64,000 nt of DNA. Origin: Rhodococcus jostii NBRC 16295 (GTDB lineage: Bacteria; Actinomycetota; Actinomycetes; Mycobacteriales; Mycobacteriaceae). The notes under the pieces were generated by a model, which worked only from the letters and a program-made list of their open reading frames with translations, searched no databases and had not been told where the DNA came from. The position numbers and the translations under genes were made by a program. Below, piece by piece: positions 1-64,000 of this stretch. The stretch spans positions 1 to 64,000 of the forward strand of contig NZ_BCWY01000039.1 of assembly GCF_001894825.1 (NCBI RefSeq), given 5' to 3'. Each line of letters opens with the position of its first letter. Position 1 is the first letter of the stretch.

Positions 1-789
1 GTCGCGGACATGTGGGACGCGACCCGGCTCGCGCGCCGCGTGACGGAGGGGACGGCACGTGCGGTGGCCGGTCTCGCGGTGAGCGGGAGCCGCCGCGCGG
101 AACTCCGCCGCTTCCTGCACGTGAGTGGCAATGCGTCCCCCGGCACACTTTGCCACTCACCTGTGTCGGCGGTGCTGGACGTGGACGCCGAGCAGTGGGA
201 CGCCGCCGCGGAGCAGGCAGGCGGCACCCCCAACAGCCTGTTCCTGTCGGTGGTGGCCGAGGCGGCGCGGCGGGACGGCGAATCCCGCCCGCTCACGATC
301 AGCGTGCCGATGGATCTGCGGGCCGGTGACGACGCGTCGGGCACCACGAATTCCGTCGCCATGGTCGAGGTGGACGTGTCCCCGCAGGACACGGTCGCCG
401 ATGTGCGGGCGGCGAGCCGGGCGGCGTACTCCGCACCCGCGATGACCAGCCCCGCCGGATTCCCGGAGGAAATGCTGCAACTGGTCCCCGACCGGGTGGC
501 GCACGCCCTGACGGGTAACCCCGGCGAGCGCGACGTGTTGTGTTCCAACATCGGGCCGCTACCCGAGGCGCTCGCGTCGGTCGGCGGTCACCGGACCACC
601 GGAATCGCCACCCGCGCCGTGCACCCGGGGGTCGTCACCAGCCGCACCCGGCTGTCCGCCTATCTCAGCCGGTTCGGCGGCAGTTACACGCTCGCGCTGG
701 AGTCGCTGGACAGCCCGGACCGGGCGGCGCTCCGCGAGCGGACGGAGAGCGTCCTCGCCGGGTACGGACTCACCGCGCGGGGCTGGTAA
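1..789 (+). CDS. C-terminal part of a CoA-dependent acyltransferase / condensation-like protein (5' truncated by window)
   Basis: The frame is open from base 1 to the TAA at 787-789, so the gene begins upstream and 262 residues are visible. The stretch NSLFLSVVAEAARR followed by SVPMDLR (about residues 79-108) resembles the C-terminal half of the condensation / wax-ester-synthase-like acyltransferase superfamily. The HHxxxD catalytic motif would lie in the missing N-terminal half, so the reaction and substrate cannot be stated. Residues 41-53 are encoded by a 40-bp palindrome that elsewhere in the window is intergenic. The gene is convergent with ndh, 3 bp away. Family assignment is by pattern only. 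Confidence 0.6.
   Translation, partial: VADMWDATRLARRVTEGTARAVAGLAVSGSRRAELRRFLHVSGNASPGTLCHSPVSAVLDVDAEQWDAAAEQAGGTPNSLFLSVVAEAARRDGESRPLTISVPMDLRAGDDASGTTNSVAMVEVDVSPQDTVADVRAASRAAYSAPAMTSPAGFPEEMLQLVPDRVAHALTGNPGERDVLCSNIGPLPEALASVGGHRTTGIATRAVHPGVVTSRTRLSAYLSRFGGSYTLALESLDSPDRAALRERTESVLAGYGLTARGW
121..160. repeat. 40-bp palindrome inside a coding region (GTGAGTGGC family)
   Basis: The arms GTGAGTGGCAA (121-131) and TTGCCACTCAC (150-160) are perfectly complementary, with further pairing inward. Length and sequence match the intergenic copies at 10142-10181 and 41958-41997. This copy is read through in frame, adding residues such as SGNASPGTLCHS. Confidence 0.85.
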
Positions 790-792
790 GGG

Positions 793-2157
793 CTACAGCC
801 CGGGCGTGAGATCGGTGTAGGGCTGCCGCGCCGACTCCGGATCCCCGTAGGTGATGGCCCGCTCGCGGCGCGTCCGCGACGCCAGAGTGACGCCCCAGTT
901 GAGGAGGGTGCCGAACCGGTTGCGGTACCCGGCGAGGAACGCGATGTGGATGACCCCCCACGACACCCAGCCGAAGAACCCGGACATCCGGATCGGTCCG
1001 GCCTGGAGCAGCGCATGCCTGCGGGCGATGTAGGCCGCGCTCCCGAGGTCGCGGTACTTGAAGGGTTTGCGGTCCGGCGCTCCACCCGCAACGGTGCGCT
1101 CGATGCACCCACCGGCGTGCCTGCCGCCCTGCATCGCGACCTCGGCCACACCGGGGAGGTCGTTCAGGGACATCAGGTCGCCGATCACCCACACGTTCGG
1201 ATGACCGGGCACGGTCAGATCGGGTTCGACGGCGATGCGACCACCCTGAATCTGCTTCACCCCCAACGCCTCCGCGAGAACGGCGGCGAACGGCACGGCC
1301 TCGACGCCCGCGGTCCACAGGATCGTGCGGGCCCCGTACCGCTTCTTGGTGTGAGCCGCGTTCTTGGCCGTCGTCTCGATGCTGGTCTCGCAGACGTCGG
1401 TGACGTGCACGCCGAGGTGCGTCTCGACGCCGACCTTGTCGAGTGTCCGCTGCGCCGCCGCGGACAGTTTCCGGTTGAACGACGGGAGGACGCGGTCGCC
1501 GCCGTGGAACAGCAGCACCCGCGCCTCGCACGGGTCGATGGACTGGAATTCGTTGGCGAGGGCGTGCACCGCGAGTTCCCGGATCTGGCCCGCCAATTCG
1601 ACTCCGGTGGGTCCGCCGCCGGCGACGGCGAACGTCAGCCACGGTCTGCGCTCCTCCGCAGTGGGCAGCGATTCGGCCATCTCGAAGGCGGAGATCAGCT
1701 TTCGGCGGATGGCGAGGGCGTCGTCGAGGGTCTTCATCCCCGGCGCCCATCGGATGTACTCGTCGTGCCCGTGATACGCCTGACGCATCCCCGCCGCGAC
1801 GATCAGGTAGTCGTAGGGAAGCTCGAACGTGGATCCGTCGAATCGGCTGGCCGTCAGGACCCGGCGGCCGGCGTCGATCGCCTGCGCCTCCCCGAGCGCG
1901 ACATGCACGTTGCGGTTGCCGCGCAGCAGATGACGCAGCGGACTGCTGATCTCACCCTCGGAGAGCAGCCCCGTCGCGCATTGATAGAGCAGTGGCTGGA
2001 AGACGTGGCTGGTGCCCCGATCGAGCAGGGTGACGTCGACGTCGGCGTCGCGAAGCCGGCGGGCAGCGTAGACGCCGCCGAACCCTCCCCCGATGATGAC
2101 GACGCGCGGTCGTGAACGCTGCAGGCCGAGGGTCGAGGATTCCTGGGCGGTCGTCAT
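793..2157 (-). CDS. ndh: type II NADH dehydrogenase / NAD(P)/FAD-dependent oxidoreductase
   Basis: The 454-residue protein has an FAD-binding Rossmann motif (VVIIGGGFGGVYAA, about 19-32) and a second NADH-binding glycine motif (FAVAGGGPTGVELAG, about 176-190), as in NDH-2 enzymes. These pass electrons from NADH to quinone at the membrane without proton pumping. FQPLLYQCATGLL (about 53-65) and the late VWVIGDL block are also typical. The ATG at 2157 lies 9 bp after the SDR gene 2167-2916, so the two are probably co-transcribed. It ends convergently with the gene at 1-789. Exact acceptor specificity is inferred from the family. Confidence 0.88.
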   Translation of the reverse strand: MTTAQESSTLGLQRSRPRVVIIGGGFGGVYAARRLRDADVDVTLLDRGTSHVFQPLLYQCATGLLSEGEISSPLRHLLRGNRNVHVALGEAQAIDAGRRVLTASRFDGSTFELPYDYLIVAAGMRQAYHGHDEYIRWAPGMKTLDDALAIRRKLISAFEMAESLPTAEERRPWLTFAVAGGGPTGVELAGQIRELAVHALANEFQSIDPCEARVLLFHGGDRVLPSFNRKLSAAAQRTLDKVGVETHLGVHVTDVCETSIETTAKNAAHTKKRYGARTILWTAGVEAVPFAAVLAEALGVKQIQGGRIAVEPDLTVPGHPNVWVIGDLMSLNDLPGVAEVAMQGGRHAGGCIERTVAGGAPDRKPFKYRDLGSAAYIARRHALLQAGPIRMSGFFGWVSWGVIHIAFLAGYRNRFGTLLNWGVTLASRTRRERAITYGDPESARQPYTDLTPGL

Positions 2158-2166
2158 AGGTCAGTC

Positions 2167-2916
2167 CTACACGAACCGGGATGTCCATGCATGAGGAAGG
2201 AACCTCAACGCGAGGTCGATTCCTCGCCACCTGATTCCCGGCAGCGGGGCGCGGTTCGTCTCCTTCTCGATGGCCGAGACCATCGCGTCGACGCCCGCGT
2301 CGAGGGTGGACATCATCGTGGTGTCGCCGGCCTTGCCCGACATGTCGGTGGCGATGAATCCCGGCAGGAGGGTCGTCACCACGATCGGACTCTTCGAGAA
2401 CTCCGCGGTCAGCGCCTCGCCGAGGGCCGACACTCCCGCCTTGCTGGCGGAGTACGCCGCCTTCGGCCCGGGCAGTCCCCGGTCGGCGCTGATCGACGAC
2501 ACCAGCACAAGGTGGCCGGAGTTCTGTTCGCGGAAGATCGCGAGGGCGGCCTCGCACTGGGACAACGCACCGACGAAGTTGGTGCGCGCCGTGGCGAGAT
2601 TGGCGTCGGCCCGGCCGGTTCCGATCCTGGCGCCCTTGCCGAGTCCGGCGTTGACGACGACGCGGTCGAGCCCGCCCAACTCGCCGCGCAGTTCGCCGAA
2701 GACCCGGACCACGGCGTCGTGGTCGGTGACGTCGAGTTCGCGGACGGCGACGGCGATTCCGGGGTGTGCGGCCTGCAATTCGTCCTTCAGCGACTCGAGC
2801 CGTCCGAGGCGCCGCGCGCACAACGCAAGGTCGCGCCCCTGGGCGGCGAAGCGACGCGCCATCTCCTCGCCGAGCCCCGAGCTGGCGCCGGTGATCAGAA
2901 TCTTCTGCCGTGTCAT
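2167..2916 (-). CDS. short-chain dehydrogenase/reductase
   Basis: This classical SDR has 249 residues from the ATG at 2916. The frame extends upstream, but MTRQKILITGASSGLG places the cofactor motif TGASSGLG at the usual position 9-16. NAG (about 89-91) and the catalytic YSASK (Tyr155, Lys159) with a preceding Ser near 141 are all present. It is probably an NAD(P)-dependent oxidoreductase; the substrate is unknown. It is transcribed ahead of ndh. The upstream gap contains the palindrome at 2931-2942 and faces the divergent gene at 3005. Confidence 0.85.
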   Translation of the reverse strand: MTRQKILITGASSGLGEEMARRFAAQGRDLALCARRLGRLESLKDELQAAHPGIAVAVRELDVTDHDAVVRVFGELRGELGGLDRVVVNAGLGKGARIGTGRADANLATARTNFVGALSQCEAALAIFREQNSGHLVLVSSISADRGLPGPKAAYSASKAGVSALGEALTAEFSKSPIVVTTLLPGFIATDMSGKAGDTTMMSTLDAGVDAMVSAIEKETNRAPLPGIRWRGIDLALRFLPHAWTSRFV

Positions 2917-2930
2917 TCCGCCACAGTATC

Positions 2931-2942
2931 TACCCGCGGGTA
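2931..2942. promoter_or_regulatory. 12-bp perfect palindrome TACCCGCGGGTA in divergent promoter region
   Basis: TACCCGCGGGTA is fully self-complementary and lies between the divergent SDR (start 2916) and pyridine nucleotide-disulfide oxidoreductase (start 3005) genes. It could be an operator, but no regulator is adjacent and a GC-rich palindrome of this size can arise by chance. Confidence 0.35.
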
Positions 2943-3004
2943 ACAACGCGAGATGCCCGGCGGAACCTCTGACATTCAGCACCGACCGGCATACCGTTAC
3001 AGGC

Positions 3005-4438
3005 ATGACTGACTCTGGGAGCGGCGCGGAAGAGTTCGATGTCATCGTGATCGGGGGCGGCCCCGCGGGTGAGAACGCGGCGGGTTACGCCATAGCCGGC
3101 AGCGACCGCACCGTGGCGCTGATCGAACACGAACTCGTCGGCGGAGAATGCTCCTACTGGGCCTGCATGCCCAGCAAGGCGCTGCTGCGTCCGGGCGAGG
3201 TCCTCGGCGCGGCGCGCAACATGCCCGGGGTGTCGGCAGGCCCGCTCGACGTGGACGCCGTGCTGGCCCGCCGCGACTCGTTCACCAACAACCACGACGA
3301 CTCGTCGCAGGTGATGTGGGCAGACTCCCAGGGGATCGACGTCATCCGCGGATCCGCACGTATCACCGGGGAACGCACGGTGACGGTCGGCGGAGCACGC
3401 GAACTGCGCGCCCGGCACGCCGTCGTGGTCGCGACCGGAACGACCGCCGCGGTGCCCGACACCCCCGGCCTGCGCGCGGCGTTGCCGTGGATCTCGCGGG
3501 ACGCCACCAATCTGAGGGAGATCCCGCGCCGGGCCGTGGTGATCGGCGGCGGCGTGGTGGCCTGCGAGAGCGCGACGTGGCTGCTGGACCTCGGTGTGGA
3601 GGAACTGACGATGGTGGTGCGCGGCCGCGCGCTGCTCCCGAAGAACGAACCGTTCGCCGGCGAACTGGTGGCCCGGTCACTGGAGAAGAAGGGCGCGCGG
3701 ATCCTGTTCGGGGCGGATCTCCGCGGGGTCGAGCGGCCCGACGCGCGGGACACGGGCATCGGCCGCATTCACGGCGGCCCGGTGACCCTGGACGTGGCGG
3801 GGCAGGATCCCCTCGTCGCCGACGAGATCGTCGTCGCGACCGGGCGCACACCGGCGACGGCCGCACTCGGCCTCGACGCGCGACTGCTGAACTCCCACGG
3901 GTACCTCGACACCGACGACCACCTGACGACGGCGGACGAGTGGTTGTACGCCGTCGGAGACGCCAACGGTCGCGCGCTGCTCACCCACATGGGCAAGTAC
4001 CAGGGCCGCGTCTGCGGCGACGTGATCGCCGCCCGCGCCGAGGGCCGTCCCCTCGACGGGTCCCGGTTCCGCGCGACCGCCGACCACGGGCAGGTTCCGC
4101 AGGTGGTGTTCGCCGACCCGGAGGTCTCGGCCGTCGGGATCACCGAGAAGGAGGCGCGGGACGCGGGGGTGGACGTCGAAACCCTGGAGGTCGACATCGC
4201 CGTCGCCGGCTCGTCGCTGACCCGCGACGATTTCAGTGGCCACGCCAAGCTCGTGGTCGATCGGGCCACCGACACCCTGGTCGGTGCGACGTTCGCGGGC
4301 ACCGATGTGGGCGAACTCATCCACGCGGCCACCGTCGCGCTGGTCGGAAAGGTGCCGCTCGACACGCTGTGGCACGCGGTTCCGTCGTACCCGACCGTGA
4401 GCGAGGTGTGGCTGCGGCTCCTGGAGGCGCGGCGCTGA
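3005..4438 (+). CDS. class I pyridine nucleotide-disulfide oxidoreductase (dihydrolipoamide dehydrogenase-like)
   Basis: This 477-residue flavoprotein has an N-terminal FAD motif (VIVIGGGPAGENAA, about 13-26) and a redox-active disulfide GGECSYWACMPSK with Cys49 and Cys54. It has a central NAD motif (VVIGGGVVACESA) and a C-terminal dimerisation domain ending VPSYPTVSEVW. The CxxxxC spacing is that of lipoamide dehydrogenase, mercuric and related reductases. The C-terminal HPT motif of true Lpd is here PSYPT, with serine in place of the catalytic histidine, which argues for a side-branch reductase rather than the pyruvate-dehydrogenase E3. No E1/E2 genes are nearby. The ATG at 3005 follows a short gap from the divergent SDR. 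Confidence 0.85.
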   Translation: MTDSGSGAEEFDVIVIGGGPAGENAAGYAIAGSDRTVALIEHELVGGECSYWACMPSKALLRPGEVLGAARNMPGVSAGPLDVDAVLARRDSFTNNHDDSSQVMWADSQGIDVIRGSARITGERTVTVGGARELRARHAVVVATGTTAAVPDTPGLRAALPWISRDATNLREIPRRAVVIGGGVVACESATWLLDLGVEELTMVVRGRALLPKNEPFAGELVARSLEKKGARILFGADLRGVERPDARDTGIGRIHGGPVTLDVAGQDPLVADEIVVATGRTPATAALGLDARLLNSHGYLDTDDHLTTADEWLYAVGDANGRALLTHMGKYQGRVCGDVIAARAEGRPLDGSRFRATADHGQVPQVVFADPEVSAVGITEKEARDAGVDVETLEVDIAVAGSSLTRDDFSGHAKLVVDRATDTLVGATFAGTDVGELIHAATVALVGKVPLDTLWHAVPSYPTVSEVWLRLLEARR

Positions 4439-4486
4439 CCGCACGGAAGGAACGTTCGCCCGTTCGGCCTCCGTATAGTCGCCGAC

Positions 4487-6016
4487 ATGGTGTCTGACAC
4501 TCTCACGACCGACACACTGGTGAGGACGACCGACGGGGTGGTCCGGGGCCGGCGGGTCGGCGACCTGATCGCGTGGCGGGGAATTCCGTACGCGGCTCCC
4601 CCGGTCGGCCCGCTCCGGTTGCGCGCGCCCCAGCCGGTCGTGCCGTGGTCCGGTGAGCTCGACGCCACCGAGTTCGGCGACGCCGCCGTCCAGCACAAGA
4701 AGTTCACCGCGCTGCGGCCGGGTAAGTATCAGCCGAGCAGTGAGAACTGTTTGACGCTCAACGTGCTGGCCACTCCCGGCACGTCCGGGTCGCGGCCGGT
4801 GATGGTGTTCATCCATGGTGGCGCGTACACGCTCGGCATGTCGGCCACCGCCCTGTACGGGGGCCGGTCGCTGGTCCGCCGTGGCGACATCGTGTACGTG
4901 TCGATCAACTACCGCCTCGGATCACTGGGATACCTCGACTTCACCCAGTTCTCCACCCCCGAAAGACCTTTCGACTCCAACCTCGGCCTCCGCGACCAGG
5001 TCGCCGCACTCGAATGGGTGCAACGCAACATCGCCGAATTCGGCGGCGACCCCGACAACGTCACCCTCTTCGGCGAATCCGCCGGCGCCAACGCCGTCAC
5101 CACCCTGATGACCACCCCCGCCGCGAAGGGCCTGTTCGCACGGGCCATCTCGGAGAGTTCCGCCCCCGGCCTGGTCACCACGGCGGAGCGAGCAGCCCGC
5201 TGGGCGTCCGACTACGTATCGCTTCTCGGAGCCGAAACCGGCACTGCCGCAGAGGCGCTCGACTCCTTACCCGTCGGCGCCCTCGGCCGGGCCGGCAATC
5301 GCCTCGGCGCGAAGGTGCTGTCGGAGACACCGGGCCTGCACCCGTTCGGACCCGTGATCGACGGCGACTTCCTGCCGAAGCCACCGCTCGACGCCTTCGC
5401 CGACGGCTCGGCACACCGGGTTCCGCTGATCATCGGCACCAATGCCCGGGAGGGCACCCTGTTCCCGAAACTCCTGGACGCCCTGCCGACCGACCCCGAC
5501 CGGATCGGGCGGATGTTCGCGCTCACCGACCCGGGCGCCGAGGCCCGCGTCACCGCGGCGTACCCCGGCTACCCGGAGCCGGCCGCGGCGGTCGATCTGG
5601 GCGGCGACCTGACGTTCTGGAAGCCGTCGATCGAACTGGCCCAGGCGCACTCCGCATACGCTCCCACCTACAGCTACCGGTTCGACTTCGCTCCCCGCGC
5701 GATGAAGTGGCTCGGCCTCGGCGCCACCCACGGGTTCGAGTTGTTCGCCGTGTTCGACATCGCCGACAGCCTGATCGGACGCGGCCTCACTTTAACGGGT
5801 GGGCGACGCGGGCTGAAGGGCGTGACGGATACTGTGCAGCGCCAATGGCTGCACTTCGCCTCGCAGGGAACACCGTTGGCGTCATGGCCTCGATACGACA
5901 CAGACCGGAGGGCAACACTCGTGTTCGACACCGTCACCACCGTCCAGGACGATCCGCGCCGGGAGCGCAGGCTGGCCTGGGAGGGGTACGAGGGCTATTA
6001 CGGGCAGGGCCTGTGA
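4487..6016 (+). CDS. type B carboxylesterase, first of a tandem pair
   Basis: This 509-residue alpha/beta hydrolase of the carboxylesterase/para-nitrobenzyl esterase family has an oxyanion-hole motif HGGAY (about 110-114), nucleophile motif FGESAGA with Ser198, an acidic-residue region IIGTNAREG, and catalytic His in GATHGFEL. It has no signal peptide, so it is probably cytoplasmic. The last bases, CTGTGA, overlap the GTG start of the paralogue at 6013 and suggest translational coupling. Bases 4883-5149 match 6364-6630 of the paralogue at all but two positions, far above the similarity of the flanks. Confidence 0.9.
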   Translation: MVSDTLTTDTLVRTTDGVVRGRRVGDLIAWRGIPYAAPPVGPLRLRAPQPVVPWSGELDATEFGDAAVQHKKFTALRPGKYQPSSENCLTLNVLATPGTSGSRPVMVFIHGGAYTLGMSATALYGGRSLVRRGDIVYVSINYRLGSLGYLDFTQFSTPERPFDSNLGLRDQVAALEWVQRNIAEFGGDPDNVTLFGESAGANAVTTLMTTPAAKGLFARAISESSAPGLVTTAERAARWASDYVSLLGAETGTAAEALDSLPVGALGRAGNRLGAKVLSETPGLHPFGPVIDGDFLPKPPLDAFADGSAHRVPLIIGTNAREGTLFPKLLDALPTDPDRIGRMFALTDPGAEARVTAAYPGYPEPAAAVDLGGDLTFWKPSIELAQAHSAYAPTYSYRFDFAPRAMKWLGLGATHGFELFAVFDIADSLIGRGLTLTGGRRGLKGVTDTVQRQWLHFASQGTPLASWPRYDTDRRATLVFDTVTTVQDDPRRERRLAWEGYEGYYGQGL

Positions 6017-7482
6017 GCTCCCTCGAGGTCCACACCGAAGCCGGCGCCGTCGGAGGGCGCCGGATCGACGACCTGATCGCCTGGCGGGGCATCCCCTACG
6101 CCGCGCCCCCGGTCGGTCCTCTGCGGTTGCGGGCCCCGCAACCGGTCGAGGCGTGGTCGGATGTCCGGCGGACGTTCCACTTCGGTCCGCCCGCGCCGCA
6201 GGGTGGTGGGGATTCCGACGAGGACTGTCTGACCCTCAACGTGCTCGCACCGGCATCGGCGTCCGGGACTCCGAGACCGGTGATGGTGTTCATCCACGGC
6301 GGCGCCTACTCCGGCGGGACCGCGTCTTCGTCGCTGTACGGCGGCCAGTCGCTGGTCCGCCGCGGCGACATCGTGTACGTGTCGATCAACTACCGCCTCG
6401 GAGCACTGGGATACCTCGACTTCACCCAGTTCTCCACCCCCGAAAGACCTTTCGACTCCAACCTCGGCCTCCGCGACCAGGTCGCCGCACTCGAATGGGT
6501 GCAACGCAACATCGCCGAATTCGGCGGCGACCCCGACAACGTCACCCTCTTCGGCGAATCCGCCGGCGCCAACGCCGTCACCACCCTGATGACCACCCCC
6601 GCCGCGAAGGGCCTGTTCGCAGGGGCCATCGCCGAGAGCCCGCCCGTCGCGTCCGCGTACCACCCCGATCGGGCGGCGCGGTGGTCGCGCGAATTCCTCG
6701 AGATCGCCGGGGTCCCGGTGTCCGGGGCCGCGGCCTGGCTCGAATCCGCCGATCCCGCCGAGTTCGTTGCGGCGGGCACGACGCTGGCGCGCCGGGGCGC
6801 CGACGAGGAACCGGGAACCCGCGCGTTCGCGCCCGTCGTCGACGGATTCTTTCTTCCCACCCATCCGCTCGACTGTTTCGCGTCGGGGTCCGGGCATCCG
6901 ATTCCCCTGATCATCGGCACGAACAGTCACGAGGGCAGGATCTTTCCCCGGTTCCTGAACATCCTGCCCACGGATCCGGCCCGGATCGACAAGATGTTCT
7001 CGCACGTGGACCCGTCCGTGAAGGAACGGGCCATCGCCGCCTACCCCGGTTATCCCAATCGGCGCGCGGCCGCGGATCTCGGCGGCGACGTGACGTTCTG
7101 GGAACCGTCCGTCCTCTGCGCGCAGGGCCACACCACCGTCGCGCCGACGTACAGCTACCGGTACGACTTCGCACCCCGGTTGCTGCGGGTCCTCGGACTG
7201 GGCGCCACCCACGCGACGGAGCTGTACGCGGTGTTCGGGTTGACCGGACCGTGGGCGCGGGCGCTGACGGCGCTCGGTGGGCGACGCGGATTGCGGGCCG
7301 TCACCGACACCGTCCAGTCGCATTGGTTGCACTTCGCCCGGCACGGGACGCCCGCGCCCGGTTGGCCGCGGTACTCGCCCGAGCGCCGGGAAACGCTCGT
7401 CATCGACGACACGAGCCGGGTCGAGAACGACCCGCTCGGCGAACGCCGACGCGCCTGGCAGGGGTACGAGCACCGGCGCTAG
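6013..7482 (+). CDS. type B carboxylesterase, second of a tandem pair
   Basis: The start is taken as GTG 6013-6015, overlapping the stop of the previous esterase, because similarity begins a few residues later (EAGAVGGRRIDDLIAWRG). It gives 489 residues. HGGAYSGG, FGESAGA and GATHATEL supply the oxyanion hole, Ser nucleophile and His of the esterase fold. The protein parallels the upstream gene along its whole length but diverges strongly outside a 267-bp near-identical block. Tandem duplication with later homogenisation is the simplest reading. Substrates are likely short acyl or aryl esters, inferred from the family only. Confidence 0.88.
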   Translation: MSSLEVHTEAGAVGGRRIDDLIAWRGIPYAAPPVGPLRLRAPQPVEAWSDVRRTFHFGPPAPQGGGDSDEDCLTLNVLAPASASGTPRPVMVFIHGGAYSGGTASSSLYGGQSLVRRGDIVYVSINYRLGALGYLDFTQFSTPERPFDSNLGLRDQVAALEWVQRNIAEFGGDPDNVTLFGESAGANAVTTLMTTPAAKGLFAGAIAESPPVASAYHPDRAARWSREFLEIAGVPVSGAAAWLESADPAEFVAAGTTLARRGADEEPGTRAFAPVVDGFFLPTHPLDCFASGSGHPIPLIIGTNSHEGRIFPRFLNILPTDPARIDKMFSHVDPSVKERAIAAYPGYPNRRAAADLGGDVTFWEPSVLCAQGHTTVAPTYSYRYDFAPRLLRVLGLGATHATELYAVFGLTGPWARALTALGGRRGLRAVTDTVQSHWLHFARHGTPAPGWPRYSPERRETLVIDDTSRVENDPLGERRRAWQGYEHRR

Positions 7483-7610
7483 GGGGAGAGAACCGCGCTG
7501 GCCGGGTTCGTCCGGGGCCGGTTCCTCACGGCCTGACCCACGGTTCGTTCCACGTTGCGACTCCCGGCGATTGCCCTACTCTCGTAGGACCTGCATTTCG
7601 GGAGGCGAGC

Positions 7611-8516
7611 ATGACCGAACCGAACGACCTCGCAGGCCGCACCATGGTGGTCACCGGTGCCACCGCAGGGCTCGGCCTGGAAACGTGTCGCCAATTCGCG
7701 CGCCGCGGGGCCACCGTCGTCCTGGTCGGCCGAGACCGGGACAAGATCGACGCCGCGATCGCCGACCTGTCCGAGAGCACCGACCGGGACAGGCTGAACT
7801 CGGCGCTCGCCGACCTGTCCTCGCTGGCCCAGGTCCACAAGCTGTCCGGGGAACTGCTGCATCGGTTCCCGCGGATCGACGTGCTGGTCAACAACGCCGG
7901 CGTCGACGTGGGGCATCGTCAACTGACGGTCGACGGCATCGAAACGACGTTTGCGGTGAACTACCTCGCGCCGTTCGTGCTGGCGACGACGCTGGCTCCG
8001 GCGATGGCGCAGGCGTCGACCGCCGACGCGGCCGGTTACCGGCATCCGGCGCGCATCGTCGACATCAGTTCGTCCGGGCACCGCGGCGGGCGCCTCGACT
8101 TCGACGACCTGGACGGCACCAAGGACACGTTTCACGGTCAGCGCGCGTACAACAACTCCAAACTTGCCCTGACCCTGTTCACCCGCGCGTTGGCGCACCG
8201 GTCCGATCCCGCCAGACTGGTCGTCAATTGCGCCGATCCCGGTTTCGTCCGCGGCACCACCCTCGGGCGGGATCTGTCGTTCGGCTACCAGGTGGTCGGG
8301 ACGCTCCTGACCCCGTTCATGGCCGACGTCGCGAAGGGCGCCGAAACGGCGGTCTGGACCGCGACTGCCACCGAGTCCGGCAAGTTCACCGGCCAATACG
8401 TCAAGGGCTGCAAGGTCGTTCAGCCGAGCAAGGACGCGCGCGACGCGGGACTCGCCGCGCGGTTGTGGGACGCGACCGAGGCACTGCTGGCCCACCGCAG
8501 CGCAACCGGCCGCTGA
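7611..8516 (+). CDS. short-chain dehydrogenase (retinol/WW-domain-oxidoreductase-like SDR)
   Basis: The gene encodes 301 residues from an ATG preceded by GGGAGGCG. The cofactor motif TGATAGLG, the NNAG motif in VLVNNAGV, DISSSGHRGG with the catalytic Ser, and YNNSK as the catalytic Tyr/Lys pair are visible. The length and the DFDDLDG insertion resemble SDRs of the retinol-dehydrogenase/oxidoreductase type. It stands alone on the + strand and ends 1 bp from the convergent VOC gene. The substrate is unknown. Confidence 0.85.
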   Translation: MTEPNDLAGRTMVVTGATAGLGLETCRQFARRGATVVLVGRDRDKIDAAIADLSESTDRDRLNSALADLSSLAQVHKLSGELLHRFPRIDVLVNNAGVDVGHRQLTVDGIETTFAVNYLAPFVLATTLAPAMAQASTADAAGYRHPARIVDISSSGHRGGRLDFDDLDGTKDTFHGQRAYNNSKLALTLFTRALAHRSDPARLVVNCADPGFVRGTTLGRDLSFGYQVVGTLLTPFMADVAKGAETAVWTATATESGKFTGQYVKGCKVVQPSKDARDAGLAARLWDATEALLAHRSATGR

Positions 8517-8517
8517 T

Positions 8518-8895
8518 CTAGTTCGGGTCCTCGAAGAGCGACAGCACGTTGCCGTGCGGGTCCCGGAACCACGCGACGCGGATGCCGTCCGGGGCCCGCC
8601 AGGCCGCGTGTTCGTCTTGATCCATCCCGGGATACTCGGTGAACTCGATGCCCTTGCCGCGCAGCGAATCGACGACCTTGTTCAGGTCGGCGACCTTCCA
8701 CCCCAGCACGGTGTACCCGGTGTCGGCCTTCGCCTGCACCAGCGTGACCCTGAGCAGGGCACCGTTGCAATCGAGGGCCAACGCGAATTCGTCCCGCGAG
8801 ACGAGCCTCAGCCCCAGGGTCTCCACGTAGAACATCTCCGAGACGTCCAGGTCGGTGCTGGCCACGAAGCTCACGAGCTCACCCTGAAGACTCAT
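8518..8895 (-). CDS. VOC superfamily (glyoxalase/bleomycin-resistance-like) protein
   Basis: This 125-residue single-domain protein has two beta-alpha-beta-beta-beta-like halves. The N-terminal FVASTDLDVSEMFYVETLGL and C-terminal AWFRDPHGNVLSLFED blocks are hallmarks of the vicinal-oxygen-chelate fold. Such small proteins act as lyases, dioxygenases or drug binders, and none of these can be selected from sequence. It is convergent with the SDR and divergent from the racemase gene, so it is probably monocistronic. Confidence 0.8.
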   Translation of the reverse strand: MSLQGELVSFVASTDLDVSEMFYVETLGLRLVSRDEFALALDCNGALLRVTLVQAKADTGYTVLGWKVADLNKVVDSLRGKGIEFTEYPGMDQDEHAAWRAPDGIRVAWFRDPHGNVLSLFEDPN

Positions 8896-9040
8896 GCTTC
8901 AACTGTGCCCCGCGCACCTGCGCGCAGGCAAGAGCGCGGGATCACCCCCGGCGCTGTCCCGTGACCCGGGGCACACGGCCCGGCGCCCGCAAGTTAACGT
9001 CGATTCGACAGGTCGTCTCGCACCGGAATGAGGAACTCGC

Positions 9041-10138
9041 GTGTCTGCTCCAGTTACAGAGAAGAAGGGCCCCCTCGCGGGCATTCGCGTCGTCGAATTC
9101 GCAGGCCTGGGCCCGGGCCCGCACGCCGCCGCGCTCCTGGCCGATCTCGGCGCCGACGTCGTGTGCGTCCAGCGTCCCGGCGTGATTCCGCCGGCCGGTC
9201 CGTACGACCAGATCCAGCGCGGCCGCCGCGTCGTCGAGGCCAACCTGAAAGATCCCGAACAGGTCGAGAAGGTGCTCGGACTGATCGAGCGGGCCGACGT
9301 CGTGATCGAAGGCTTCCGGCCCGGCGTCACCGAGCGCATGGGTCTCGGCCCCGACGTGTGCCTGGAGCGCAACGAGCGCCTGGTGTACGGACGGATGACG
9401 GGCTGGGGCCAGGAGGGCCCGCTGGCCAGCGCCGCCGGCCACGACATCAACTACATCTCGCTGACCGGTGTTCTCCACGCCATCGGCCGCAAGGGTGAGC
9501 GTCCCGTCCCGCCCCTGAACATGGTCGGTGACTTCGGCGGCGGCTCGATGTTCCTGATCTTCGGGATCCTGTCGGCGCTGGTGGAACGCCAGACGTCCGG
9601 GAAGGGGCAGGTCGTGGACGCGGCGATGGTCGACGGCGCGCTGGCCCTGTCGCACATGATGTGGGCGTTCCGTGGACGCGGCGTGTGGTCCGACGAGCGC
9701 GGCGTCAACCTCCTCGACACCGGTGCGCCGTTCTACGACACCTACGAGACGTCCGACGGCAAGTACATGGCCGTCGGCTCGATCGAGCCGCAGTTCTACG
9801 CCCTGCTGCTGCAGGGCCTCGAACTCGACCCCGCCGAACTGCCGCAGCAGATGGACATCTCGACGTGGCCGCAGATGAAGAAGGTGTTCGCCGAGAAGTT
9901 CCTGTCGAAGACCCGCGACGAGTGGGCGGCGATCTTCCTCGGTACCGACGCCTGCGTGTCGCCCGTGCTGACGTTCGCGGAGGCACCGTCCAACGAGCAC
10001 ATCGCCGCGCGCGGGTCGCTGGTCGAACTCGACGGCGTCACCCAGCACGCCCCTGCACCGCGGTTCTCCCGCACCCCGGCCGGCGCCCCCACCCCGCCGG
10101 CCCGCGAGGGCGTCGACATCGACACCGTCTGGACCTGA
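9041..10138 (+). CDS. mcr: alpha-methylacyl-CoA racemase (CaiB/BaiF family)
   Basis: The 365 residues start at GTG 9041. The N-terminal [23 protein letters not shown] is the classic signature of this family. [11 protein letters not shown] contains the His, and NMVGDFGGG the Asp, that form the catalytic acid/base pair in M. tuberculosis MCR. The enzyme epimerises the 2-methyl centre of branched acyl-CoAs so that beta-oxidation can proceed, as needed for pristanate and sterol side chains. It is cytoplasmic and apparently monocistronic. A 40-bp palindrome follows its TGA by 3 bp. Confidence 0.92.
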
Positions 10139-10141
10139 CAG

Positions 10142-10181
10142 GTGAGTGGCGAAGTGTGTTCCGGCACGCTTCGCCACTCAC
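10142..10181. terminator. 40-bp palindrome between convergent genes, likely bidirectional terminator
   Basis: It begins GTGAGTGGCGAAG and ends CTTCGCCACTCAC. Sixteen Watson-Crick pairs plus three G.T pairs leave almost no loop. It differs from the copy at 41958-41997 at only two bases. It lies 3 bp after the racemase stop and 4 bp beyond the stop of the convergent MocR gene. Confidence 0.75.
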
Positions 10182-10185
10182 GTGC

Positions 10186-11670
10186 TCAGACGACGAGAGA
10201 CGGCTCCGCGAGTTCACGGTCGACCGCGAGGGTCGCGTACGCTGCCGCGATACCGTCCACACCCCGGCGCAGTTCGTCGGACGTCCGCGCGTAGGGCAGG
10301 CGGACGAACCGCTCGAAAGCGCCCTCCACACCGAACCGCGGCCCCGCCGCCAGCAGCACCCCGAAGTTGGGGGCCGTCGCGGCCAGCGCCGTCGACACCG
10401 GTGCGGGCATACGTAGCCACAGGGACATCCCGCCCGAACCGATGGTCGGGATCCAGTCGGGCAGGCGGTCGGCGAGTGCATCGAGCATCGCGCTCCGCTG
10501 TTCCCGCAGTTCCGCCCGGCGACGTGCGAGGACGAGTTCGTCGTCGGAGAGCAGATGGGCTGCCGCCAGCTGATCCATCACCGGCGTGCCGAGGTCGACC
10601 GCCGCCCGGGCCCCGGCGAGCCGGGTGATCAGCGCCGGATCCGCTCGGATCCACCCGACGCGCAGACCACCCCAGAACGATTTGGCCGCCGACCCGATCG
10701 TCACCACCTCCGACTTCGCCGCTCCCCGGCCGTGCGCCGCGACCGGCCCCGGTGACGGCTCGTCGAGCCACAGGTCGACCATCGTCTCGTCCACCACCAG
10801 CGTCATGCGAGTGTCGCGCGCGATCCGCGCCAGTTCGGCCCGCCCGGACGCGTCGAGACACAGTCCGGTGGGGTTGTGGAAGTCCGGGATCAGGTACGCC
10901 ATCCGGGCGGCGGTCTGCCGGGCCGCGCTCCGGATGCCGTCCAGATCCCACGCCCCGGACGCCCCGCCCTCCGGACGGACGGGCACCGGAACCGGACGCG
11001 CACCTACCCGGCGGATCGCCTCCAGCGCGTTGGGATACGTGGGGTGATCGACCAGCACCCGCTCCCCCGGCGCCGTCAGCACGTTGAGGAGCAGCCGCAG
11101 AGCATGCTGCGCACCCGAGGTGACCATGATCTGCTCCGGGGACGTCTCGAGACCCCGCGCCCGATACCGGGCCGCGATGACGTCCCGCAGCGCGCCGATC
11201 CCCACCGGCTCCATGCCGTGCGTCGGGAGGAACTGCGGAAGTGATTGCAACGCATAGGCGTAGGCCTGTTCGACGGCCTCGGCTGGCGCGGCCATCGCGG
11301 CGTAGCTGAGGTCGACCACCGAGCTGTCGGAGCCCGGCTGGTGCGCCCGGAACATCAATCCGTTCTGCCGTGCCCCGAGCGGCAGCGCCACCGTGCTGCG
11401 CGACCCCTGACGGCTGATGAGATACCCCTCGTCGCGGAGCACCGAATACGACGACGTGATCGTGGTCCGGCTCAATTCCAGCACCGACGCCAGCTCGCGT
11501 TCGCTCGGCAACGCGACACCCAGGGGGATGCGTCCGTCGTGCACGAGCAGGCGGATCCCGTCGGCGAGCGCCCGGTAGGCCGGTCGCGCCGCCGAGCGGC
11601 GGCCACTGTCGTCCTGCCAGTTGCCGAGGTCCCTGGCCAGCGAGCGGGCTCCGAGCACACGAGTCATCAT
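10186..11670 (-). CDS. MocR/PdxR-type transcriptional regulator (GntR helix-turn-helix fused to aminotransferase domain)
   Basis: About 494 residues are predicted from ATG 11670; the frame is open to a GTG at 11685. A winged-helix GntR domain (ALPSERELASVLELSRTT region, about residues 50-110) is followed by a fold-type I aminotransferase domain. It contains SGAQHALRLLL, PDFHNPTG and the PLP-lysine motif GSAAKSFWGG. MocR regulators use PLP or amino-acid adducts as effectors and usually control vitamin B6, GABA or transport genes. The divergent neighbour is only a 68-codon reading frame, so the target is unclear. Autoregulation through the repeat at 11689-11708 is possible. Confidence 0.88.
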   Translation of the reverse strand: MMTRVLGARSLARDLGNWQDDSGRRSAARPAYRALADGIRLLVHDGRIPLGVALPSERELASVLELSRTTITSSYSVLRDEGYLISRQGSRSTVALPLGARQNGLMFRAHQPGSDSSVVDLSYAAMAAPAEAVEQAYAYALQSLPQFLPTHGMEPVGIGALRDVIAARYRARGLETSPEQIMVTSGAQHALRLLLNVLTAPGERVLVDHPTYPNALEAIRRVGARPVPVPVRPEGGASGAWDLDGIRSAARQTAARMAYLIPDFHNPTGLCLDASGRAELARIARDTRMTLVVDETMVDLWLDEPSPGPVAAHGRGAAKSEVVTIGSAAKSFWGGLRVGWIRADPALITRLAGARAAVDLGTPVMDQLAAAHLLSDDELVLARRRAELREQRSAMLDALADRLPDWIPTIGSGGMSLWLRMPAPVSTALAATAPNFGVLLAAGPRFGVEGAFERFVRLPYARTSDELRRGVDGIAAAYATLAVDRELAEPSLVV

Positions 11671-11688
11671 GCGGTCCAGTATCACCCT

Positions 11689-11708
11689 CTTGGCTATTCA
11701 TCTCCAAG
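11689..11708. promoter_or_regulatory. short inverted repeat CTTGG-N10-CCAAG upstream of the MocR gene
   Basis: The two five-base arms are perfect and flank ten bases just upstream of the MocR start, in the divergent gap. Placement suits an autoregulatory operator, but the arms are short. Confidence 0.3.
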
Positions 11709-11732
11709 CCAGTTCCCGCGAAGCTCGGATCC

Positions 11733-11939
11733 ATGACGACACTGATCACCCTCGCCTGCATGGTTCTCCTGGCCGCCGCGGTCGCACACTACGGCCCCAA
11801 AGAAGGAGGTAAGGGGCTATTTCGTCTGGAACAGTTCCGGATCGGCGCCCCGCTCGGCGGGATCTTCCACGAGGAGCCACCGGACCTCCATAAAAGGCCG
11901 AGCAGTCCAGATTCCGCCGACTGGACCTCCCAGACGTGA
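11733..11939 (+). CDS. small hypothetical protein with one N-terminal membrane segment
   Basis: The 68-residue frame begins with a hydrophobic stretch (about residues 3-19, LITLACMVLLAAAVAHY), then turns hydrophilic. It is divergent from the MocR regulator. The TGA stop (11937-11939) lies inside the first bases of the palindrome at 11936-11975. An AAGGAGG run at 11804-11810, strong enough to be a ribosome-binding site, lies inside the frame without a start codon soon after it. I recognise no family. It may be a genuine small membrane protein or the remnant of a larger one. Confidence 0.4.
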   Translation: MTTLITLACMVLLAAAVAHYGPKEGGKGLFRLEQFRIGAPLGGIFHEEPPDLHKRPSSPDSADWTSQT

Positions 11940-11975
11940 GTGCGAATGTGTGCCCGGGCACACATTCGCACTCAA
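11936..11975. terminator. 40-bp palindrome, GTGAGTGCGAATG variant
   Basis: The left half starts GTGAGTGCGAATGTGTGCCC and the right half mirrors it with a single mismatch at the outermost base: 19 pairs and no loop. It lies between the small + strand frame, whose stop codon it supplies, and the end of the phoD remnant at 11983. Confidence 0.75.
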
Positions 11976-11982
11976 GTCGGCG

Positions 11983-13553
11983 TCAGCGCGCCGGAGGCTG
12001 CAGGACCTGAGTGAACAGCACCGTCCCGGCCGCGTCGAGGAGAGCCACCCGCAACTTCGACGTCTTCCCGTCGACGAACACCTCGCCGAAGTGCTGGAAA
12101 CCGTCGAGCGGCGAGGAGTTGGGCGCAGGCGGTGCGTGCACGAACACCGCCTCGGGGCCGAACGTGGCATCGAGTTCGTTGGGACCGAATCCGCCCGCGT
12201 TGAGCGGACCGGACACGAACTCCCAGAACTCGTCGAAATCCTGGTACGCCGCCCGCTCGGGCGAGTACCGGTGCGCGGCGGTGTAGTGCACGTCCGCCGT
12301 GAGCCAGACGGTGCCGGTGATCCTGCCCGCCTTGATCGCCGACAGCACCTGCGCGATCTCGGACTCCCGGCCGGAGGGCCGACCCGGATCCCGGTTCGCG
12401 ACACCCTCGAACGCGGTGTCACCGTCCGGGACCACCACGCCGAGCGGGAGATCGTTGGCGATGATCTTCCATGTCGCCGTCGACGCACCGAGTTCGCGGA
12501 TCAGCCAGTCCTTCTGCGCTGCACCGAGAATCTGGCCGGCGGCTCGCGTGTTGGCCCCGTTCGCGTCCTTGTAGGTGCGCATGTCGAGGACGAAGACGTC
12601 GAGCAGTACCCGATCTTGCGGTACACCCGACCGTCGACCGCCTCTGCCGGCTCCACCGGCAGCCACTCGTGGTACGCCTGGAATGCCCTCTGCGCCAGCA
12701 CGTCCACGTTCTTCTCCGTGAATGCGTCGAGATCGAGGACCTCGCCGGGGTACCAGTTGTTGACGGTCTCGTGATCGTCCCACTGAACGATCTGCGCCAC
12801 AGAAGAATTGAACCTGCGGTAGTTGTCGTCGGTGAGGTTGTACGCGTACTGGCCGCGGTACTGGTCCAACGTCTGCGCGACCGCGCTCTTCGCCTCACTG
12901 ACTGTGTTCCGCCACACGCGTCCGTCCGGCAGCGTGACGGACTCCTTCAGCGGACCGTCGGCGTACACGACGTCGCCCGAGTGCAGGAACAGGTGCGGGT
13001 CGCGCGCGGCCATCGTGTCGAAGATTCGCATTCCGCCGATGTCCGGATTGATTCCGTATCCCTGACCAGCCGTGTCCCCGGACCATTGCAACCGGATGTC
13101 GCCTGCGGCGCTCGGAGCCGTGCGGATGACACCCGTCACCGCCTCCGAGGTGGAGCCGTCGTCGCCTTCGAGAGTCACGCGGTGGTGCACCTGCTGCCCG
13201 GCGGGTAGTCCGGTCAACCGCAACCTGCCGGTGCCGTCCGTGTCCGGGGTGAGCAAACCGTCCTCGTGACGCACCGGGTCGGTGAACGACTCGGTGGCCG
13301 AGGTCTCCACGATCATCTTCGCGGGACGGTCTGATCGCGCCCAGACGAGTGCACCGTCGGCTCGCACGTCCCCGGCCGCGACACCGTGCGTCAGGGTCGG
13401 CCGGTCGCGGACCAGCGCCGGACCCGAACCGCCGGAGTCGGAGCACGCCGCCGCAGGAACGGCGAGCAATCCGAGTGCGGTGGAGCGGAGCAGGGCACGG
13501 CGGGACAGATACCCGGAACATCTCCTCGGTCGGCGAGCTTCGAGGATGTCCAA
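11983..13553 (-). pseudogene. phoD: alkaline phosphatase D (PhoD), split by a frameshift near 12603-12608
   Basis: Two overlapping minus-strand frames together form one PhoD. The 5' frame (from TTG 13553) has a twin-arginine-like leader with RRALLRS and a possible lipobox VPAAAC, the N-terminal PhoD domain, SGDVVYADG and QWDDHETVNNWYPGE, and runs well to VYRKIGY. The 3' frame resumes at LLDVFVLDMRTYKD and contains TADVHYTAAH and the C-terminal metallophosphatase part to 11983. Joining needs one extra base (or four) around 12603-12608. An intact enzyme would be an exported phosphodiesterase/phosphomonoesterase. The lesion may be a real mutation or a single-base sequencing error. Confidence 0.8.
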
Positions 13554-13602
13554 CCGCGGTCAACGGAAGGTGAACGTCAGATGTGGGAGGCATACTGGAT
13601 TG

Positions 13603-14139
13603 GTGACCACAGGAATCGCCCTGTTCGACACGGCCCTCGGCACCTGCGCCATCGCGTGGCGGGCCGCGGGGATCGTGGGCGTGCAATTGCCCGAAGGTTC
13701 ACCCGAATCCACCCGGCAGCGTCTCGAACACTGCTTCCCGGATGCGGTGGAGCACCAGCCGCCGGCGCCGGTCCAGCGGGCCGTCGACGGAATACGCGAA
13801 CACCTGGGCGGCGCACTCGACGATCTGCGGTGGATCGACCTCGACTTCGAGGGAGTCCCCGAATTCGACTGCAACGTATACGACATCACCCGCGCAATCG
13901 ACCCGGGCACCACGCTCACCTACGGCGACATCGCGGCGGAACTCGGCAAGCCGGGTGCCGCGCAGGCCGTCGGTCAGGCCCTCGGCCGCAACCCGCTGCC
14001 GATCGTGATCCCGTGCCATCGCGTCCTCGCCGCAGGCGGGCAGGTGGGCGGCTTCTCCGCCGGCGGCGGCACCCTCACCAAGCGCGAACTGCTGGCCCTC
14101 GAACACACTCCGGGTTTCGACGACCCGGTGCTGTTCTGA
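13603..14139 (+). CDS. ogt: methylated-DNA--protein-cysteine S-methyltransferase
   Basis: This 178-residue Ogt/MGMT protein removes O6-alkyl groups from guanine by transfer to its own cysteine. The suicide-cysteine motif IPCHRV and the preceding helix-turn-helix region (TLTYGDIAAELGKPGAAQAVGQALGRNP, cut here into TYGDIAAELG and AVGQALGRNP) are clear. The start is GTG 13603, with TTG 13600 equally possible; GGGAGG lies about 13 bases before. The 3' end overlaps the convergent hypothetical gene 14075-14512 by 65 bp. No ada-like regulator is adjacent. Confidence 0.92.
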   Translation: MTTGIALFDTALGTCAIAWRAAGIVGVQLPEGSPESTRQRLEHCFPDAVEHQPPAPVQRAVDGIREHLGGALDDLRWIDLDFEGVPEFDCNVYDITRAIDPGTTLTYGDIAAELGKPGAAQAVGQALGRNPLPIVIPCHRVLAAGGQVGGFSAGGGTLTKRELLALEHTPGFDDPVLF

Positions 14140-14512
14140 TCAGCGCCTGCGGGTCGTCGACGAGTTCTCGCACCAGCGCGCTCGCAGCCGCCATTCTGTC
14201 GCCGCCGGGAACCCGGAGCGTCCGGACGACCCGCTGATCCACCCCGGTGACGCGGGCACAGCCGAGCACGAATGACTGCCCACCGGCGACGATCGCCCGC
14301 TCCACGGCGTGGACGAACGCGTCCACCGTCGACCTCGGGTCACCTTCGAACACCCACACGCCGAGATCCGTCGACACCACCGCCACACACGTGCCGGCAT
14401 CCGACGGGTCACGACGGGAACCGAAGGTCTCCAGAACGGCAGCCGCGGCGTGGAAGCTGTCGAACCACCGGCCGGCCGGCGTCCGAGTACTCGCTTCGAC
14501 AGTCCTGATCAT
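14075..14512 (-). CDS. hypothetical protein
   Basis: The 145-residue frame is read from ATG 14512. A longer start at 14548 would fall inside the hairpin that follows purA, so the shorter one is preferred. FHAAAAVLETFG, VAVVSTDLGVWVFEGD and ALVRELVDDPQALI suggest an alpha/beta fold, but I recognise no family. The last 22 codons overlap ogt on the other strand, and their low-complexity arginine-rich sequence suggests the tail is unconstrained. Confidence 0.55.
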   Translation of the reverse strand: MIRTVEASTRTPAGRWFDSFHAAAAVLETFGSRRDPSDAGTCVAVVSTDLGVWVFEGDPRSTVDAFVHAVERAIVAGGQSFVLGCARVTGVDQRVVRTLRVPGGDRMAAASALVRELVDDPQALIRTAPGRRNPECVRGPAVRAW

Positions 14513-14534
14513 CGGCTCGAATGTATCTCGACTC

Positions 14535-14583
14535 GCCGAATGCCGCATCAGTTCAATCCAACTGGACCGATGTGACATTCGGC
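14535..14583. terminator. 49-bp inverted repeat downstream of purA
   Basis: The arms GCCGAATGCCGCATC and GATGTGACATTCGGC pair at 13 of 15 positions around a 19-base centre. It begins 14 bp beyond the purA stop and probably terminates purA. The CCGATGT-ACATTCGG sequence recurs in the hairpins at 30996-31048 and, in part, 59926-59970. Confidence 0.6.
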
Positions 14584-14597
14584 GAAGGAGAAACGGA

Positions 14598-15968
<1,371 letters not shown>

Positions 15969-16093
15969 CTAGCCGAGGGCCCGGAGAACAGACCCCACAG
16001 TACGGCTGGGGAGGCCATCTCGGGCGTGCCACTAGGATGATCCGAAAGGGAAGCTGCGGAAATCGCGGCGGGACATCCGGGCGAGGAGTGGCG

Positions 16094-16759
16094 TTGACCC
16101 CCGTAGTGCTCATTTGCGGCGATGCGCCGCTTCCCCTACCTCTGGGCTCCATTTCGACCTCGAGCGCACCTGCCGTCCCGGACAAGGACGACTTCGACGA
16201 GGTCTTCTCCAAACTGCAGGTGGTCGTGGATCCGCGACTGATCGTGGTGGGCAGCGACGCCGCTTTCGCGGCCACCCTGACACGGTTGATGCGCACCGAA
16301 CGCCTGCACATCGAACTCGCGTACGTCGCGGAGCATCGTTCGGACGCGACGGACGCCTACCATCTGTCTTCCGGCGCCCGCGGGGCCCGCACCGCCTTGA
16401 AGGGGACGGCCAAACCGGTCCCCCTCATCCGCGACGACGCGGGGATCGCGCTCGTCGGGTGCGCCGCCGTCACCGGTCCGGACGGGGGTCCGCTCGTCGG
16501 CGAGGCCTACGTCGACGACACCCGGTTGTTCTCCGGTACGACGACGAACATGACCGTCACCCCGACGCCACGGATGCCCGGCCTGCGGGCGTCGGTCGAA
16601 CCGCGCCGGCGCTGGCTGCCGCGCCGCTGGGTAGAGGGCCGCGCCGTGCAACTCGGATCACCTGCCGCCGCGCTCACCCGCGACGGCGTCCCCAACCCCC
16701 GCGACGTCAAGCGTTCGACGTTCTACCGCCACGACCAAGAGTGGTTGCTGGTGCGATGA
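16094..16759 (+). CDS. conserved actinobacterial hypothetical protein (Rv0358-like)
   Basis: Start TTG 16094 is chosen because GAGGAG at 16083-16088 sits five bases upstream; GTG 16088 overlaps that site and ATG 16037 lacks one. The 221-residue product opens with a beta-strand-like TPVVLICGD and ends with an arginine-rich patch. It has no membrane segment, and its function is unknown. The order purA (divergent), this gene, then a site-2-protease-like gene matches purA-Rv0358-Rv0359 of M. tuberculosis. The stop overlaps the next ATG (ATGA), so translation is coupled. Confidence 0.75.
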   Translation: MTPVVLICGDAPLPLPLGSISTSSAPAVPDKDDFDEVFSKLQVVVDPRLIVVGSDAAFAATLTRLMRTERLHIELAYVAEHRSDATDAYHLSSGARGARTALKGTAKPVPLIRDDAGIALVGCAAVTGPDGGPLVGEAYVDDTRLFSGTTTNMTVTPTPRMPGLRASVEPRRRWLPRRWVEGRAVQLGSPAAALTRDGVPNPRDVKRSTFYRHDQEWLLVR

Positions 16760-17529
16760 ACCTGCCCAGGGCACGGACCACCGCGGTCCGTCCCAGCCCG
16801 GTCTTCTTGGTGGTCGTCGCCGTGGCGGTTGCCGGCGGCGTCCTGGCATGGCCGGCCGGGCGCCAGTCGGTGCTCGGACACGTCGGGGTGTTCCTGCTGG
16901 TGGTCGCCGGCTGGGTGGTGACACTCTGCCTGCACGAGTTCGCGCACGCGTACACGGCATGGCGGCACGGCGACACCGACGTCGAGGTGCGCGGCTACCT
17001 CACTCTCAACCCGTTGAAGTACAGCCACCCGCTGCTGTCGATCGGTCTGCCGGTGCTGTTCATCGCACTCGGCGGGATCGGGTTGCCCGGTGGTGCCGTG
17101 TACCTGCGCACCGGGTTGTTCCCACCGAAGGTCCAGGCCCGGGTATCGCTTGCCGGGCCTGCCGTGAACCTGGTGTCGGCGATCGTCCTGCTCGTGGTGA
17201 TCCGCTGGTTCGGCCTGGGCGGCGACCACGAGGTGTTCTGGGCGGGACTGAGCTTTCTCGCCTTCCTGCAGGTGATGGCCACGGTTCTCAATCTCCTGCC
17301 GGTCCCCGGACTCGACGGCTACGCCGCACTCGAGCCGTTCCTGCCGCCCCGCACGCGTAGATCCGTCGACCAGTACAAGCCGTACGGACTGCTGATCCTC
17401 GTGGCGCTGCTGTTCGTGCCGTCCATCAACGTGGTGTTCTTCGACGCCATCTACGGACTCTTCGGACTGTCCGGGGTGCCGGAGATCTACGCGCAGTACG
17501 GCAACTATCTGATGCGCTTCTGGCTCTGA
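16756..17529 (+). CDS. site-2 protease family membrane metalloprotease (Rv0359-like)
   Basis: This 257-residue polytopic protein has the zinc motif HEFAH in VVTLCLHEFAHAYTAWR and the second zinc-ligand region NLLPVPGLDG. Both lie in hydrophobic segments, as in M50/S2P-clan proteases that cut substrates within the membrane. Further hydrophobic segments lie at the N-terminus (PSPVFLVVVAVAVAGGV) and before the C-terminus. Its substrate is unknown. It is coupled to the preceding conserved gene, which may be a partner. A 40-bp palindrome starts 3 bp after the stop. Confidence 0.88.
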   Translation: MNLPRARTTAVRPSPVFLVVVAVAVAGGVLAWPAGRQSVLGHVGVFLLVVAGWVVTLCLHEFAHAYTAWRHGDTDVEVRGYLTLNPLKYSHPLLSIGLPVLFIALGGIGLPGGAVYLRTGLFPPKVQARVSLAGPAVNLVSAIVLLVVIRWFGLGGDHEVFWAGLSFLAFLQVMATVLNLLPVPGLDGYAALEPFLPPRTRRSVDQYKPYGLLILVALLFVPSINVVFFDAIYGLFGLSGVPEIYAQYGNYLMRFWL

Positions 17530-17532
17530 GCT

Positions 17533-17572
17533 GTGAGTACTTATTAACCGCGGGCGGTTAATAAGTACTCAC
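17533..17572. terminator. 40-bp palindrome, GTGAGTACTTATTAACCGC variant
   Basis: Perfect 19-bp arms flank a two-base centre. It separates the convergent protease and HxlR genes. The HxlR stop TGA (minus strand, 17569-17571) is part of the conserved GTGAGT end. Confidence 0.85.
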
Positions 17573-18066
17573 GGGCGGGACGCATCCTCTTCGGTGAAGT
17601 TGGGGGTCACCCGCAGTTCCTGCAGCGGCACCTCCCGGCCCCGGCTGCGGACCTCGACGCGCACGGGTTCACCGGTCGCGTCGTCGCGCAGTTCGAGGGG
17701 AGGTCCGTACTTGTCCTGGAGATATTTGTCGCCCCACTGCATCAGTGCGAGGACAGCGGGCAGGAGGTCGCGCCCCTTCTCGGTGAGCACGTATTCGTAA
17801 CGGGTGCGCTGCCCGGGCTCCTTGTACGGTTGCCGCTCGAACAGGCCCTCCGCCGTCAGTTCACGCAGCCGGGACGCCGCCACTGCCTCCGTGATGCCGA
17901 CCCGCTGCGCGAAGTCGTCGAATCGTGTGGTGCCGTAGTAGGCCTCGCGCAGGATCAGGACGGCCGAACGCGTGCCGATCACGTCCATCGCCTTGCCGAT
18001 GGAGCAGTGCGTCGCCCGCCAGCTGTCGCGATCCGCGAGAAAGCCGTCCAACCGTGCCGCGTCCAT
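17569..18066 (-). CDS. HxlR-family transcriptional regulator
   Basis: The 165-residue winged-helix regulator contains THCSIGKAMDVIGTRSAVLILREAYYGTTRFDDF, a typical HxlR N-terminus (Cys at about 21), then RLRELTAEGLFER and the wing ...YEYVLTEKGRDL. HxlR proteins are dimers that often sense reactive electrophiles or oxidants through cysteine. A 24-bp inverted repeat lies 14 bp upstream of its start, and two more copies occur between the divergent redox operon and MFS gene 1.8 kb away. It is therefore inferred to be the local regulator of both, and of itself. The stop lies in the palindrome 17533-17572. Confidence 0.9.
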   Translation of the reverse strand: MDAARLDGFLADRDSWRATHCSIGKAMDVIGTRSAVLILREAYYGTTRFDDFAQRVGITEAVAASRLRELTAEGLFERQPYKEPGQRTRYEYVLTEKGRDLLPAVLALMQWGDKYLQDKYGPPLELRDDATGEPVRVEVRSRGREVPLQELRVTPNFTEEDASRP

Positions 18067-18079
18067 TCACCCATCGTAG

Positions 18080-18103
18080 CTGACTTGAGAATTACATAGT
18101 CAG
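18080..18103. promoter_or_regulatory. predicted HxlR operator 1 (CTGACTTG-N7-CATAGTCAG)
   Basis: The arms CTGACT and AGTCAG are perfect, and the outer bases CTGACTTG and CATAGTCAG are shared with the site at 19821. It lies between the DUF6510 stop and the HxlR start, in position to autoregulate. Confidence 0.75.
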
Positions 18104-18106
18104 CAG

Positions 18107-18379
18107 TCACAGCCGCCAGGACAGGTGCGAGAGTCCGCTGGCGTCGAGTGCGAGCCCGCGCGGAGTCGACACCAGCCGGAGCAGCACCTCCTGACAACCC
18201 GGACATCGCACGACGACGCCGGGCGCGCGGGTGTAGACGTGGACGGCAGCCATCGGCCCGTCGAGACCGCAGAATCGGCATTGCCCGGTCGCCGCGGTGA
18301 GGTCGTGAACGAAGATCTCCGCGAAGGGCCCGCCGAGCACGTTGCCGTCCTCGAAGTCGTTGTCCTGCACCGTACCCAT
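18107..18379 (-). CDS. DUF6510-like small zinc-ribbon protein
   Basis: This 90-residue protein has two Cys pairs, CRFC (about 34-37) and CPGC (about 59-62), that would form a zinc ribbon or rubredoxin-like knuckle, with an N-terminal DGNVLGGPFAEIF block. I believe this is the DUF6510 family, which has no assigned role. It is the third gene of an operon behind the sulfite-oxidase-like and ferredoxin-reductase-like genes (18-bp gap). That makes a small electron-carrier or assembly factor possible. Confidence 0.7.
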   Translation of the reverse strand: MGTVQDNDFEDGNVLGGPFAEIFVHDLTAATGQCRFCGLDGPMAAVHVYTRAPGVVVRCPGCQEVLLRLVSTPRGLALDASGLSHLSWRL

Positions 18380-18397
18380 CGACAGCTCCTCCTCCGG

Positions 18398-19165
18398 TCA
18401 CGACCCCGAGGGGCCGAACCTCTCGGTCTTGATGTTGTCCGGCGAGTGCCCGAGCGCGAGAAGCAGCCGAGCCACCTCCTCGACGAATCCGGTGGGGCCG
18501 CAGACGAAGCAGCGCGGCGCGAAGTCCGCCGGCCACCCCCACGCGGCGAGATCGGCGGCAGTGATCCGACCCGCCGGACGCCGCGGCGAGTCCTCGCGGG
18601 TGCGCAGGACGACGGTCTCGACGCCCCCGTCTCCGGTGCGGGGCCTGTTCAGCTCGTCCGCGAACAACTCGTCGGCCTGCGCCCGGAGGGAGTACACGAG
18701 CCGGAACGGTGTGCGGTCGTGGCGGAAACGGCGCTCGCGAATCATCGACATCAGCGGCACGATTCCCGAACCGCCCGCAACGAGAAGGACCGGCGCGCCG
18801 CCGCCCTCACGCGGCGACCATACGAACCAGCCACCGATCGGCCCCCGCACCTCGATCAGATTACCGGCGTCGAACACATCGGTCAGGTACGGCGAGACCT
18901 CGCCGTCCCCCACCCGCTGGACGACCAGCTGCAGTCGCCGGCCGGCCTGGGAGCGTTCGGCGGGCGACGCCAGCGAGTAACTCCGTTCGGTGGTGTAACC
19001 GTCGGGGCCGGTCAGACGAAGGTCGACGTGCTGTCCGGCGCGATGACCGGGCCAGTCGGGAACCTCGAGGACGAGGGCCCGCGCACTCGCCGTCTCGGGC
19101 CACGCATCGACGAGTTCGGCCACCCGCCAGGTGAGTACGGCGCGGCCCGCGAGCTCACTGGTCAC
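18398..19165 (-). CDS. ferredoxin--NADP reductase-like flavin oxidoreductase
   Basis: The start GTG 19165 gives 255 residues and overlaps the end of the sulfite-oxidase-like gene by 11 bp. The FAD-binding RSYSLAS block (about 65-71), the GGSGIVPLMSM nucleotide motif (about 125) and CGPTGFVEEVARLLL near the C-terminus are those of the FNR/phthalate-dioxygenase-reductase fold. There is no 2Fe-2S domain. It probably feeds electrons from NAD(P)H to, or accepts them from, the adjacent molybdenum enzyme, as inferred from gene order. Confidence 0.87.
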   Translation of the reverse strand: MTSELAGRAVLTWRVAELVDAWPETASARALVLEVPDWPGHRAGQHVDLRLTGPDGYTTERSYSLASPAERSQAGRRLQLVVQRVGDGEVSPYLTDVFDAGNLIEVRGPIGGWFVWSPREGGGAPVLLVAGGSGIVPLMSMIRERRFRHDRTPFRLVYSLRAQADELFADELNRPRTGDGGVETVVLRTREDSPRRPAGRITAADLAAWGWPADFAPRCFVCGPTGFVEEVARLLLALGHSPDNIKTERFGPSGS

Positions 19166-19754
19166 CCTGATACCTCTGCTCCCGCCAGGGATCTCCGCGG
19201 TCGTGGTACCCGAGCTGTTCCCAGAAACCCGGGACGTCCTGGGTGACGAGCTGGATCGACCGGACCCATTTCGCGGACTTCCAGAGATACAGATGCGGCA
19301 CCAGTAGCCGGGCCGGGCCGCCGTGCACCGGTGCGAGTGGCGCTCCGTCGTAGCTGTGCACGATCCAGGCCTTGCCACCCAGGATGTCGCCGATGGGAAG
19401 GTTCGTGGTGTAGCCGCCGTCGCATCCGACCAGGGCGAATCCCGCGGATGTCTCGACGTCCGCGAACAGGGTGTCGAGGGAGACGCCCTTCCACGAGGTA
19501 CCGAACTTCGACCATCGGGTGACGCAGTGGAGGTCGACCGTCGGCCGCTCCTGCGGGAGTTTCATGAATTCCGCCCACGACCATTCGTCGCGCCGCCCGG
19601 TCTCGTCGGTCACGGTCAACGTCCACGTATCGGTCGGGACACGGGGCGTGGGTCCCGCGGAGAGCACGGGAAAATCCTCCACCTCGTACTGCCCGGGCGG
19701 GAGAGCGTGCTCGCTGCGCGGCCGACCACGGAAGCCGGGAGTCAGAACAGCCAT
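19155..19754 (-). CDS. sulfite oxidase-like molybdopterin-dependent oxidoreductase
   Basis: This 199-residue single-domain protein is of the sulfite-oxidase/MsrP superfamily. LHCVTRWSKFGTSWKGV carries the molybdenum-ligand cysteine (about 77) and PLAPVHGGPARLLVPHLYLWKSAKWV is the second cofactor block (shown from VHGGPARLLVPHLY). No signal peptide is seen, unlike MsrP, so it is likely cytoplasmic. There is no heme domain or dimerisation domain of true sulfite oxidase. It leads the operon with the FNR-like and DUF6510 genes. Two predicted HxlR sites occupy its upstream gap. The substrate is unknown. Confidence 0.87.
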   Translation of the reverse strand: MAVLTPGFRGRPRSEHALPPGQYEVEDFPVLSAGPTPRVPTDTWTLTVTDETGRRDEWSWAEFMKLPQERPTVDLHCVTRWSKFGTSWKGVSLDTLFADVETSAGFALVGCDGGYTTNLPIGDILGGKAWIVHSYDGAPLAPVHGGPARLLVPHLYLWKSAKWVRSIQLVTQDVPGFWEQLGYHDRGDPWREQRYQGDQ

Positions 19755-19820
19755 GCCTCACGCTAGGACTACGACGGCATCTTTGCAGCGCAACCGGTCG
19801 TTTCGAGGCATCCACCACAC

Positions 19821-19844
19821 CTGACTTGCCAGAACCATAGTCAG
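19821..19844. promoter_or_regulatory. predicted HxlR operator 2
   Basis: It has the same CTGACTTG-N7-CATAGTCAG layout as 18080-18103. It lies between the divergent sulfite-oxidase-like operon (start 19754) and the MFS gene (start 19862). Confidence 0.75.
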
Positions 19845-19855
19845 GTCGTACATTG

Positions 19856-19879
19856 CTGACTATGGCACTCAATAGTCAG
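19856..19879. promoter_or_regulatory. predicted HxlR operator 3, overlapping the MFS start
   Basis: CTGACTATGGC...AATAGTCAG keeps the six-base arms and the 24-bp length. It begins 35 bp after operator 2, and CCATAGTCAG/CTGACTATGG of the two form a 10-bp inverted repeat. The ATG at 19862 lies inside it. Confidence 0.65.
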
Positions 19880-21268
19880 GTGCGTGAGCAAGCGCGGCTC
19901 GGCCCGCTCCTCACCGTCCTCTCCGGCGCGCCGTTCGTCGCGAGCCTCGACCTGTTCGTCGTCAACGTCGCGTTCGGCGACATCGGGGCGAGTTACCCCG
20001 GCTACAGCCTCGGCGACCTCAGCTGGGTGCTCGGTGGCTACGCGATCGTGTTCGCCGCGCTGCTGGTTCCGCTCGGACGCTGGGCAGACCGCGTCGGCCG
20101 CCGGCGCGGATTCCTCCTCGGCCTGGCCCTGTTCACCGCCGCCAGCGCCGCCTGCGCCCTGAGTCCCTCGCTGTGGCTGCTCGTCGCGTTCCGGCTGCTC
20201 CAGGCCGTCGGTGCGGCCGCACTGACCCCCGCGAGCCTGGGACTGCTGATCAGCACGGTCCCCGAAGCGAAACGCGCCGGTGCGGTCCGGATCTGGGCGG
20301 CGTCGGGTGCCGCGGCCGCCGCCTTGGGACCCGTGGTGGGCGGTCTTCTCGTCGAGGCGTCCTGGCGCTGGGCCTTCCTCGTCAACGTCCCCATCGGCAT
20401 CGCATTCCTGATCGCCACCGTCCGGTTGGTCCCCGACTTCCGACCCACCGCCCGCGACGCCGACCTCGACCTGTTCGGCGCGACCCTGCTGACCGTCGGC
20501 ATCGGCGCCCTCGCTCTCGGACTGGTCCAGGGACCCGCCTGGGGTTGGGGCGACCCGCGGATCGCGATCGCATTCACCGTCGCCGCCGCGTCCGTCGCAC
20601 TGTTCTGGTGGAGCAACAACCGGCAGCCCGAGCCGCTCATCGATCCGGCCATGCTGAAGGTGCGGACCTTCGCCTGGTCGAACGTGACCGCGCTCGCGTT
20701 CAGCGCCGCCTTCGCGGCCGGGTTGCTCGCGAACATCCTGTGGCTCCAGCAGGTGTGGGGTTACTCCGCCCTGCGCACCGGTCTCGCGATCGCGCCGGGC
20801 CCGTTGATGGTGCCGGTGTTCGCCGTCGTCGGCCAACTTCTTGCCCGCAGATTTTCCGCGGGCGCTCTCACCGCGGCAGGCAGCGCCCTCTGGGCGGCCG
20901 GCGCCCTGCTCGTTCTCGCATCCGTCGGGATGGAGCCGCAGTACGCGTCGGAACTGTTGCCCGGCTGGTTGATCGCCGGTGTCGGGGTCGGCCTGGCTCT
21001 GCCGACGATCCTGTCGTCCGCCACCGCGGGACTTCCGCAGTCGCGGTCGGCGACCGGTAGCGCCGTCGTCACCATGAGCCGTCAGATCGGCACCGTGCTG
21101 GGCGTCAGCATGCTCGTCGCCCTCCTGGGCACCACCGTCGGGTACGACGACACCCATTCCGCGTTCCAACTCGCCTGGACCGCGGTGGCCGCGGCGGCCG
21201 TCGTCGCCGCATTCACCGCGCCAGGTATGAACCCACCCCGTGAGTACTTGTCAACCGCCCGCGGTTGA
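19862..21268 (+). CDS. MFS drug-type exporter (DHA2-like, 14-helix class)
   Basis: The 468-residue hydrophobic protein has the MFS loop motif GRWADRVGRRRG (about 76-87) and many membrane segments, with length and pattern like the EmrB/QacA drug:proton antiporter class. No Shine-Dalgarno sequence precedes ATG 19862, so a leaderless message or the GTG at 19880 are possible. Predicted HxlR sites cover the promoter. Its last ten codons run into a 40-bp palindrome, whose second half supplies the TGA. The thiolase follows 30 bp later. It probably exports the compound that the HxlR protein senses, an inference from context. Confidence 0.88.
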   Translation: MALNSQVREQARLGPLLTVLSGAPFVASLDLFVVNVAFGDIGASYPGYSLGDLSWVLGGYAIVFAALLVPLGRWADRVGRRRGFLLGLALFTAASAACALSPSLWLLVAFRLLQAVGAAALTPASLGLLISTVPEAKRAGAVRIWAASGAAAAALGPVVGGLLVEASWRWAFLVNVPIGIAFLIATVRLVPDFRPTARDADLDLFGATLLTVGIGALALGLVQGPAWGWGDPRIAIAFTVAAASVALFWWSNNRQPEPLIDPAMLKVRTFAWSNVTALAFSAAFAAGLLANILWLQQVWGYSALRTGLAIAPGPLMVPVFAVVGQLLARRFSAGALTAAGSALWAAGALLVLASVGMEPQYASELLPGWLIAGVGVGLALPTILSSATAGLPQSRSATGSAVVTMSRQIGTVLGVSMLVALLGTTVGYDDTHSAFQLAWTAVAAAAVVAAFTAPGMNPPREYLSTARG

Positions 21269-21279
21269 CAAGTACTCAC
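21240..21279. terminator. 40-bp palindrome, GTGAGTACTTGTCAACCGC variant, overlapping the MFS 3' end
   Basis: Perfect 19-bp arms surround a two-base centre. It resembles the copy at 17533-17572, with paired changes in both arms. It is translated as the last residues of the MFS protein and ends 19 bp before the thiolase start. Confidence 0.8.
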
Positions 21280-21298
21280 AGCACCGAAAGGAAAGATC

Positions 21299-22468
21299 AT
21301 GAGAGACGCCGTCATCGTCGAGGCCGTCCGCACCCCCATCGGCAAGGGCAAGCCCACGGGCGCCCTGCACGGAGTGCACCCGGTCGACCTCCTCGCCCAC
21401 AGCCTCTCGACCCTCGTCGAGCGCACGGGGATCGATCCGGCACTGATCGACGATGTCATCGGCGGCACCGTCACGCAGGTCGGCGATCAGAGCCAGAACA
21501 TCACCCGCAGTGCACTTCTCGCCGCCGGATTTCCCGAATCCGTGCCCGGCACCACCGTCGACCGGCAGTGCGGCAGCAGCCAGCAGGCCGTCCACTTCGC
21601 CGCCCAGGGCGTGATGTCGGGCGCGTACGACATCGTCGTCGCCGCCGGCGTCGAATCGATGGGACGGGTTCCCATGGGGTCCAGCGGCATCGGCCGTGAA
21701 TCGATGGGCGTCGGCTTCGAACGCCGCTACCCCGACGGGCTCGTCCCGCAGGGCATCAGCGCCGAACTCATCGCCGCCCGCTGGGGCCTCTCGCGCACCC
21801 AGCTGGACGAGTTCGCCCTCCGTAGTCACCAGAAGGCCGCGGCGGCAACGAGTGCCGGGCACTTCGCGAAGGAACTCGCCGTCCTTCCCGAGTTGAGCGT
21901 CGACGAGGCCATCCGCCCGGACACGACCCTGGACGCGCTCGCCGCCCTGCGACCCGCATTCCGCAGCGACGTCTACGCGGAGCGGTTCCCGCAGATCGAC
22001 TGGTCGATCACGGCCGGCAACAGCAGTCCCCTGTCGGACGGAAGTGCCGCGCTCATGATCACGACCAGCGAGATCGCCGACCGGCTGGGACTGCAGCCCC
22101 TGGCCCGGCTCCACAGCTTCTCCGTCGTCGGCGACGACCCGCTGATGATGCTCACCGCAGTCATTCCGGCGACACGCAAGGTGCTGCAGCGCAGCGGCCT
22201 CGACATCTCCGACATCGACCTGTTCGAGGTCAACGAGGCGTTCGCGCCGGTGGTCCTGGCCTGGGCCGCAGACACCGGCGCCGACCTGGACCGCGTCAAC
22301 GTGCACGGCGGCGCCATCGCGCTCGGACATCCACTCGGGGCCAGCGGCGCCCGGCTGATGACCACGCTGGTGAACGCGATGGAACAGCGCGGGGCACGGT
22401 TCGGTCTGCAGACCATGTGCGAGGCCGGCGGACTCGCCAACGCCACGGTGCTCGAGCGACTCGTGTGA
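21299..22468 (+). CDS. acetyl-CoA acetyltransferase / 3-ketoacyl-CoA thiolase
   Basis: The 389-residue thiolase has active-site Cys in DRQCGSSQQAV (about 90), the NEAFA motif, GGAIALGHPLGASGAR with the catalytic His, and a C-terminal CEAGGLAN with the second Cys. It cleaves 3-ketoacyl-CoA or condenses acetyl-CoA in the cytoplasm. It lies 30 bp after the MFS gene and behind the palindrome at 21240, so it may be separately expressed; GAAAGGAAAG precedes its ATG. No other beta-oxidation gene is adjacent. Confidence 0.93.
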   Translation: MRDAVIVEAVRTPIGKGKPTGALHGVHPVDLLAHSLSTLVERTGIDPALIDDVIGGTVTQVGDQSQNITRSALLAAGFPESVPGTTVDRQCGSSQQAVHFAAQGVMSGAYDIVVAAGVESMGRVPMGSSGIGRESMGVGFERRYPDGLVPQGISAELIAARWGLSRTQLDEFALRSHQKAAAATSAGHFAKELAVLPELSVDEAIRPDTTLDALAALRPAFRSDVYAERFPQIDWSITAGNSSPLSDGSAALMITTSEIADRLGLQPLARLHSFSVVGDDPLMMLTAVIPATRKVLQRSGLDISDIDLFEVNEAFAPVVLAWAADTGADLDRVNVHGGAIALGHPLGASGARLMTTLVNAMEQRGARFGLQTMCEAGGLANATVLERLV

Positions 22469-22488
22469 GGCGGCAGAAGTAGTCCCAC

Positions 22489-23445
22489 TCAGCCGTTCCG
22501 GCGGGCGATCGACTCTCCCACCGCACGCAGCGATTCGCGCAACGAGTGCGGCCCGAGCACTTCGACTCCCCCGCCGAGGACGGTCAACTGGTCGAGCGCC
22601 ACGTCCTCGGCCTCGAGCACCAGATCGACGGTCACCCAGCCGTCGTCGTCCGGCGGACCGGCATCGACGCGCGCGGCCTCCACACCCACGACCCGCGGCA
22701 GTCGACGCCACGACACGGGCGACAGCCGCACCCGGCACCGGAATCTCAGGAGGGCACGATCGAATTCGGCCACCGAGGCCGTCCACCATGCACCGAGGTC
22801 GAAGTTCTGCGGCCGCACCGCCGGTTGGTCCAGCACTGCCGCGGCACCGATCTTCGACACGCGATACGACAGTGTCCGCCCGCGATGCTGCGCGACGAGG
22901 TACCAGACACCCGCCTTCGCCACCAAACCCAGCGGATCGAGTGTCCGTGCCGCCGAACGGCTTCCCCTGCGGTAGCGGATCGCGAGGCGCCGGCCTTCGA
23001 GCACCGCGGACGCGACCACCGGAAGGTGACCGTTGTCGCGTGGCCCGCCGAACCAGCCGGGCGCGTCGACGTACAGCCGATCCCGCCACAGCTGAGCCCC
23101 GACGCGCAGCGGGACCGGCAACGCCCCCAACAGCTTCGACTGCGCCGCGGCGGTGACGTCGCGCAGGCCGAGATCGTCGGCGATCGACGGGACACCCAGC
23201 AACATCAGCGCGGACGTCTCCTCCCCCGTCATCCCGCCGAGTTTCGACTGCCAGCCGTCGAGCAACCGGATTCCGCGGCCGGGGCCGCTCTCCGTCCACA
23301 ACGGGACGCCGGCCGCCGACAACGCCGTGACGTCGCGGTACACCGTGCGGACCGAGACCCCGAGCTCGTCCGCCAATTGCTGGGCGGTGGCGCCGCGGCT
23401 GCCTTCCAGACGGAGCATCACCTCGACGAGCCGACTCGAACGCAT
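22489..23445 (-). CDS. WYL-domain transcriptional regulator (YafY/DeoR-type HTH)
   Basis: The 318-residue protein has an N-terminal HTH (GATAQQLADELGVSVRTVYRD, seen here as QLADELGVSVRTVYRD at about 22-37) and a WYL domain with GVWYLVAQHRG, followed by a C-terminal WCX-like region. WYL proteins sense small ligands or nucleic-acid intermediates and often regulate a divergent gene. Its divergent partner is the PNPOx protein at 23509, and a 25-bp inverted repeat lies between them. It ends convergently with the thiolase. Confidence 0.9.
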   Translation of the reverse strand: MRSSRLVEVMLRLEGSRGATAQQLADELGVSVRTVYRDVTALSAAGVPLWTESGPGRGIRLLDGWQSKLGGMTGEETSALMLLGVPSIADDLGLRDVTAAAQSKLLGALPVPLRVGAQLWRDRLYVDAPGWFGGPRDNGHLPVVASAVLEGRRLAIRYRRGSRSAARTLDPLGLVAKAGVWYLVAQHRGRTLSYRVSKIGAAAVLDQPAVRPQNFDLGAWWTASVAEFDRALLRFRCRVRLSPVSWRRLPRVVGVEAARVDAGPPDDDGWVTVDLVLEAEDVALDQLTVLGGGVEVLGPHSLRESLRAVGESIARRNG

Positions 23446-23463
23446 CCTCCGAGTCTAGAGAAA

Positions 23464-23488
23464 ATCCCTGACAGTAGATGTCAGGGAT
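23464..23488. promoter_or_regulatory. predicted WYL-regulator operator ATCCCTGACA-N5-TGTCAGGGAT
   Basis: A perfect 10-bp inverted repeat with a five-base centre sits in the 63-bp gap between the WYL gene and the divergent PNPOx gene. Size and position fit a dimeric repressor controlling both. Confidence 0.75.
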
Positions 23489-23508
23489 AGGAGAGCACAC
23501 TGGTCGGC

Positions 23509-23970
23509 ATGACCAAGTGGACACAGTTCGAGACCGAAGCACCCGACCTCGCCAAGGCCGTCGCCGCACGCTTCGACGCCCACAAGCATCACGTGCTGGC
23601 GACGCTCCGCAAGGACGGCTCACCGCGGGTGAGCGGCACCGAGGTCGAGTTCTACGAAGGCGCGTTGCTGCTCGGTTCGATGGTGGGCGCCCGCAAAGTG
23701 CGTGACCTGCAACGCGATCCGCGGTTCTCCCTGCACAGCAACCCCGGCCACCACACGATGGAGGGTGGCGACGCCAAGATCAGCGGCCGCGCAGACGAGG
23801 TTCTCGGGGAACGGAAACAGCAGATCGTCGACCACTATCCCGACGAAATCCCCGAGGCGGACGTCTTCGAACTCGGTCTCGACGAGGTGGTTCTCACCAC
23901 CGTTGACGGCGACCACCTGTACGTCGACCTGTGGCGGCCGGGCGCGGGCGTCACCCGGTTCACCAAATGA
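23509..23970 (+). CDS. pyridoxamine 5'-phosphate oxidase-family flavin/F420-binding protein
   Basis: This 153-residue split-barrel protein opens with HHVLATLRKDGSPRVSGTEV (about 27-46), the start of the PNPOx/F420-dependent reductase fold. GARKVRDLQRDPRFSLH and the C-terminal DHLYVDLWRPG follow. Such proteins bind FMN, heme or F420 and reduce small substrates, and sequence alone does not decide which. It is divergent from the WYL regulator, which probably controls it. Confidence 0.82.
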   Translation: MTKWTQFETEAPDLAKAVAARFDAHKHHVLATLRKDGSPRVSGTEVEFYEGALLLGSMVGARKVRDLQRDPRFSLHSNPGHHTMEGGDAKISGRADEVLGERKQQIVDHYPDEIPEADVFELGLDEVVLTTVDGDHLYVDLWRPGAGVTRFTK

Positions 23971-23973
23971 CGG

Positions 23974-24375
23974 TCACTGCGTGACGGCGAATCCGAAGCC
24001 GAGGGTGCAGGCCGCGAGCGGCCCGGGCCCGTCGGGGTCGTAGGTGCCGCCGGGGATCAGGTGTCCCGTGAACCCGGGGAGTTCCTTTTCGACGCCCTCG
24101 CCGTTCGTCAGCGGTCCGGACGTGCCGAGGGTCGGCGCCTGACCGATGTTCAGGTACGTCACCTGAGCGTCGGTCGTGGCCTTCTCCGGCCCCTCGAACT
24201 CCCACTCGACCTGGTCGCCTTCCTTCTCGACGCCCAGTGTCGCGGCGGGCGTGCAACTCGCCAGCGGATCGGGCATGAACGGGGCGGCCGAGGCGACGGC
24301 CGGTGCGGTGAAGAGGGCTGCCGCACCGAGTGCGGCGACGGCGGCGGGTCGTGCGAACGCTGCGAGAGTGGACAT
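23974..24375 (-). CDS. secreted hypothetical protein
   Basis: The 133-residue protein has a classical signal peptide (ALGAAALFTAPAVASA) with likely cleavage after ASA (about 29). The mature part is about 100 residues with two cysteines (about 41 and 122) that may form a disulfide. I recognise no family. It is convergent with the PNPOx gene (3-bp gap) and probably monocistronic. It is likely an exported cell-envelope or extracellular protein. Confidence 0.7.
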   Translation of the reverse strand: MSTLAAFARPAAVAALGAAALFTAPAVASAAPFMPDPLASCTPAATLGVEKEGDQVEWEFEGPEKATTDAQVTYLNIGQAPTLGTSGPLTNGEGVEKELPGFTGHLIPGGTYDPDGPGPLAACTLGFGFAVTQ

Positions 24376-24442
24376 GGTGTTCCCTTCCGTGAGTCGTCGT
24401 ATCTCGGTTTCCCGATGCGATACCGGACGAAACAGACAGGAC

Positions 24443-25369
24443 CTACCAGGTGACGTTCTCGGCGCAGTGACGTCCGTTGGCGGTGGATTCGACCTGCACC
24501 GTCGCGTGGGAGAGTTGGTGGCTCTCGAGGATCGTCCGCGCGGATTCGAGGACCGCGGAGGAGTCGGCGTCGGTGGTGAGGTGGACGGTGGCCACGTCCA
24601 TTCCCGTCGTGAGCGTCCACACGTGCAGGTCGTGCACCCCGGTGACGCCGGGTAGCGCCTCGAGGTCGGCCTGCACGCCCTCGACGTCGACGTCGGCCGG
24701 GGAGGTCTGAGTGAGGATGCGCAGTGATGCGGCGGCCAGTTTCATCGCGCGCGGCACCACCCACAGCGAGATCAGGACACCGACGATGATGTCGGCGTAG
24801 GTCCAGTTGAAGGCCAGCACGAGGCCGCCGGCGATGAGCACGCCGACGCTGCCGACGGCGTCTGCGAGCACTTCGAGGTACGCGCCGCGGACGGCGAGGC
24901 TGTCCTTGGAGTCGGCGCGCAGCATCAGCATCACCACGAGGTTCGCGGCGAGACCGGCGGCGGCGGTGAGAATGAGAGCCATTCCGGGGAGATCGGGTGC
25001 GTCGCCGATGCGTGAGATGGCCTCGTAGAACACCCAGATCGCGACGGCGAGCAGCATCGCGGCATTGGCCATCGCGGTGAGCACTTCGGCGCGGTGCCAG
25101 CCGAACGTCCGGGCCGCGGTGGCACTGCCCTTGCGGGCCAGGAGGAGTGCGACGAGCCCCATCGACATTCCGACGACGTCGGTGAGCATGTGCCCGGCGT
25201 CGGCGAGCAGCGACAGCGAGTTGACGGCCAGGCCGACACCGGCCTCGAGGAACAGGAACGCGACGAGAATGACGAGGGCCACTGCCATTCGGCGGATCCG
25301 CGCGCGAGACGGCCCTACCTCACCGCCGCCTTGCGTGTGGCCGTGTGAATGGCCGTGTCCGACTCCCAT
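24443..25369 (-). CDS. cation diffusion facilitator (Zn/Cd/Co efflux, CzcD type)
   Basis: From ATG 25369 (GAGGAGG eight bases upstream) the product has 308 residues. The N-terminal HGHSHGH is a metal-binding stretch. Six membrane segments include SLLADAGHMLTD and LEVLADAVGSVG, each carrying the HxxxD/DxxxD metal-site pattern, followed by a cytoplasmic C-terminal domain with GVHDLHVWTL. It exports divalent metal in exchange for protons. A 28-bp inverted repeat of ArsR/SmtB type lies 27 bp upstream, although no sensor gene is adjacent. Confidence 0.92.
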   Translation of the reverse strand: MGVGHGHSHGHTQGGGEVGPSRARIRRMAVALVILVAFLFLEAGVGLAVNSLSLLADAGHMLTDVVGMSMGLVALLLARKGSATAARTFGWHRAEVLTAMANAAMLLAVAIWVFYEAISRIGDAPDLPGMALILTAAAGLAANLVVMLMLRADSKDSLAVRGAYLEVLADAVGSVGVLIAGGLVLAFNWTYADIIVGVLISLWVVPRAMKLAAASLRILTQTSPADVDVEGVQADLEALPGVTGVHDLHVWTLTTGMDVATVHLTTDADSSAVLESARTILESHQLSHATVQVESTANGRHCAENVTW

Positions 25370-25395
25370 GGCTGAGCCTCCTCCCGAGTTGTGCC

Positions 25396-25423
25396 GATCA
25401 TATGCGTACATGCGCATATGATC
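25396..25423. promoter_or_regulatory. predicted metal-sensor (ArsR/SmtB-type) operator GATCATATGCG-N6-CGCATATGATC
   Basis: Perfect 11-bp arms flank six bases upstream of the cation efflux gene. The ATATGCG-N6-CGCATAT core is of the type bound by ArsR/SmtB zinc, cadmium or nickel sensors in actinobacteria. Confidence 0.75.
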
Positions 25424-25441
25424 AACAGCGTGCTCGGGCGG

Positions 25442-26587
25442 TCAGAGTTCGGGACGGTACGCGGGCTTCTCCACCGTCGGCGGCAGCGTGGCGATCGCCG
25501 AGATGCGTTTCAGACCCGCCACCTGCAGGAGGTCGACGGTCAAGGACCGGATCTGCGCGAAGACGACCGTGGCCGACAGACCCGCGTTCTCGACCAGTTC
25601 CGGTTTCAATCCGGACGCGACCGAGCGCAGCACCCGCGCCGCCTCGGCCTGGTCGGGTTGCTGCCCCGGGTCGGCGAGGGCCATCTGCCGGAGGGTTTCC
25701 AGGGCGTGGGCGAGCTTCTCCACCTGGTCGACGAGCCTCGGGTTCAGGATCTCGTCGTCCCGCACCAGCGAGAGTGAACGTCGCGCCAGTACCCGGATGT
25801 TGCGCAGGGCATTGTCGAGGGGGTCCGCGGCGGCGGTCAGCCGTTCGAGTCGGCTGCGGGTATTCCAGTACAGCGGCGAGATGCGGCTGATCTCCCGGCC
25901 GCCGGCAAGGTGGGTCCGGAGGGTGTCGATGGACGCCTGGGTGGCCCGCGCCTTCCGCAGCGCCTCCTCGATGGGCTTGTCGTCGTTGGCGATCAACCCG
26001 TCGGCCACCAACTGCATCACCTCGGACGCGGTCCCGAGAACGTTGGCGGCGTACTTCCGCGCCCGGCCCACGGGATGCGTGGGTATCAGTGCGACGACGG
26101 CGATGCCCACCAGACCACCGGTCAGGGCGTCCACCATGCGGTTGATACCCGCGGCACCCCCCGGCGGAAGCAGCGTCGCCACGAGCACCGCGGAGTTGCC
26201 CGCCTGCATCGAGAAGATAGGGCCGCTGTTCAGCAACACCGCCGTCGACATCGCCAGCGCCACGACGAGCGCGATCTGCCAGGCACCGCTTCCGATGACG
26301 GAAACGATGAGGTCGCCGACCCCGATCCCGATCGTGACCCCGGCCACCAGCTCGACGGAACGCCGCAAGCGGGCACCGAGAGACAACCCCAGCGACACCA
26401 CCGCCGCGATCGGCGCGAAGAACGGCGTCGGGTGACCGATCACCACCGTGGCCACCCACCACGCCACTCCGGCCGCCACCGCACACTGCACGATGGGCAG
26501 CGCGGACACCCGCAGCCGCTGGACCGAGGTTCTCAGTCCGGTGCGGCTGCGGATTTTCGCCGAGCTGAGGGCGTTAACCGACGCCAA
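25442..26587 (-). CDS. FUSC/aromatic-acid-exporter-like membrane protein
   Basis: This hydrophobic N-terminal half with about six membrane segments (VSALPIVQCAVAAGVAWWV, FFAPIAAVVSLGLSLGAR, IALVVALAMSTAVLL and others) is followed by a soluble helical C-terminal half, the layout of the FUSC/ArAE family. Such proteins export aromatic or other organic acids. The start is uncertain. TTG 26587 (381 residues) overlaps the DUF3151 stop at 26574, while the frame stays open to 26779 within DUF3151. Coupling to DUF3151 is likely. Confidence 0.75.
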   Translation of the reverse strand: MASVNALSSAKIRSRTGLRTSVQRLRVSALPIVQCAVAAGVAWWVATVVIGHPTPFFAPIAAVVSLGLSLGARLRRSVELVAGVTIGIGVGDLIVSVIGSGAWQIALVVALAMSTAVLLNSGPIFSMQAGNSAVLVATLLPPGGAAGINRMVDALTGGLVGIAVVALIPTHPVGRARKYAANVLGTASEVMQLVADGLIANDDKPIEEALRKARATQASIDTLRTHLAGGREISRISPLYWNTRSRLERLTAAADPLDNALRNIRVLARRSLSLVRDDEILNPRLVDQVEKLAHALETLRQMALADPGQQPDQAEAARVLRSVASGLKPELVENAGLSATVVFAQIRSLTVDLLQVAGLKRISAIATLPPTVEKPAYRPEL

Positions 26588-26990
26588 GCGCTTCGGCGGC
26601 GCGGGGATCGCAGTCCTCGAGCAGGTCGAGGCAGCGCGCGTACTCGTCCGTCTCGCCGATCGCCTTCGCGGCCTTCGCCAGGACGGCGACGCACCGGAGG
26701 AACCCACGGTTGGGTTCGTGGCCGTAGGGCACCGGGCCGAAGCCCTTCCAGCCGTTGCGGCGCAACTGATCGAGGCCACGGTGGTAGCCGGTGCGTGCGT
26801 AGGCGTACGCCGCGATGGTCTCCTCCGCGTCGAAGGCCGCCTCGGCCAGGTAGGCCCATGCGATCGATGCGGTGGGGTGGGCGGCTGCCACGGAAGCCGG
26901 ATCCTCGTGGTTCAACAGGGCCGACTCGGCCTCGTCGTCCCCGGGAAGCAGCGTGGGCTGTGGTCCGAGAAGGTCACCGAAAGACGTCAT
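26574..26990 (-). CDS. DUF3151 protein (Rv0360c-like)
   Basis: From ATG 26990 the product has 138 residues. The upstream frame extension is rejected because it is low-complexity. The core is helical: SIAWAYLAEAAFDAEETIAAYAYARTGYHRGLD is best seen in AWAYLAEAA and YAYARTGYHRGLDQLRRNGW, then YGHEPNRGFLRCVAVLA. The family is conserved and single-domain in actinobacteria, with unknown function. Its place next to the Rv0361-like and fba genes matches mycobacterial order. Confidence 0.85.
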   Translation of the reverse strand: MTSFGDLLGPQPTLLPGDDEAESALLNHEDPASVAAAHPTASIAWAYLAEAAFDAEETIAAYAYARTGYHRGLDQLRRNGWKGFGPVPYGHEPNRGFLRCVAVLAKAAKAIGETDEYARCLDLLEDCDPRAAEALGVG

Positions 26991-27128
26991 GCGCCTATTG
27001 TGCCCCCGCCGCAGCGCCGTCACTGCGTCGGCCCGCGTCCGGGACGCGCCCTGTCGTGGTCTCCCAGGACGCACGATGTCGTTAGGCTGCCCCCAACGTT
27101 CATTTCTCTGCAGACCGAGGGGCAACGC

Positions 27129-28157
27129 GTGCAGGACCCGAAGAAAGACGAATCGACTCCGAAACCGGCGGCGGACACACCGTCCGACGCGGGCGCGGCG
27201 AACTCCACCGAGAAGCCGGCCACCGGCGGCGACGCGGCCGCGAAGTCGGCGGCATCGGAACCCGCCGCACCCACGGCGAAGTCGCCCGAGCCGAAGCCCC
27301 CGCAGAAGAAGGTCCCGGAGAAGGCGGACCGGCAGAAACCCGAGGAACCGCAGGCCCCACTGCCCAAGCCACCGGCACCGCGCCCGAAGGCCGCGAAACC
27401 GGAGGAGAAGGCGTCCGAGGCGGCCACGACGGCGATCCCCATGCAGAAGGGCGCGCCCGCGTCACCCGACGCGGAGACGGTCGCGATTCCCCTGACGAAA
27501 CCCGCGGTCCCGGCGACACCTCCGCCGCCCCGCCCCGCCGCCTCGGCGAACCAGTCTCGGCCGAACCCGGCTCAGCAACGCCAGAACTCGCGGCCGGTGC
27601 CTCCGCCGCCCGCTCCCCCGCGGCCGGCGCCCGCCCCGCCGAAGGCCGCACCGCAGCGGGTGCTGCCGCCCCAGCAGAGCGCGCCGCAGCGTGTCGCCGC
27701 AGCGCAGCAGCCCCCGAAGAAGCACGGCAAGGCGTGGCTGTTCGCCGCGATCGCCGCCGGCGTCATCGTCGTCGCCGCCATCGCGGTCACCGGTGTGATC
27801 GTCTACAACAACAACCAGGCCGAGAACTCCCCTGAGGCCCAGGTGCAGGGAACGATCGACACGTTCGTCGCGGCACTCACCCAGGGCGATCTGGCGACGT
27901 TGCGCACCAGCACCTGCGGCAGCCTCGCCGAGTACTACCAGGGCATCTCCGATCAGGACTTCGCTGAGGTCCACCAGGTCGCCGTCACGCAGCAGAACAT
28001 CCCGGTGGTCGGCGGCGTCGACGCCGTGCAGATCACCGGTGACACCGCCATCGCCCAGGTGAAGGCGCACACCGCCGCCAACCCCAGCGAGCAGTCGTGG
28101 CGCACATTCAACCTCGAGAAGGTCGACGGCACCTGGAAGATCTGCGACCCCCGATAA
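27129..28157 (+). CDS. proline-rich single-pass membrane protein (Rv0361-like)
   Basis: GTG 27129 gives 342 residues. The first ~195 are a disordered Lys/Pro/Ala/Glu-rich cytoplasmic region with poly-Pro runs (RPVPPPPAPPRPAPAPPKAA). One membrane helix (AWLFAAIAAGVIVVAAIAV) follows, then a ~110-residue external domain (TIDTFVAALTQGDLATLRTS) resembling DUF4878/lumazine-binding-like folds of mycobacterial membrane proteins. It is divergent from DUF3151. The function is unknown. Proline-rich arms of this sort often bridge envelope proteins, which is an inference. Confidence 0.8.
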   Translation: MQDPKKDESTPKPAADTPSDAGAANSTEKPATGGDAAAKSAASEPAAPTAKSPEPKPPQKKVPEKADRQKPEEPQAPLPKPPAPRPKAAKPEEKASEAATTAIPMQKGAPASPDAETVAIPLTKPAVPATPPPPRPAASANQSRPNPAQQRQNSRPVPPPPAPPRPAPAPPKAAPQRVLPPQQSAPQRVAAAQQPPKKHGKAWLFAAIAAGVIVVAAIAVTGVIVYNNNQAENSPEAQVQGTIDTFVAALTQGDLATLRTSTCGSLAEYYQGISDQDFAEVHQVAVTQQNIPVVGGVDAVQITGDTAIAQVKAHTAANPSEQSWRTFNLEKVDGTWKICDPR

Positions 28158-28163
28158 ACGACT

Positions 28164-28203
28164 GTGCGCCTTTCCGGTAGCGGTGACCACCGGAAAGGCG
28201 CAC
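28164..28203. terminator. 40-bp palindrome, GTGCGCCTTTCCGGT variant
   Basis: Fifteen-base perfect arms (GTGCGCCTTTCCGGT and its complement) surround ten bases, giving the same 40-bp length as the GTGAGT palindromes but with GTGCGC ends. It lies between the convergent Rv0361-like and fba genes. Confidence 0.75.
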
Positions 28204-28216
28204 GAGCGCGAAGCGC

Positions 28217-29251
28217 CTATCCGGAGACGGAACGTCCCGCGGACTTGAGGTCGTTGCAGGCCTCGATGACGCGAGCAGTCATGCCGGCCTCCGCCTTCTT
28301 GAGGTAGCTGCGCGGGTCGTAGTACTTCTTGTTGCCGACCTCGCCGTCGATCTTCAGGACGCCGTCGTAGTTCGCGAACATGTGGCCCACGATGGGACGG
28401 GTGAACGCGTACTGGGTGTCGGTGTCGACGTTCATCTTGACGACGCCGTAGTTCAGCGCGGCCTCGATCTCCGACTTCAGCGAGCCCGATCCGCCGTGGA
28501 AGACGAAGTCGAACGGCTGCGAGCTGTCGGACAGCCCCAGCTTGGCGGCGGCGACCTTCTGGCCGGTCTCGAGCACCTCGGGGCGCAGCTTCACGTTGCC
28601 GGGCTTGTAGACGCCGTGCACGTTGCCGAACGTGGCGGCCAGCAGGTACTTGCCGTTCTCGCCGGTGCCGAGCGCGTCGACGGTCTTCTCGAAGTCCTCG
28701 GGCGAGGTGTACAGCTTGTCGTTGATCTCGGCTTCCACACCGTCCTCTTCACCACCGACGACGCCGATCTCGACCTCGAGGATGATGTTGGCGGCCTTCG
28801 CCTTCGCGAGGAGTTCCTGGGCGATCTCCAGGTTCTCGTCGATCGGCACGGCCGAACCGTCCCACATGTGGGACTGGAAGAGGGGGTTGCGGCCCGCCTC
28901 GACGCGCTGGCGCGAGATCTCGAGCAGCGGACGGACGAAGGTGTCGAGCTTGTCCTTGGGGCAGTGATCGGTGTGCAGGGCGATCGTGACGTCGTACTTC
29001 GCGGCGATCACGTGAGCGAACTCGGCGAGTGCGACCGCGCCGGTCACCATGTCCTTGACACCCAGGCCCGAACCGAACTCGGCGCCACCCGTCGAGAACT
29101 GGATGATGCCGTCACTGCCGGCATCCGCGAAGCCCTTGATGGCGGCGTTGATGGTTTCGGAAGAAGTGCAGTTGATGGCGGGGAAGGCAAAGGAGTGCTC
29201 CTTGGCCCGACCAAGCATCTCGGCGTAGACCTCGGGAGTCGCGATTGGCAC
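28217..29251 (-). CDS. fba: class II fructose-bisphosphate aldolase
   Basis: Start GTG 29251 gives 344 residues beginning PIATPEVYAEML. HTDHCPKDKLDTF and the VFHGGSGS block supply the zinc ligands and substrate loop of class II aldolases, and NVDTDTQYAFTRP is the other substrate-binding block. The enzyme interconverts fructose-1,6-bisphosphate with DHAP and glyceraldehyde-3-phosphate in glycolysis and gluconeogenesis. It is convergent with the Rv0361-like gene and divergent from two DedA genes. Confidence 0.97.
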   Translation of the reverse strand: MPIATPEVYAEMLGRAKEHSFAFPAINCTSSETINAAIKGFADAGSDGIIQFSTGGAEFGSGLGVKDMVTGAVALAEFAHVIAAKYDVTIALHTDHCPKDKLDTFVRPLLEISRQRVEAGRNPLFQSHMWDGSAVPIDENLEIAQELLAKAKAANIILEVEIGVVGGEEDGVEAEINDKLYTSPEDFEKTVDALGTGENGKYLLAATFGNVHGVYKPGNVKLRPEVLETGQKVAAAKLGLSDSSQPFDFVFHGGSGSLKSEIEAALNYGVVKMNVDTDTQYAFTRPIVGHMFANYDGVLKIDGEVGNKKYYDPRSYLKKAEAGMTARVIEACNDLKSAGRSVSG

Positions 29252-29461
29252 GGCGGCAGTCCTCCATAAAGAGTCGATTTCGGCGCGCGCGATCAGCGCG
29301 GCGCCCGATGTGGTCCTAGCAGTATGGCAATACCGGTAGCGTACGTCTCCCGGTGGCTGTCGCGGCACCCTGATTCGGCCCGTCCGCGACACGGCGGAAA
29401 CTCCATGACCTGCAGTATTCCGACAGTCGGGGATTACGCCGGTACGCTGAGGGCCGTGATT

Positions 29462-30187
29462 GTGCAGGCAGCATCGGATTCCGTGACCAACCTCGCGTTG
29501 TTGCCGGGATTCCTAGACCCGGTGAACCTCCTCAACTCCTTCGGCACCTGGGTGCTCGTCGGACTCCTCGCGGTCGTCTTCATCGAGTCGGGATTGCTGT
29601 TCCCCCTGCTCCCCGGAGACTCGCTCCTCTTCACCGCGGGTCTCATTGCGGCGTCGAAGTCGACGGAGATCGAACCGTTCGCCCCCATCGGGGTGCTGCT
29701 GATTCTGATCCCGATCGCCGCCATCCTCGGCGACCAGGTGGGCTTCTTCATCGGCAGCAAGGGCGGAACCGCCCTGTTCAAGTCCGACGACGCACGATTC
29801 TTCAAGAAGAAGTACATCGACGAGTCGCACGCCTTCTTCGAGAAGCATGGCCCGATCACGATCATCCTGGCCCGGTTCGTTCCGATCGTGCGCACGTTCG
29901 CGCCGGTCGTCGCGGGTGCGTCGCGGATGAAGTACTCGCTGTTCCTCACGTACAACATCGTGGGTGGCGTCCTGTGGGGCGCCGGCGTCACGCTGCTCGG
30001 CTACCTGCTCGGTCAGATCGAGTTCATCCGCGACAACGTCGACGTCATCTTCCTGCTGATCGTCTTCGTGTCCGTCCTGCCGATCATCATCGAGGTGGGC
30101 AAGCGCATCCTGAAGTCCCGCCAGAGCGTGGACGCCACGGCCGAGGACGCGCAGCCTGTCACCACCCCCACCGATCCGACCTCCTGA
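29462..30187 (+). CDS. DedA family membrane protein, first of a tandem pair
   Basis: GTG 29462 is chosen because GAGGG lies eight bases upstream; GTG 29456 is an alternative. The 241-residue polytopic protein has the DedA signatures FIESGLLFPLLPGDSLLFTAG, seen as LLPGDSLLFTAG, and the GDQVGFFIG and ARFVPIVRTFAPVVAGASRM regions with conserved Arg and Pro. DedA proteins act in lipid (undecaprenyl-phosphate or phospholipid) transport and membrane homeostasis. This is the position of Rv0364, next to fba, in M. tuberculosis. Confidence 0.9.
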   Translation: MQAASDSVTNLALLPGFLDPVNLLNSFGTWVLVGLLAVVFIESGLLFPLLPGDSLLFTAGLIAASKSTEIEPFAPIGVLLILIPIAAILGDQVGFFIGSKGGTALFKSDDARFFKKKYIDESHAFFEKHGPITIILARFVPIVRTFAPVVAGASRMKYSLFLTYNIVGGVLWGAGVTLLGYLLGQIEFIRDNVDVIFLLIVFVSVLPIIIEVGKRILKSRQSVDATAEDAQPVTTPTDPTS

Positions 30188-30212
30188 AATCGATCGGGGT
30201 AACGCACTGACG

Positions 30213-30878
30213 ATGGTCATCACGGCATCAGGCAGCTTCGGGCCTCTCGTCTCGGCCGGTCCAGCGCTGGTCTGGGTCGTCGTCCTCGCGTTCGTGTTCA
30301 TCGAGTGCGCCGTGATCCTGGGCCTTTTCCTGCCCGGCGACTCGATGCTGATCACCGCCGGAATCGTGCTGGCCAACCACGCGTCCGGCGCGGGCCACGT
30401 ATGGGCGCTGTCGGTCGGGGCGATGATCGCCGCCATCTGCGGAAACCAGGTGGGGTACGTCATCGGTCACCGCACCGGCAACCGCATCCACGCCCGCAAG
30501 GGCGGGAAGTATCTCAACTACGCCAACCTCCACAAGGTGAATGTCCTGCTGGAGAAGCACGGCTTCTGGGCAGTTCTCGTCGCCCGCTGGATTCCGTGGA
30601 TCCGCACCCTGTGCCCGCTGGTCGCCGGTGCGGCCAAGATGAACCACACCAAGTACACGATCGCCAGCAGCATCGGCGCCGTCTTCTGGGCGCCTGTACT
30701 GCTACTCATCGGCTTCTACTTCGGCTCGTTCCTCGACCGGGTGTCGTGGCTGATGCCGGCGGTGCTCGCCGGGATGGTCACACTGCTGGTGATCGGCACG
30801 GCCCTCGGGGTGTGGCACTACCGGCAGGAGATGGCGCGGCCACCCGAAGATGTGGCCGTCGAGGAAGTTCTCGACTAG
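30213..30878 (+). CDS. DedA family membrane protein, second of a tandem pair
   Basis: The 221-residue paralogue lies 25 bp downstream. It shows LGLFLPGDSMLITAG, GNQVGYVIG and ARWIPWIRTLCPLVAGAAKM in the same order as the first copy. Four to five membrane segments are likely. Two adjacent, clearly diverged copies suggest an old duplication with separate substrates or a heteromer. The 3' end is tandemly repeated at 19-bp intervals beyond the stop codon. Confidence 0.9.
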   Translation: MVITASGSFGPLVSAGPALVWVVVLAFVFIECAVILGLFLPGDSMLITAGIVLANHASGAGHVWALSVGAMIAAICGNQVGYVIGHRTGNRIHARKGGKYLNYANLHKVNVLLEKHGFWAVLVARWIPWIRTLCPLVAGAAKMNHTKYTIASSIGAVFWAPVLLLIGFYFGSFLDRVSWLMPAVLAGMVTLLVIGTALGVWHYRQEMARPPEDVAVEEVLD

Positions 30879-30915
30879 TACTGCGCTCCTCGACTAATAC
30901 CGTGCTCCTCGACTA
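30871..30915 (+). repeat. 19-bp period triplication of the DedA 3' end
   Basis: TCGACTA, including the TAG/TAA stop, occurs at 30871, 30890 and 30909, preceded each time by TTC or CTCC. It looks like short tandem duplication by slippage. Confidence 0.6.
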
Positions 30916-30995
30916 GCGCTGATGCGCCGCGTCTCACGCGGGCAGCGGGTCGTCGAACCGGACCCACGCCGCCGGCACACGGGCAGCGTCCGCCG

Positions 30996-31048
30996 GCGCC
31001 CGATGTCACATTCGTCTACTCGAACGGAACGAATGTCACATCGGGCGC
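30996..31048. terminator. 53-bp hairpin between convergent genes (CCGATGTCACATTCG family)
   Basis: The 20-base arms (30996-31015 and 31029-31048) are perfectly complementary around a 13-base loop. The CCCGATGTCACATTCG core matches those at 14535-14583 and partly 59926-59970. It lies between the DedA pair and the monooxygenase. Confidence 0.8.
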
Positions 31049-31099
31049 GAGCGGAACCGGGGCGCGCGCCGGACCGGGCCGGGCGAGCCTGGACGGGGA

Positions 31100-32455
31100 C
31101 TATTGCGCGACGGTGCCGGACGCCGCCGCGTACTGGCTCTCGGGGCGCGGCAGTCCGAAGTGATCGCGCAGCGTGGTGCCCGCGTACTCGGTGCGGAACA
31201 GTCCACGCTCCTGCAGGATCGGGACCACCTTCTCCGCGAACACCTCCAGCCCACCCGGGTAGTACGGCGGCATGACGTTGAAACCGTCCGCTGCGCCCTG
31301 GGTGAACCATTCCTCGATGGTGTCGGCCACCTGCACGGGCGTTCCGACGACCACGCGGTGTCCGCGCGCACCGGCGAGGCGGTGCAGCAGTCCCCGCAGC
31401 GTCGGGTTCTCCCGCTCGACGATCCCGGCGATCACCTGCAGGCGGCTCTGCTGGTTGTCGGTGACGTCGCCGGCGTCCCCGAACAGTCCGGCGGGCACGG
31501 GAGCGTCCAGTTCGAGGTGTCGCACGCTCGAGCCCGTGAGGCTCTCGAGCTGGGCGAGCCCGTACTCGGGCGACGTGAGTTCGTTGAACTCGCGTTCCAG
31601 TTCCCGGGCCTCGGCCTCGGTGTCGCCGAGGAACGGGCTGATGCCGGGAAGGATCTTCACGTGGTCCGGGTTACGGCCGTACTGCGTCACGCGCTGCTTG
31701 ACGTCCGCGTAGAAGGCCTGCCCGTCCGACAGTCGCTGGTGCGCGGTGAAGATGGCCTCCGCGTACTGGCCCGCGAACGCGCGACCCTCGTTGGACGCAC
31801 CCGCCTGCACCAGCACCGGATGGCCCTGCGGGGAGCGGGGCGCGTTGAACGGTCCGCGCACCCGCAGGTGTCGGCCGACGTAGTTGATCTCGTGGATCTT
31901 CGACGGGTCCGCGTAGATCCCGCTGTCCTTGTCGATCAGGATGGCGTCGTCTTCCCAGCTGTCCCACAGCTTGACGGTCGCGTCGACGAACTCCCGCGCC
32001 CGCGCGTAGCGGTCGGCGTGGTCGGGGTGCCGCGGCAGACCGAAGTTGGCGGCCGCCAGATCGGTTCCGGTGGTCACGATGTTCCAGCCGGCCCGGCCGC
32101 GGGAGATGTGGTCGAGGGAGGCGAAGAGCCGCGCGAGGTTGTAGGGCTCGAAGTACGTCGTGGACGCGGTCGCGATCAGCCCGATCCGTTCGGTGGCGGT
32201 CGCGATGGCCGTCAGCAGCGTGATGGGCTCGAGCGCTCCGGCGGCACCGTGTTCGACGTCGCTGCGCAGGGCCGGGCCGTCGGCGAAGAAGATCGCGTCC
32301 AGCTTCGCGGCCTCCGCGGTGCGCGCGATGTCCTGGAAGTAGGAGACGTCGTACAGCCGTTCGGGCGTGGTGAGCGGGTGACGCCACGCCGACTCGTGGT
32401 GTCCGGCCGGGTAGATGAACGCGTTGAGACTCAGCTGCCGCTGTTGATCTGACAT
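31100..32455 (-). CDS. FMN-dependent luciferase-like monooxygenase (NtaA/SnaA/DszA type)
   Basis: The 451-residue protein belongs to the long-chain LLM monooxygenase group. The start MSDQQRQLSLNAFIYPAGHHE, seen from NAFIYPAGHHESAWRHP (about 11-27), the LDHISRGRAGWNIVT block, and GRHLRVRGPFNAPRSPQGHPV are typical of nitrilotriacetate and DszA-like enzymes. These use reduced FMN supplied by a separate reductase, and none is adjacent. Substrates in the family include aminopolycarboxylates and sulfur compounds. The gene interrupts the mycobacterial order between the DedA and GH76 genes. Confidence 0.9.
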   Translation of the reverse strand: MSDQQRQLSLNAFIYPAGHHESAWRHPLTTPERLYDVSYFQDIARTAEAAKLDAIFFADGPALRSDVEHGAAGALEPITLLTAIATATERIGLIATASTTYFEPYNLARLFASLDHISRGRAGWNIVTTGTDLAAANFGLPRHPDHADRYARAREFVDATVKLWDSWEDDAILIDKDSGIYADPSKIHEINYVGRHLRVRGPFNAPRSPQGHPVLVQAGASNEGRAFAGQYAEAIFTAHQRLSDGQAFYADVKQRVTQYGRNPDHVKILPGISPFLGDTEAEARELEREFNELTSPEYGLAQLESLTGSSVRHLELDAPVPAGLFGDAGDVTDNQQSRLQVIAGIVERENPTLRGLLHRLAGARGHRVVVGTPVQVADTIEEWFTQGAADGFNVMPPYYPGGLEVFAEKVVPILQERGLFRTEYAGTTLRDHFGLPRPESQYAAASGTVAQ

Positions 32456-32522
32456 AACGACCTGTCTAACAGCGGCGAAACCGCGGCGACACGGTTAAGT
32501 TTCGCGTGATTCGAACCGTCGC

Positions 32523-33641
32523 CTAGCGTCGCGGGTACCCCGCGGCCGACACCATGTGCGCGGCCTCCATCAGCATCCAGCCACCGAGCTGGACGGACAG
32601 GTCGCGTTCCGGAATGCCCGACGACCGGACGGTGCCGCCGGTGAACGTGGCGATTCCCCCACCGAACCCGGGTAGCTGCGCCTGCCTGGTCCAGTCGTGG
32701 CCGAACAACGGCTGTCCCTCGATCTGCAGCCGGTTCTCCCACGCCGCTTCCGCGGACGTCAGCACGAGCTGGGCGGCGATCTCCCGCGCCCGGATGTCGG
32801 CCGGCGACTCCCACGGCAGCATCACCGCGGTCAGCGCCAGATACCGCGCGAGGATCCCGTTGAACAGCCCACCGTCTCCCCCACCGCCGCCGCCGATGAC
32901 GCCCTGGGGTGCGAGGTGCTCGTCGATGGCGTCGACCAGCCGGTGGGTCCGATTCCGGTGCCGCGGCGATCCGAGGCGGACGGCGAGTTCGGTTTCGAGT
33001 CCGAGCACGACCCCCTGGCAGTACGAGTAGACGTTCCTTTCGATTTCGCCGCCGGGGTGGATGCCGTCGACGATCAGATCGGTGTGCACGTCCCGCAGTG
33101 TGTCGTCGATCCAGTCCGCCGTGGCCTGGGCGCGCCACAGCTTCCCGGTGCGCGCCAGCATGATCCCGGCGGGACCGTTGGCCGGGGCGTTGTAGAAGTT
33201 CGACCCCTTGCGCCACGGGATGCCGCCCCCGGCCTCGGGAGCCCAGGCGTCGAACAACTGCGATTCGAGTGCCTGCACCGCATTCCTGTTGTCTATGAAG
33301 TGCATTCGCTGGGCGCGCTCCAGCGCGATCCCCAGCCAGGCCATGTCGTCGTAGTAGTTGTTGGTCCAGCCCGACAGGTTCCGCAGGCGGTGGCTGCGCG
33401 CAAGTTTCACGATGCGACGCCGCCGCCGCGGAGTCGGGTCCCGTTCGAGCGCGTCGACGGCGCAGTCGAGCAGGTGGGCCTGCCACCAGTAGTGCCAGCT
33501 GAGGAACAACCGCTCGCGCCGCACCGCCGGCCAGGCGACGACGCCCAGCGTGGTGCCCGGGAGCGCCCACAGCCGGCGAAGATGCCTGCTCACCACCGCT
33601 TCTTCAGCGGCGTCCGCGCGCGCCGACCACGTGTCCTGCAT
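32523..33641 (-). CDS. glycoside hydrolase family 76-like protein (Rv0365c-like)
   Basis: This 372-residue helical (alpha/alpha)6 barrel candidate has the diagnostic Asp-Asp pair in NNYYDDMAWLGIAL (about 94-107), plus GGIPWRKG and the SYCQGVVLGLE block. GH76 enzymes are alpha-1,6-mannanases, so a role in trimming mannan or lipomannan cores of the envelope is plausible. However, no signal peptide is visible and the protein looks cytoplasmic. The same gene lies near fba in M. tuberculosis. Confidence 0.85.
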   Translation of the reverse strand: MQDTWSARADAAEEAVVSRHLRRLWALPGTTLGVVAWPAVRRERLFLSWHYWWQAHLLDCAVDALERDPTPRRRRRIVKLARSHRLRNLSGWTNNYYDDMAWLGIALERAQRMHFIDNRNAVQALESQLFDAWAPEAGGGIPWRKGSNFYNAPANGPAGIMLARTGKLWRAQATADWIDDTLRDVHTDLIVDGIHPGGEIERNVYSYCQGVVLGLETELAVRLGSPRHRNRTHRLVDAIDEHLAPQGVIGGGGGGDGGLFNGILARYLALTAVMLPWESPADIRAREIAAQLVLTSAEAAWENRLQIEGQPLFGHDWTRQAQLPGFGGGIATFTGGTVRSSGIPERDLSVQLGGWMLMEAAHMVSAAGYPRR

Positions 33642-33675
33642 AAGAGTTGATCTTTCCTATTCGCCGGGGGTTCCG

Positions 33676-34377
33676 CTACCAGGCGCGGTCGAGGTCGGCG
33701 TGCTGACGAACCCACGCATGCATGGCGATTCCCGCGGCGACACCCGCATTGATGCTGCGGGTGGAACCGAACTGGGCGATCGACACCGTCATCGCCGCAA
33801 CCTCTTTCGCCTGATCCGTCACTCCCGGCCCCTCCTGCCCGAACAGGAGGACGCAGTCGCGCGGCAGACTCGCCGTCTCCAGCGGCACCGACCCGGGCGT
33901 GTTGTCGACAGCCACGATGGTGAGACCCCGCTCCCGCGCGAATTCCACGAGACCCTCGACGTCGGGGTGGTGCAGGACGTGCTGGTACCGATCGGTGACC
34001 ATGGCGCCGCGCCGGTTCCAGCGCCGGCGTCCCACGATGTGGACCGCGGCGGCGGCGAATGCGTTGGCGGTGCGGACCACCGTCCCGATGTTGGCGTCGT
34101 GTCCGAAGTTCTCGATGGCCACGTGCAGCGGGTGGCGGCGGCGGTCGATGTCCGCGACGATCGCCTCACGTGTCCAGTACCGGTACGCGTCGACCACGTT
34201 GCGGCGATCGCCTCCGGTCAGCAGTTCGGGGTCGTACCGCGGGTCGGTGGGGGCGGGGGTGTCGTGTTCGTCGGACCACGGGCCGACCCCGTTCGGGTTC
34301 TCACCCCATTCGGTGGGACCCGACTCGGCGTCCTCCACCTGCACCGACTCCACCTGCCCTGCCTCGACTCCGCTCAC
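33676..34377 (-). CDS. TrmH/SpoU-family RNA 2'-O-methyltransferase (Rv0380c-like)
   Basis: This 233-residue SPOUT methyltransferase shows motif 1 NFGHDANIGTVVRTANAF, motif 2 LLFGQEGPGVT and motif 3 IAQFGSTRSINAGVAAGI, which form the knotted SAM-binding site. The first ~55 residues are an acidic, disordered extension. It transfers methyl groups to ribose 2'-OH of tRNA or rRNA; the exact nucleotide is not determinable. It is preceded by a lipoprotein gene and is placed ahead of pyrE as in mycobacteria. Confidence 0.93.
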   Translation of the reverse strand: MSGVEAGQVESVQVEDAESGPTEWGENPNGVGPWSDEHDTPAPTDPRYDPELLTGGDRRNVVDAYRYWTREAIVADIDRRRHPLHVAIENFGHDANIGTVVRTANAFAAAAVHIVGRRRWNRRGAMVTDRYQHVLHHPDVEGLVEFARERGLTIVAVDNTPGSVPLETASLPRDCVLLFGQEGPGVTDQAKEVAAMTVSIAQFGSTRSINAGVAAGIAMHAWVRQHADLDRAW

Positions 34378-34381
34378 GGCG

Positions 34382-34981
34382 TCAGAACGTCTTGTTCGAA
34401 TCGGGGGCGACGGTGAACCCGTGCGAGGTCTCGTCGTTGGTGCAGGTGACGGCTGCGGCGGTGGTGCTGCACGTGTAGCCGAGTTTCGTCAGTTTCGCCC
34501 CGGCGGGCAACGCCGCGTCCGGTTCGTCTCCGCCCGAGGTGTAGACGAGGCCGCCGGCGCACATGAACGAGGCCTCGCCGTCGTTCTCGACGCGGATGCC
34601 GTGACCCCAGTCGACCATGCAGTCCGCCGGACGCGGCGGCACCGGGCTCGTCGAGCCCTGGCACCCGGCCTCGGTGCGGTTCGGCAGCTTGATGATGCCG
34701 CACTGGAACCCGCCGTCCGGGGACGTGAAGAAATACGACTCGTTGTGCTCGTACGGCACGTCGACGAGCGTCGTGGTCGGCGCTTCCGTCGTCGTGGTCG
34801 GGGGCGCGATCGTCGTGGTCGTGGTCGTCGGCGGAACCGTGGTCGTGGTGGTGGTCACAGGGGCCGCAGCGGTGGTCGTGGTCGTCGGCGGAGCCACCGC
34901 GTCCGAGGACCCACCACACCCTGCGAGCATCACGGCCGAGCCAATGCTCAGACACACCAACGACACCCGACGCCACGCCAT
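34382..34981 (-). CDS. putative lipoprotein with threonine-rich linker
   Basis: ATG 34981 gives 199 residues. The signal segment ends in lipobox LAGC (Cys about 21). A linker of about 50 residues is almost only Thr, Pro and Ala (poly-Thr runs), followed by a ~130-residue exported domain with several cysteines (CGI, GCQG, DCMVDWG, FMCAGG, YTCST) likely paired as disulfides. I recognise no enzyme family. The anchor-linker-domain layout fits a cell-wall-spanning lipoprotein. It ends 4 bp before the TrmH-like start and may be co-transcribed. Confidence 0.75.
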   Translation of the reverse strand: MAWRRVSLVCLSIGSAVMLAGCGGSSDAVAPPTTTTTAAAPVTTTTTTVPPTTTTTTIAPPTTTTEAPTTTLVDVPYEHNESYFFTSPDGGFQCGIIKLPNRTEAGCQGSTSPVPPRPADCMVDWGHGIRVENDGEASFMCAGGLVYTSGGDEPDAALPAGAKLTKLGYTCSTTAAAVTCTNDETSHGFTVAPDSNKTF

Positions 34982-35095
34982 ACGGCCACCTCCACACACG
35001 CTTACCTGCTGCCGACACTGCACTCTAACGGCAGTCCGCCGACGGGGCCGCCTCGGTGAGGTCGGGACGGGTTAACCTGGAGGTGGAGGCTATCG

Positions 35096-35542
35096 ATGAA
35101 TCATCAGCGCATCGTGCGGACGGTCTGCTTCATCACGGTCGGCTACGTCATCGTCCTCGCCGTCTGGCTGGGATGGTTGATCGAGCACACCCCGCCGGCC
35201 ACCATCCCGTACCAGATCATGGGATTGGTCGCCGCCTTCGGTTCGGCGCTGGGATTCGGCATGATGGCGGCCGAGCGGCCCTCCCGAGCCGACCGCAAAC
35301 TCGAACGGCACGGACTCGAGGGCTGGGCCCGCATCGAGCACGTCACCCCGATTCGCCCCACTCCCGGCAACGGGGAGCTCACCGAACTGGACCTCCGACT
35401 GACCGTGCCCGGTTCGGAGAGCTACGCCGGCCGGGTGGTCTACGAGGTGCGACGCGAGAACGCCACGCGCTTCGTGCCCGGCGAAACGATCACCATCCTG
35501 GTGGATCCGAAGGACCGGGACCACATCATGCTCTGCCCGTGA
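35096..35542 (+). CDS. small two-helix membrane protein with DUF3592-like domain
   Basis: The 148 residues include two N-terminal membrane segments (FITVGYVIVLAVWLGWLI, about 12-29, and IPYQIMGLVAAFGSALGFGMM, about 37-57). A soluble beta-rich domain (LDLRLTVPGSESYAGRVVYEV; FVPGETITILVDPKDRDHIML) follows, similar to DUF3592-type proteins. Function is unknown. It overlaps the convergent YhhN gene by 17 bp. Confidence 0.7.
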   Translation: MNHQRIVRTVCFITVGYVIVLAVWLGWLIEHTPPATIPYQIMGLVAAFGSALGFGMMAAERPSRADRKLERHGLEGWARIEHVTPIRPTPGNGELTELDLRLTVPGSESYAGRVVYEVRRENATRFVPGETITILVDPKDRDHIMLCP

Positions 35543-36251
35543 CCCGGCGCCCGAGGGCGAGCATCCCCTCGACGAGCAACAACTGGGCCGCCGCGTAGCT
35601 GGCGAGGATCCCCCCTTCGGCCGCGGCCCTCCCCCGGTCTCCGCGGATGAACAAGCGCCGCACCACGATCAGGCCGTCCGAGGTGGTGAACAGCATTCCG
35701 CCGACGCCGAGCCAACTGCGCCGGTCGGGTCCCGGCACCGCCACGTTCGCGACGACGTTCGCGCCGGGCGCGAGGGACGGATCGGCCGACAGCGTCGACG
35801 TGGTGCCGAGCAGCGCCCCGTACACGGTCAACGGTGCCGCGACCTCCTTCGCCCGGCTGCGGAGCAGGGACGCCGCGCCCGCCCAGCCGGCCAGCCGGGG
35901 AATCGCCGCGGGTGCGGTGGGCCGGGCGCCTCGGCGCAGCAACAGCGCCGCGTACGCGGCCTGCATGACGGCGAACGAGGAGGCGCCGCGCACCAGGCGG
36001 GCGTCGTCGTCCGGGTCGATCATGAAGACGTCGCCCACGGTCGCGGCCGCCAGACCGGCGAGGAGGAGGGCGGCGTCGGCGGGGCCGGTGTCCGCTCGTC
36101 GCCGCAGGACTCGTACGGCGAGCGCGGGTGCGATCAGTGGTTTCGCGACCCGCTGCACCCGTTCTCGCCCGGTGACCGCTCCGACGACGGTGGCCAGCGT
36201 CGCCCCGGCGAACACCGCGTGCTCGACACCCCAGTTGTACTTCGACTTCAC
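35526..36251 (-). CDS. YhhN/lysoplasmalogenase-family membrane protein
   Basis: GTG 36251, preceded by GGGAGGAAG, gives 241 residues. The frame runs further upstream, but only as arginine/serine-rich shadow sequence. About eight hydrophobic segments are present, with the family motifs TVGDVFMIDPDDD and ASSFAVMQAAYAALL. In animals and some bacteria YhhN proteins hydrolyse lysoplasmalogen, but most bacterial members are untested. It is divergent from a ScbR-like TetR regulator, which may control it. Confidence 0.78.
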   Translation of the reverse strand: MKSKYNWGVEHAVFAGATLATVVGAVTGRERVQRVAKPLIAPALAVRVLRRRADTGPADAALLLAGLAAATVGDVFMIDPDDDARLVRGASSFAVMQAAYAALLLRRGARPTAPAAIPRLAGWAGAASLLRSRAKEVAAPLTVYGALLGTTSTLSADPSLAPGANVVANVAVPGPDRRSWLGVGGMLFTTSDGLIVVRRLFIRGDRGRAAAEGGILASYAAAQLLLVEGMLALGRRVTGRA

Positions 36252-36353
36252 GTCTTCCTCCCACACTTGCCGACGTGCCGAGGTTACCGGCCCGAACAGT
36301 GGTTGACTGGAGAGCGGACGCGACGGACAATCCGCAATTGTGAGGCACAGGTG

Positions 36354-36995
36354 ATGGCAAAACAGGCGCGCGCGGCGGCCACCCGCCATCAGGTGCTCGA
36401 AGGTGCGGCACTCAGCTTCGAGAAGCTCGGGTACGGCGGCGCGAGCCTGAGCGGCATCCTCTCCTACGCCGATGTCACGAAGGGCGCCTTGTACTTTCAT
36501 TTCGAGTCCAAGGAGGCTCTCGCCTGGGCGGTGATCAAGGAACAGCACGCCATGGCGATGCTGGCGGCGCAGCGCGTGCTCGCGACGGCGCAGTCGCCGA
36601 TGGAGGCGATCCTGTTGTGCGCCAAGGAGATGGCGCGCCAGCTGCTGACCGAGCCCATCGTGCGCGCCGGCGTGCGACTCACCCTGGAGCTCGGCACGTC
36701 CCGTGGTCCGGCCACCGACCCGTACATCGACTGGACCGATACCCTCGTCGCTCTCGCCGGCAAGGCGAGGCAGGCGGGCGAACTGCGCGAGTCCGTCGAT
36801 CCCGCGGCGCTCGCCCGGTTCCTGGTCAGTTCGTTCACCGGAATGCAATTGGTGTCCGAGGCGCTGACCGGACGCGCCGACCTGTACGAGCGCCTGGCCG
36901 ACATGTGGGCGCTGCTGCTGCCCTCGATCGCGTCGCCCGACATGCTGCCCCGCCTGCTCGAACTCGCCGCGTTCCGCGACGACGTCGCTTCCTGA
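36354..36995 (+). CDS. TetR-family regulator of the ScbR/gamma-butyrolactone-receptor type
   Basis: ATG 36354 gives 213 residues; GTG 36351 is adjacent. The N-terminus MAKQARAAATRHQVLEGAA and the HTH ASLSGILSYADVTKGALYFHFESKEALA (read as VTKGALYFHFESKEALA) closely follow the pattern of streptomycete autoregulator receptors such as ScbR and ArpA. TetR proteins bind palindromes and release them on ligand binding. No AfsA-like synthase is present here, so its ligand is unknown. It faces the YhhN gene across a 102-bp gap. Confidence 0.85.
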   Translation: MAKQARAAATRHQVLEGAALSFEKLGYGGASLSGILSYADVTKGALYFHFESKEALAWAVIKEQHAMAMLAAQRVLATAQSPMEAILLCAKEMARQLLTEPIVRAGVRLTLELGTSRGPATDPYIDWTDTLVALAGKARQAGELRESVDPAALARFLVSSFTGMQLVSEALTGRADLYERLADMWALLLPSIASPDMLPRLLELAAFRDDVAS

Positions 36996-37002
36996 CGCGA
37001 AC

Positions 37003-37296
37003 TCAGACTCCCGGCGGCCTCGGATCCGGGGATGCGGGGGCGGCCTGCGGAAGGTCGAGCGGCTGCGACTGCGTCGGCGCCGTCTGGACGACGGCAATGC
37101 GCGGACCGGCCGGAGGTGCATCCACCGAGCAGATCGTTCCGAAGACGCCGAGTCCGCCGAACAACGCCAGTAACCCGTAGGCCAGGTACGTCGACGTCCG
37201 TTCGACAGCCGATTTGGATTCACCCTCCGACACCGCGGCGGTACGCCGCAGGTAGACGGTCCGGGTTTCGCGGGGCATTCGAGTGAGTTCAACCAT
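37003..37296 (-). CDS. small single-pass membrane protein
   Basis: ATG 37296, preceded by AAGAAGAG, gives 97 residues; the open upstream extension is not supported. One membrane segment (YLAYGLLALFGGLGVFGTICS, about 45-63) separates a charged N-terminus from a proline/glutamine-rich tail. It is convergent with the TetR gene. No family is recognised. Confidence 0.6.
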   Translation of the reverse strand: MVELTRMPRETRTVYLRRTAAVSEGESKSAVERTSTYLAYGLLALFGGLGVFGTICSVDAPPAGPRIAVVQTAPTQSQPLDLPQAAPASPDPRPPGV

Positions 37297-37475
37297 GTGG
37301 CTCTTCTTCGCCTGATTCGTCGGTGCGGGGGTGTCGGGTCGACGCTTCGAGTGTGTCGTGATGCCGCGCGGGTGTCCGTACCCCCAAGGGATGGAATCAG
37401 TGACACCCAGGGGTTCGGCGGCCCGCGGTGGAAGCGACGAGCGAGCGGTGGTTATGATCCGGACCACACTGATGT

Positions 37476-37512
37476 TGTACGCAATGCGGGATCATTGCCC
37501 GCTTTGCGTACA
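37476..37512. promoter_or_regulatory. inverted repeat TGTACGCAATGCGGG-N7-CCCGCTTTGCGTACA upstream of benE-like gene
   Basis: The 15-base arms have a single mismatch and a seven-base centre, ending 34 bp before the transporter start. It may be a regulator site (the TTGTACGCAA element is GntR-like) or an attenuator hairpin. No regulator gene is adjacent. Confidence 0.55.
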
Positions 37513-37546
37513 TCGCGCGAGTATTGCCGGAGCAGGAAGGCCTCGA

Positions 37547-38815
37547 ATGACGACCACCGAGGAACCGACTCGCAGCGAGGACGTGCCGACCCGCACCCCT
37601 CGCTTCGAACGACCACCGTGGCCGCCCGCCGGCCCGCGCCGCCTGATCGGCGACCTCGGCGGGACCTACGTCGCCAACGGGCTGATCGGGTTGATCTTCT
37701 CCGCGACGGGGCCCGTCGCCGTGATCCTGGCCGCCGGTTCCGCGGGCGGACTGTCGCCCCAGCAGATGGCATCGTGGATCTTCGGCGTCTTCTTCCTCAA
37801 CGGCATCCTGACCGCGCTCGCCAGCTGGCTGTACCGTCAGCCGCTCGCGTTCTTCTGGACGATCCCCGGCACGATCATCGTCGGTGGCTCGCTCACACAC
37901 TTGTCGTGGCCCGAGGTGCTCGGCGCGTTCGTCGTCAGCGGAGTCCTCATCCTCGCCCTCGGCCTGACCGGGCGGGTGCGGCAGGTGATGGCCATGCTGC
38001 CGATGCCGATCGTCATGGCCATGGTGGCCGGAGTCTTCCTGAAGTTCGGTACCGACCTGGTCCGTGCCGTGGGAACCGATGCGGCCGTTGCCGTTCCGAT
38101 GGTCGTCGCGTTCGTCGTCCTCGGGTCCCGGGCCGCGTTCGGCCGGTGGATGCCGCCCATCCTCGGGGCCCTGCTCGTCGGCGCTGCCGCGGTGGCGATG
38201 ACCGGTCGATTCCACCTCGACGGTGCGGATACGCACTGGATCGCGGCACCGATGCTGCAGGCCCCGCAGTTCACCTGGCAGGCGATCGCCGAACTGGTGG
38301 TCCCGCTGACGATCACGGTGATCGTCGTGCAGAACGGCCAGGGTGCGGCCGTGTTGAAGTCGGCCGGTCACGCGGCACCCATGAACGTCGCCACCGTCGC
38401 GTGCGGGATCTGGTCGCTCGCCTCGGCCGCGGTCGGCGCCGTCTCCACCTGTCTGACGGGGCCGACCAACGCCCTGCTGGTGGCATCGGGGCAGCGCGTG
38501 AGGCACTACACGGCCGCCGTCGTCTGCGGTGTGCTCGCGATGGTCGTCGGCGTGTTCGCCCCGTTGTTCGTTCAGCTGATGCTGGCCACCCCGGTCGCAT
38601 TCGTCGCGACGCTCGGCGGGCTGGCGATGCTCAGGGCGCTCCAGGGTGCGTTCGTCGCCGCGTTCAGCTCCCGATACACGCTCGGTGCGCTCGTGACATT
38701 CCTGGTGACCGTGTCGAACGTGCAGTTCCTGAACATCGGGGCCGCATTCTGGGGGCTCCTCGCCGGACTACTGGTGTCCCGGGTGATGGAATCGGGCGAT
38801 TTCCGGACCGCGTGA
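37547..38815 (+). CDS. benE: BenE-family benzoate/proton symporter-like membrane protein
   Basis: ATG 37547 gives 422 residues. The protein is hydrophobic with about 12 predicted segments. FSATGPVAVILAAGSAGGLSPQ, read as TGPVAVILAAGSAGGL, and FFLNGILTALASW, FFWTIPGTIIVGG and TCLTGPTNALLVASG are characteristic BenE blocks. BenE carries benzoate or related aromatics inward. No benzoate catabolic gene is nearby, so the substrate is inferred from family only. A strong inverted repeat precedes the gene. Confidence 0.88.
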   Translation: MTTTEEPTRSEDVPTRTPRFERPPWPPAGPRRLIGDLGGTYVANGLIGLIFSATGPVAVILAAGSAGGLSPQQMASWIFGVFFLNGILTALASWLYRQPLAFFWTIPGTIIVGGSLTHLSWPEVLGAFVVSGVLILALGLTGRVRQVMAMLPMPIVMAMVAGVFLKFGTDLVRAVGTDAAVAVPMVVAFVVLGSRAAFGRWMPPILGALLVGAAAVAMTGRFHLDGADTHWIAAPMLQAPQFTWQAIAELVVPLTITVIVVQNGQGAAVLKSAGHAAPMNVATVACGIWSLASAAVGAVSTCLTGPTNALLVASGQRVRHYTAAVVCGVLAMVVGVFAPLFVQLMLATPVAFVATLGGLAMLRALQGAFVAAFSSRYTLGALVTFLVTVSNVQFLNIGAAFWGLLAGLLVSRVMESGDFRTA

Positions 38816-38818
38816 TTG

Positions 38819-39316
38819 TCACCGCTTCCGCCGCCACCACCGGGTGACGGCCGGGGGTCGGTCCGGTTCCGGTTCCGGGCGCGCCGTCACCGGCGGCTTC
38901 CGTACCGGCCTGCCCTGCTCCCGCCAGGTGACGACGACCTCGTCCGCGTCGACGGGGCTCACCGGGATCCGTGGACCGGAGGGCGCCCGCAACCAGGCGA
39001 CGATCTGCAGGTTGAGCTGGGCGACCACGTCCCGCACCGCCTGTTCGGACGGCAGACCCCGGATCGTGTCGGGCAACCGTTCGATCTCCTTGCGCAACTG
39101 CAGCGGCGTGGGGAGCAACGAGTCGGTGGGCAGATTCTCGCGGCGGAGGTAGTTCTTCACCCACCACAGTTCGTCGTCGACGTCGCCGGCGGGAATCGGT
39201 TTACCGGCGCCGGGGAGATCGTCGAAGTCGCCGCGCTCCTGAGCCAGCCGGATCTGCTTGTCGATCCAGCTCTCGAAGCTCACCCCGGGAGGTTTGCGCT
39301 CGGTCACGAACGCCAT
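38819..39316 (-). CDS. DUF1992 (DnaJ-homologue-C28-like) protein
   Basis: The 165-residue protein contains the DUF1992 signature: SWIDKQIRLAQERGDFDDLPGAGKPI, read as AQERGDFDDLPGAGKPI (about 25-41), then WWVKNYLRRENLP. The arginine- and proline-rich C-terminal ~45 residues appear disordered. The domain is shared with DNAJC28 but has no J domain and no known bacterial function. It is convergent with the BenE gene, 3 bp away. Confidence 0.85.
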   Translation of the reverse strand: MAFVTERKPPGVSFESWIDKQIRLAQERGDFDDLPGAGKPIPAGDVDDELWWVKNYLRRENLPTDSLLPTPLQLRKEIERLPDTIRGLPSEQAVRDVVAQLNLQIVAWLRAPSGPRIPVSPVDADEVVVTWREQGRPVRKPPVTARPEPEPDRPPAVTRWWRRKR

Positions 39317-39651
39317 TCTTCCAGCGCCGGGTTCAGCCCGCTTCGGGATCGGCTCCCGTGTAGAACGCGGTCGTCCGGTCGCCTGCCGCGATCACAGGTG
39401 AGTACCTCGCCACCGGCGTTGCCCTCGAGCCGGTAGCGGCCATGCAGGCGCAGATCACCCGTCACCGGGATCATCGATCGCTCTCTCGTGTCGTGTCGCT
39501 TCCGTCCTCACCGGACAGTCGTTTCTCGCGCCGCCCGCGCGCACTTGCCATTGCGCATTCTTCCTTTTACTGTGACACCTCGTCTCAGTTAACTATACCC
39601 GCCGCCGGATACCAGACCCAGCACCCCCTTCGCCACCTCAGGAAAGACACG
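39317..39651. other. 335-bp gap without a confident gene
   Basis: The only hint of coding is a 36-codon minus-strand frame from ATG 39443 to TGA 39333 (…PVIAAGDRTTAFYTGADPEAG), with actinobacterial codon use but no clear ribosome site. It could be a tiny gene or a decayed end. The rest is less GC-rich near 39560-39600 and contains AGTTAACT, probably the SRPBCC promoter. Confidence 0.35.
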
Positions 39652-40107
39652 ATGATCGAGATCCATCACACCGCCGTCGCCGGCGCACCGGTCGCAGTCG
39701 CGTTCGATTACGTCGACGACTACCACCACGTTCCGTCCTGGCTGTTCGGGATCACCCGATTCGATCCGATCGGCGAACGGGATCGCGGGCTCGGCGCGGT
39801 GTACGACGCCGCCATGAAGATCGGACCCAAGACCCTCGGCTCGGTCGTGAAGGTCACCGGGTGGGAGCAGAATGCGCTGATCGAACTCGAGGCCGTCGAC
39901 GGTCTCTACACGCACTCGCGGTGGCAGTTCGAGGCCGTCGGCGCGACCGAGACCCGCCTGACCGTCGACTTCCGCTACGACCTTCCCGGCGGACTCGCAG
40001 GCAAGGCGCTCGGCAGGATCATCGAACCGTTCGTCGCGCAGGCGATCCGCCACACCGAGGCCACGCTGCGGCGTCAGATGGAGGAAGGCGCGGGCCGGTC
40101 GGCCTGA
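39652..40107 (+). CDS. SRPBCC-superfamily (polyketide cyclase/START-like) protein
   Basis: ATG 39652 with CAGGAAAG upstream gives 151 residues; the longer open frame is not supported. The pattern (IHHTAVAGAPVAVAFDYVDDYHHVPSWL at the start, read as AFDYVDDYHHVPSW; TGWEQNALIELEAV; LTVDFRYDLPGGLAGKALGR; long C-terminal helix) is typical of the START/SRPBCC ligand-binding fold. It may bind a hydrophobic ligand or protect the cell from toxins. A hairpin follows and a MarR gene lies 98 bp downstream. Confidence 0.8.
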   Translation: MIEIHHTAVAGAPVAVAFDYVDDYHHVPSWLFGITRFDPIGERDRGLGAVYDAAMKIGPKTLGSVVKVTGWEQNALIELEAVDGLYTHSRWQFEAVGATETRLTVDFRYDLPGGLAGKALGRIIEPFVAQAIRHTEATLRRQMEEGAGRSA

Positions 40108-40124
40108 CCCGCGTCACGGCCTCC

Positions 40125-40166
40125 GTGCCGCTGTTCCCCTCGTGTGACGAGTGGAACAGCCGGCAC
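40125..40166 (+). terminator. hairpin terminator after the SRPBCC gene
   Basis: GTGCCGCTGTTCC and GGAACAGCCGGCAC pair with one bulge, and CTCG/CGAG close the loop. It lies 18 bp after the SRPBCC stop. Confidence 0.65.
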
Positions 40167-40172
40167 CTGTAT

Positions 40173-40193
40173 ACATAGATAGTTAGCCTATGT
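40173..40193. promoter_or_regulatory. predicted MarR operator ACATAG-N9-CTATGT
   Basis: A perfect six-base inverted repeat in an AT-rich stretch lies 12 bp before the MarR start codon, as expected for an autoregulating MarR repressor. Confidence 0.6.
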
Positions 40194-40205
40194 AACATCT
40201 TTTCC

Positions 40206-40646
40206 ATGGACGACGACACACGGCTGCAGAGCCTGCTCGTCGACCTGGTCACGAATTCTCACCGATTCACCAGGCTCGCGAGCTCCTTCGGATCCGAGGA
40301 TCACCCCCGGCCGTGGACACGTGCGCTCGCCCTGCTCGACGACCACGGCGAGCTCCGCATCAGCGAGTTCGCCCGCATCGACCGATGCTCGCAACCGTCC
40401 GCCACCGCCCTGCTCCAGAAGCTGGCCGACCGCGGCTACGTAGCCCGCCGGCCCGACCCGGACGATGCCCGGGCGGTCCGAGTGTCCATCACGAACCCGG
40501 GACGCGAATGGCTGACCGTCGCCCGCCACGAGATCGCGGGCGCACTCGCCCCGCACTTCGCGGACCTCGAAGCCGAGCAACTCGAACGACTGACGCAGGG
40601 CCTGTCGGAACTGCGGTCGATCGTCCAGTCGTCAGCCCGTTCCTGA
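40206..40646 (+). CDS. MarR-family transcriptional regulator
   Basis: The 146-residue winged-helix protein has ISEFARIDRCSQPSATALLQKLADRGYVARRPDPDDARAVRV, read as CSQPSATALLQKLADRGY (recognition helix, about 60-77) and DPDDARAVRV (wing). MarR dimers respond to phenolic or oxidant ligands and commonly repress an adjacent efflux pump. The MFS gene lies 45 bp downstream on the same strand, and an operator-like repeat covers the promoter, so control of both genes is likely. Confidence 0.9.
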   Translation: MDDDTRLQSLLVDLVTNSHRFTRLASSFGSEDHPRPWTRALALLDDHGELRISEFARIDRCSQPSATALLQKLADRGYVARRPDPDDARAVRVSITNPGREWLTVARHEIAGALAPHFADLEAEQLERLTQGLSELRSIVQSSARS

Positions 40647-40691
40647 CAACCCACCGTCACAACACCCCGACGTACCCCGAAGGAGGTGGCC

Positions 40692-41948
40692 GTGAGCACC
40701 ACGACCGTCACGAACAGCACATCCAGCGAGGCACCGCCAAGCCTCCTCCACCAGCCGAAATCGGTCTGGGCAGTCGCCTTCGCCAGCGTCATCGCCTTCA
40801 TGGGAATCGGCCTCGTGGACCCCATCCTCAAGCCCATCGGCGAACAACTGGACGCGACGCCGTCCCAGGTGTCACTGCTGTTCACCAGCTACATGCTGGT
40901 CACCGGCGTCGCAATGCTCATCACCGGAGTGGTGTCGAGCCGGATCGGCGCCAAGAAGACGCTCCTCACCGGTCTCGCCGTCATCGTCGTGTTCGCGGCG
41001 CTTGCCGGAAGCTCCGGCACCATCGACCAGATCGTCGGTTTCCGCGCCGGCTGGGGCCTGGGTAACGCCCTCTTCATCGCCACCGCGCTCGCAGCCATCG
41101 TCGGCGCGGCCAGCGGCGGCGTCGCACGGGCCATCATCCTGTACGAGGCCGCACTGGGCATCGGCATCGCCGTCGGCCCGCTGGTCGGCGGAGTCCTCGG
41201 CAACATCAGCTGGCGCGCACCGTTCTTCGGCGTCGCCGCCCTGATGGCCGTCGCGTTCATCCTCATCGTCGTGATGCTGCCATCCGCCCCGAAACCGGAG
41301 CACCGCACGTCGATCGCCGCGCCGTTCCTCGCCTTGCGCCACCGCGGCCTGTTCACCGTCGCGATCACCGCACTGCTCTACAACTACGGCTTCTTCACAC
41401 TGCTCGCGTACACGCCGTTCCCGCTCGACATGGGCACGTACTCGATCGGATTCATCTTCTTCGGGTGGGGACTCGCACTGGCGATCGCATCGGTGTTCCT
41501 CGCCCCGCGGCTGCAGCGACGCTTCGGCACCCTGCCGATGATGATGCTGGCCCTGGCGCTGTTCGCCCTCGACCTCGCCATGATGGCCGCATTCACCGAC
41601 AGCAAGACCGTGCTGATCGTCGGTGTCGTGCTCGCCGGGCTCTTCCTCGGTGTCAACAACACCCTCATCACCGAGACCGTGATGATCTCCGCTCCCGTCG
41701 AGCGGTCGACGGCGTCCGCGGCGTACAGCTTCGTCCGCTTCGTCGGTGGCGCCGCAGCACCGTGGGTCGCGGGCAAGCTCGGTGAGAGCAACATGCACAT
41801 GCCGTTCTGGGTCGGCGCCGCCTGCACCGCCGCCGCGATCCTCGTGCTGGCGACCGGACGCAAGGTCCTCGCCCACGTCGACGACCACGACCCGGAACCG
41901 CACAGCGTCGAGGAAGCACTGGCCGTCACGGCCGCCGACGCCGACTGA
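40692..41948 (+). CDS. MFS transporter (12-helix drug/sugar-type efflux)
   Basis: GTG 40692 is chosen because AGGAGG (40681-40686) lies five bases before it, while GTG 40686 overlaps that site. The 418 residues begin with a ~25-residue soluble tail, then show FMGIGLVDPILKPIGEQL and the loop VVSSRIGAKKTLLTG, giving 12 segments. YEAALGIGIAVGPLVGG is an antiporter-like motif C. It probably exports a toxic compound under the MarR regulator. A 40-bp palindrome follows the stop by 9 bp. Confidence 0.9.
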   Translation: MSTTTVTNSTSSEAPPSLLHQPKSVWAVAFASVIAFMGIGLVDPILKPIGEQLDATPSQVSLLFTSYMLVTGVAMLITGVVSSRIGAKKTLLTGLAVIVVFAALAGSSGTIDQIVGFRAGWGLGNALFIATALAAIVGAASGGVARAIILYEAALGIGIAVGPLVGGVLGNISWRAPFFGVAALMAVAFILIVVMLPSAPKPEHRTSIAAPFLALRHRGLFTVAITALLYNYGFFTLLAYTPFPLDMGTYSIGFIFFGWGLALAIASVFLAPRLQRRFGTLPMMMLALALFALDLAMMAAFTDSKTVLIVGVVLAGLFLGVNNTLITETVMISAPVERSTASAAYSFVRFVGGAAAPWVAGKLGESNMHMPFWVGAACTAAAILVLATGRKVLAHVDDHDPEPHSVEEALAVTAADAD

Positions 41949-41957
41949 CAACCCCAG

Positions 41958-41997
41958 GTGAGTGGCGAAGTGTGCCCCGGCACGCTTCGCCACTCAC
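41958..41997. terminator. 40-bp palindrome between convergent MFS and pyrE genes
   Basis: It begins GTGAGTGGCGAAGTGTGCCC, with the mirror half ending GCCACTCAC. There are 18 Watson-Crick pairs and one G.T, and flanking CAG/CTG extend the stem to 41955-42000. It is nearly identical to 10142-10181. Confidence 0.8.
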
Positions 41998-42005
41998 CTG
42001 TGTGG

Positions 42006-42536
42006 TCAGAGGTTCAGGTCGGGAAGACCGAGCAGCGAGCGGTACTCGAGCCCCTCGGCCGCGATGATCTCGTCGGCCCCGGTCGCCCGGTCGACGACAG
42101 TCGCGACACCGACGACGATCGCCCCGACGTCCCGCAGCGCCTTCACCGCGGTGAGTGGGGAGTTACCCGTGGTGGTCGTGTCCTCGACCACCAGGACGCG
42201 CTTGCCGACGACGTCCGGACCCTCGATCTGCCGCTGCATCCCGTGCGCCTTCGCCGCCTTGCGCACCACGAACGAATCGATCGGCCTGCCCGGAGCGTGC
42301 ATCACGGCCATCGCCACCGGGTCGGCGCCCATCGTCAGCCCGCCGACGGCGTCGAAATCCCAGTCCGCCACCAGTTCACGCAGCAGCTTCCCGATCAGCG
42401 GGCCGGCCTCGTGATGCAATGTGGCGCGGCGCAGATCCACGTAGTAGTCGGCTTCCTTGCCCGAAGACAACGTCACCTTGCCGTGCACAACAGCCAGCTC
42501 ACGCACCAACGCGGCCAGATCCTCGCGATCACTCAT
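42006..42536 (-). CDS. pyrE: orotate phosphoribosyltransferase
   Basis: ATG 42536 gives 176 residues. The PRPP-binding motif VLVVEDTTTTGNS (about 112-124) and LSSGKEADYYVDLR near the N-terminus identify PyrE. It joins orotate to PRPP to make OMP, the fifth step of pyrimidine synthesis, in the cytoplasm. The order TrmH-like ... pyrE ... Rv0383c-like ... clpB follows mycobacteria. The SDR gene upstream (20-bp gap) is probably in the same transcript. Confidence 0.95.
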   Translation of the reverse strand: MSDREDLAALVRELAVVHGKVTLSSGKEADYYVDLRRATLHHEAGPLIGKLLRELVADWDFDAVGGLTMGADPVAMAVMHAPGRPIDSFVVRKAAKAHGMQRQIEGPDVVGKRVLVVEDTTTTGNSPLTAVKALRDVGAIVVGVATVVDRATGADEIIAAEGLEYRSLLGLPDLNL

Positions 42537-42556
42537 GCCCGAAACCCTACCCAGTC

Positions 42557-43351
42557 CTACGTGCGGGCACGCCCCCGGCCGAACACGTTGGTCAACCGCC
42601 GGACCAGACTCTTCGGGACGAGACGACCGACGGTCGTGAGGACCTTGTACTGCACGCCGGGGATGCTGACGACCTTGCCGTTCTCCAGATCGGACAGCGA
42701 CGCCGCGACCACCTGATCGACGCTCAGCCACATGGGCTTCGGAATCGAGCTCATCTCGATGCCCGCGCGCTCGTGGAACTCGGTGCGGATGAACCCGGGG
42801 CACAGCGCCTGGATCCGCACCCCCGTGCCGCCCAGCCCGTTCGCCAAACCCTCGGAGAACGAGATGACGTACGCCTTGCTCGCCGAATAGGTCGATCCCC
42901 GCCCGGACAGCAGGCCGGCAACGCTCGCCACGTTGACGACGGTGCCGTTGGCCGCCGCGATCATGCCGGGCAACGCCGCGCGGGTCAGCTGCATCACGGC
43001 GGTGACGTTGACGTCCAGCTGGGACTGCAACAGCTCCGGCGTCGCGGTCCAGAATTCACCCGAGGTGCCGAATCCAGCGTTGTTGACGAGCACCTCGACG
43101 CCCTTGCCGAGTCGCTGCGCCACTTCCTCGCGCCCGGACGCCGTCGCCAGATCGGCTTGCAGGATCTCGGATTCGGTGTCGAACAACGCCTTCATCTCGT
43201 CGGCGAGGGCGCGGAGGCGGGTCTCGTCACGGGCGACGAGCACGAGGTCGTAACCGAGAGAAGCGAACTTCCTCGCGAAGCCGGCACCGAGCCCCGAAGT
43301 CGGGCCGGTGACGAGGGCAACAGGTCGGGCGGAACTGGGGGGCGTCGACAT
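42557..43351 (-). CDS. short-chain dehydrogenase/reductase
   Basis: ATG 43351 gives 264 residues; longer in-frame starts are rejected because SARPVALVTGPTSGLG already places the cofactor motif at residues 14-21. NNAG, VNVASVAGLL and catalytic YSASK are present. The C-terminal extension (VQYKVLTTVGRLVPKSLVRRL) is basic and amphipathic, as in membrane-associated SDRs. The substrate is unknown. It precedes pyrE on the same strand. Confidence 0.87.
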   Translation of the reverse strand: MSTPPSSARPVALVTGPTSGLGAGFARKFASLGYDLVLVARDETRLRALADEMKALFDTESEILQADLATASGREEVAQRLGKGVEVLVNNAGFGTSGEFWTATPELLQSQLDVNVTAVMQLTRAALPGMIAAANGTVVNVASVAGLLSGRGSTYSASKAYVISFSEGLANGLGGTGVRIQALCPGFIRTEFHERAGIEMSSIPKPMWLSVDQVVAASLSDLENGKVVSIPGVQYKVLTTVGRLVPKSLVRRLTNVFGRGRART

Positions 43352-43382
43352 ACCGGTGACGGTAGCAAGGCACTGCCCGCCT

Positions 43383-43422
43383 GTGCGCGGTTGACGAGTC
43401 CTGGGACTCCTCAGGCACTCAC
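43383..43422. repeat. degenerate 40-bp palindrome
   Basis: Fourteen of 20 positions still pair. It ends ACTCAC, and GCGGTTGACGAGT resembles the right arm of 21240-21279. Its GTGAGT end supplies the TGA stop of the gene at 43419 (minus strand). I read it as a decayed member of the 40-bp family. Confidence 0.5.
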
Positions 43423-44150
43423 GGGCGCGGAGCGCCTGGGGCCGGCTTGCGTGGTGGCGCGGGCCGCGCGTCAGCCGGGGCGCCTTCCCGCAGTCGCGGC
43501 CTGCTCGGGTCGTGATGCCCGCGGTCGAGTCCACGCGGCTCGGTGACCGGGGGCAGGACGTGCAGGATGCCGGACAGCCGGGCGACGGCCTCGATGGCCG
43601 AATCCCACTCCCGTCCGCTGCTGCCGATGGGCAGCGAACCGAGGGTCCATTCGCCTTCGCTCCACAGCATGTTCACGTGCGGCGGCACCGACTCGGTGAA
43701 CGCGACCATGCGCTGATCGCAGACCCTGCGGGCGATCTCGAGGTCGGTGGCGAACACCACCCGCGGTCCGATGGCCCCGAGGAGTTCGAGATCCGAATCC
43801 TTCGGCGGCGGGGTCGACTTGAGCCGCAGGTCGATGTCGACGTCCGAACCCACCCGGCGACGCACCGCGACGATGGTCGCGGTCTCCTCGAGGTCGAACA
43901 GGATGAACGACTCACCCCGGCGTTCGCCCTTCACGACGTCGATGGCGCTGAGGTACTCCTGCTTGGCCAGTGCGGCGCGGTGGAACTGGGCCGGCAGCCG
44001 GTCTTCGACGTTGTCGTAGGTGTAGCCCTGGGCCTTGGCCCAGATCTGCCGCACCCGACCCGTCTGATCACGACGCGAGCGATCGAAATAGAGCAGCGCG
44101 CACGCGCCTGCGAGTGCGATCAACGCCAGTACGAACCACATTCCGGTCAT
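43419..44150 (-). CDS. conserved membrane-anchored protein (Rv0383c-like)
   Basis: The 243-residue protein has one N-terminal membrane segment (MWFVLALIALAGACALLYF, about 4-22) and a soluble domain (YTYDNVEDRLPAQFHRAALA; SFILFDLEETATIVAVRRR; NMLWSEGEWTLGSLP). A Pro/Arg-rich tail ends in APRP. The function is unknown. Its position next to clpB and pyrE matches M. tuberculosis Rv0383c. The stop codon lies in a degenerate palindrome. Confidence 0.8.
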   Translation of the reverse strand: MTGMWFVLALIALAGACALLYFDRSRRDQTGRVRQIWAKAQGYTYDNVEDRLPAQFHRAALAKQEYLSAIDVVKGERRGESFILFDLEETATIVAVRRRVGSDVDIDLRLKSTPPPKDSDLELLGAIGPRVVFATDLEIARRVCDQRMVAFTESVPPHVNMLWSEGEWTLGSLPIGSSGREWDSAIEAVARLSGILHVLPPVTEPRGLDRGHHDPSRPRLREGAPADARPAPPRKPAPGAPRP

Positions 44151-44235
44151 CGATGATCAGCCTAGCGAGTCGACGGCGTAACGAGGGTAGGCGGTACCGG
44201 GACACCCCGTGTCGGTTTTGCCCGGACTCGTCAAC

Positions 44236-45195
44236 TCAGTTGCCGCCGAGCTTCGGCAGTTCGGTGCTGATGATCGTCTCGGCCGTCATCGTGCCGTTCT
44301 CGACCTTCGTTCCCTGAACCATGACGGTGAATCCGGGCTTCAGGTCGGCGACCGTCGCGCCGTCGAGTGCGATCACATTCGTCTGCGCGTTCGTCTGGAC
44401 CGTCACCTGGGAACCGCCGATGACGTCGAGGGTGAGAGTGGAGCCGTCGTTGGCGCTGATCGTTCCGAACGCGGCGCCCGCCGCGCCGATGGCCTCACCG
44501 ATGCCGCCGGGGAGTTGGTCGAGCGGCGACTCCGACGTGGTCGACGGCGGTGGTGTCGTCTTCGGCGGCGCGGTGGTGGCGGGTGGTCGGGACGTAGTCG
44601 GGCCCGCCGCCGTGGTGCTCGAGGAGTTGTTCGGCGCGGTCGTGAAGAGGGCGACACCGAAGCCGATGACGGCGATCAGCAGCAGCGCCGCCGCCGCGGC
44701 CGCGATCCACGTGCCGATCCGGCGGGGCTTCTTCTCCCCGGCGCCCTCGGCGGCCGGCGCCTGGTACTGCGAGCCCGGGTACTGGGCGTTCGGGTACTGG
44801 GCGTTCGGGTACTGACCCGTCGGATAGCCGCCCTGGTACTGCTGGGCATCGTAGGGCGGGTACGCCTGGGTGGCGTTCGGCGGCGGAGCCTGCTGGTCGT
44901 ACCGCGGGTCGTAGGCCGGGTAGGCCTGCGTCGGGTGGGGCTGATTCTGCCCGTACGCCGTGGTCGGGTCGGACGTGTAGAACTGCTCGGTCGGCCGGCC
45001 GGCCGGACCCATGTGCTCCGTGCGCTGCTCGGGCGAGCCGATGTTCTCGGTCGGCTGGTCCTGCCGCGACCAGGCTTGGGTGGGGTCGGACTCCGTTCCG
45101 TCCGGCGTCCACGACTCCGTGCCGTCCGGTCTCCACGACTCCGTGCCGTCGTACGCGCGTTCCTGCGGGGTACGCGGATCGTCGGGGTTCGTCAT
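44236..45195 (-). CDS. DUF5666-domain membrane protein with repetitive N-terminus
   Basis: The 319 residues comprise a cytoplasmic ~150-residue low-complexity region and one membrane helix (IGTWIAAAAAALLLIAVIGFG, about 160-180). A Thr/Pro-rich linker and an external beta domain (FGTISANDGSTLTLDVIGG; VTVQTNAQTNVIALDG) of DUF5666 type follow. The N-terminal region contains DGTESW-type repeats (about 16-36) and YPNAQ repeats. DUF5666 is an OB-like fold with no assigned role. It lies downstream of clpB, separated by a palindrome. Confidence 0.8.
   Translation of the reverse strand: MTNPDDPRTPQERAYDGTESWRPDGTESWTPDGTESDPTQAWSRQDQPTENIGSPEQRTEHMGPAGRPTEQFYTSDPTTAYGQNQPHPTQAYPAYDPRYDQQAPPPNATQAYPPYDAQQYQGGYPTGQYPNAQYPNAQYPGSQYQAPAAEGAGEKKPRRIGTWIAAAAAALLLIAVIGFGVALFTTAPNNSSSTTAAGPTTSRPPATTAPPKTTPPPSTTSESPLDQLPGGIGEAIGAAGAAFGTISANDGSTLTLDVIGGSQVTVQTNAQTNVIALDGATVADLKPGFTVMVQGTKVENGTMTAETIISTELPKLGGN
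44776..44814 (-). repeat. 15-bp tandem repeat encoding YPNAQ
   Basis: CGGGTACTGGGCGTT occurs at 44776 and 44791, with a third partial unit at 44806, in frame within the Tyr/Pro/Gln-rich segment of the DUF5666 protein. Confidence 0.8.
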
Positions 45196-45291
45196 GATCG
45201 GCCCCTCCCTCGGGTTCGTGTGGCCGGTGTCCTGCAGTTACGGAGGGTCCAGGGTAACGGCGAAACTTAAGACATCGCTGTGAATACACAG

Positions 45292-45331
45292 GTGAGTGGC
45301 ACGGTGTGCGGGAGCACACCGTGCCACTCAC
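45292..45331. terminator. 40-bp palindrome downstream of clpB
   Basis: Perfect 18-base arms (GTGAGTGGCACGGTGTGC and its complement) enclose GGGA, and CAG/CTG extend the stem to 45289-45334. It starts 10 bp beyond the clpB stop and probably ends its transcript. Confidence 0.85.
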
Positions 45332-45340
45332 CTGGGGTGG

Positions 45341-47893
<2,553 letters not shown>

Positions 47894-47981
47894 TGGTCAC
47901 CTCTTTGGCGTTGTAGAGCGGTTCGCCGCCCGCGGCCGTGGGGCGCGTGGCGACGCTGTCATCATTCTTAACGCGCGAAGG

Positions 47982-48002
47982 GTTGAGTCTGTTCCGCTCA
48001 AC
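47982..48002. promoter_or_regulatory. HAIR (HspR-associated inverted repeat) GTTGAGT-N7-GCTCAAC upstream of clpB
   Basis: It matches the HspR consensus CTTGAGT-N7-ACTCAAG in spacing and in all but the outer and one inner base of each arm. It is centred about 100 bp before the clpB start. Confidence 0.85.
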
Positions 48003-48061
48003 TTTGGAATTTTTCCGCTACCCCCATCATGTCGCCTTGCGACGCCTCGCGGGGCGAGATG

Positions 48062-49141
48062 TCAGGCCTCGATCGCGGCCGCCATCATCGGCCATGACGA
48101 GGCGAGGTCGTCCCGCCAGTACCCCCACGAGTGAGTGCCGACCGGCCGGAGGTCCACCGTCGCCGGGATGTCCAGGGCGTGGAGTTTCTCGGCCAGCCGC
48201 GTCGTGCAGTCGTTGGTGACGGCCTCGAGGACACCGCCCACGACGACCTGCGTCGCGAGAGTGCGCCGGTCGCCGCCGACGGTCTGGGCGTCGAGGGTGT
48301 CGTACGGTCCCGGTAGCCCGCTGCCGTTGGAGATGTAGAGGGTGGTGCCCCGAAGTTTCTCGGCGTTGACGTACGGATCGTTCGCGGCCCACAGCGGATC
48401 GTTTGCCGAACCCCACATGTTCTCGGGGTTGCCGCCGAAATCCGAGACCGTGATCTCGACGAACCGGCGAGCCACCGGGTCGCTCGTCATCGCGCACCCG
48501 CTGTACGCACCGACGCTCTCGTAGAGCCCGGGCCTGGAGATCGCGAGGTTGAGGACGCTGGTGGCCGACATGGACAGCCCGGCGATGGCGTTCTTCCCGC
48601 TCGTCTCGAGCGCCGAGTCCACGATGGGCGGCAGTTCCTTCGTCAGGAACGTCTGCCATTTGTTCCGCCCCAGCTTCGGGTCGTCACGCTGCCAGTCCGC
48701 GTAATAACTGGACTGCCCGCCGAACGGGATGACCACGTTGACATTCTTGTCGGAGAAGAATTTCTCGACGTCCGCCTTCTGCTCCCAGCCGTACCGTTCG
48801 GAGTTCCCCTCCACGCCGCCGAGCATGTAGACGGTGGGGCGCTTCTCCGACGTGGCCCGGATGACACGGACGGTGACGTCCTTGTCCATGGCGGTCGAAT
48901 GGACGGTGAAGTTCAGCTGCGATTCGCCCACGGGGATGACCTCGACCAACCGCGAACCGTCGGGCGCCTCGTCGGCCGAGATCGACTCGATCGTCGCCCG
49001 TGGCTCCGCGGAGACGACGCTGCCGCCGCTGATCATCGTCAGCGTCACGGCCGCCACGACAGCGGCAGTCCGGCCAACGCGGACCGAACTGGACATCCCC
49101 GGACGAAACCGACCACGATCCCGCGCACAGCCAACTCTCAT
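48062..49141 (-). CDS. exported esterase of the mycolyltransferase/antigen-85 type
   Basis: ATG 49141 with GAGGGG upstream gives 359 residues; the longer frame to 49207 is less likely. A basic start and hydrophobic segment (TAAVVAAVTLTMISGGSVVSA) form a signal peptide with a cut near SAEP. The hydrolase fold shows TVYMLGGVEGNSERYGWE, NVVIPFGGQSSYYADW, nucleophile GLSMSATSVLNLA and HSWGYWRDDL with the catalytic His. These match corynebacterial-type mycolyltransferases, which attach mycolates to trehalose and arabinogalactan in the envelope. Confidence 0.9.
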   Translation of the reverse strand: MRVGCARDRGRFRPGMSSSVRVGRTAAVVAAVTLTMISGGSVVSAEPRATIESISADEAPDGSRLVEVIPVGESQLNFTVHSTAMDKDVTVRVIRATSEKRPTVYMLGGVEGNSERYGWEQKADVEKFFSDKNVNVVIPFGGQSSYYADWQRDDPKLGRNKWQTFLTKELPPIVDSALETSGKNAIAGLSMSATSVLNLAISRPGLYESVGAYSGCAMTSDPVARRFVEITVSDFGGNPENMWGSANDPLWAANDPYVNAEKLRGTTLYISNGSGLPGPYDTLDAQTVGGDRRTLATQVVVGGVLEAVTNDCTTRLAEKLHALDIPATVDLRPVGTHSWGYWRDDLASSWPMMAAAIEA

Positions 49142-49329
49142 GGGCCCCCCTCGGTAACGCTGCCTCATTACTGGATGCATCGTGCCTTGCCGGTGGTCAC
49201 GGCTCACTGGCGACCCACCGAATTACCGGGCGTGCACGCCGAAGCGGCCGTTGCCGTAACCCGAGGTCCGCGCGAGAGACGGCTAGAATGCGGGTGTTCG
49301 CATCACCACGCACGCAAACAGGGGACGGC

Positions 49330-50508
49330 TTGACACGAGATTGCCTCGATCCGCTCGTGATTTCGCGTCTGCGCGCCAGCTTTTCGTCGATCGTGTCCGC
49401 CGACCAGGGACACGGCCGGCTCACCACCACGTTCTATTCCACCCTGTTCGCCGAGCACCCCGACTTCCGCGCACTCTTCCCGGCCGCGCTGGATCAGCAG
49501 GGTCATCGACTGTTCCAGGCGCTGCAGTTCGTCATCGACAACCTCGAGGACGCGGATCGCGTTCTCGGTTTCCTCAGCCAGCTCGGCCGTGACCACCGCA
49601 AGTACGGCGTCGACGGCAGGCACTACTTCGCGTCGCGCAACGCGCTGCTCGTGGCGGTGCGGAGTTCCTTCACCAAGGCCATCTGGACGCCCTCGCTGAC
49701 TGCGGCCTGGACGGAACTGCTCGACCTCCTCCTGCACACGATGGCCGACGCCGCCGAGAACGACGACCTGCCCGCCGCGTGGGGCGCCACCGTCGTCGAT
49801 CACGAACGCCGCCTCGACGACCTCGCGATCGTCCGCCTCGAGACCGACTCCCCCATCCCCTACGGCGCCGGCCAGTACCTCAGCGTCCAGATCCCGCAAC
49901 GGCCCCGCATGTGGCGCTATCTGTCGGCGGCCATCCCCGCCAACCCGTACGGGCAGCTCGAATTCCATGTGCGCCGCGTGTCGGGCGGGTGGGTGAGCCC
50001 CGCCATCGTCAACGAGACGCAGGTCGGCGACCGGTGGTTGCTCAGCTCCCCCCTGGGTGGTCTCGAGGTCGACCGGGACAGCGGGCAGGACGTCCTGATG
50101 ATCGGTTCGGGAACGGGCATCGCCCCGCTGCGCGCACAGGTGATGGAAATGGCGATGCGGTCGAACAATCCGCGGGTCCACATGTTCGTGGGGGGCAAGT
50201 ACCCGTGCGACCTGTACGACATCGAGACCCTGTGGCACCTGTCGTTGAGCAATCCGTGGCTGACCGTCGTTCCCGTGTCCGAGGAGGACGAGGACCCCTG
50301 GTGGCACACGGCCCCGGCCCCCGAGGCGCCGCCGGGGTTGCATCAGCGACTCCAGGGACAACTCGGACGCGTCGTCGCCCGGTTCGGGTCGTGGGCGGAT
50401 CGGCAGATCCAGATCTCCGGTTCGCCGGCGATGATCAAGACCACCATGTATGCCTTGCAGGGCGGCGGTACCCCACCCGAACTGATCCGGCACGACCCCT
50501 TGATCTAG
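49330..50508 (+). CDS. globin-FNR fusion: flavohemoglobin-like oxidoreductase A (Rv0385-like)
   Basis: TTG 49330, preceded by GGGGAC, gives 392 residues. An N-terminal globin (RLTTTFYSTLFAEHPDFRAL and LGRDHRKYGVDGRHY, with candidate heme residues) spans about 1-135. An FAD/NAD reductase domain follows, with GQYLSVQIP, RRVSGGWVS and MIGSGTGIAPLRAQ. The layout and the position beside clpB fit the type II flavohemoglobins, whose physiological role is less clear than nitric-oxide dioxygenases. Two relatives follow at 50570 and 51333. Confidence 0.87.
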   Translation: MTRDCLDPLVISRLRASFSSIVSADQGHGRLTTTFYSTLFAEHPDFRALFPAALDQQGHRLFQALQFVIDNLEDADRVLGFLSQLGRDHRKYGVDGRHYFASRNALLVAVRSSFTKAIWTPSLTAAWTELLDLLLHTMADAAENDDLPAAWGATVVDHERRLDDLAIVRLETDSPIPYGAGQYLSVQIPQRPRMWRYLSAAIPANPYGQLEFHVRRVSGGWVSPAIVNETQVGDRWLLSSPLGGLEVDRDSGQDVLMIGSGTGIAPLRAQVMEMAMRSNNPRVHMFVGGKYPCDLYDIETLWHLSLSNPWLTVVPVSEEDEDPWWHTAPAPEAPPGLHQRLQGQLGRVVARFGSWADRQIQISGSPAMIKTTMYALQGGGTPPELIRHDPLI

Positions 50509-50569
50509 CCGCGCGGCCAGTCGCCGCCCACTCCGCAATCCGGTTCGACAGTCGGGAGAGCATCACGCC

Positions 50570-51322
50570 ATGCAAGCCACGCAGACCACCTGGACCAGCA
50601 CCGTCGTCGAACATCATCGTTTGCGGCACGACCTCGCCGTGGTCCGTCTCGTCGGCGACTACGTTCCCTTCCAGCCGGGCCAGTACGTGGACGTGAGCGT
50701 GCCCCAGAACCCGCGGCTACTCCGAAGGCTCTCCCCCGCGCTTCCCCCGTCGCTGGACGGCAAGCTCGAATTCCACGTTCGCACGGTCCCGGGTGGCTGG
50801 GTCAGCGGCGACATCGTCACCGACACCTCGCCCGGCGATCAGTGGCAGATCCTCGAACCTCGCGGCACCATGTCCGTCGACGAGGACGGACCGGACGTCA
50901 TCATGATCGCCGGCGGCACCGGCCTGGCCCCGTTCCGGTCGATCCTGCTGGATCTGTCGCGTCGGCCGAATCCGCCGCGAGTGTTTCTGTTCACGGGCGA
51001 CCGGACGCCGCGGGATCTCTACGCGTCCGACATGCTCTACCTGCTGCTGCAGAACCTGCCGTGGCTCACCGTCATTCCCGTCGTGGAGAACGTCGTGAAT
51101 CCCGACTGGACCGACGAATGGTACGAGCGCACCAGAGTGGATGTGGGGTTCACCGAGGACGACCTCATCGAGGGCACGCTGCCCGACGTCGTGACGTCCT
51201 ACGGCGCGTTCACCGAGCACCAGGTGCTGGTGTGCGGGTCGGCAGCGATGGTCCGCGCCACCCTCGACCGTCTCCGGGACACCGGAACACCCACGGAGAA
51301 CATTCAGTTCGACCCGTACTGA
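50570..51322 (+). CDS. stand-alone FNR-type flavin reductase (globin-less relative)
   Basis: The 250-residue protein corresponds to the reductase half of its neighbours: VVEHHRLRHDLAVVRL, FQPGQYVDVSVPQNPRLLRR, VPGGWVSGDIV, MIAGGTGLAPFRSI and a C-terminal TENIQFDPY that parallels ENIRHDPS of the third gene. It lacks a globin domain. It is 61 bp behind gene A on the same strand and convergent with gene C. It may be a reductase serving other heme partners, or a product of domain loss. Confidence 0.85.
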   Translation: MQATQTTWTSTVVEHHRLRHDLAVVRLVGDYVPFQPGQYVDVSVPQNPRLLRRLSPALPPSLDGKLEFHVRTVPGGWVSGDIVTDTSPGDQWQILEPRGTMSVDEDGPDVIMIAGGTGLAPFRSILLDLSRRPNPPRVFLFTGDRTPRDLYASDMLYLLLQNLPWLTVIPVVENVVNPDWTDEWYERTRVDVGFTEDDLIEGTLPDVVTSYGAFTEHQVLVCGSAAMVRATLDRLRDTGTPTENIQFDPY

Positions 51323-51332
51323 GCCTGGCCGA

Positions 51333-52499
51333 TCAGTAGGACGGGTCGTGCCGGATGTTCTCCGGCGGAGTCCCCGCCGCGTGCAGCCGGAACTTGGTGG
51401 TGTTGATCATCGCCTCGGAGCCCACGAGTTGGATGTCGCGCTCGGCCCACGTGCCGAAGTCGGCGACGACCTGCCCGACCTTGCCGGTCAGTCTGCGGTG
51501 CATGCCGGGCAGTGTGGCGCTGCTCGGCCCGGTGTACCACCACGGGTCCTCGTCCTCCTCGGTGACCGGGACGACGGTCAGCCACGGATTCTGCTCCGCG
51601 AGCGCCCACAGGGTGCCCAGGTCGTAGAGGTCGCAGGGGTACCGGCCGGCGAAGAACAGATGGACCCGGCGGTCCTGGCCGCGGTGCGACATCTGGAGGA
51701 TCTGCGCGCGCAGCGGGGCGATCCCCGTGCCCGACCCGATCATCAGGATGTCGCGACCGTTGTCGTAACGGACCCCGAGGTCGCCGAGCGGGGATCCGAC
51801 GACCCACCGCTCGCCGACGAGGGTCTGACCGACGATGGCGGGGCTGACCCAGCCACCCGACACGCGGCGGACATGGAATTCGATGATGCCCTGGTCGTTG
51901 GCCGGGTTGGCGGGCGACAGGTACCGCCACATCCGGGGACGCGACGGGACCTGAACGCTCACGTACTGACCGGCGGTGTACGTCATCGGTTCGTCGAGTT
52001 GGAGGCGGACGATCGAGACGTCCTTCCGGACCGGGAGGTGTTCGAGCACGGTCGCGCCCCACGCCGGCGGGCCACTCTCGGCGTTGGCCGCATCCATCAT
52101 GGTGGCGGCGACGACCGCGAGGACGTCGCGCCAGGCCTGCTCGAGTTCGTCGGTCCACGGCTCGGTCGAGGGGAACTGTTCGACCGCGGCGATCAGGGAG
52201 TTGCCGACGGCGACGTAGTGCTTGTCCTCGATCCCGTACTTGCGGTGGTCCCGGCCGAGCTGGGCGAGGTAGGCGAGGATCTGCCCGGAGTCCTCCTCGA
52301 GTCGCTCGATCACGTACTGGACGGCAGCGATCAGCCGGTCGCGTTGCTCGTCCATGGCGGCGGGGAAGAAGTCGCGAGCTTCGGGATACCGCGCGAACAG
52401 CAGGGCATAGAAGGACCGCGAGAGCGCCTGCGGCCCGTCCGGCACTGCCGCGATGGCCTTGAAACTCGACCGGACCAGCGATATTGCCTGTGAATCCAC
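51333..52499 (-). CDS. globin-FNR fusion: flavohemoglobin-like oxidoreductase C
   Basis: The 388 residues have a globin domain (ALSRSFYALLFARYPEARDFFP; LGRDHRKYGIEDKHYVAVG) joined to an FNR domain (GQYVSVQVPSRPRMWRYLSP, RRVSGGWVSPAIVGQT, MIGSGTGIAPLRAQ). It is closely similar to gene A, including HMFVGGKYPCDLYD versus HLFFAGRYPCDLYD. The inverted arrangement A-B-C suggests duplication plus inversion. Likely roles are NADH-driven heme redox chemistry involving oxygen, NO or electrophiles. Confidence 0.87.
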   Translation of the reverse strand: MDSQAISLVRSSFKAIAAVPDGPQALSRSFYALLFARYPEARDFFPAAMDEQRDRLIAAVQYVIERLEEDSGQILAYLAQLGRDHRKYGIEDKHYVAVGNSLIAAVEQFPSTEPWTDELEQAWRDVLAVVAATMMDAANAESGPPAWGATVLEHLPVRKDVSIVRLQLDEPMTYTAGQYVSVQVPSRPRMWRYLSPANPANDQGIIEFHVRRVSGGWVSPAIVGQTLVGERWVVGSPLGDLGVRYDNGRDILMIGSGTGIAPLRAQILQMSHRGQDRRVHLFFAGRYPCDLYDLGTLWALAEQNPWLTVVPVTEEDEDPWWYTGPSSATLPGMHRRLTGKVGQVVADFGTWAERDIQLVGSEAMINTTKFRLHAAGTPPENIRHDPSY

Positions 52500-52610
52500 C
52501 GCGCATCCTCGTCACCGACTGAACGCGGCCCCGCCGCGAAGTACTTGGGCAGACTATAGGCGGGGGCGCCACGCCGCAGACCAGGTCCCTTGTTTTCCGC
52601 CCTGGTCGTG

Positions 52611-54188
52611 CTATCCGACCGCTCGGTCTGCACTCTCCCAGTAGCGGGAGCGCAGCGCCTTCTTGTCCAGTTTGCCGAGCGGGGTCAGCGGCAAGGTGTC
52701 GACGAAGTCGATCGACTTGGGGGCGTGAACGGAGCCTTTCGCCGCGCGCACCCGTTCGACGAGTTCTGCGGCGTCCACCGACTGCCCGGCCCGCAACACC
52801 ACGCACGCCTTGACGGCCTCGCCCCACTTCTCGTCCGGAACCCCGACCACCGCCACCGAGGCGACCGCCGGGTGCGCCGAGATGACGTCCTCGATCTCCC
52901 GGGGGAACACGTTGAATCCGCCGGTGACGATCATGTCCTTCTTGCGGTCGACGATCGTCATGAATCCGTCTTTGTCCTTGCGCGCGACGTCGCCCGTGTG
53001 CAGCCATCCGCCCCGGAACGCCTCGGCGGTCTCAGCGGGCTTCTTCCAGTACCCCTTCATGACCAGCGGGCCTCGGACGCAGATCTCGCCCAGCTCACCC
53101 TGGGGGACCTCGTTCAAGTCGTCGTCGAGCAGTGCGACGTTCAGCCAGGGCACCGGACGCCCGCACGTCGCGAGCCGGCTGGGATCGTCCGCCACGTGCT
53201 CCTCTTTCCGCAGCACCGCGATGGTCATTCCGCATTCGGTCTGGCCGTAGAACTGGAAGAAAATCTGGCCGAACTTCTCGATTCCCTCCTTCAGCCGGGC
53301 CGGCGACATCGCCGAGGCCCCGTAGAACAGGGTCTGCAGGCTGGACACGTCCCGCTTCGGCAGGTCGGGGTGATCCATCAGCAGGTAGATCATGGTGGGG
53401 ACGAGCATGGTGGCCGAGATCTTGTGCTTCTCGATCGCCTCGAGGACGGCGCCGGGTTCGAACGCGGGCAGCACGATCAGCGCGCCGCCGCGCAGCAGCG
53501 TCGGAATGAAGAACGCCGCGCCGGCGTGCGAGAGCGGTGTGCAAATGAGGAATCGCGGCTGGTCCGGCCACTGCCATTCGGCCATCTGGATCTGATTGAG
53601 CGTCGCGCCGGACTGGTAGGAGCCGACGACGCCTTTCGGCTTGCCGGTGGTGCCGCCGGTGTAGACCATGCTGCTGTTGTCGTCGGCGGCCACGTCCGCT
53701 GCCCGCAGACGTTGCGGGGTAAACGTCTCGGCGAGAGCGAGGATGTCGGTACCCACCTCGGACGGCCCCAACGACAACACGTTCTCGATCGACGGCGACT
53801 GCGCCACCAGCTCGGCGGCGCGCTCCTCGAAGGCGGTGGGGTCGAAGATCAGGGTCTGGATCTCGGCGTCGCCGACGATGTACAGGTGGTCGTCGAGCGA
53901 ACCCATCGGGTTCAGCGCGCTGGCACGGCACCCGGAGATCATGGTGGCGCCCATGCTGATGAGCACCTCGGGCCTGTTCTTCGACAGCATGGCGGTGCTC
54001 GTGCCCTTGCCGATCCCGAGCGAAGCCAGTGCCTGCGCAAAGCAACTGATCTGGTCGCGCATCTCACCGCCCGTGAGGACAACGTCGCCGAGGTAGAGCG
54101 CCGGCTTGTCGGTGTTGCGTTCCAGTGCAGTGATGAGGAGGTCTGCAGCGAAGGCGGGTCGATGCAGATCTGCGAACTCGTCGGTCAT
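52611..54188 (-). CDS. fatty-acid/acyl-CoA synthetase (FadD-type, AMP-forming)
   Basis: ATG 54188 (AGAAGGA upstream) gives 525 residues. The ATP motif MVYTGGTTGKPKGV (about 180), YGQTECGM (about 305), GWLHTGDVARKDKDG and GGFNVFPREIEDVI with the C-terminal catalytic lysine in PLTPLGKLDKKAL identify the ANL superfamily. It activates a carboxylic acid as adenylate and transfers it to CoA. Acid specificity cannot be told. It is monocistronic and divergent from the CinA-like gene. Confidence 0.93.
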   Translation of the reverse strand: MTDEFADLHRPAFAADLLITALERNTDKPALYLGDVVLTGGEMRDQISCFAQALASLGIGKGTSTAMLSKNRPEVLISMGATMISGCRASALNPMGSLDDHLYIVGDAEIQTLIFDPTAFEERAAELVAQSPSIENVLSLGPSEVGTDILALAETFTPQRLRAADVAADDNSSMVYTGGTTGKPKGVVGSYQSGATLNQIQMAEWQWPDQPRFLICTPLSHAGAAFFIPTLLRGGALIVLPAFEPGAVLEAIEKHKISATMLVPTMIYLLMDHPDLPKRDVSSLQTLFYGASAMSPARLKEGIEKFGQIFFQFYGQTECGMTIAVLRKEEHVADDPSRLATCGRPVPWLNVALLDDDLNEVPQGELGEICVRGPLVMKGYWKKPAETAEAFRGGWLHTGDVARKDKDGFMTIVDRKKDMIVTGGFNVFPREIEDVISAHPAVASVAVVGVPDEKWGEAVKACVVLRAGQSVDAAELVERVRAAKGSVHAPKSIDFVDTLPLTPLGKLDKKALRSRYWESADRAVG

Positions 54189-54362
54189 CTGTAATCCTTC
54201 TACTCCCGCGACGCCGAGGCGCATGGTCCGGCGGCCTGGATTTCCTGTGTCCTGGGTCACCGACACCCTAACCGGAAACCGACAAAACTGAAACCTGTTC
54301 CACCCCGCCGGGTGTGCCGAACGCCGCCTCCCGGGCGTGGCACGTCCGATACCGTGTGAACC

Positions 54363-54836
54363 ATGAGTCCGCAGGACAGAGTGGCAGAACGGATCTCGAC
54401 CGCGGCACGCCGCGCACACGTCTTCCTCGCGACCGCGGAATCACTCACCGGCGGGCAGATTTCGTGCCTCCTCGGCGCCGCGCCCGCCTCCTCCGACTGG
54501 TATCGGGGCAGCGTGGTCGCCTATTCCAGCGAGGTGAAACACCGGGTTCTGCAGGTGCCGGACGGTCCCGTCGTCAGCGAGACCAGCGCTCGCGCGATGG
54601 CCGGCGCGGTCGCCGAACTGCTCGGCGCCGACATCGCCGTCGCCGTGACCGGTGCGGGCGGCCCCGACCCTCAGGACGGGCAACCGCCGGGCACCGTCTG
54701 GTTCGGGCTCTTCGCCCGCGGCCGGATCGACACCGAGATGCGCCGATTCGACGGCGATCCGCAGGACGTCGTGACCGCCACCACCGAACACGCTCTGGTG
54801 CTCCTGGAGCAGGCGCTGGCCTCCGTCCCCGGCTGA
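54363..54836 (+). CDS. CinA-family nicotinamide-nucleotide amidohydrolase (PncC-like)
   Basis: The 157-residue protein consists of the CinA C-terminal domain only. ATAESLTGGQISCLLG (about 23-38), GSVVAYSSEVKHRVLQV and AVTGAGGPDPQDGQPPGTVWFG are its signature blocks. PncC hydrolyses nicotinamide mononucleotide in pyridine-nucleotide salvage. It begins a run of four + strand genes, with a 77-bp gap before the ChaB gene. Confidence 0.88.
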   Translation: MSPQDRVAERISTAARRAHVFLATAESLTGGQISCLLGAAPASSDWYRGSVVAYSSEVKHRVLQVPDGPVVSETSARAMAGAVAELLGADIAVAVTGAGGPDPQDGQPPGTVWFGLFARGRIDTEMRRFDGDPQDVVTATTEHALVLLEQALASVPG

Positions 54837-54913
54837 ACTCCTTGCCGTCGCGTAAAGATCCGCGAGCCGGGTAAACGTCCGAGAGGGCACCTCTACACCC
54901 GAGGAGGATTTCC

Positions 54914-55321
54914 GTGCCGAAGACCACCGAAGGCGGCAAGCCGAAGAAGAGCGAACTCCCCGGGACTCTGAAGAAGTCGTCCGAGAAGGCGCAGCGCACG
55001 TTTGCGAAGGTCTACGACTCCGCCATGGACCAGTACGGGGACGAGGAACGGGCGCACCGGGTCGCGTTCGACGCACTGAAACACAGCTACGAAAAAGTCG
55101 GCGACCACTGGGAGGCCAAGGAGGAGAAGGGCCCCTCGGACGACCGGGCGAAGAGCGGCGGCCCGAACCCGTCCGGTGAGACGGCCGAGGGCGTCGATGC
55201 CAACGCGAGCAAGGAACATCTGATGCACATCGCGCAGCGACTCGACATTCACGGCCGGTCCACCATGACCAAGGACGAGCTCGTCGACGCGATCGAGAAG
55301 GCGAATCGGAGAGCGGGATGA
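54914..55321 (+). CDS. ChaB-family protein with C-terminal Rho-N/SAP-like helix pair
   Basis: GTG 54914 (GAGGAGG upstream) gives 135 residues. SELPGTLKKSSEKAQRTFAKVYDSAMDQYGDEERAHRVAF, read as KVYDSAMDQYGDEERAHRVA, is a ChaB fold, once linked to cation transport regulation. A charged linker leads to SKEHLMHIAQRLDIHGRSTMTKDELVDAIEKA, read as MHIAQRLDIHGRSTMTKDEL, which resembles a Rho N-terminal/SAP-like nucleic-acid-binding motif. The stop overlaps the next ATG (ATGA), implying coupling with the dehydrogenase. Confidence 0.82.
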   Translation: MPKTTEGGKPKKSELPGTLKKSSEKAQRTFAKVYDSAMDQYGDEERAHRVAFDALKHSYEKVGDHWEAKEEKGPSDDRAKSGGPNPSGETAEGVDANASKEHLMHIAQRLDIHGRSTMTKDELVDAIEKANRRAG

Positions 55322-56499
55322 GAGCCGTCACCTGGCAGGGCAAACGGAAGGTCAGCGTGGACACCGTCTCCGACCCGGTGATCGAACAGAAGACCGACGC
55401 GATCGTCGAGATCACCACCACCAACATCTGCGGCTCCGACCTCCACCTGTACGAGGTGCTCGGCGCGTTCATGAACGAAGGCGACATCCTCGGTCACGAG
55501 CCGATGGGCGTCGTCCGCGAGGTCGGGTCCGAGGTGACCGACGTGAAGGTCGGCGACCGGGTGGTCATTCCGTTCCAGATATCCTGCGGCAGTTGCCACA
55601 TGTGCGATCTGAAGCTGTTCACCCAGTGTGAGATCACCCAGACCCGGGACCACGGCATGGGCGCGGCGCTGTTCGGCTATTCGAAGCTGTACGGGAGCGT
55701 TCCCGGCGGCCAGGCCCAGTATCTTCGGGTGCCCCATATGAAGAACACTCACATCAAGGTCCCGGAAGGTCCACCGGACTCGCGTTTCGTGTACCTGTCC
55801 GACGTGCTGCCGACGGCATGGCAGGCCGTCGAATACGCGGACATTCCCGACGGCGGTTCCGTCGTCGTTCTCGGGCTCGGGCCCATCGGCGACATGGCGG
55901 CACGCATCGCCGCGCACAAGGGTTTTCGCGTCATCGGTGTGGATCTCGTGCCCGAGCGCCTCGACCGGGCGAAGGCGCGGCAGATCGAGACGGTAAACCT
56001 GAACGACGCCAAGGGCGACCTGGGCGACGTGATCCGGGAGATGACCGACGGCCGCGGTCCCGATTCCGTCATCGACGCGGTCGGCATGGAAGCGCACGGC
56101 TCCCCCGGGGCGAAGCTGTTGCAGCAGGTCACGTCCCTGCTGCCCGACGCCATCGCCGGACCGCTGATGTCGACGGCGGGAATCGACCGGCTCCACGCGC
56201 TGTACTCGGCGATCGACATCGTCCGGCGCGGCGGCACCATCTCCCTCGCCGGGGTGTACGGAGGAATGGCCGACCCGCTCCCGATGCTCACGCTGTTCGA
56301 CAAGCAGATTCAGCTCCGGATGGGGCAGGCCAACGTGAGGCGGTGGGTCCCGGACATACTGCCGCTGCTCACCGACGCCGACCCCCTCGGCGTCGACACC
56401 TTCGCCACCCACGAACTGCCGTTGGACCACGCCCCGCATGCGTACGAGATCTTCCAGAAGAAGGAAGACGGCGCGGTGAAGATCCTCCTGAAGCCGTAA
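55318..56499 (+). CDS. zinc-dependent medium-chain dehydrogenase (formaldehyde-dehydrogenase-like)
   Basis: This 393-residue MDR protein has catalytic zinc region NICGSDLHLYE (Cys about 38) and GHEPMGVV with the His-Glu pair. The structural-zinc loop CGSCHMCDLKLFTQC lies at about 91-105, and NAD motif VVLGLGPIGDMAA at about 182-194. The long insertion before the cofactor domain matches glutathione-independent formaldehyde dehydrogenases and related alcohol dehydrogenases. It is coupled to ChaB upstream and followed after 20 bp by a PfpI/DJ-1 gene. Confidence 0.9.
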   Translation: MRAVTWQGKRKVSVDTVSDPVIEQKTDAIVEITTTNICGSDLHLYEVLGAFMNEGDILGHEPMGVVREVGSEVTDVKVGDRVVIPFQISCGSCHMCDLKLFTQCEITQTRDHGMGAALFGYSKLYGSVPGGQAQYLRVPHMKNTHIKVPEGPPDSRFVYLSDVLPTAWQAVEYADIPDGGSVVVLGLGPIGDMAARIAAHKGFRVIGVDLVPERLDRAKARQIETVNLNDAKGDLGDVIREMTDGRGPDSVIDAVGMEAHGSPGAKLLQQVTSLLPDAIAGPLMSTAGIDRLHALYSAIDIVRRGGTISLAGVYGGMADPLPMLTLFDKQIQLRMGQANVRRWVPDILPLLTDADPLGVDTFATHELPLDHAPHAYEIFQKKEDGAVKILLKP

Positions 56500-56519
56500 T
56501 CCCCGGAAAGGAATTGCCC

Positions 56520-57083
56520 ATGACATCCACAGAGACGTTGCGCGGCCGGAGGGTCGCGATCCTCGCCACCGACGGCGTGGAGGAAGTCGAACTCGTCGAA
56601 CCTCGCACGGCAGTCGAGGGCGCGGGCGCGGAGGTGCGGCTGATCTCGCTGTCCCCCGGCAAGATCCAGGCCATGAACTCGGACGTGAACGAGGCAGGCA
56701 CCTACGCCGTCGACGCCGTCGTCGGAGACGTGTCCGTCGGCGACTTCGACGCACTGATCCTGCCCGGCGGCACCACGAACCCCGACCACCTCCGGATGGA
56801 CGAGTCGGCTGTCGGCTTCGTCCGCGATTTCGTCAATTCGGGCAGACCGGTGGGCGTGATCTGCCACGGACCCTGGACGTTGGTCGAGGCCGACGTCGTC
56901 CGCGGTCGCACTCTCACGTCGTATCCCAGTGTGCGCACCGATATCCGCAACGCCGGCGGAAATGTCGTCGACGAGGAAGTCGTGGTGGACAACGGACTGG
57001 TATCGAGTCGCAACCCGGGCGACCTCCCCGCGTTCTGCGCGAAGATCGTCGAAGAATTCGCCGAGGGCCGCCACCCGCAGTGA
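56520..57083 (+). CDS. PfpI/DJ-1-family protein (glyoxalase/deglycase-type)
   Basis: ATG 56520 with GGAAAGGA upstream gives 187 residues. GRRVAILATDGVEEVELVEPRTAVEGAGAEV, read as AILATDGVEEVELVEP (catalytic Glu), and GVICHGPWTL with the nucleophilic Cys (about 118) and its His identify the class I glutamine amidotransferase-like PfpI group. These act on reactive aldehydes, glycated proteins or as peptidases. Grouping with a formaldehyde-dehydrogenase-like gene suggests aldehyde stress as the theme, which is an inference. Confidence 0.9.
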   Translation: MTSTETLRGRRVAILATDGVEEVELVEPRTAVEGAGAEVRLISLSPGKIQAMNSDVNEAGTYAVDAVVGDVSVGDFDALILPGGTTNPDHLRMDESAVGFVRDFVNSGRPVGVICHGPWTLVEADVVRGRTLTSYPSVRTDIRNAGGNVVDEEVVVDNGLVSSRNPGDLPAFCAKIVEEFAEGRHPQ

Positions 57084-57103
57084 CCGTTCGTCGGCAGGCG
57101 TCG

Positions 57104-58291
57104 TCATCCGGGGTCCGGGACCGTCACCACCACGCGGGTGCCCGCACCGGGTGAGGACGTGACGTCGAAGGTCCCGCCCAGGCTCTCGACCCGCACGATG
57201 TTCGACGCAAGCCCGATGTGCCCCTGCGCCACCCGTTCCGGGATGACGGCCGGATCGAAGCCGGCGCCGTCGTCGGCGACGGTCAACGTGATCCGCCCGC
57301 CGTCACGGTCGAGGGTGAGTTCGATCTTCGTGGCGCGGGCATGCCTGGTCACGTTGGTGAGCAGTTCCCGCGCCACCCGGTAGAGCAGTTCCTGGCAGTC
57401 CGGGTGGCCGACCTCGTCGAGGCTCACCGACATCTCGACCTCACCCCGGCGGTCGTGCAGATCCGCGAGTTCGCGCAGTGCCGCGGTAAGGCCCAGTTGC
57501 GCGAGCACCTGCGGATGCAGGGTGGTGACGGTGGAGCGCAGTTGCGCCGCGGTCTCGCGGAGGGCGGACTCGGCGGCGTCGAGCGTCTGGTCGGGGTGCC
57601 GCTCCAGGGCCCCCTCCACGTCGAGTCGGGCGGCGAGCACATTCTGCAGAGGCCCGTCGTGGAGGTACTCGGCCAGTTGCCTGCGCTCGCGTTCCTCGGC
57701 GCCCATCGACTCCGCGACCAGTTGCCTGCGCACGTCCATCAGCGAGATCACCGTCGCCGAGCGTCGGACCAGCACGTACGACAACGCCGTGGTGGCCGCC
57801 GCGAGCCACAGCAGGAACCCGAAGTACAGGTACACCTCGTCGGGGAAACCCACCGCGTCGTCACGTTTCGAGTAGACGATCCACACCGCCTGATACCCGA
57901 CGGCGGTGCAGACCCCGACGATCGCCGTCAGACGCGGCCGGTACTGGAACGCCACCGAGATCGGCAACAGGAAGAACACCGGCAGCAGCACCGACGTCGC
58001 GCCGCCCGAGGCGACACACAGCGCCACGACCGCGGTGACGTCCGCCGCGGTCGATACCCAGCCCGCCCACGGCCCGACCTCCCGCACGAGGACGAAGATC
58101 AGCCAGCCGAGCGCGACCACGGCGTACCCGATCAGCAGTCCGGCGAAGACGTCGGGTTTCCAATGCGTCACGTGGATCACCGGCCCGAGGAGCGCCATCA
58201 GTCCGATCAGCGGTAGCCGCAGGGTGGCGGTCACCCGGACGGCCTCGGTGGTGTAGCGACGGACTACGCGGCTCCGGGACGGATGGGGCAC
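57104..58291 (-). CDS. NarL-type sensor histidine kinase
   Basis: The 395-residue protein starts at GTG 58291, 1 bp after the response-regulator stop. The N-terminal half has about five or six membrane segments and no recognisable sensor domain. The HisKA_3 dimerisation helix ERRQLAEYLHDGPLQNVLAAR carries the phospho-His (about 212), and TVADDGAGFDP and GHIGLASN are ATP-binding boxes. It probably senses a membrane or intramembrane cue and phosphorylates the partner at 58293. Confidence 0.92.
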   Translation of the reverse strand: MPHPSRSRVVRRYTTEAVRVTATLRLPLIGLMALLGPVIHVTHWKPDVFAGLLIGYAVVALGWLIFVLVREVGPWAGWVSTAADVTAVVALCVASGGATSVLLPVFFLLPISVAFQYRPRLTAIVGVCTAVGYQAVWIVYSKRDDAVGFPDEVYLYFGFLLWLAAATTALSYVLVRRSATVISLMDVRRQLVAESMGAEERERRQLAEYLHDGPLQNVLAARLDVEGALERHPDQTLDAAESALRETAAQLRSTVTTLHPQVLAQLGLTAALRELADLHDRRGEVEMSVSLDEVGHPDCQELLYRVARELLTNVTRHARATKIELTLDRDGGRITLTVADDGAGFDPAVIPERVAQGHIGLASNIVRVESLGGTFDVTSSPGAGTRVVVTVPDPG

Positions 58292-58292
58292 G

Positions 58293-58976
58293 TTATTCCA
58301 GCAGACCGCGTCGCATCGCCTCCGCCACGGCTGCCGCGCGGTCGCTCACACCGAGCTTCTCGTACAGGCGCTGGACGTGGGTTTTCACCGTCGACGGGGC
58401 AAGATACAGTTCGCCGGCGATCGTGGGGATGCTCTGACCTTGCGCGATGAGCGCCAGCACTTCCTTCTCCCGACCGCTCAGCACCGGGCCCACCGGTTCA
58501 CTGCGGCGGCGGACCTCCCCGGCCAGTCCGACGGCGAGGGAGGCCGGGAGGACGTCCCGGCCCTGGGCGCAGTCCAGGACTGCTTTCACGATTTCGGCCC
58601 GCGTCGACTCCTTCGGCAGGAAACCCGCGGCCCCCTCCTGCAGTGCGTGGTAGACGATCGCGGACTCGTCGTGCGCCGACAGCAGCAGGACCCGCGTGGT
58701 GAGTTCGGCCCGTCGCACGGCCGCGGCGACCTGGGAACCGTCCAGTTCGGGCATCCGGTAGTCGAGCAGGGCGACGTCGGGGGCGAGTTCGCGGATCAGG
58801 GCCAGCGCAGCCGCGCCGTCGTCCGCCTCGCCGACCACCTCGATGTCGCCACTCGCGACGAGGGCTCGAACGACACCGTCGCGGAAGATCGGGTGGTCGT
58901 CGCCCACCACGACCCGCACCGCGGCGCTCACTGCGACGTCCGATGCGGTGTGACTCCGGCGAAGTCCATGGCTCAC
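58293..58976 (-). CDS. NarL/LuxR-family response regulator
   Basis: The 227 residues have a receiver domain with VVVGDDHPIFRDGV, phospho-acceptor Asp in ALLDYRMPELDG, and the KEST motif lysine in GFLPKESTRAEI. They also have a LuxR HTH, LSGREKEVLALIAQGQSIPTIAGELYLAPSTVKTHV, read as LSGREKEVLALIAQG and LAPSTVKTHVQRLYEKLG. It is first in an operon with the kinase. It is divergent from a small secreted-protein gene at 59198, a candidate target. Confidence 0.93.
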   Translation of the reverse strand: MSHGLRRSHTASDVAVSAAVRVVVGDDHPIFRDGVVRALVASGDIEVVGEADDGAAALALIRELAPDVALLDYRMPELDGSQVAAAVRRAELTTRVLLLSAHDESAIVYHALQEGAAGFLPKESTRAEIVKAVLDCAQGRDVLPASLAVGLAGEVRRRSEPVGPVLSGREKEVLALIAQGQSIPTIAGELYLAPSTVKTHVQRLYEKLGVSDRAAAVAEAMRRGLLE

Positions 58977-59197
58977 TTTCTCACGAGACCCGGCCCGCGC
59001 GAGGCAGTTCGCCGCGCCCTGTCCCCCGATCGGGGGACACCGGATTCATCCCCGCCAAGGCCCTGTCGGTGGACAGACGGCGGCGCGCATCCGCGACATA
59101 GTTGTTGCACACCGGAAAGCGGGGAGATCGGAAACCGAAACCCCCACGGCCCCAGACCTTCCACCCCTCGAAGCGTCCGAACCCAGGAGAAGCCATC

Positions 59198-59674
59198 ATG
59201 CGCACCAACGCCCGCCGCCGCGTCGCACTCTTCATCGCCCTGCCCGCCACCGCACTGGCCGTCACCGGATTCGCCATCGCCGCCGCCGGGGTCGCCAACG
59301 CCGGCACGATGCCGACGTCGGGACCCACGATCGCAATGACGATCAGCAACGACACCGATCTGCCGATGGTCCTCCAAGGGTGGTCGAACCCGTACGGGCA
59401 GTGGATTCAGGCGCCGTCGGACTACCTCGCCCCGCACAGCAGCGAGATCGTGAAGGCATACTCCACCGACCCGAACGGCGTAGAGGTCGACGCCACCTAT
59501 TCACTCCCCGGCGGCGCCCAGGCCGTGTTCCGCGCCGACAACTACAGCAACACGACCGACGTGGACGGCACTCGCGTGGACGCCAACTTCGGCCACGCCT
59601 ACGGCATCAGCAGCTGGATCGACTCGGGCTACCCGAACATGAACGCCGGCTACCACCTCTACGGACACCCCTGA
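59198..59674 (+). CDS. small secreted protein of unknown function
   Basis: ATG 59198 with AGGAGA upstream gives 158 residues. Signal peptide VALFIALPATALAVTGFAIA leads to a likely cut after VANA (about 35). The mature ~123 residues are rich in Tyr, Asn, Ser and Asp, contain no cysteine (ISNDTDLPMVLQGWSNPYG; FRADNYSNTTDVDG), and look beta-rich, like small crystallin-type or carbohydrate-binding folds. It is divergent from the two-component system and followed by a 48-codon gene. Confidence 0.75.
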   Translation: MRTNARRRVALFIALPATALAVTGFAIAAAGVANAGTMPTSGPTIAMTISNDTDLPMVLQGWSNPYGQWIQAPSDYLAPHSSEIVKAYSTDPNGVEVDATYSLPGGAQAVFRADNYSNTTDVDGTRVDANFGHAYGISSWIDSGYPNMNAGYHLYGHP

Positions 59675-59720
59675 TCGACGAACCGACCATCCACCGAACC
59701 CTCGACGAAAGACCGAGAAC

Positions 59721-59867
59721 ATGTACACCAACGTCACCGAAACCCCCACCCCGACCGTCTCGCGCGCACTGTGGACCACCGAAGAGATCAAGGCACGTCT
59801 CGAGGTAATGGACATTCCGCGCTCGCACACCCGCCGCGGGCCCCGCTGGGGCAGCCGCGACCGATAA
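59721..59867 (+). CDS. 48-residue hypothetical protein
   Basis: ATG 59721 to TAA 59867 encodes MYTNVTETPTPTVSRALW, an acidic helix (TTEEIKARLEVMDIP), and a basic Arg-rich tail ending SRDR. It follows the secreted-protein gene by 46 bp on the same strand. Codon use is typical of the genome, with C or G at most third positions, but the ribosome-binding site (GAAAGA) is weak. There is no membrane or signal segment. It may be a real small gene in the same transcript. Confidence 0.5.
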   Translation: MYTNVTETPTPTVSRALWTTEEIKARLEVMDIPRSHTRRGPRWGSRDR

Positions 59868-59925
59868 GCCGGGGGGCTGGGGGCTGAGCCGGGGGGCTGG
59901 GGGCACTGAGCCGGGGGGCTGGGGC
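59868..59925 (+). repeat. G-rich tandem repeat (GAGCCGGGGGGCTGGGG, three units), possible G-quadruplex
   Basis: Three near-identical units hold six runs of four to six G within 57 bases immediately after the 48-residue frame and before a hairpin. Confidence 0.75.
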
Positions 59926-59970
59926 CCGATGTCGCACTGATCCACTCCGACAGGATCAGTGCGACATCGG
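59926..59970. terminator. 45-bp hairpin between convergent genes
   Basis: Perfect 18-base arms (CCGATGTCGCACTGATCC and its complement) flank nine bases. It lies downstream of both the 48-residue frame and hspR. CCGATGT links it to the hairpins at 14535 and 30996. Confidence 0.8.
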
Positions 59971-59996
59971 TTCGTTCCACCCGAAAGATCGCCGGG

Positions 59997-60404
59997 TCAG
60001 CGCTGGTGCCGCGGCTTCCACACGACGAGCGCGTTACTCCGCGGGATCGGCACGAGGTCGCGCCGGTAACCGGCGTGGACCTTCGCGATCTCCTCCGCCA
60101 GCTCCCGCACCCGATGTTGCAGAGCCTCCACCTGGTTGGTGAGCTCGATGATCCGTTTGATCCCGGCGAGGTTGACTCCCTCGTCCTGGGAGAGCCGTTG
60201 CACCTCGCGGAGCAGGGCAACATCCCGCGGCGAGTACCGCCGCCCGCCACCGGAAGTGCGGTGCGGGGTGACGAGACCGAGCCGGTCGTAGTTGCGCAAC
60301 GTCTGAGCGTGCATGCCCGCGAGTTCCGCGGCCACCGAGATCACGAAGATCTGGGCGTCCGGATCAACGGAAGTTTCGCGGGGATCCCCGGTCGTGTTGC
60401 TCAT
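59997..60404 (-). CDS. hspR: heat-shock repressor HspR (MerR family)
   Basis: ATG 60404 overlaps the dnaJ stop (ATGA) and is preferred over 60419. The 135 residues begin with a MerR HTH: VISVAAELAGMHAQTLRNYDRLGLVTPHRTSGGGRRYS, read as VAAELAGMHAQTLRNYDRLG. A coiled-coil helix (INLxGIKRI-type NLAGIKRIIELTNQVEALQHR) follows. HspR represses dnaKJ and clpB through HAIR sites with DnaK as co-repressor. It is the last gene of the operon. One predicted target site is before clpB at 47982. Confidence 0.95.
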   Translation of the reverse strand: MSNTTGDPRETSVDPDAQIFVISVAAELAGMHAQTLRNYDRLGLVTPHRTSGGGRRYSPRDVALLREVQRLSQDEGVNLAGIKRIIELTNQVEALQHRVRELAEEIAKVHAGYRRDLVPIPRSNALVVWKPRHQR

Positions 60405-61588
60405 CAGGCACCTGCCCACCCGGCCCTGGGATCGAATCCGCTGGCCTTCTCTGCTTCCAGATAGGTCTTCAGTGCCTCGGTTGCCGGGTCGTCGAGCTTC
60501 TGCGGAACAGCGACCTTGACCGTGACCAGCAGGTCACCGGCGCCACCGGCGCGCTTGGGGACGCCTCGGCCGCGCACCCGCAGGATCCGGCCGTCGGCCG
60601 TGCCCGCCGGAATCTTCACACCGACCCGTCCCTCCAAGGTGGGGACGGAGACGGTGGTTCCGAGCACGAGCTCACCGTAGCTGACGGGGACGACGAGGGT
60701 GAGGTCGTCGCCGTTGCGGCCGAACACCTTGTCGGGGCGCACCCGCACGGTCACGAACAGGTCGCCGGACGGTGCGCCGCGCAGGCCCGCCTCGCCCTGG
60801 CCGGCCAGCCGGATCTTCTGCCCGTCACTGACACCCGCCGGAACGCGGACGGTGATGGTGCGGGTCCGGTTGGTGACCCCGTTGCCGTGGCAGACCTCGC
60901 ACGGCGAATCGATGATGGAGCCGGTGCCGCGGCAGTCGTCGCACGGCTCACTGAACCCGAACGCGCCCTGGTTGCGGCTGACGATTCCGGTTCCGTTGCA
61001 GCGTGGACACACTCGTGGGCTGGTGCCCGGCTTGGCACCGCTGCCGTGGCAGGTGGTGCACGGTGACGGGCTGGTCAGCCGCAGCGGAACCGTGACACCG
61101 AGCGTGGCTTCGCGGAATTCGAGGGTGGTCTCCGTCTCGACGTCGCTTCCACGACGGGGACGGTTGGTGGTGCGGGTCGCGCCGCCGCCACCGGCGCCGC
61201 GGTTGAACAGGCCGCCGAAGATGTCGCCGAGGCCGCCGTCACCGGCCGCCGCGCCGCCACCACCGAACAGGTCGTTGATGTCGAATCCGCCCTGGCCGAA
61301 ACCGCCGGCTCCGGGGTTGAATCCGCCGCCGCCCTGACCGAACCCACCGCTGGCGAACAGCCGCCGGGCCTCGTCGTATTCCTTGCGCTTCGCAGGATCC
61401 GACAGCACGGCGTGGGCTTCACTGACGGACTTGAAACGCTCCTCCGCCTTCGCGTCGCCGGGGTTCGCGTCGGGATGAAGGTCGCGGGCGAGCTTGCGGT
61501 ACGCCTTCTTGATTTCGTCGGCGGACGCGCCGGACGAGACGCCCAGCTCCTTGTAGAAGTCCTTTTCGATCCACTCCCGTTGGCTCAC
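60404..61588 (-). CDS. dnaJ: co-chaperone DnaJ
   Basis: The 394 residues comprise a J domain with HPDAN (the HPD motif, about 38-42), a long Gly/Phe-rich region (about 80-140), and four CxxCxGxG-type zinc repeats ([32 protein letters not shown]). A C-terminal substrate-binding domain follows. It stimulates DnaK ATPase and delivers clients. The gene overlaps hspR and lies 22 bp after grpE. It is the DnaJ1 type linked to hspR in actinobacteria. Confidence 0.97.
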
Positions 61589-61610
61589 TGGGCGTCTCCT
61601 CCTCTCGCTG

Positions 61611-62257
61611 TTACTCTTGTTCCGACTCGGCGGGCTTCGCAGCCCCGTCGGAGGTGTTCGCGCCGGCGTCGCCGACGCGATCGATCACAGCTACCATCGC
61701 ATGCCGCAGGACGCGATCACCGAATTTGTAGCCCTTTCGCATGACCGTGCCGAGAACGGGGTCGTGACCCTCGCCCTCGTGCTGCACTGCCTCGTGCAGC
61801 GACGGATCGAATGCGTCGCCCTCGGCACCGAACTCGCTCAGGCCGAGCGAGGTGAGGGTGCCGGTGAGCTTGTCTGCCACACCCTTCAACGGCCCCGAGT
61901 CGAGGTCGCCGTGGCTGCGGGCACGGTCGAGGTCGTCCAGCACTGCGATGAGCTCACCAACGACGGACGCCTTGGCGTTCGCGATGTCGGACTGCTTGTC
62001 ACGCTGGACGCGGCGACGGTAGTTGGCGTACTCGGCCTGCAGTCGCTGCAGGTCCGCGGTGCGCTCGGCCAACTCGTCCGTCTCCGGAGCCGCCGTCTCC
62101 GGCAGCGCCCCTTCGTCCACCGAGCCGGGCTGCGGAGCGGCAGCGGTGCCCGCGAGGGGCTCCACTACCGGCTCCGTGTCCCGTGTCTGACCGGTCTCGG
62201 GGTCGATCTTCCGCTTGTCCACGAAAGTGACCGGTTCCTGCTCGGTGTTGTCGGACG

Positions 62258-62261
<4 letters not shown>
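61611..62261 (-). CDS. grpE: nucleotide exchange factor GrpE
   Basis: GTG 62261 overlaps the dnaK stop (GTGA) and gives 216 residues. A disordered acidic N-terminus leads to a coiled coil ([23 protein letters not shown], read as [18 protein letters not shown]). The beta domain ends with [23 protein letters not shown], read as [18 protein letters not shown]. It releases ADP from DnaK. The C-terminal tail is Ala/Glu-rich. It lies between dnaK and dnaJ in one operon. Confidence 0.96.

Positions 62262-64000
<1,739 letters not shown>

What the first reader, a model, noticed from the sequence alone, without database searches (positions are those of the whole stretch)
10142..45331. Family of exactly 40-bp palindromes with GTGAGT...ACTCAC ends and varying interiors
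Nine palindromes (121, 10142, 11936, 17533, 21240, 28164, 41958, 43383, 45292) are all 40 bp long. Most share GTGAGT/ACTCAC ends, while the inner 28 bases differ between copies yet stay self-complementary. Two copies 32 kb apart differ at only two bases. Fixed length plus compensatory change suggests selection on the hairpin, or a dispersed short element, rather than unrelated terminators. Rho-independent terminators would not be expected to keep one length and one terminal hexamer.
Basis: seen in the sequence. Interest (0 to 1): 0.75.

Follow-up and report, generated by a model that had tools for sequence, protein, structure and literature searches.

The report
Fixed-length palindromes at gene ends
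This bacterium and some of its relatives carry many near-identical 40-46-letter palindromes just after gene ends, where they probably mark the ends of RNA messages; different lineages use different interior spellings, and what reads that spelling is unknown.

Summary
GTGAGT-N28-ACTCAC occurs 162 times in the 9.73-Mb genome against 0 for the reversed control; allowing spacers of 14-44 gives 168 against 4. The conserved unit is nearer 46 bp, because bases just outside are family-specific too. At least four interior families (A-D) share the length.

Copies lie a median 4 nt from stop codons, most often between convergent genes. In 39 ortholog comparisons the length is 40 in 37 and 39 in 2. The outer six pairs changed at 8 of 468 side-positions, positions 10-14 at 69 of 390. 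Family B shows compensatory pairing.

In 32 of 301 genomes of the GTDB family (four genera) there are five or more copies, with different interiors in different lineages. At one gene end (pyrE-like) the same slot holds different interiors in different clades; at two other gene ends some clades have a hairpin with a T-rich tail instead.

Best reading: U-poor, often bidirectional 3'-end hairpins (terminator or RNA-end protector), constrained in sequence as well as structure. Family A is the weak point: no strand bias, weak covariation, some copies between divergent genes, so a DNA-level role is open. No RNA data were available.

The parts
118..163 (.). family B palindrome (40-bp core 121-160); gene context unresolved at the window edge
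10139..10184 (.). family B palindrome (core 10142-10181) between convergent genes 9041-10138 (+, CoA-transferase III) and 10186-11670 (-, GntR/aminotransferase)
11933..11978 (.). B-like palindrome (core 11936-11975) just downstream of gene 11983-12582 (-, PhoD-like); the G004 counterpart is too short to hold one
17530..17575 (.). family A palindrome (core 17533-17572) between convergent genes 16756-17529 (+, M50 peptidase) and 17569-18066 (-, HxlR); the minus-strand gene stops in the element's end; found in 10 of 26 genomes examined, all of the big-genome clade
21237..21282 (.). family A palindrome (core 21240-21279); called ORF 19862-21268 (+, MFS) stops inside it; thiolase gene 21299-22468 (+) follows
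28161..28206 (.). family D palindrome (core 28164-28203, GTGCGC ends) between convergent genes 27129-28157 (+) and 28217-29251 (-, class II aldolase)
41955..42000 (.). family B palindrome (core 41958-41997) between convergent genes 40692-41948 (+, MFS) and 42006-42488 (-, phosphoribosyltransferase domain; 'pyrE-like' is my recall)
43380..43425 (.). family C palindrome (core 43383-43422, 14 of 20 pairs here); its end supplies the stop codon of gene 43419-44150 (-)
45289..45334 (.). family B palindrome (core 45292-45331), 6 nt after the stop of gene 45341-47893 (-, ClpB-like), 9 nt from the core

Best explanation
The palindromes are RNA 3'-end hairpins. Transcribed past a stop codon, each folds into a stem of about 18-21 bp that ends or protects the message. 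Because the DNA is palindromic, one copy can serve both genes of a convergent pair. They mostly lack the U-tract of canonical terminators. They differ from ordinary U-less hairpins in being held to one length and a family-specific sequence, which points to a reader (RNA polymerase or an accessory factor, an RNase or an RNA-binding protein) that recognises sequence within the stem and has drifted into lineage-specific 'dialects'. Shown: position, length, constraint, predicted RNA folding, covariation in family B, and T-tailed hairpins in the same place in other clades. Inferred: that they act as RNA, that they end or stabilise transcripts, and that a sequence-specific reader exists.
For: Position: of 337 gene 3' ends facing an element, 325 lie within -35..60 nt, median 4 nt (partly pattern-chosen sample). 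Census of window + C2 (343 kb, not chosen by pattern): 40-mers in 9 of 51 convergent, 6 of 196 tandem and 1 of 51 divergent junctions; convergent against the rest, Fisher p = 0.0003. Same place, other hairpin: downstream of the aldolase gene 11 of 28 genomes have 40-mer D, while G001, G002, G011, G012, G022 have a shorter GC hairpin, in four of the five ending in ATTTT. Downstream of the clpB-like gene nine of 26 genomes have B (seven at 40 bp, two at 39) and nine others a GCCCCG..CGGGGC hairpin with a T-rich tail. Structure: family B covariation 0.164 against 0.101 shuffled, 0 of 500 reach it; slid controls lower. RNA folds of ten window stretches: -28.2 to -46.1 kcal/mol, z -4.4 to -9.7. RNA-level asymmetry: tandem sites, sense G.U 60, antisense 27, other mismatches 63; sites 32 v 13, p = 0.007; ortholog groups 20 v 8, p = 0.036. 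Sequence constraint without a finder that fixes the ends: 39 comparisons with G000, outer six pairs changed at 8 of 468 side-positions, positions 10-14 at 69 of 390 (summed).
Against: No transcript data. Family A shows no G.U strand bias (7 v 6 groups) and weak covariation (51 of 500 shuffles reach its score); 4 of 28 A copies in G000 lie between divergent genes with no ORF ending at them. In G000 alone the G.U bias is not significant (8 v 5 sites), and the B+C+D grouping was made after seeing the data. Transcription-linked C-to-T mutation could also give a sense G.U excess. In ortholog comparisons one-sided changes (75) outnumber compensated ones (16), and the outer six pairs did change in 6 of 39. 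34 of 51 convergent junctions have no hairpin by my threshold. At the clpB-like site a TTTT lies a few nt after the element in 8 of the 9 genomes that have B (not in G000), so U-runs are rare, not absent. The review read in passages (PMC12288462) cites work for and against U-less termination in mycobacteria.
Confidence: 0.6

Rival explanations
1. They are DNA-level binding sites: a dimeric or tetrameric protein (nucleoid-associated, or a roadblock to RNA polymerase or replication) reads the 46-bp palindrome as double-stranded DNA, and its position at convergent gene ends reflects where such a roadblock is useful or harmless.
For: Family A has 29 of 46 columns invariant in 26 distinct rows (ends partly fixed by how stretches were chosen) and weak covariation; no strand bias in A and some divergent-gene copies; blocks 1-10 and 14-16 separated by variable positions 11-13.
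Against: Half-sites do not occur alone for A in 853 kb of G000 (0 of 56), unusual for a dimer site. Family B shows compensatory change. Flanks extend the stem more than shuffled flanks in G000 (mean run 2.51 v 1.92, p = 0.0015), but not in G068 (p = 0.90) or G086 (p = 0.97). T-tailed hairpins in the same place at two gene ends.
Confidence: 0.2
2. They are mobile palindromic units (REP- or MITE-like) that spread within each lineage and are tolerated just after stop codons; some were later used as terminators.
For: Homogeneous families that differ between lineages, the A site 17533 filled in only 10 of 26 genomes, site 11936 missing in G004, the pyrE-like site without the element in G009, and stop codons supplied by the element end in 91 of 324 facing gene ends, as insertion near a 3' end would give.
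Against: Y1 transposase (PF01797) absent from copy-rich G010, G068, G086, G273 and present in zero-copy G014 and G015 (G000 has one and G004 two matches); almost no unpaired half-sites; A and B patterns gave nothing in viral contigs; ortholog change is concentrated at a few positions. Other transposase types were not searched.
Confidence: 0.13
3. They are uptake-type or exchange-type signals: a genome-wide short sequence read during DNA import, arranged as inverted pairs that also terminate transcription, as with DUS/USS.
For: Lineage dialects and a place in presumed terminators resemble Neisseriaceae DUS (PMC3630211, passages) and uptake-signal terminators (PMC1852404, passages).
Against: The half-sequence is almost never single in the sampled DNA, and copies number 162, not a thousand or more. 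Natural uptake was not tested.
Confidence: 0.04
4. Ordinary intrinsic terminators whose likeness is incidental.
For: Position and hairpin strength fit; other hairpins in the same genome vary in length.
Against: 162 against 0 for one length and end pair, sequence families, U-tract rare.
Confidence: 0.03

Closest known systems
U-less ('I-shaped') intrinsic terminators described for mycobacteria (review PMC12288462, passages; the primary papers seen only as its references)
   Same: Hairpin within 50 bp after the stop codon, no U-tract; mycobacteria belong to the same GTDB family (recalled)
   Different: The passages read describe no fixed length, shared end sequence or sequence family; action without a U-tract is itself disputed there
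Uptake-signal terminators of Neisseria and Pasteurellaceae (DUS/USS; PMC1852404 and PMC3630211, passages)
   Same: Same sequence repeated at many gene ends as an inverted pair; lineage-specific dialects
   Different: DUS/USS are about 9-12 nt, in a thousand or more copies and also found singly; here full palindromes of one length, 162 exact copies
REP/BIME/REPIN palindromes with RAYT transposases (recalled; PMC3116915 seen in a search listing, PMC12306157 in passages)
   Same: Dispersed palindromes between genes
   Different: No Y1 transposase in four copy-rich genomes; kept at orthologous sites; the main text of PMC12306157 does not hold the word Rhodococcus
Spaced motif pairs of Tong et al. 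2017 (PMC5217627, abstract and passages)
   Same: Finds palindromic motif pairs at fixed spacing, some near gene 3' ends or between convergent genes
   Different: The passages read report no such Rhodococcus motif; its supplements were not looked at

Membership tests
Canonical (U-tailed) intrinsic terminator | T-run directly after the hairpin | tested here: not met
   At least 4 T in the 8 nt after the 40-mer: A 0 of 39, B 1 of 35, C 0 of 38, D 1 of 4 gene ends in G000; a TTTT a few nt further on at the clpB-like site in 8 of 9 genomes with B
Canonical (U-tailed) intrinsic terminator | Strong hairpin just after the stop codon | tested here: met
   325 of 337 within -35..60 nt; folds
U-less (I-shaped) terminator | Hairpin without U-tract within 50 bp of the stop | tested here: met
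U-less (I-shaped) terminator | Causes termination | not testable with these tools
   needs RNA 3'-end data or an in vitro assay
REP/RAYT | Y1 (REP-associated) transposase in copy-rich genomes | tested here: not met
   PF01797 in 10 genomes: none in G010, G068, G086, G273, G001, G003; one in G000 (35.8 bits), two in G004; four each in zero-copy G014 and G015
MITE / IS end derivative | Terminal repeats also present as solo ends | tested here: not met
   G000 sample 853 kb: unpaired A-outer 0 of 56, A 0 of 53, B 1 of 35, C 0 of 22, D 0 of 6; other genomes 1.0 Mb: A 1 of 36, A-outer 2 of 37, B 1 of 20, W 1 of 51, C 0 of 12, D 0 of 16; most of each genome not sampled
MITE / IS end derivative | Target-site duplication at empty/filled pairs | not tested
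   no close strain pair was at hand; flanks of site 17533 too diverged
DUS/USS | Short signal abundant also as single copies | tested here: not met
DUS/USS | Lineage dialects | tested here: met
Any Rfam family | Match at gathering score | tested here: not met
   0 matches in the window

The most novel reading that the evidence does not exclude
A sequence-specific 3'-end system: a reader in part of the GTDB family recognises a stem of one length, its specificity drifts between lineages, and about 160 gene-end palindromes change interior 'dialect' in concert while keeping place, length and outer ends.
Probability: 0.3. Interest if true: 0.85.

Novelty: new variant of a known kind. Interest (0 to 1): 0.66.

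Why it matters
How Actinobacteria end transcripts without U-tracts is disputed. Here is a large natural set of U-poor 3'-end hairpins of one length, with base-level constraint mapped and lineage-specific sequence. It makes a question testable: which bases, and which factor, make such a hairpin work. Homogeneous interiors at many fixed sites within a genome, differing between lineages, also need an explanation that compensatory change at each site alone does not give.

Tried and rejected
REP/RAYT: rejected on the distribution of PF01797 in 10 genomes. IS-end origin: almost no solo ends in sampled DNA. Phage or plasmid origin: A and B patterns gave 0 stretches in viral contigs (C and D not scanned); blastn of a 40-nt A query in plasmids and of a B query in phages gave none, but BLAST may handle such queries badly. 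Rfam: none. Recent dispersal as the reason for likeness: spoken against by ortholog comparisons.

In print: searches of openly licensed PMC full text. Searches were listed whole; others (15 of 37; 20 of 100; 20 of 42; 12 of 34) only in part. No title or abstract start that I saw describes these palindromes; the one Rhodococcus paper listed for AAGTACTCAC has it in a primer. Subscription papers were not searched.

Weak points of my own counts. The 80 loci were fetched with a pattern that fixes A positions 1-10 and 14-16, so searches are biased for A. My element finder requires GTG..CAC ends, so positions 1-3 are fixed by construction; one search repeats the ortholog comparison without it (56 site-by-genome cases: 39 compared, 16 skipped for lack of a usable flank or region, 1 with too short a cut although one search shows an element there). 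Stretches of G000 C3-C17 and C5 were chosen around GTGAGT hits. Searches of other genomes fixed the length at 40, so they do not test length; the hairpin scans do, and show cases of other length too. One of the 26 'C' rows is a coding false positive; three of the 87 G000 rows fell in no family and were dropped. Genes come from my own codon-usage caller; 19 of 250 elements fell inside called genes and were left out of distances. One search failed on a script error and was rerun.
Full report
NAMES. 'Big-genome clade' means the Rhodococcus genomes G000, G004, G005, G007, G008, G009, G010, G016, G026 and G027. 'pyrE-like' and 'G001-like clade' are my labels.

WHAT IS THERE. The nine 40-mers are real. 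In the genome (G000, 9,727,115 bases) GTGAGT-N28-ACTCAC occurs 162 times and the pattern read backwards 0 times. With any spacer from 14 to 44 the count is 168 against 4. A hairpin scan of 463 kb finds 55 hairpins against 2 in one Markov shuffle; 51 of the 55 lie outside called genes. Hairpins in that list that are not of this set run from 29 to 55 bp.

FAMILIES AND EXTENT. The 87 unique G000 elements in the sampled DNA are A (28, GTGAGTACTTrTyAACcgC), B (26, GTGAGTGgcaawG.Gtgc), C (26, one a coding false positive, GTGaGtGgttracGAGtc), D (4, GTGCGCCtTtyyGGt) and 3 unassigned. Reading outward, -2 is C in all A halves and A in all B halves, -3 is mostly C, and -1 varies. The unit is therefore about 46 bp.

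WHERE THEY SIT. In the big-genome sample (250 elements, partly pattern-chosen) 120 are between convergent genes, 95 in tandem, 13 divergent, 19 inside called genes and 3 at ends. 325 of 337 facing gene ends lie within -35..60 nt. In 91 of 324 facing gene ends the stop codon is the TGA inside GTGAGT (A 66, B 10, C 14, D 1). In the window plus C2 (343 kb, not chosen by pattern) 40-mers are in 9 of 51 convergent, 6 of 196 tandem and 1 of 51 divergent junctions; 34 of 51 convergent junctions have no hairpin by my threshold. Flanking genes are of unrelated kinds.

HOW THEY EVOLVE. I compared eight window sites with seven relatives. Of 56 cases 39 could be compared: 37 are 40 bp and two 39 bp. Changes against G000: outer six pairs 8 of 468 side-positions, positions 10-14 69 of 390. 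A: position 11 changed 12 of 16, 13 7 of 16, positions 8-10 and 14-16 none. B: 14 changed 14 of 36, 10 8 of 36, positions 6-8 none. C: 11 and 13 (7 and 6 of 12), also 8 and 9. D: 16, 18 and 12. Six of 39 have a change in the outer six pairs. By pair: 75 one-sided, 16 compensated, 3 both sides without pairing. The relatives are not independent of one another. An earlier count with a finder that fixes GTG..CAC points the same way. Among 44 ortholog groups found that way one mixes families.

STRUCTURE OR SEQUENCE. Family B (26 sites) shows covariation beyond all 500 shuffles and the slid controls, with seven pairs changed on both sides (that last measure is reached by 51 of 500 shuffles). Family A shows little (score reached by 51 of 500; percentage paired by 74 of 500). 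In a permutation of arms B pairs 367 of 414 against 348.7 +/- 4.4, A 456 of 486 against 448.4 +/- 3.6, C 383 of 450 against 373.0 +/- 5.3. Flanks pair further than shuffled flanks in G000 (p = 0.0015; A 0.018, B 0.031, C 0.28) but not in G068 or G086. In tandem sites sense G.U 60, antisense 27, other mismatches 63; sites 32 v 13; by ortholog group B+C+D 13 v 2, A 7 v 6, all 20 v 8; G000 alone 8 v 5. This favours RNA for B-D and leaves A open; four A, one B and one D copies in G000 lie between divergent genes without an ORF ending at them.

ACROSS THE FAMILY. Of 301 genomes 64 have at least one exact hit, in 13 of 31 genera; by my reading of the table the reversed control hits 22 genomes, never more than twice, so single hits mean little. 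Thirty-two genomes have five or more, in four genera (g1, g6, g16, g22). Places were listed for only some genomes. Among these, G068 (196 copies) shows mostly GTGAGTCTTTTnGGAGTC, G086 (132) GTGAGTCyTTTCGGAGGg and G273 (47) GTGAGTGAAAATGTATAG. These searches fixed the length, so they do not test it.

ONE SLOT, MANY INTERIORS. Between the MFS and pyrE-like genes (27 genomes), 14 have a 40-mer, nine of family B (big-genome clade) and five of family C (G001, G002, G011, G012, G022); three have 2.1-4.6 kb of other DNA; in ten the left gene was not found. Looking only downstream of the pyrE-like gene (32 genomes): an exact 40-mer with GTG..CAC ends in 8 of 15 Rhodococcus genomes (B in G000 and G007; C in G001, G011, G022; D-like in G003, G015, G023) and in 5 of 17 of other genera (G073, G081, G262, G273, G288, each with its own interior). 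Hairpins of other length: G021 (38), G017 (52 with flanks, core 42), G024 (48), G214 (36), G298 (44), G086 (20). None in the other 13, among them G009 of the big-genome clade and copy-rich G068. Downstream of the aldolase gene (29 loci of 28 genomes): D in 11, other 40-mers in G013 and G020, D-like by eye in G006 and G014, other hairpins at 13 loci (five of them the GC hairpin of the G001-like clade), one locus truncated. Downstream of the clpB-like gene (26 genomes, G002 without a hit): B in nine (two of 39 bp), a GCCCCG..CGGGGC hairpin with a T-rich tail in nine, the rest different or none. Eight of the nine B genomes, not G000, also have TTTT a few nt after the element. The A site 17533 holds the element in 10 of 26 genomes and no hairpin in 16; synteny of the neighbour was not checked in those.

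INTERPRETATION. Place after stop codons, bidirectional use, T-tailed hairpins in the same place in other clades and RNA-strand asymmetry make a 3'-end hairpin the best explanation. It would work like the U-less terminators proposed for mycobacteria (PMC12288462, passages), whose ability to terminate alone is disputed there, or as a block to 3' exonucleases after Rho action (recalled). Neither explains constrained length and bases. A reader that has diverged between lineages would, by analogy with DUS dialects (PMC3630211, passages), but I found no candidate and did not do the genome-wide protein comparison. Template-switch correction of imperfect palindromes (recalled) could give compensatory change without selection, but not its restriction to a few positions.

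LIMITS. Unnamed draft genomes, home-made gene calls, labels by recall, biased sampling in some counts, no RNA data, and literature limited to openly licensed full text, partly seen as capped lists.

Noticed in passing
G000 contig C2 at 58590, 101202, 102310, 129455 (L018, L021, L022): Another dispersed hairpin family, 51-55 bp, ends like GGGTGAATGTACC..GGTACATTCACCC, next to gene ends.
   Followed up: no
window 37476-37512: 37-bp hairpin TGTACGCA..TGCGTACA upstream of gene 37547; ends largely kept and middle varying in relatives, which looks like a regulator's operator.
   Followed up: no
window 59926-59970: 45-bp hairpin of a different kind between convergent genes, not present at the G009 counterpart.
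   Followed up: partly
window 43423 onward, counterparts in G005, G008, G010: Next to the C element these relatives carry runs of a GGGACGC-like repeat.
   Followed up: no
counterparts of window 41948-42006 in G013, G020, G025: 2.1-4.6 kb of extra DNA sits between the MFS and pyrE-like genes.
   Followed up: no
L184 (G022), counterpart of window 41958: A repeated fragment of the element end beside a complete element; a similar partial copy at the A site in G009.
   Followed up: no
counterparts of window 45292 in G004, G005, G007-G010, G026, G027: A conserved TGTTTTCACAG a few nt after the element, possibly a remnant or a working T-run.
   Followed up: no
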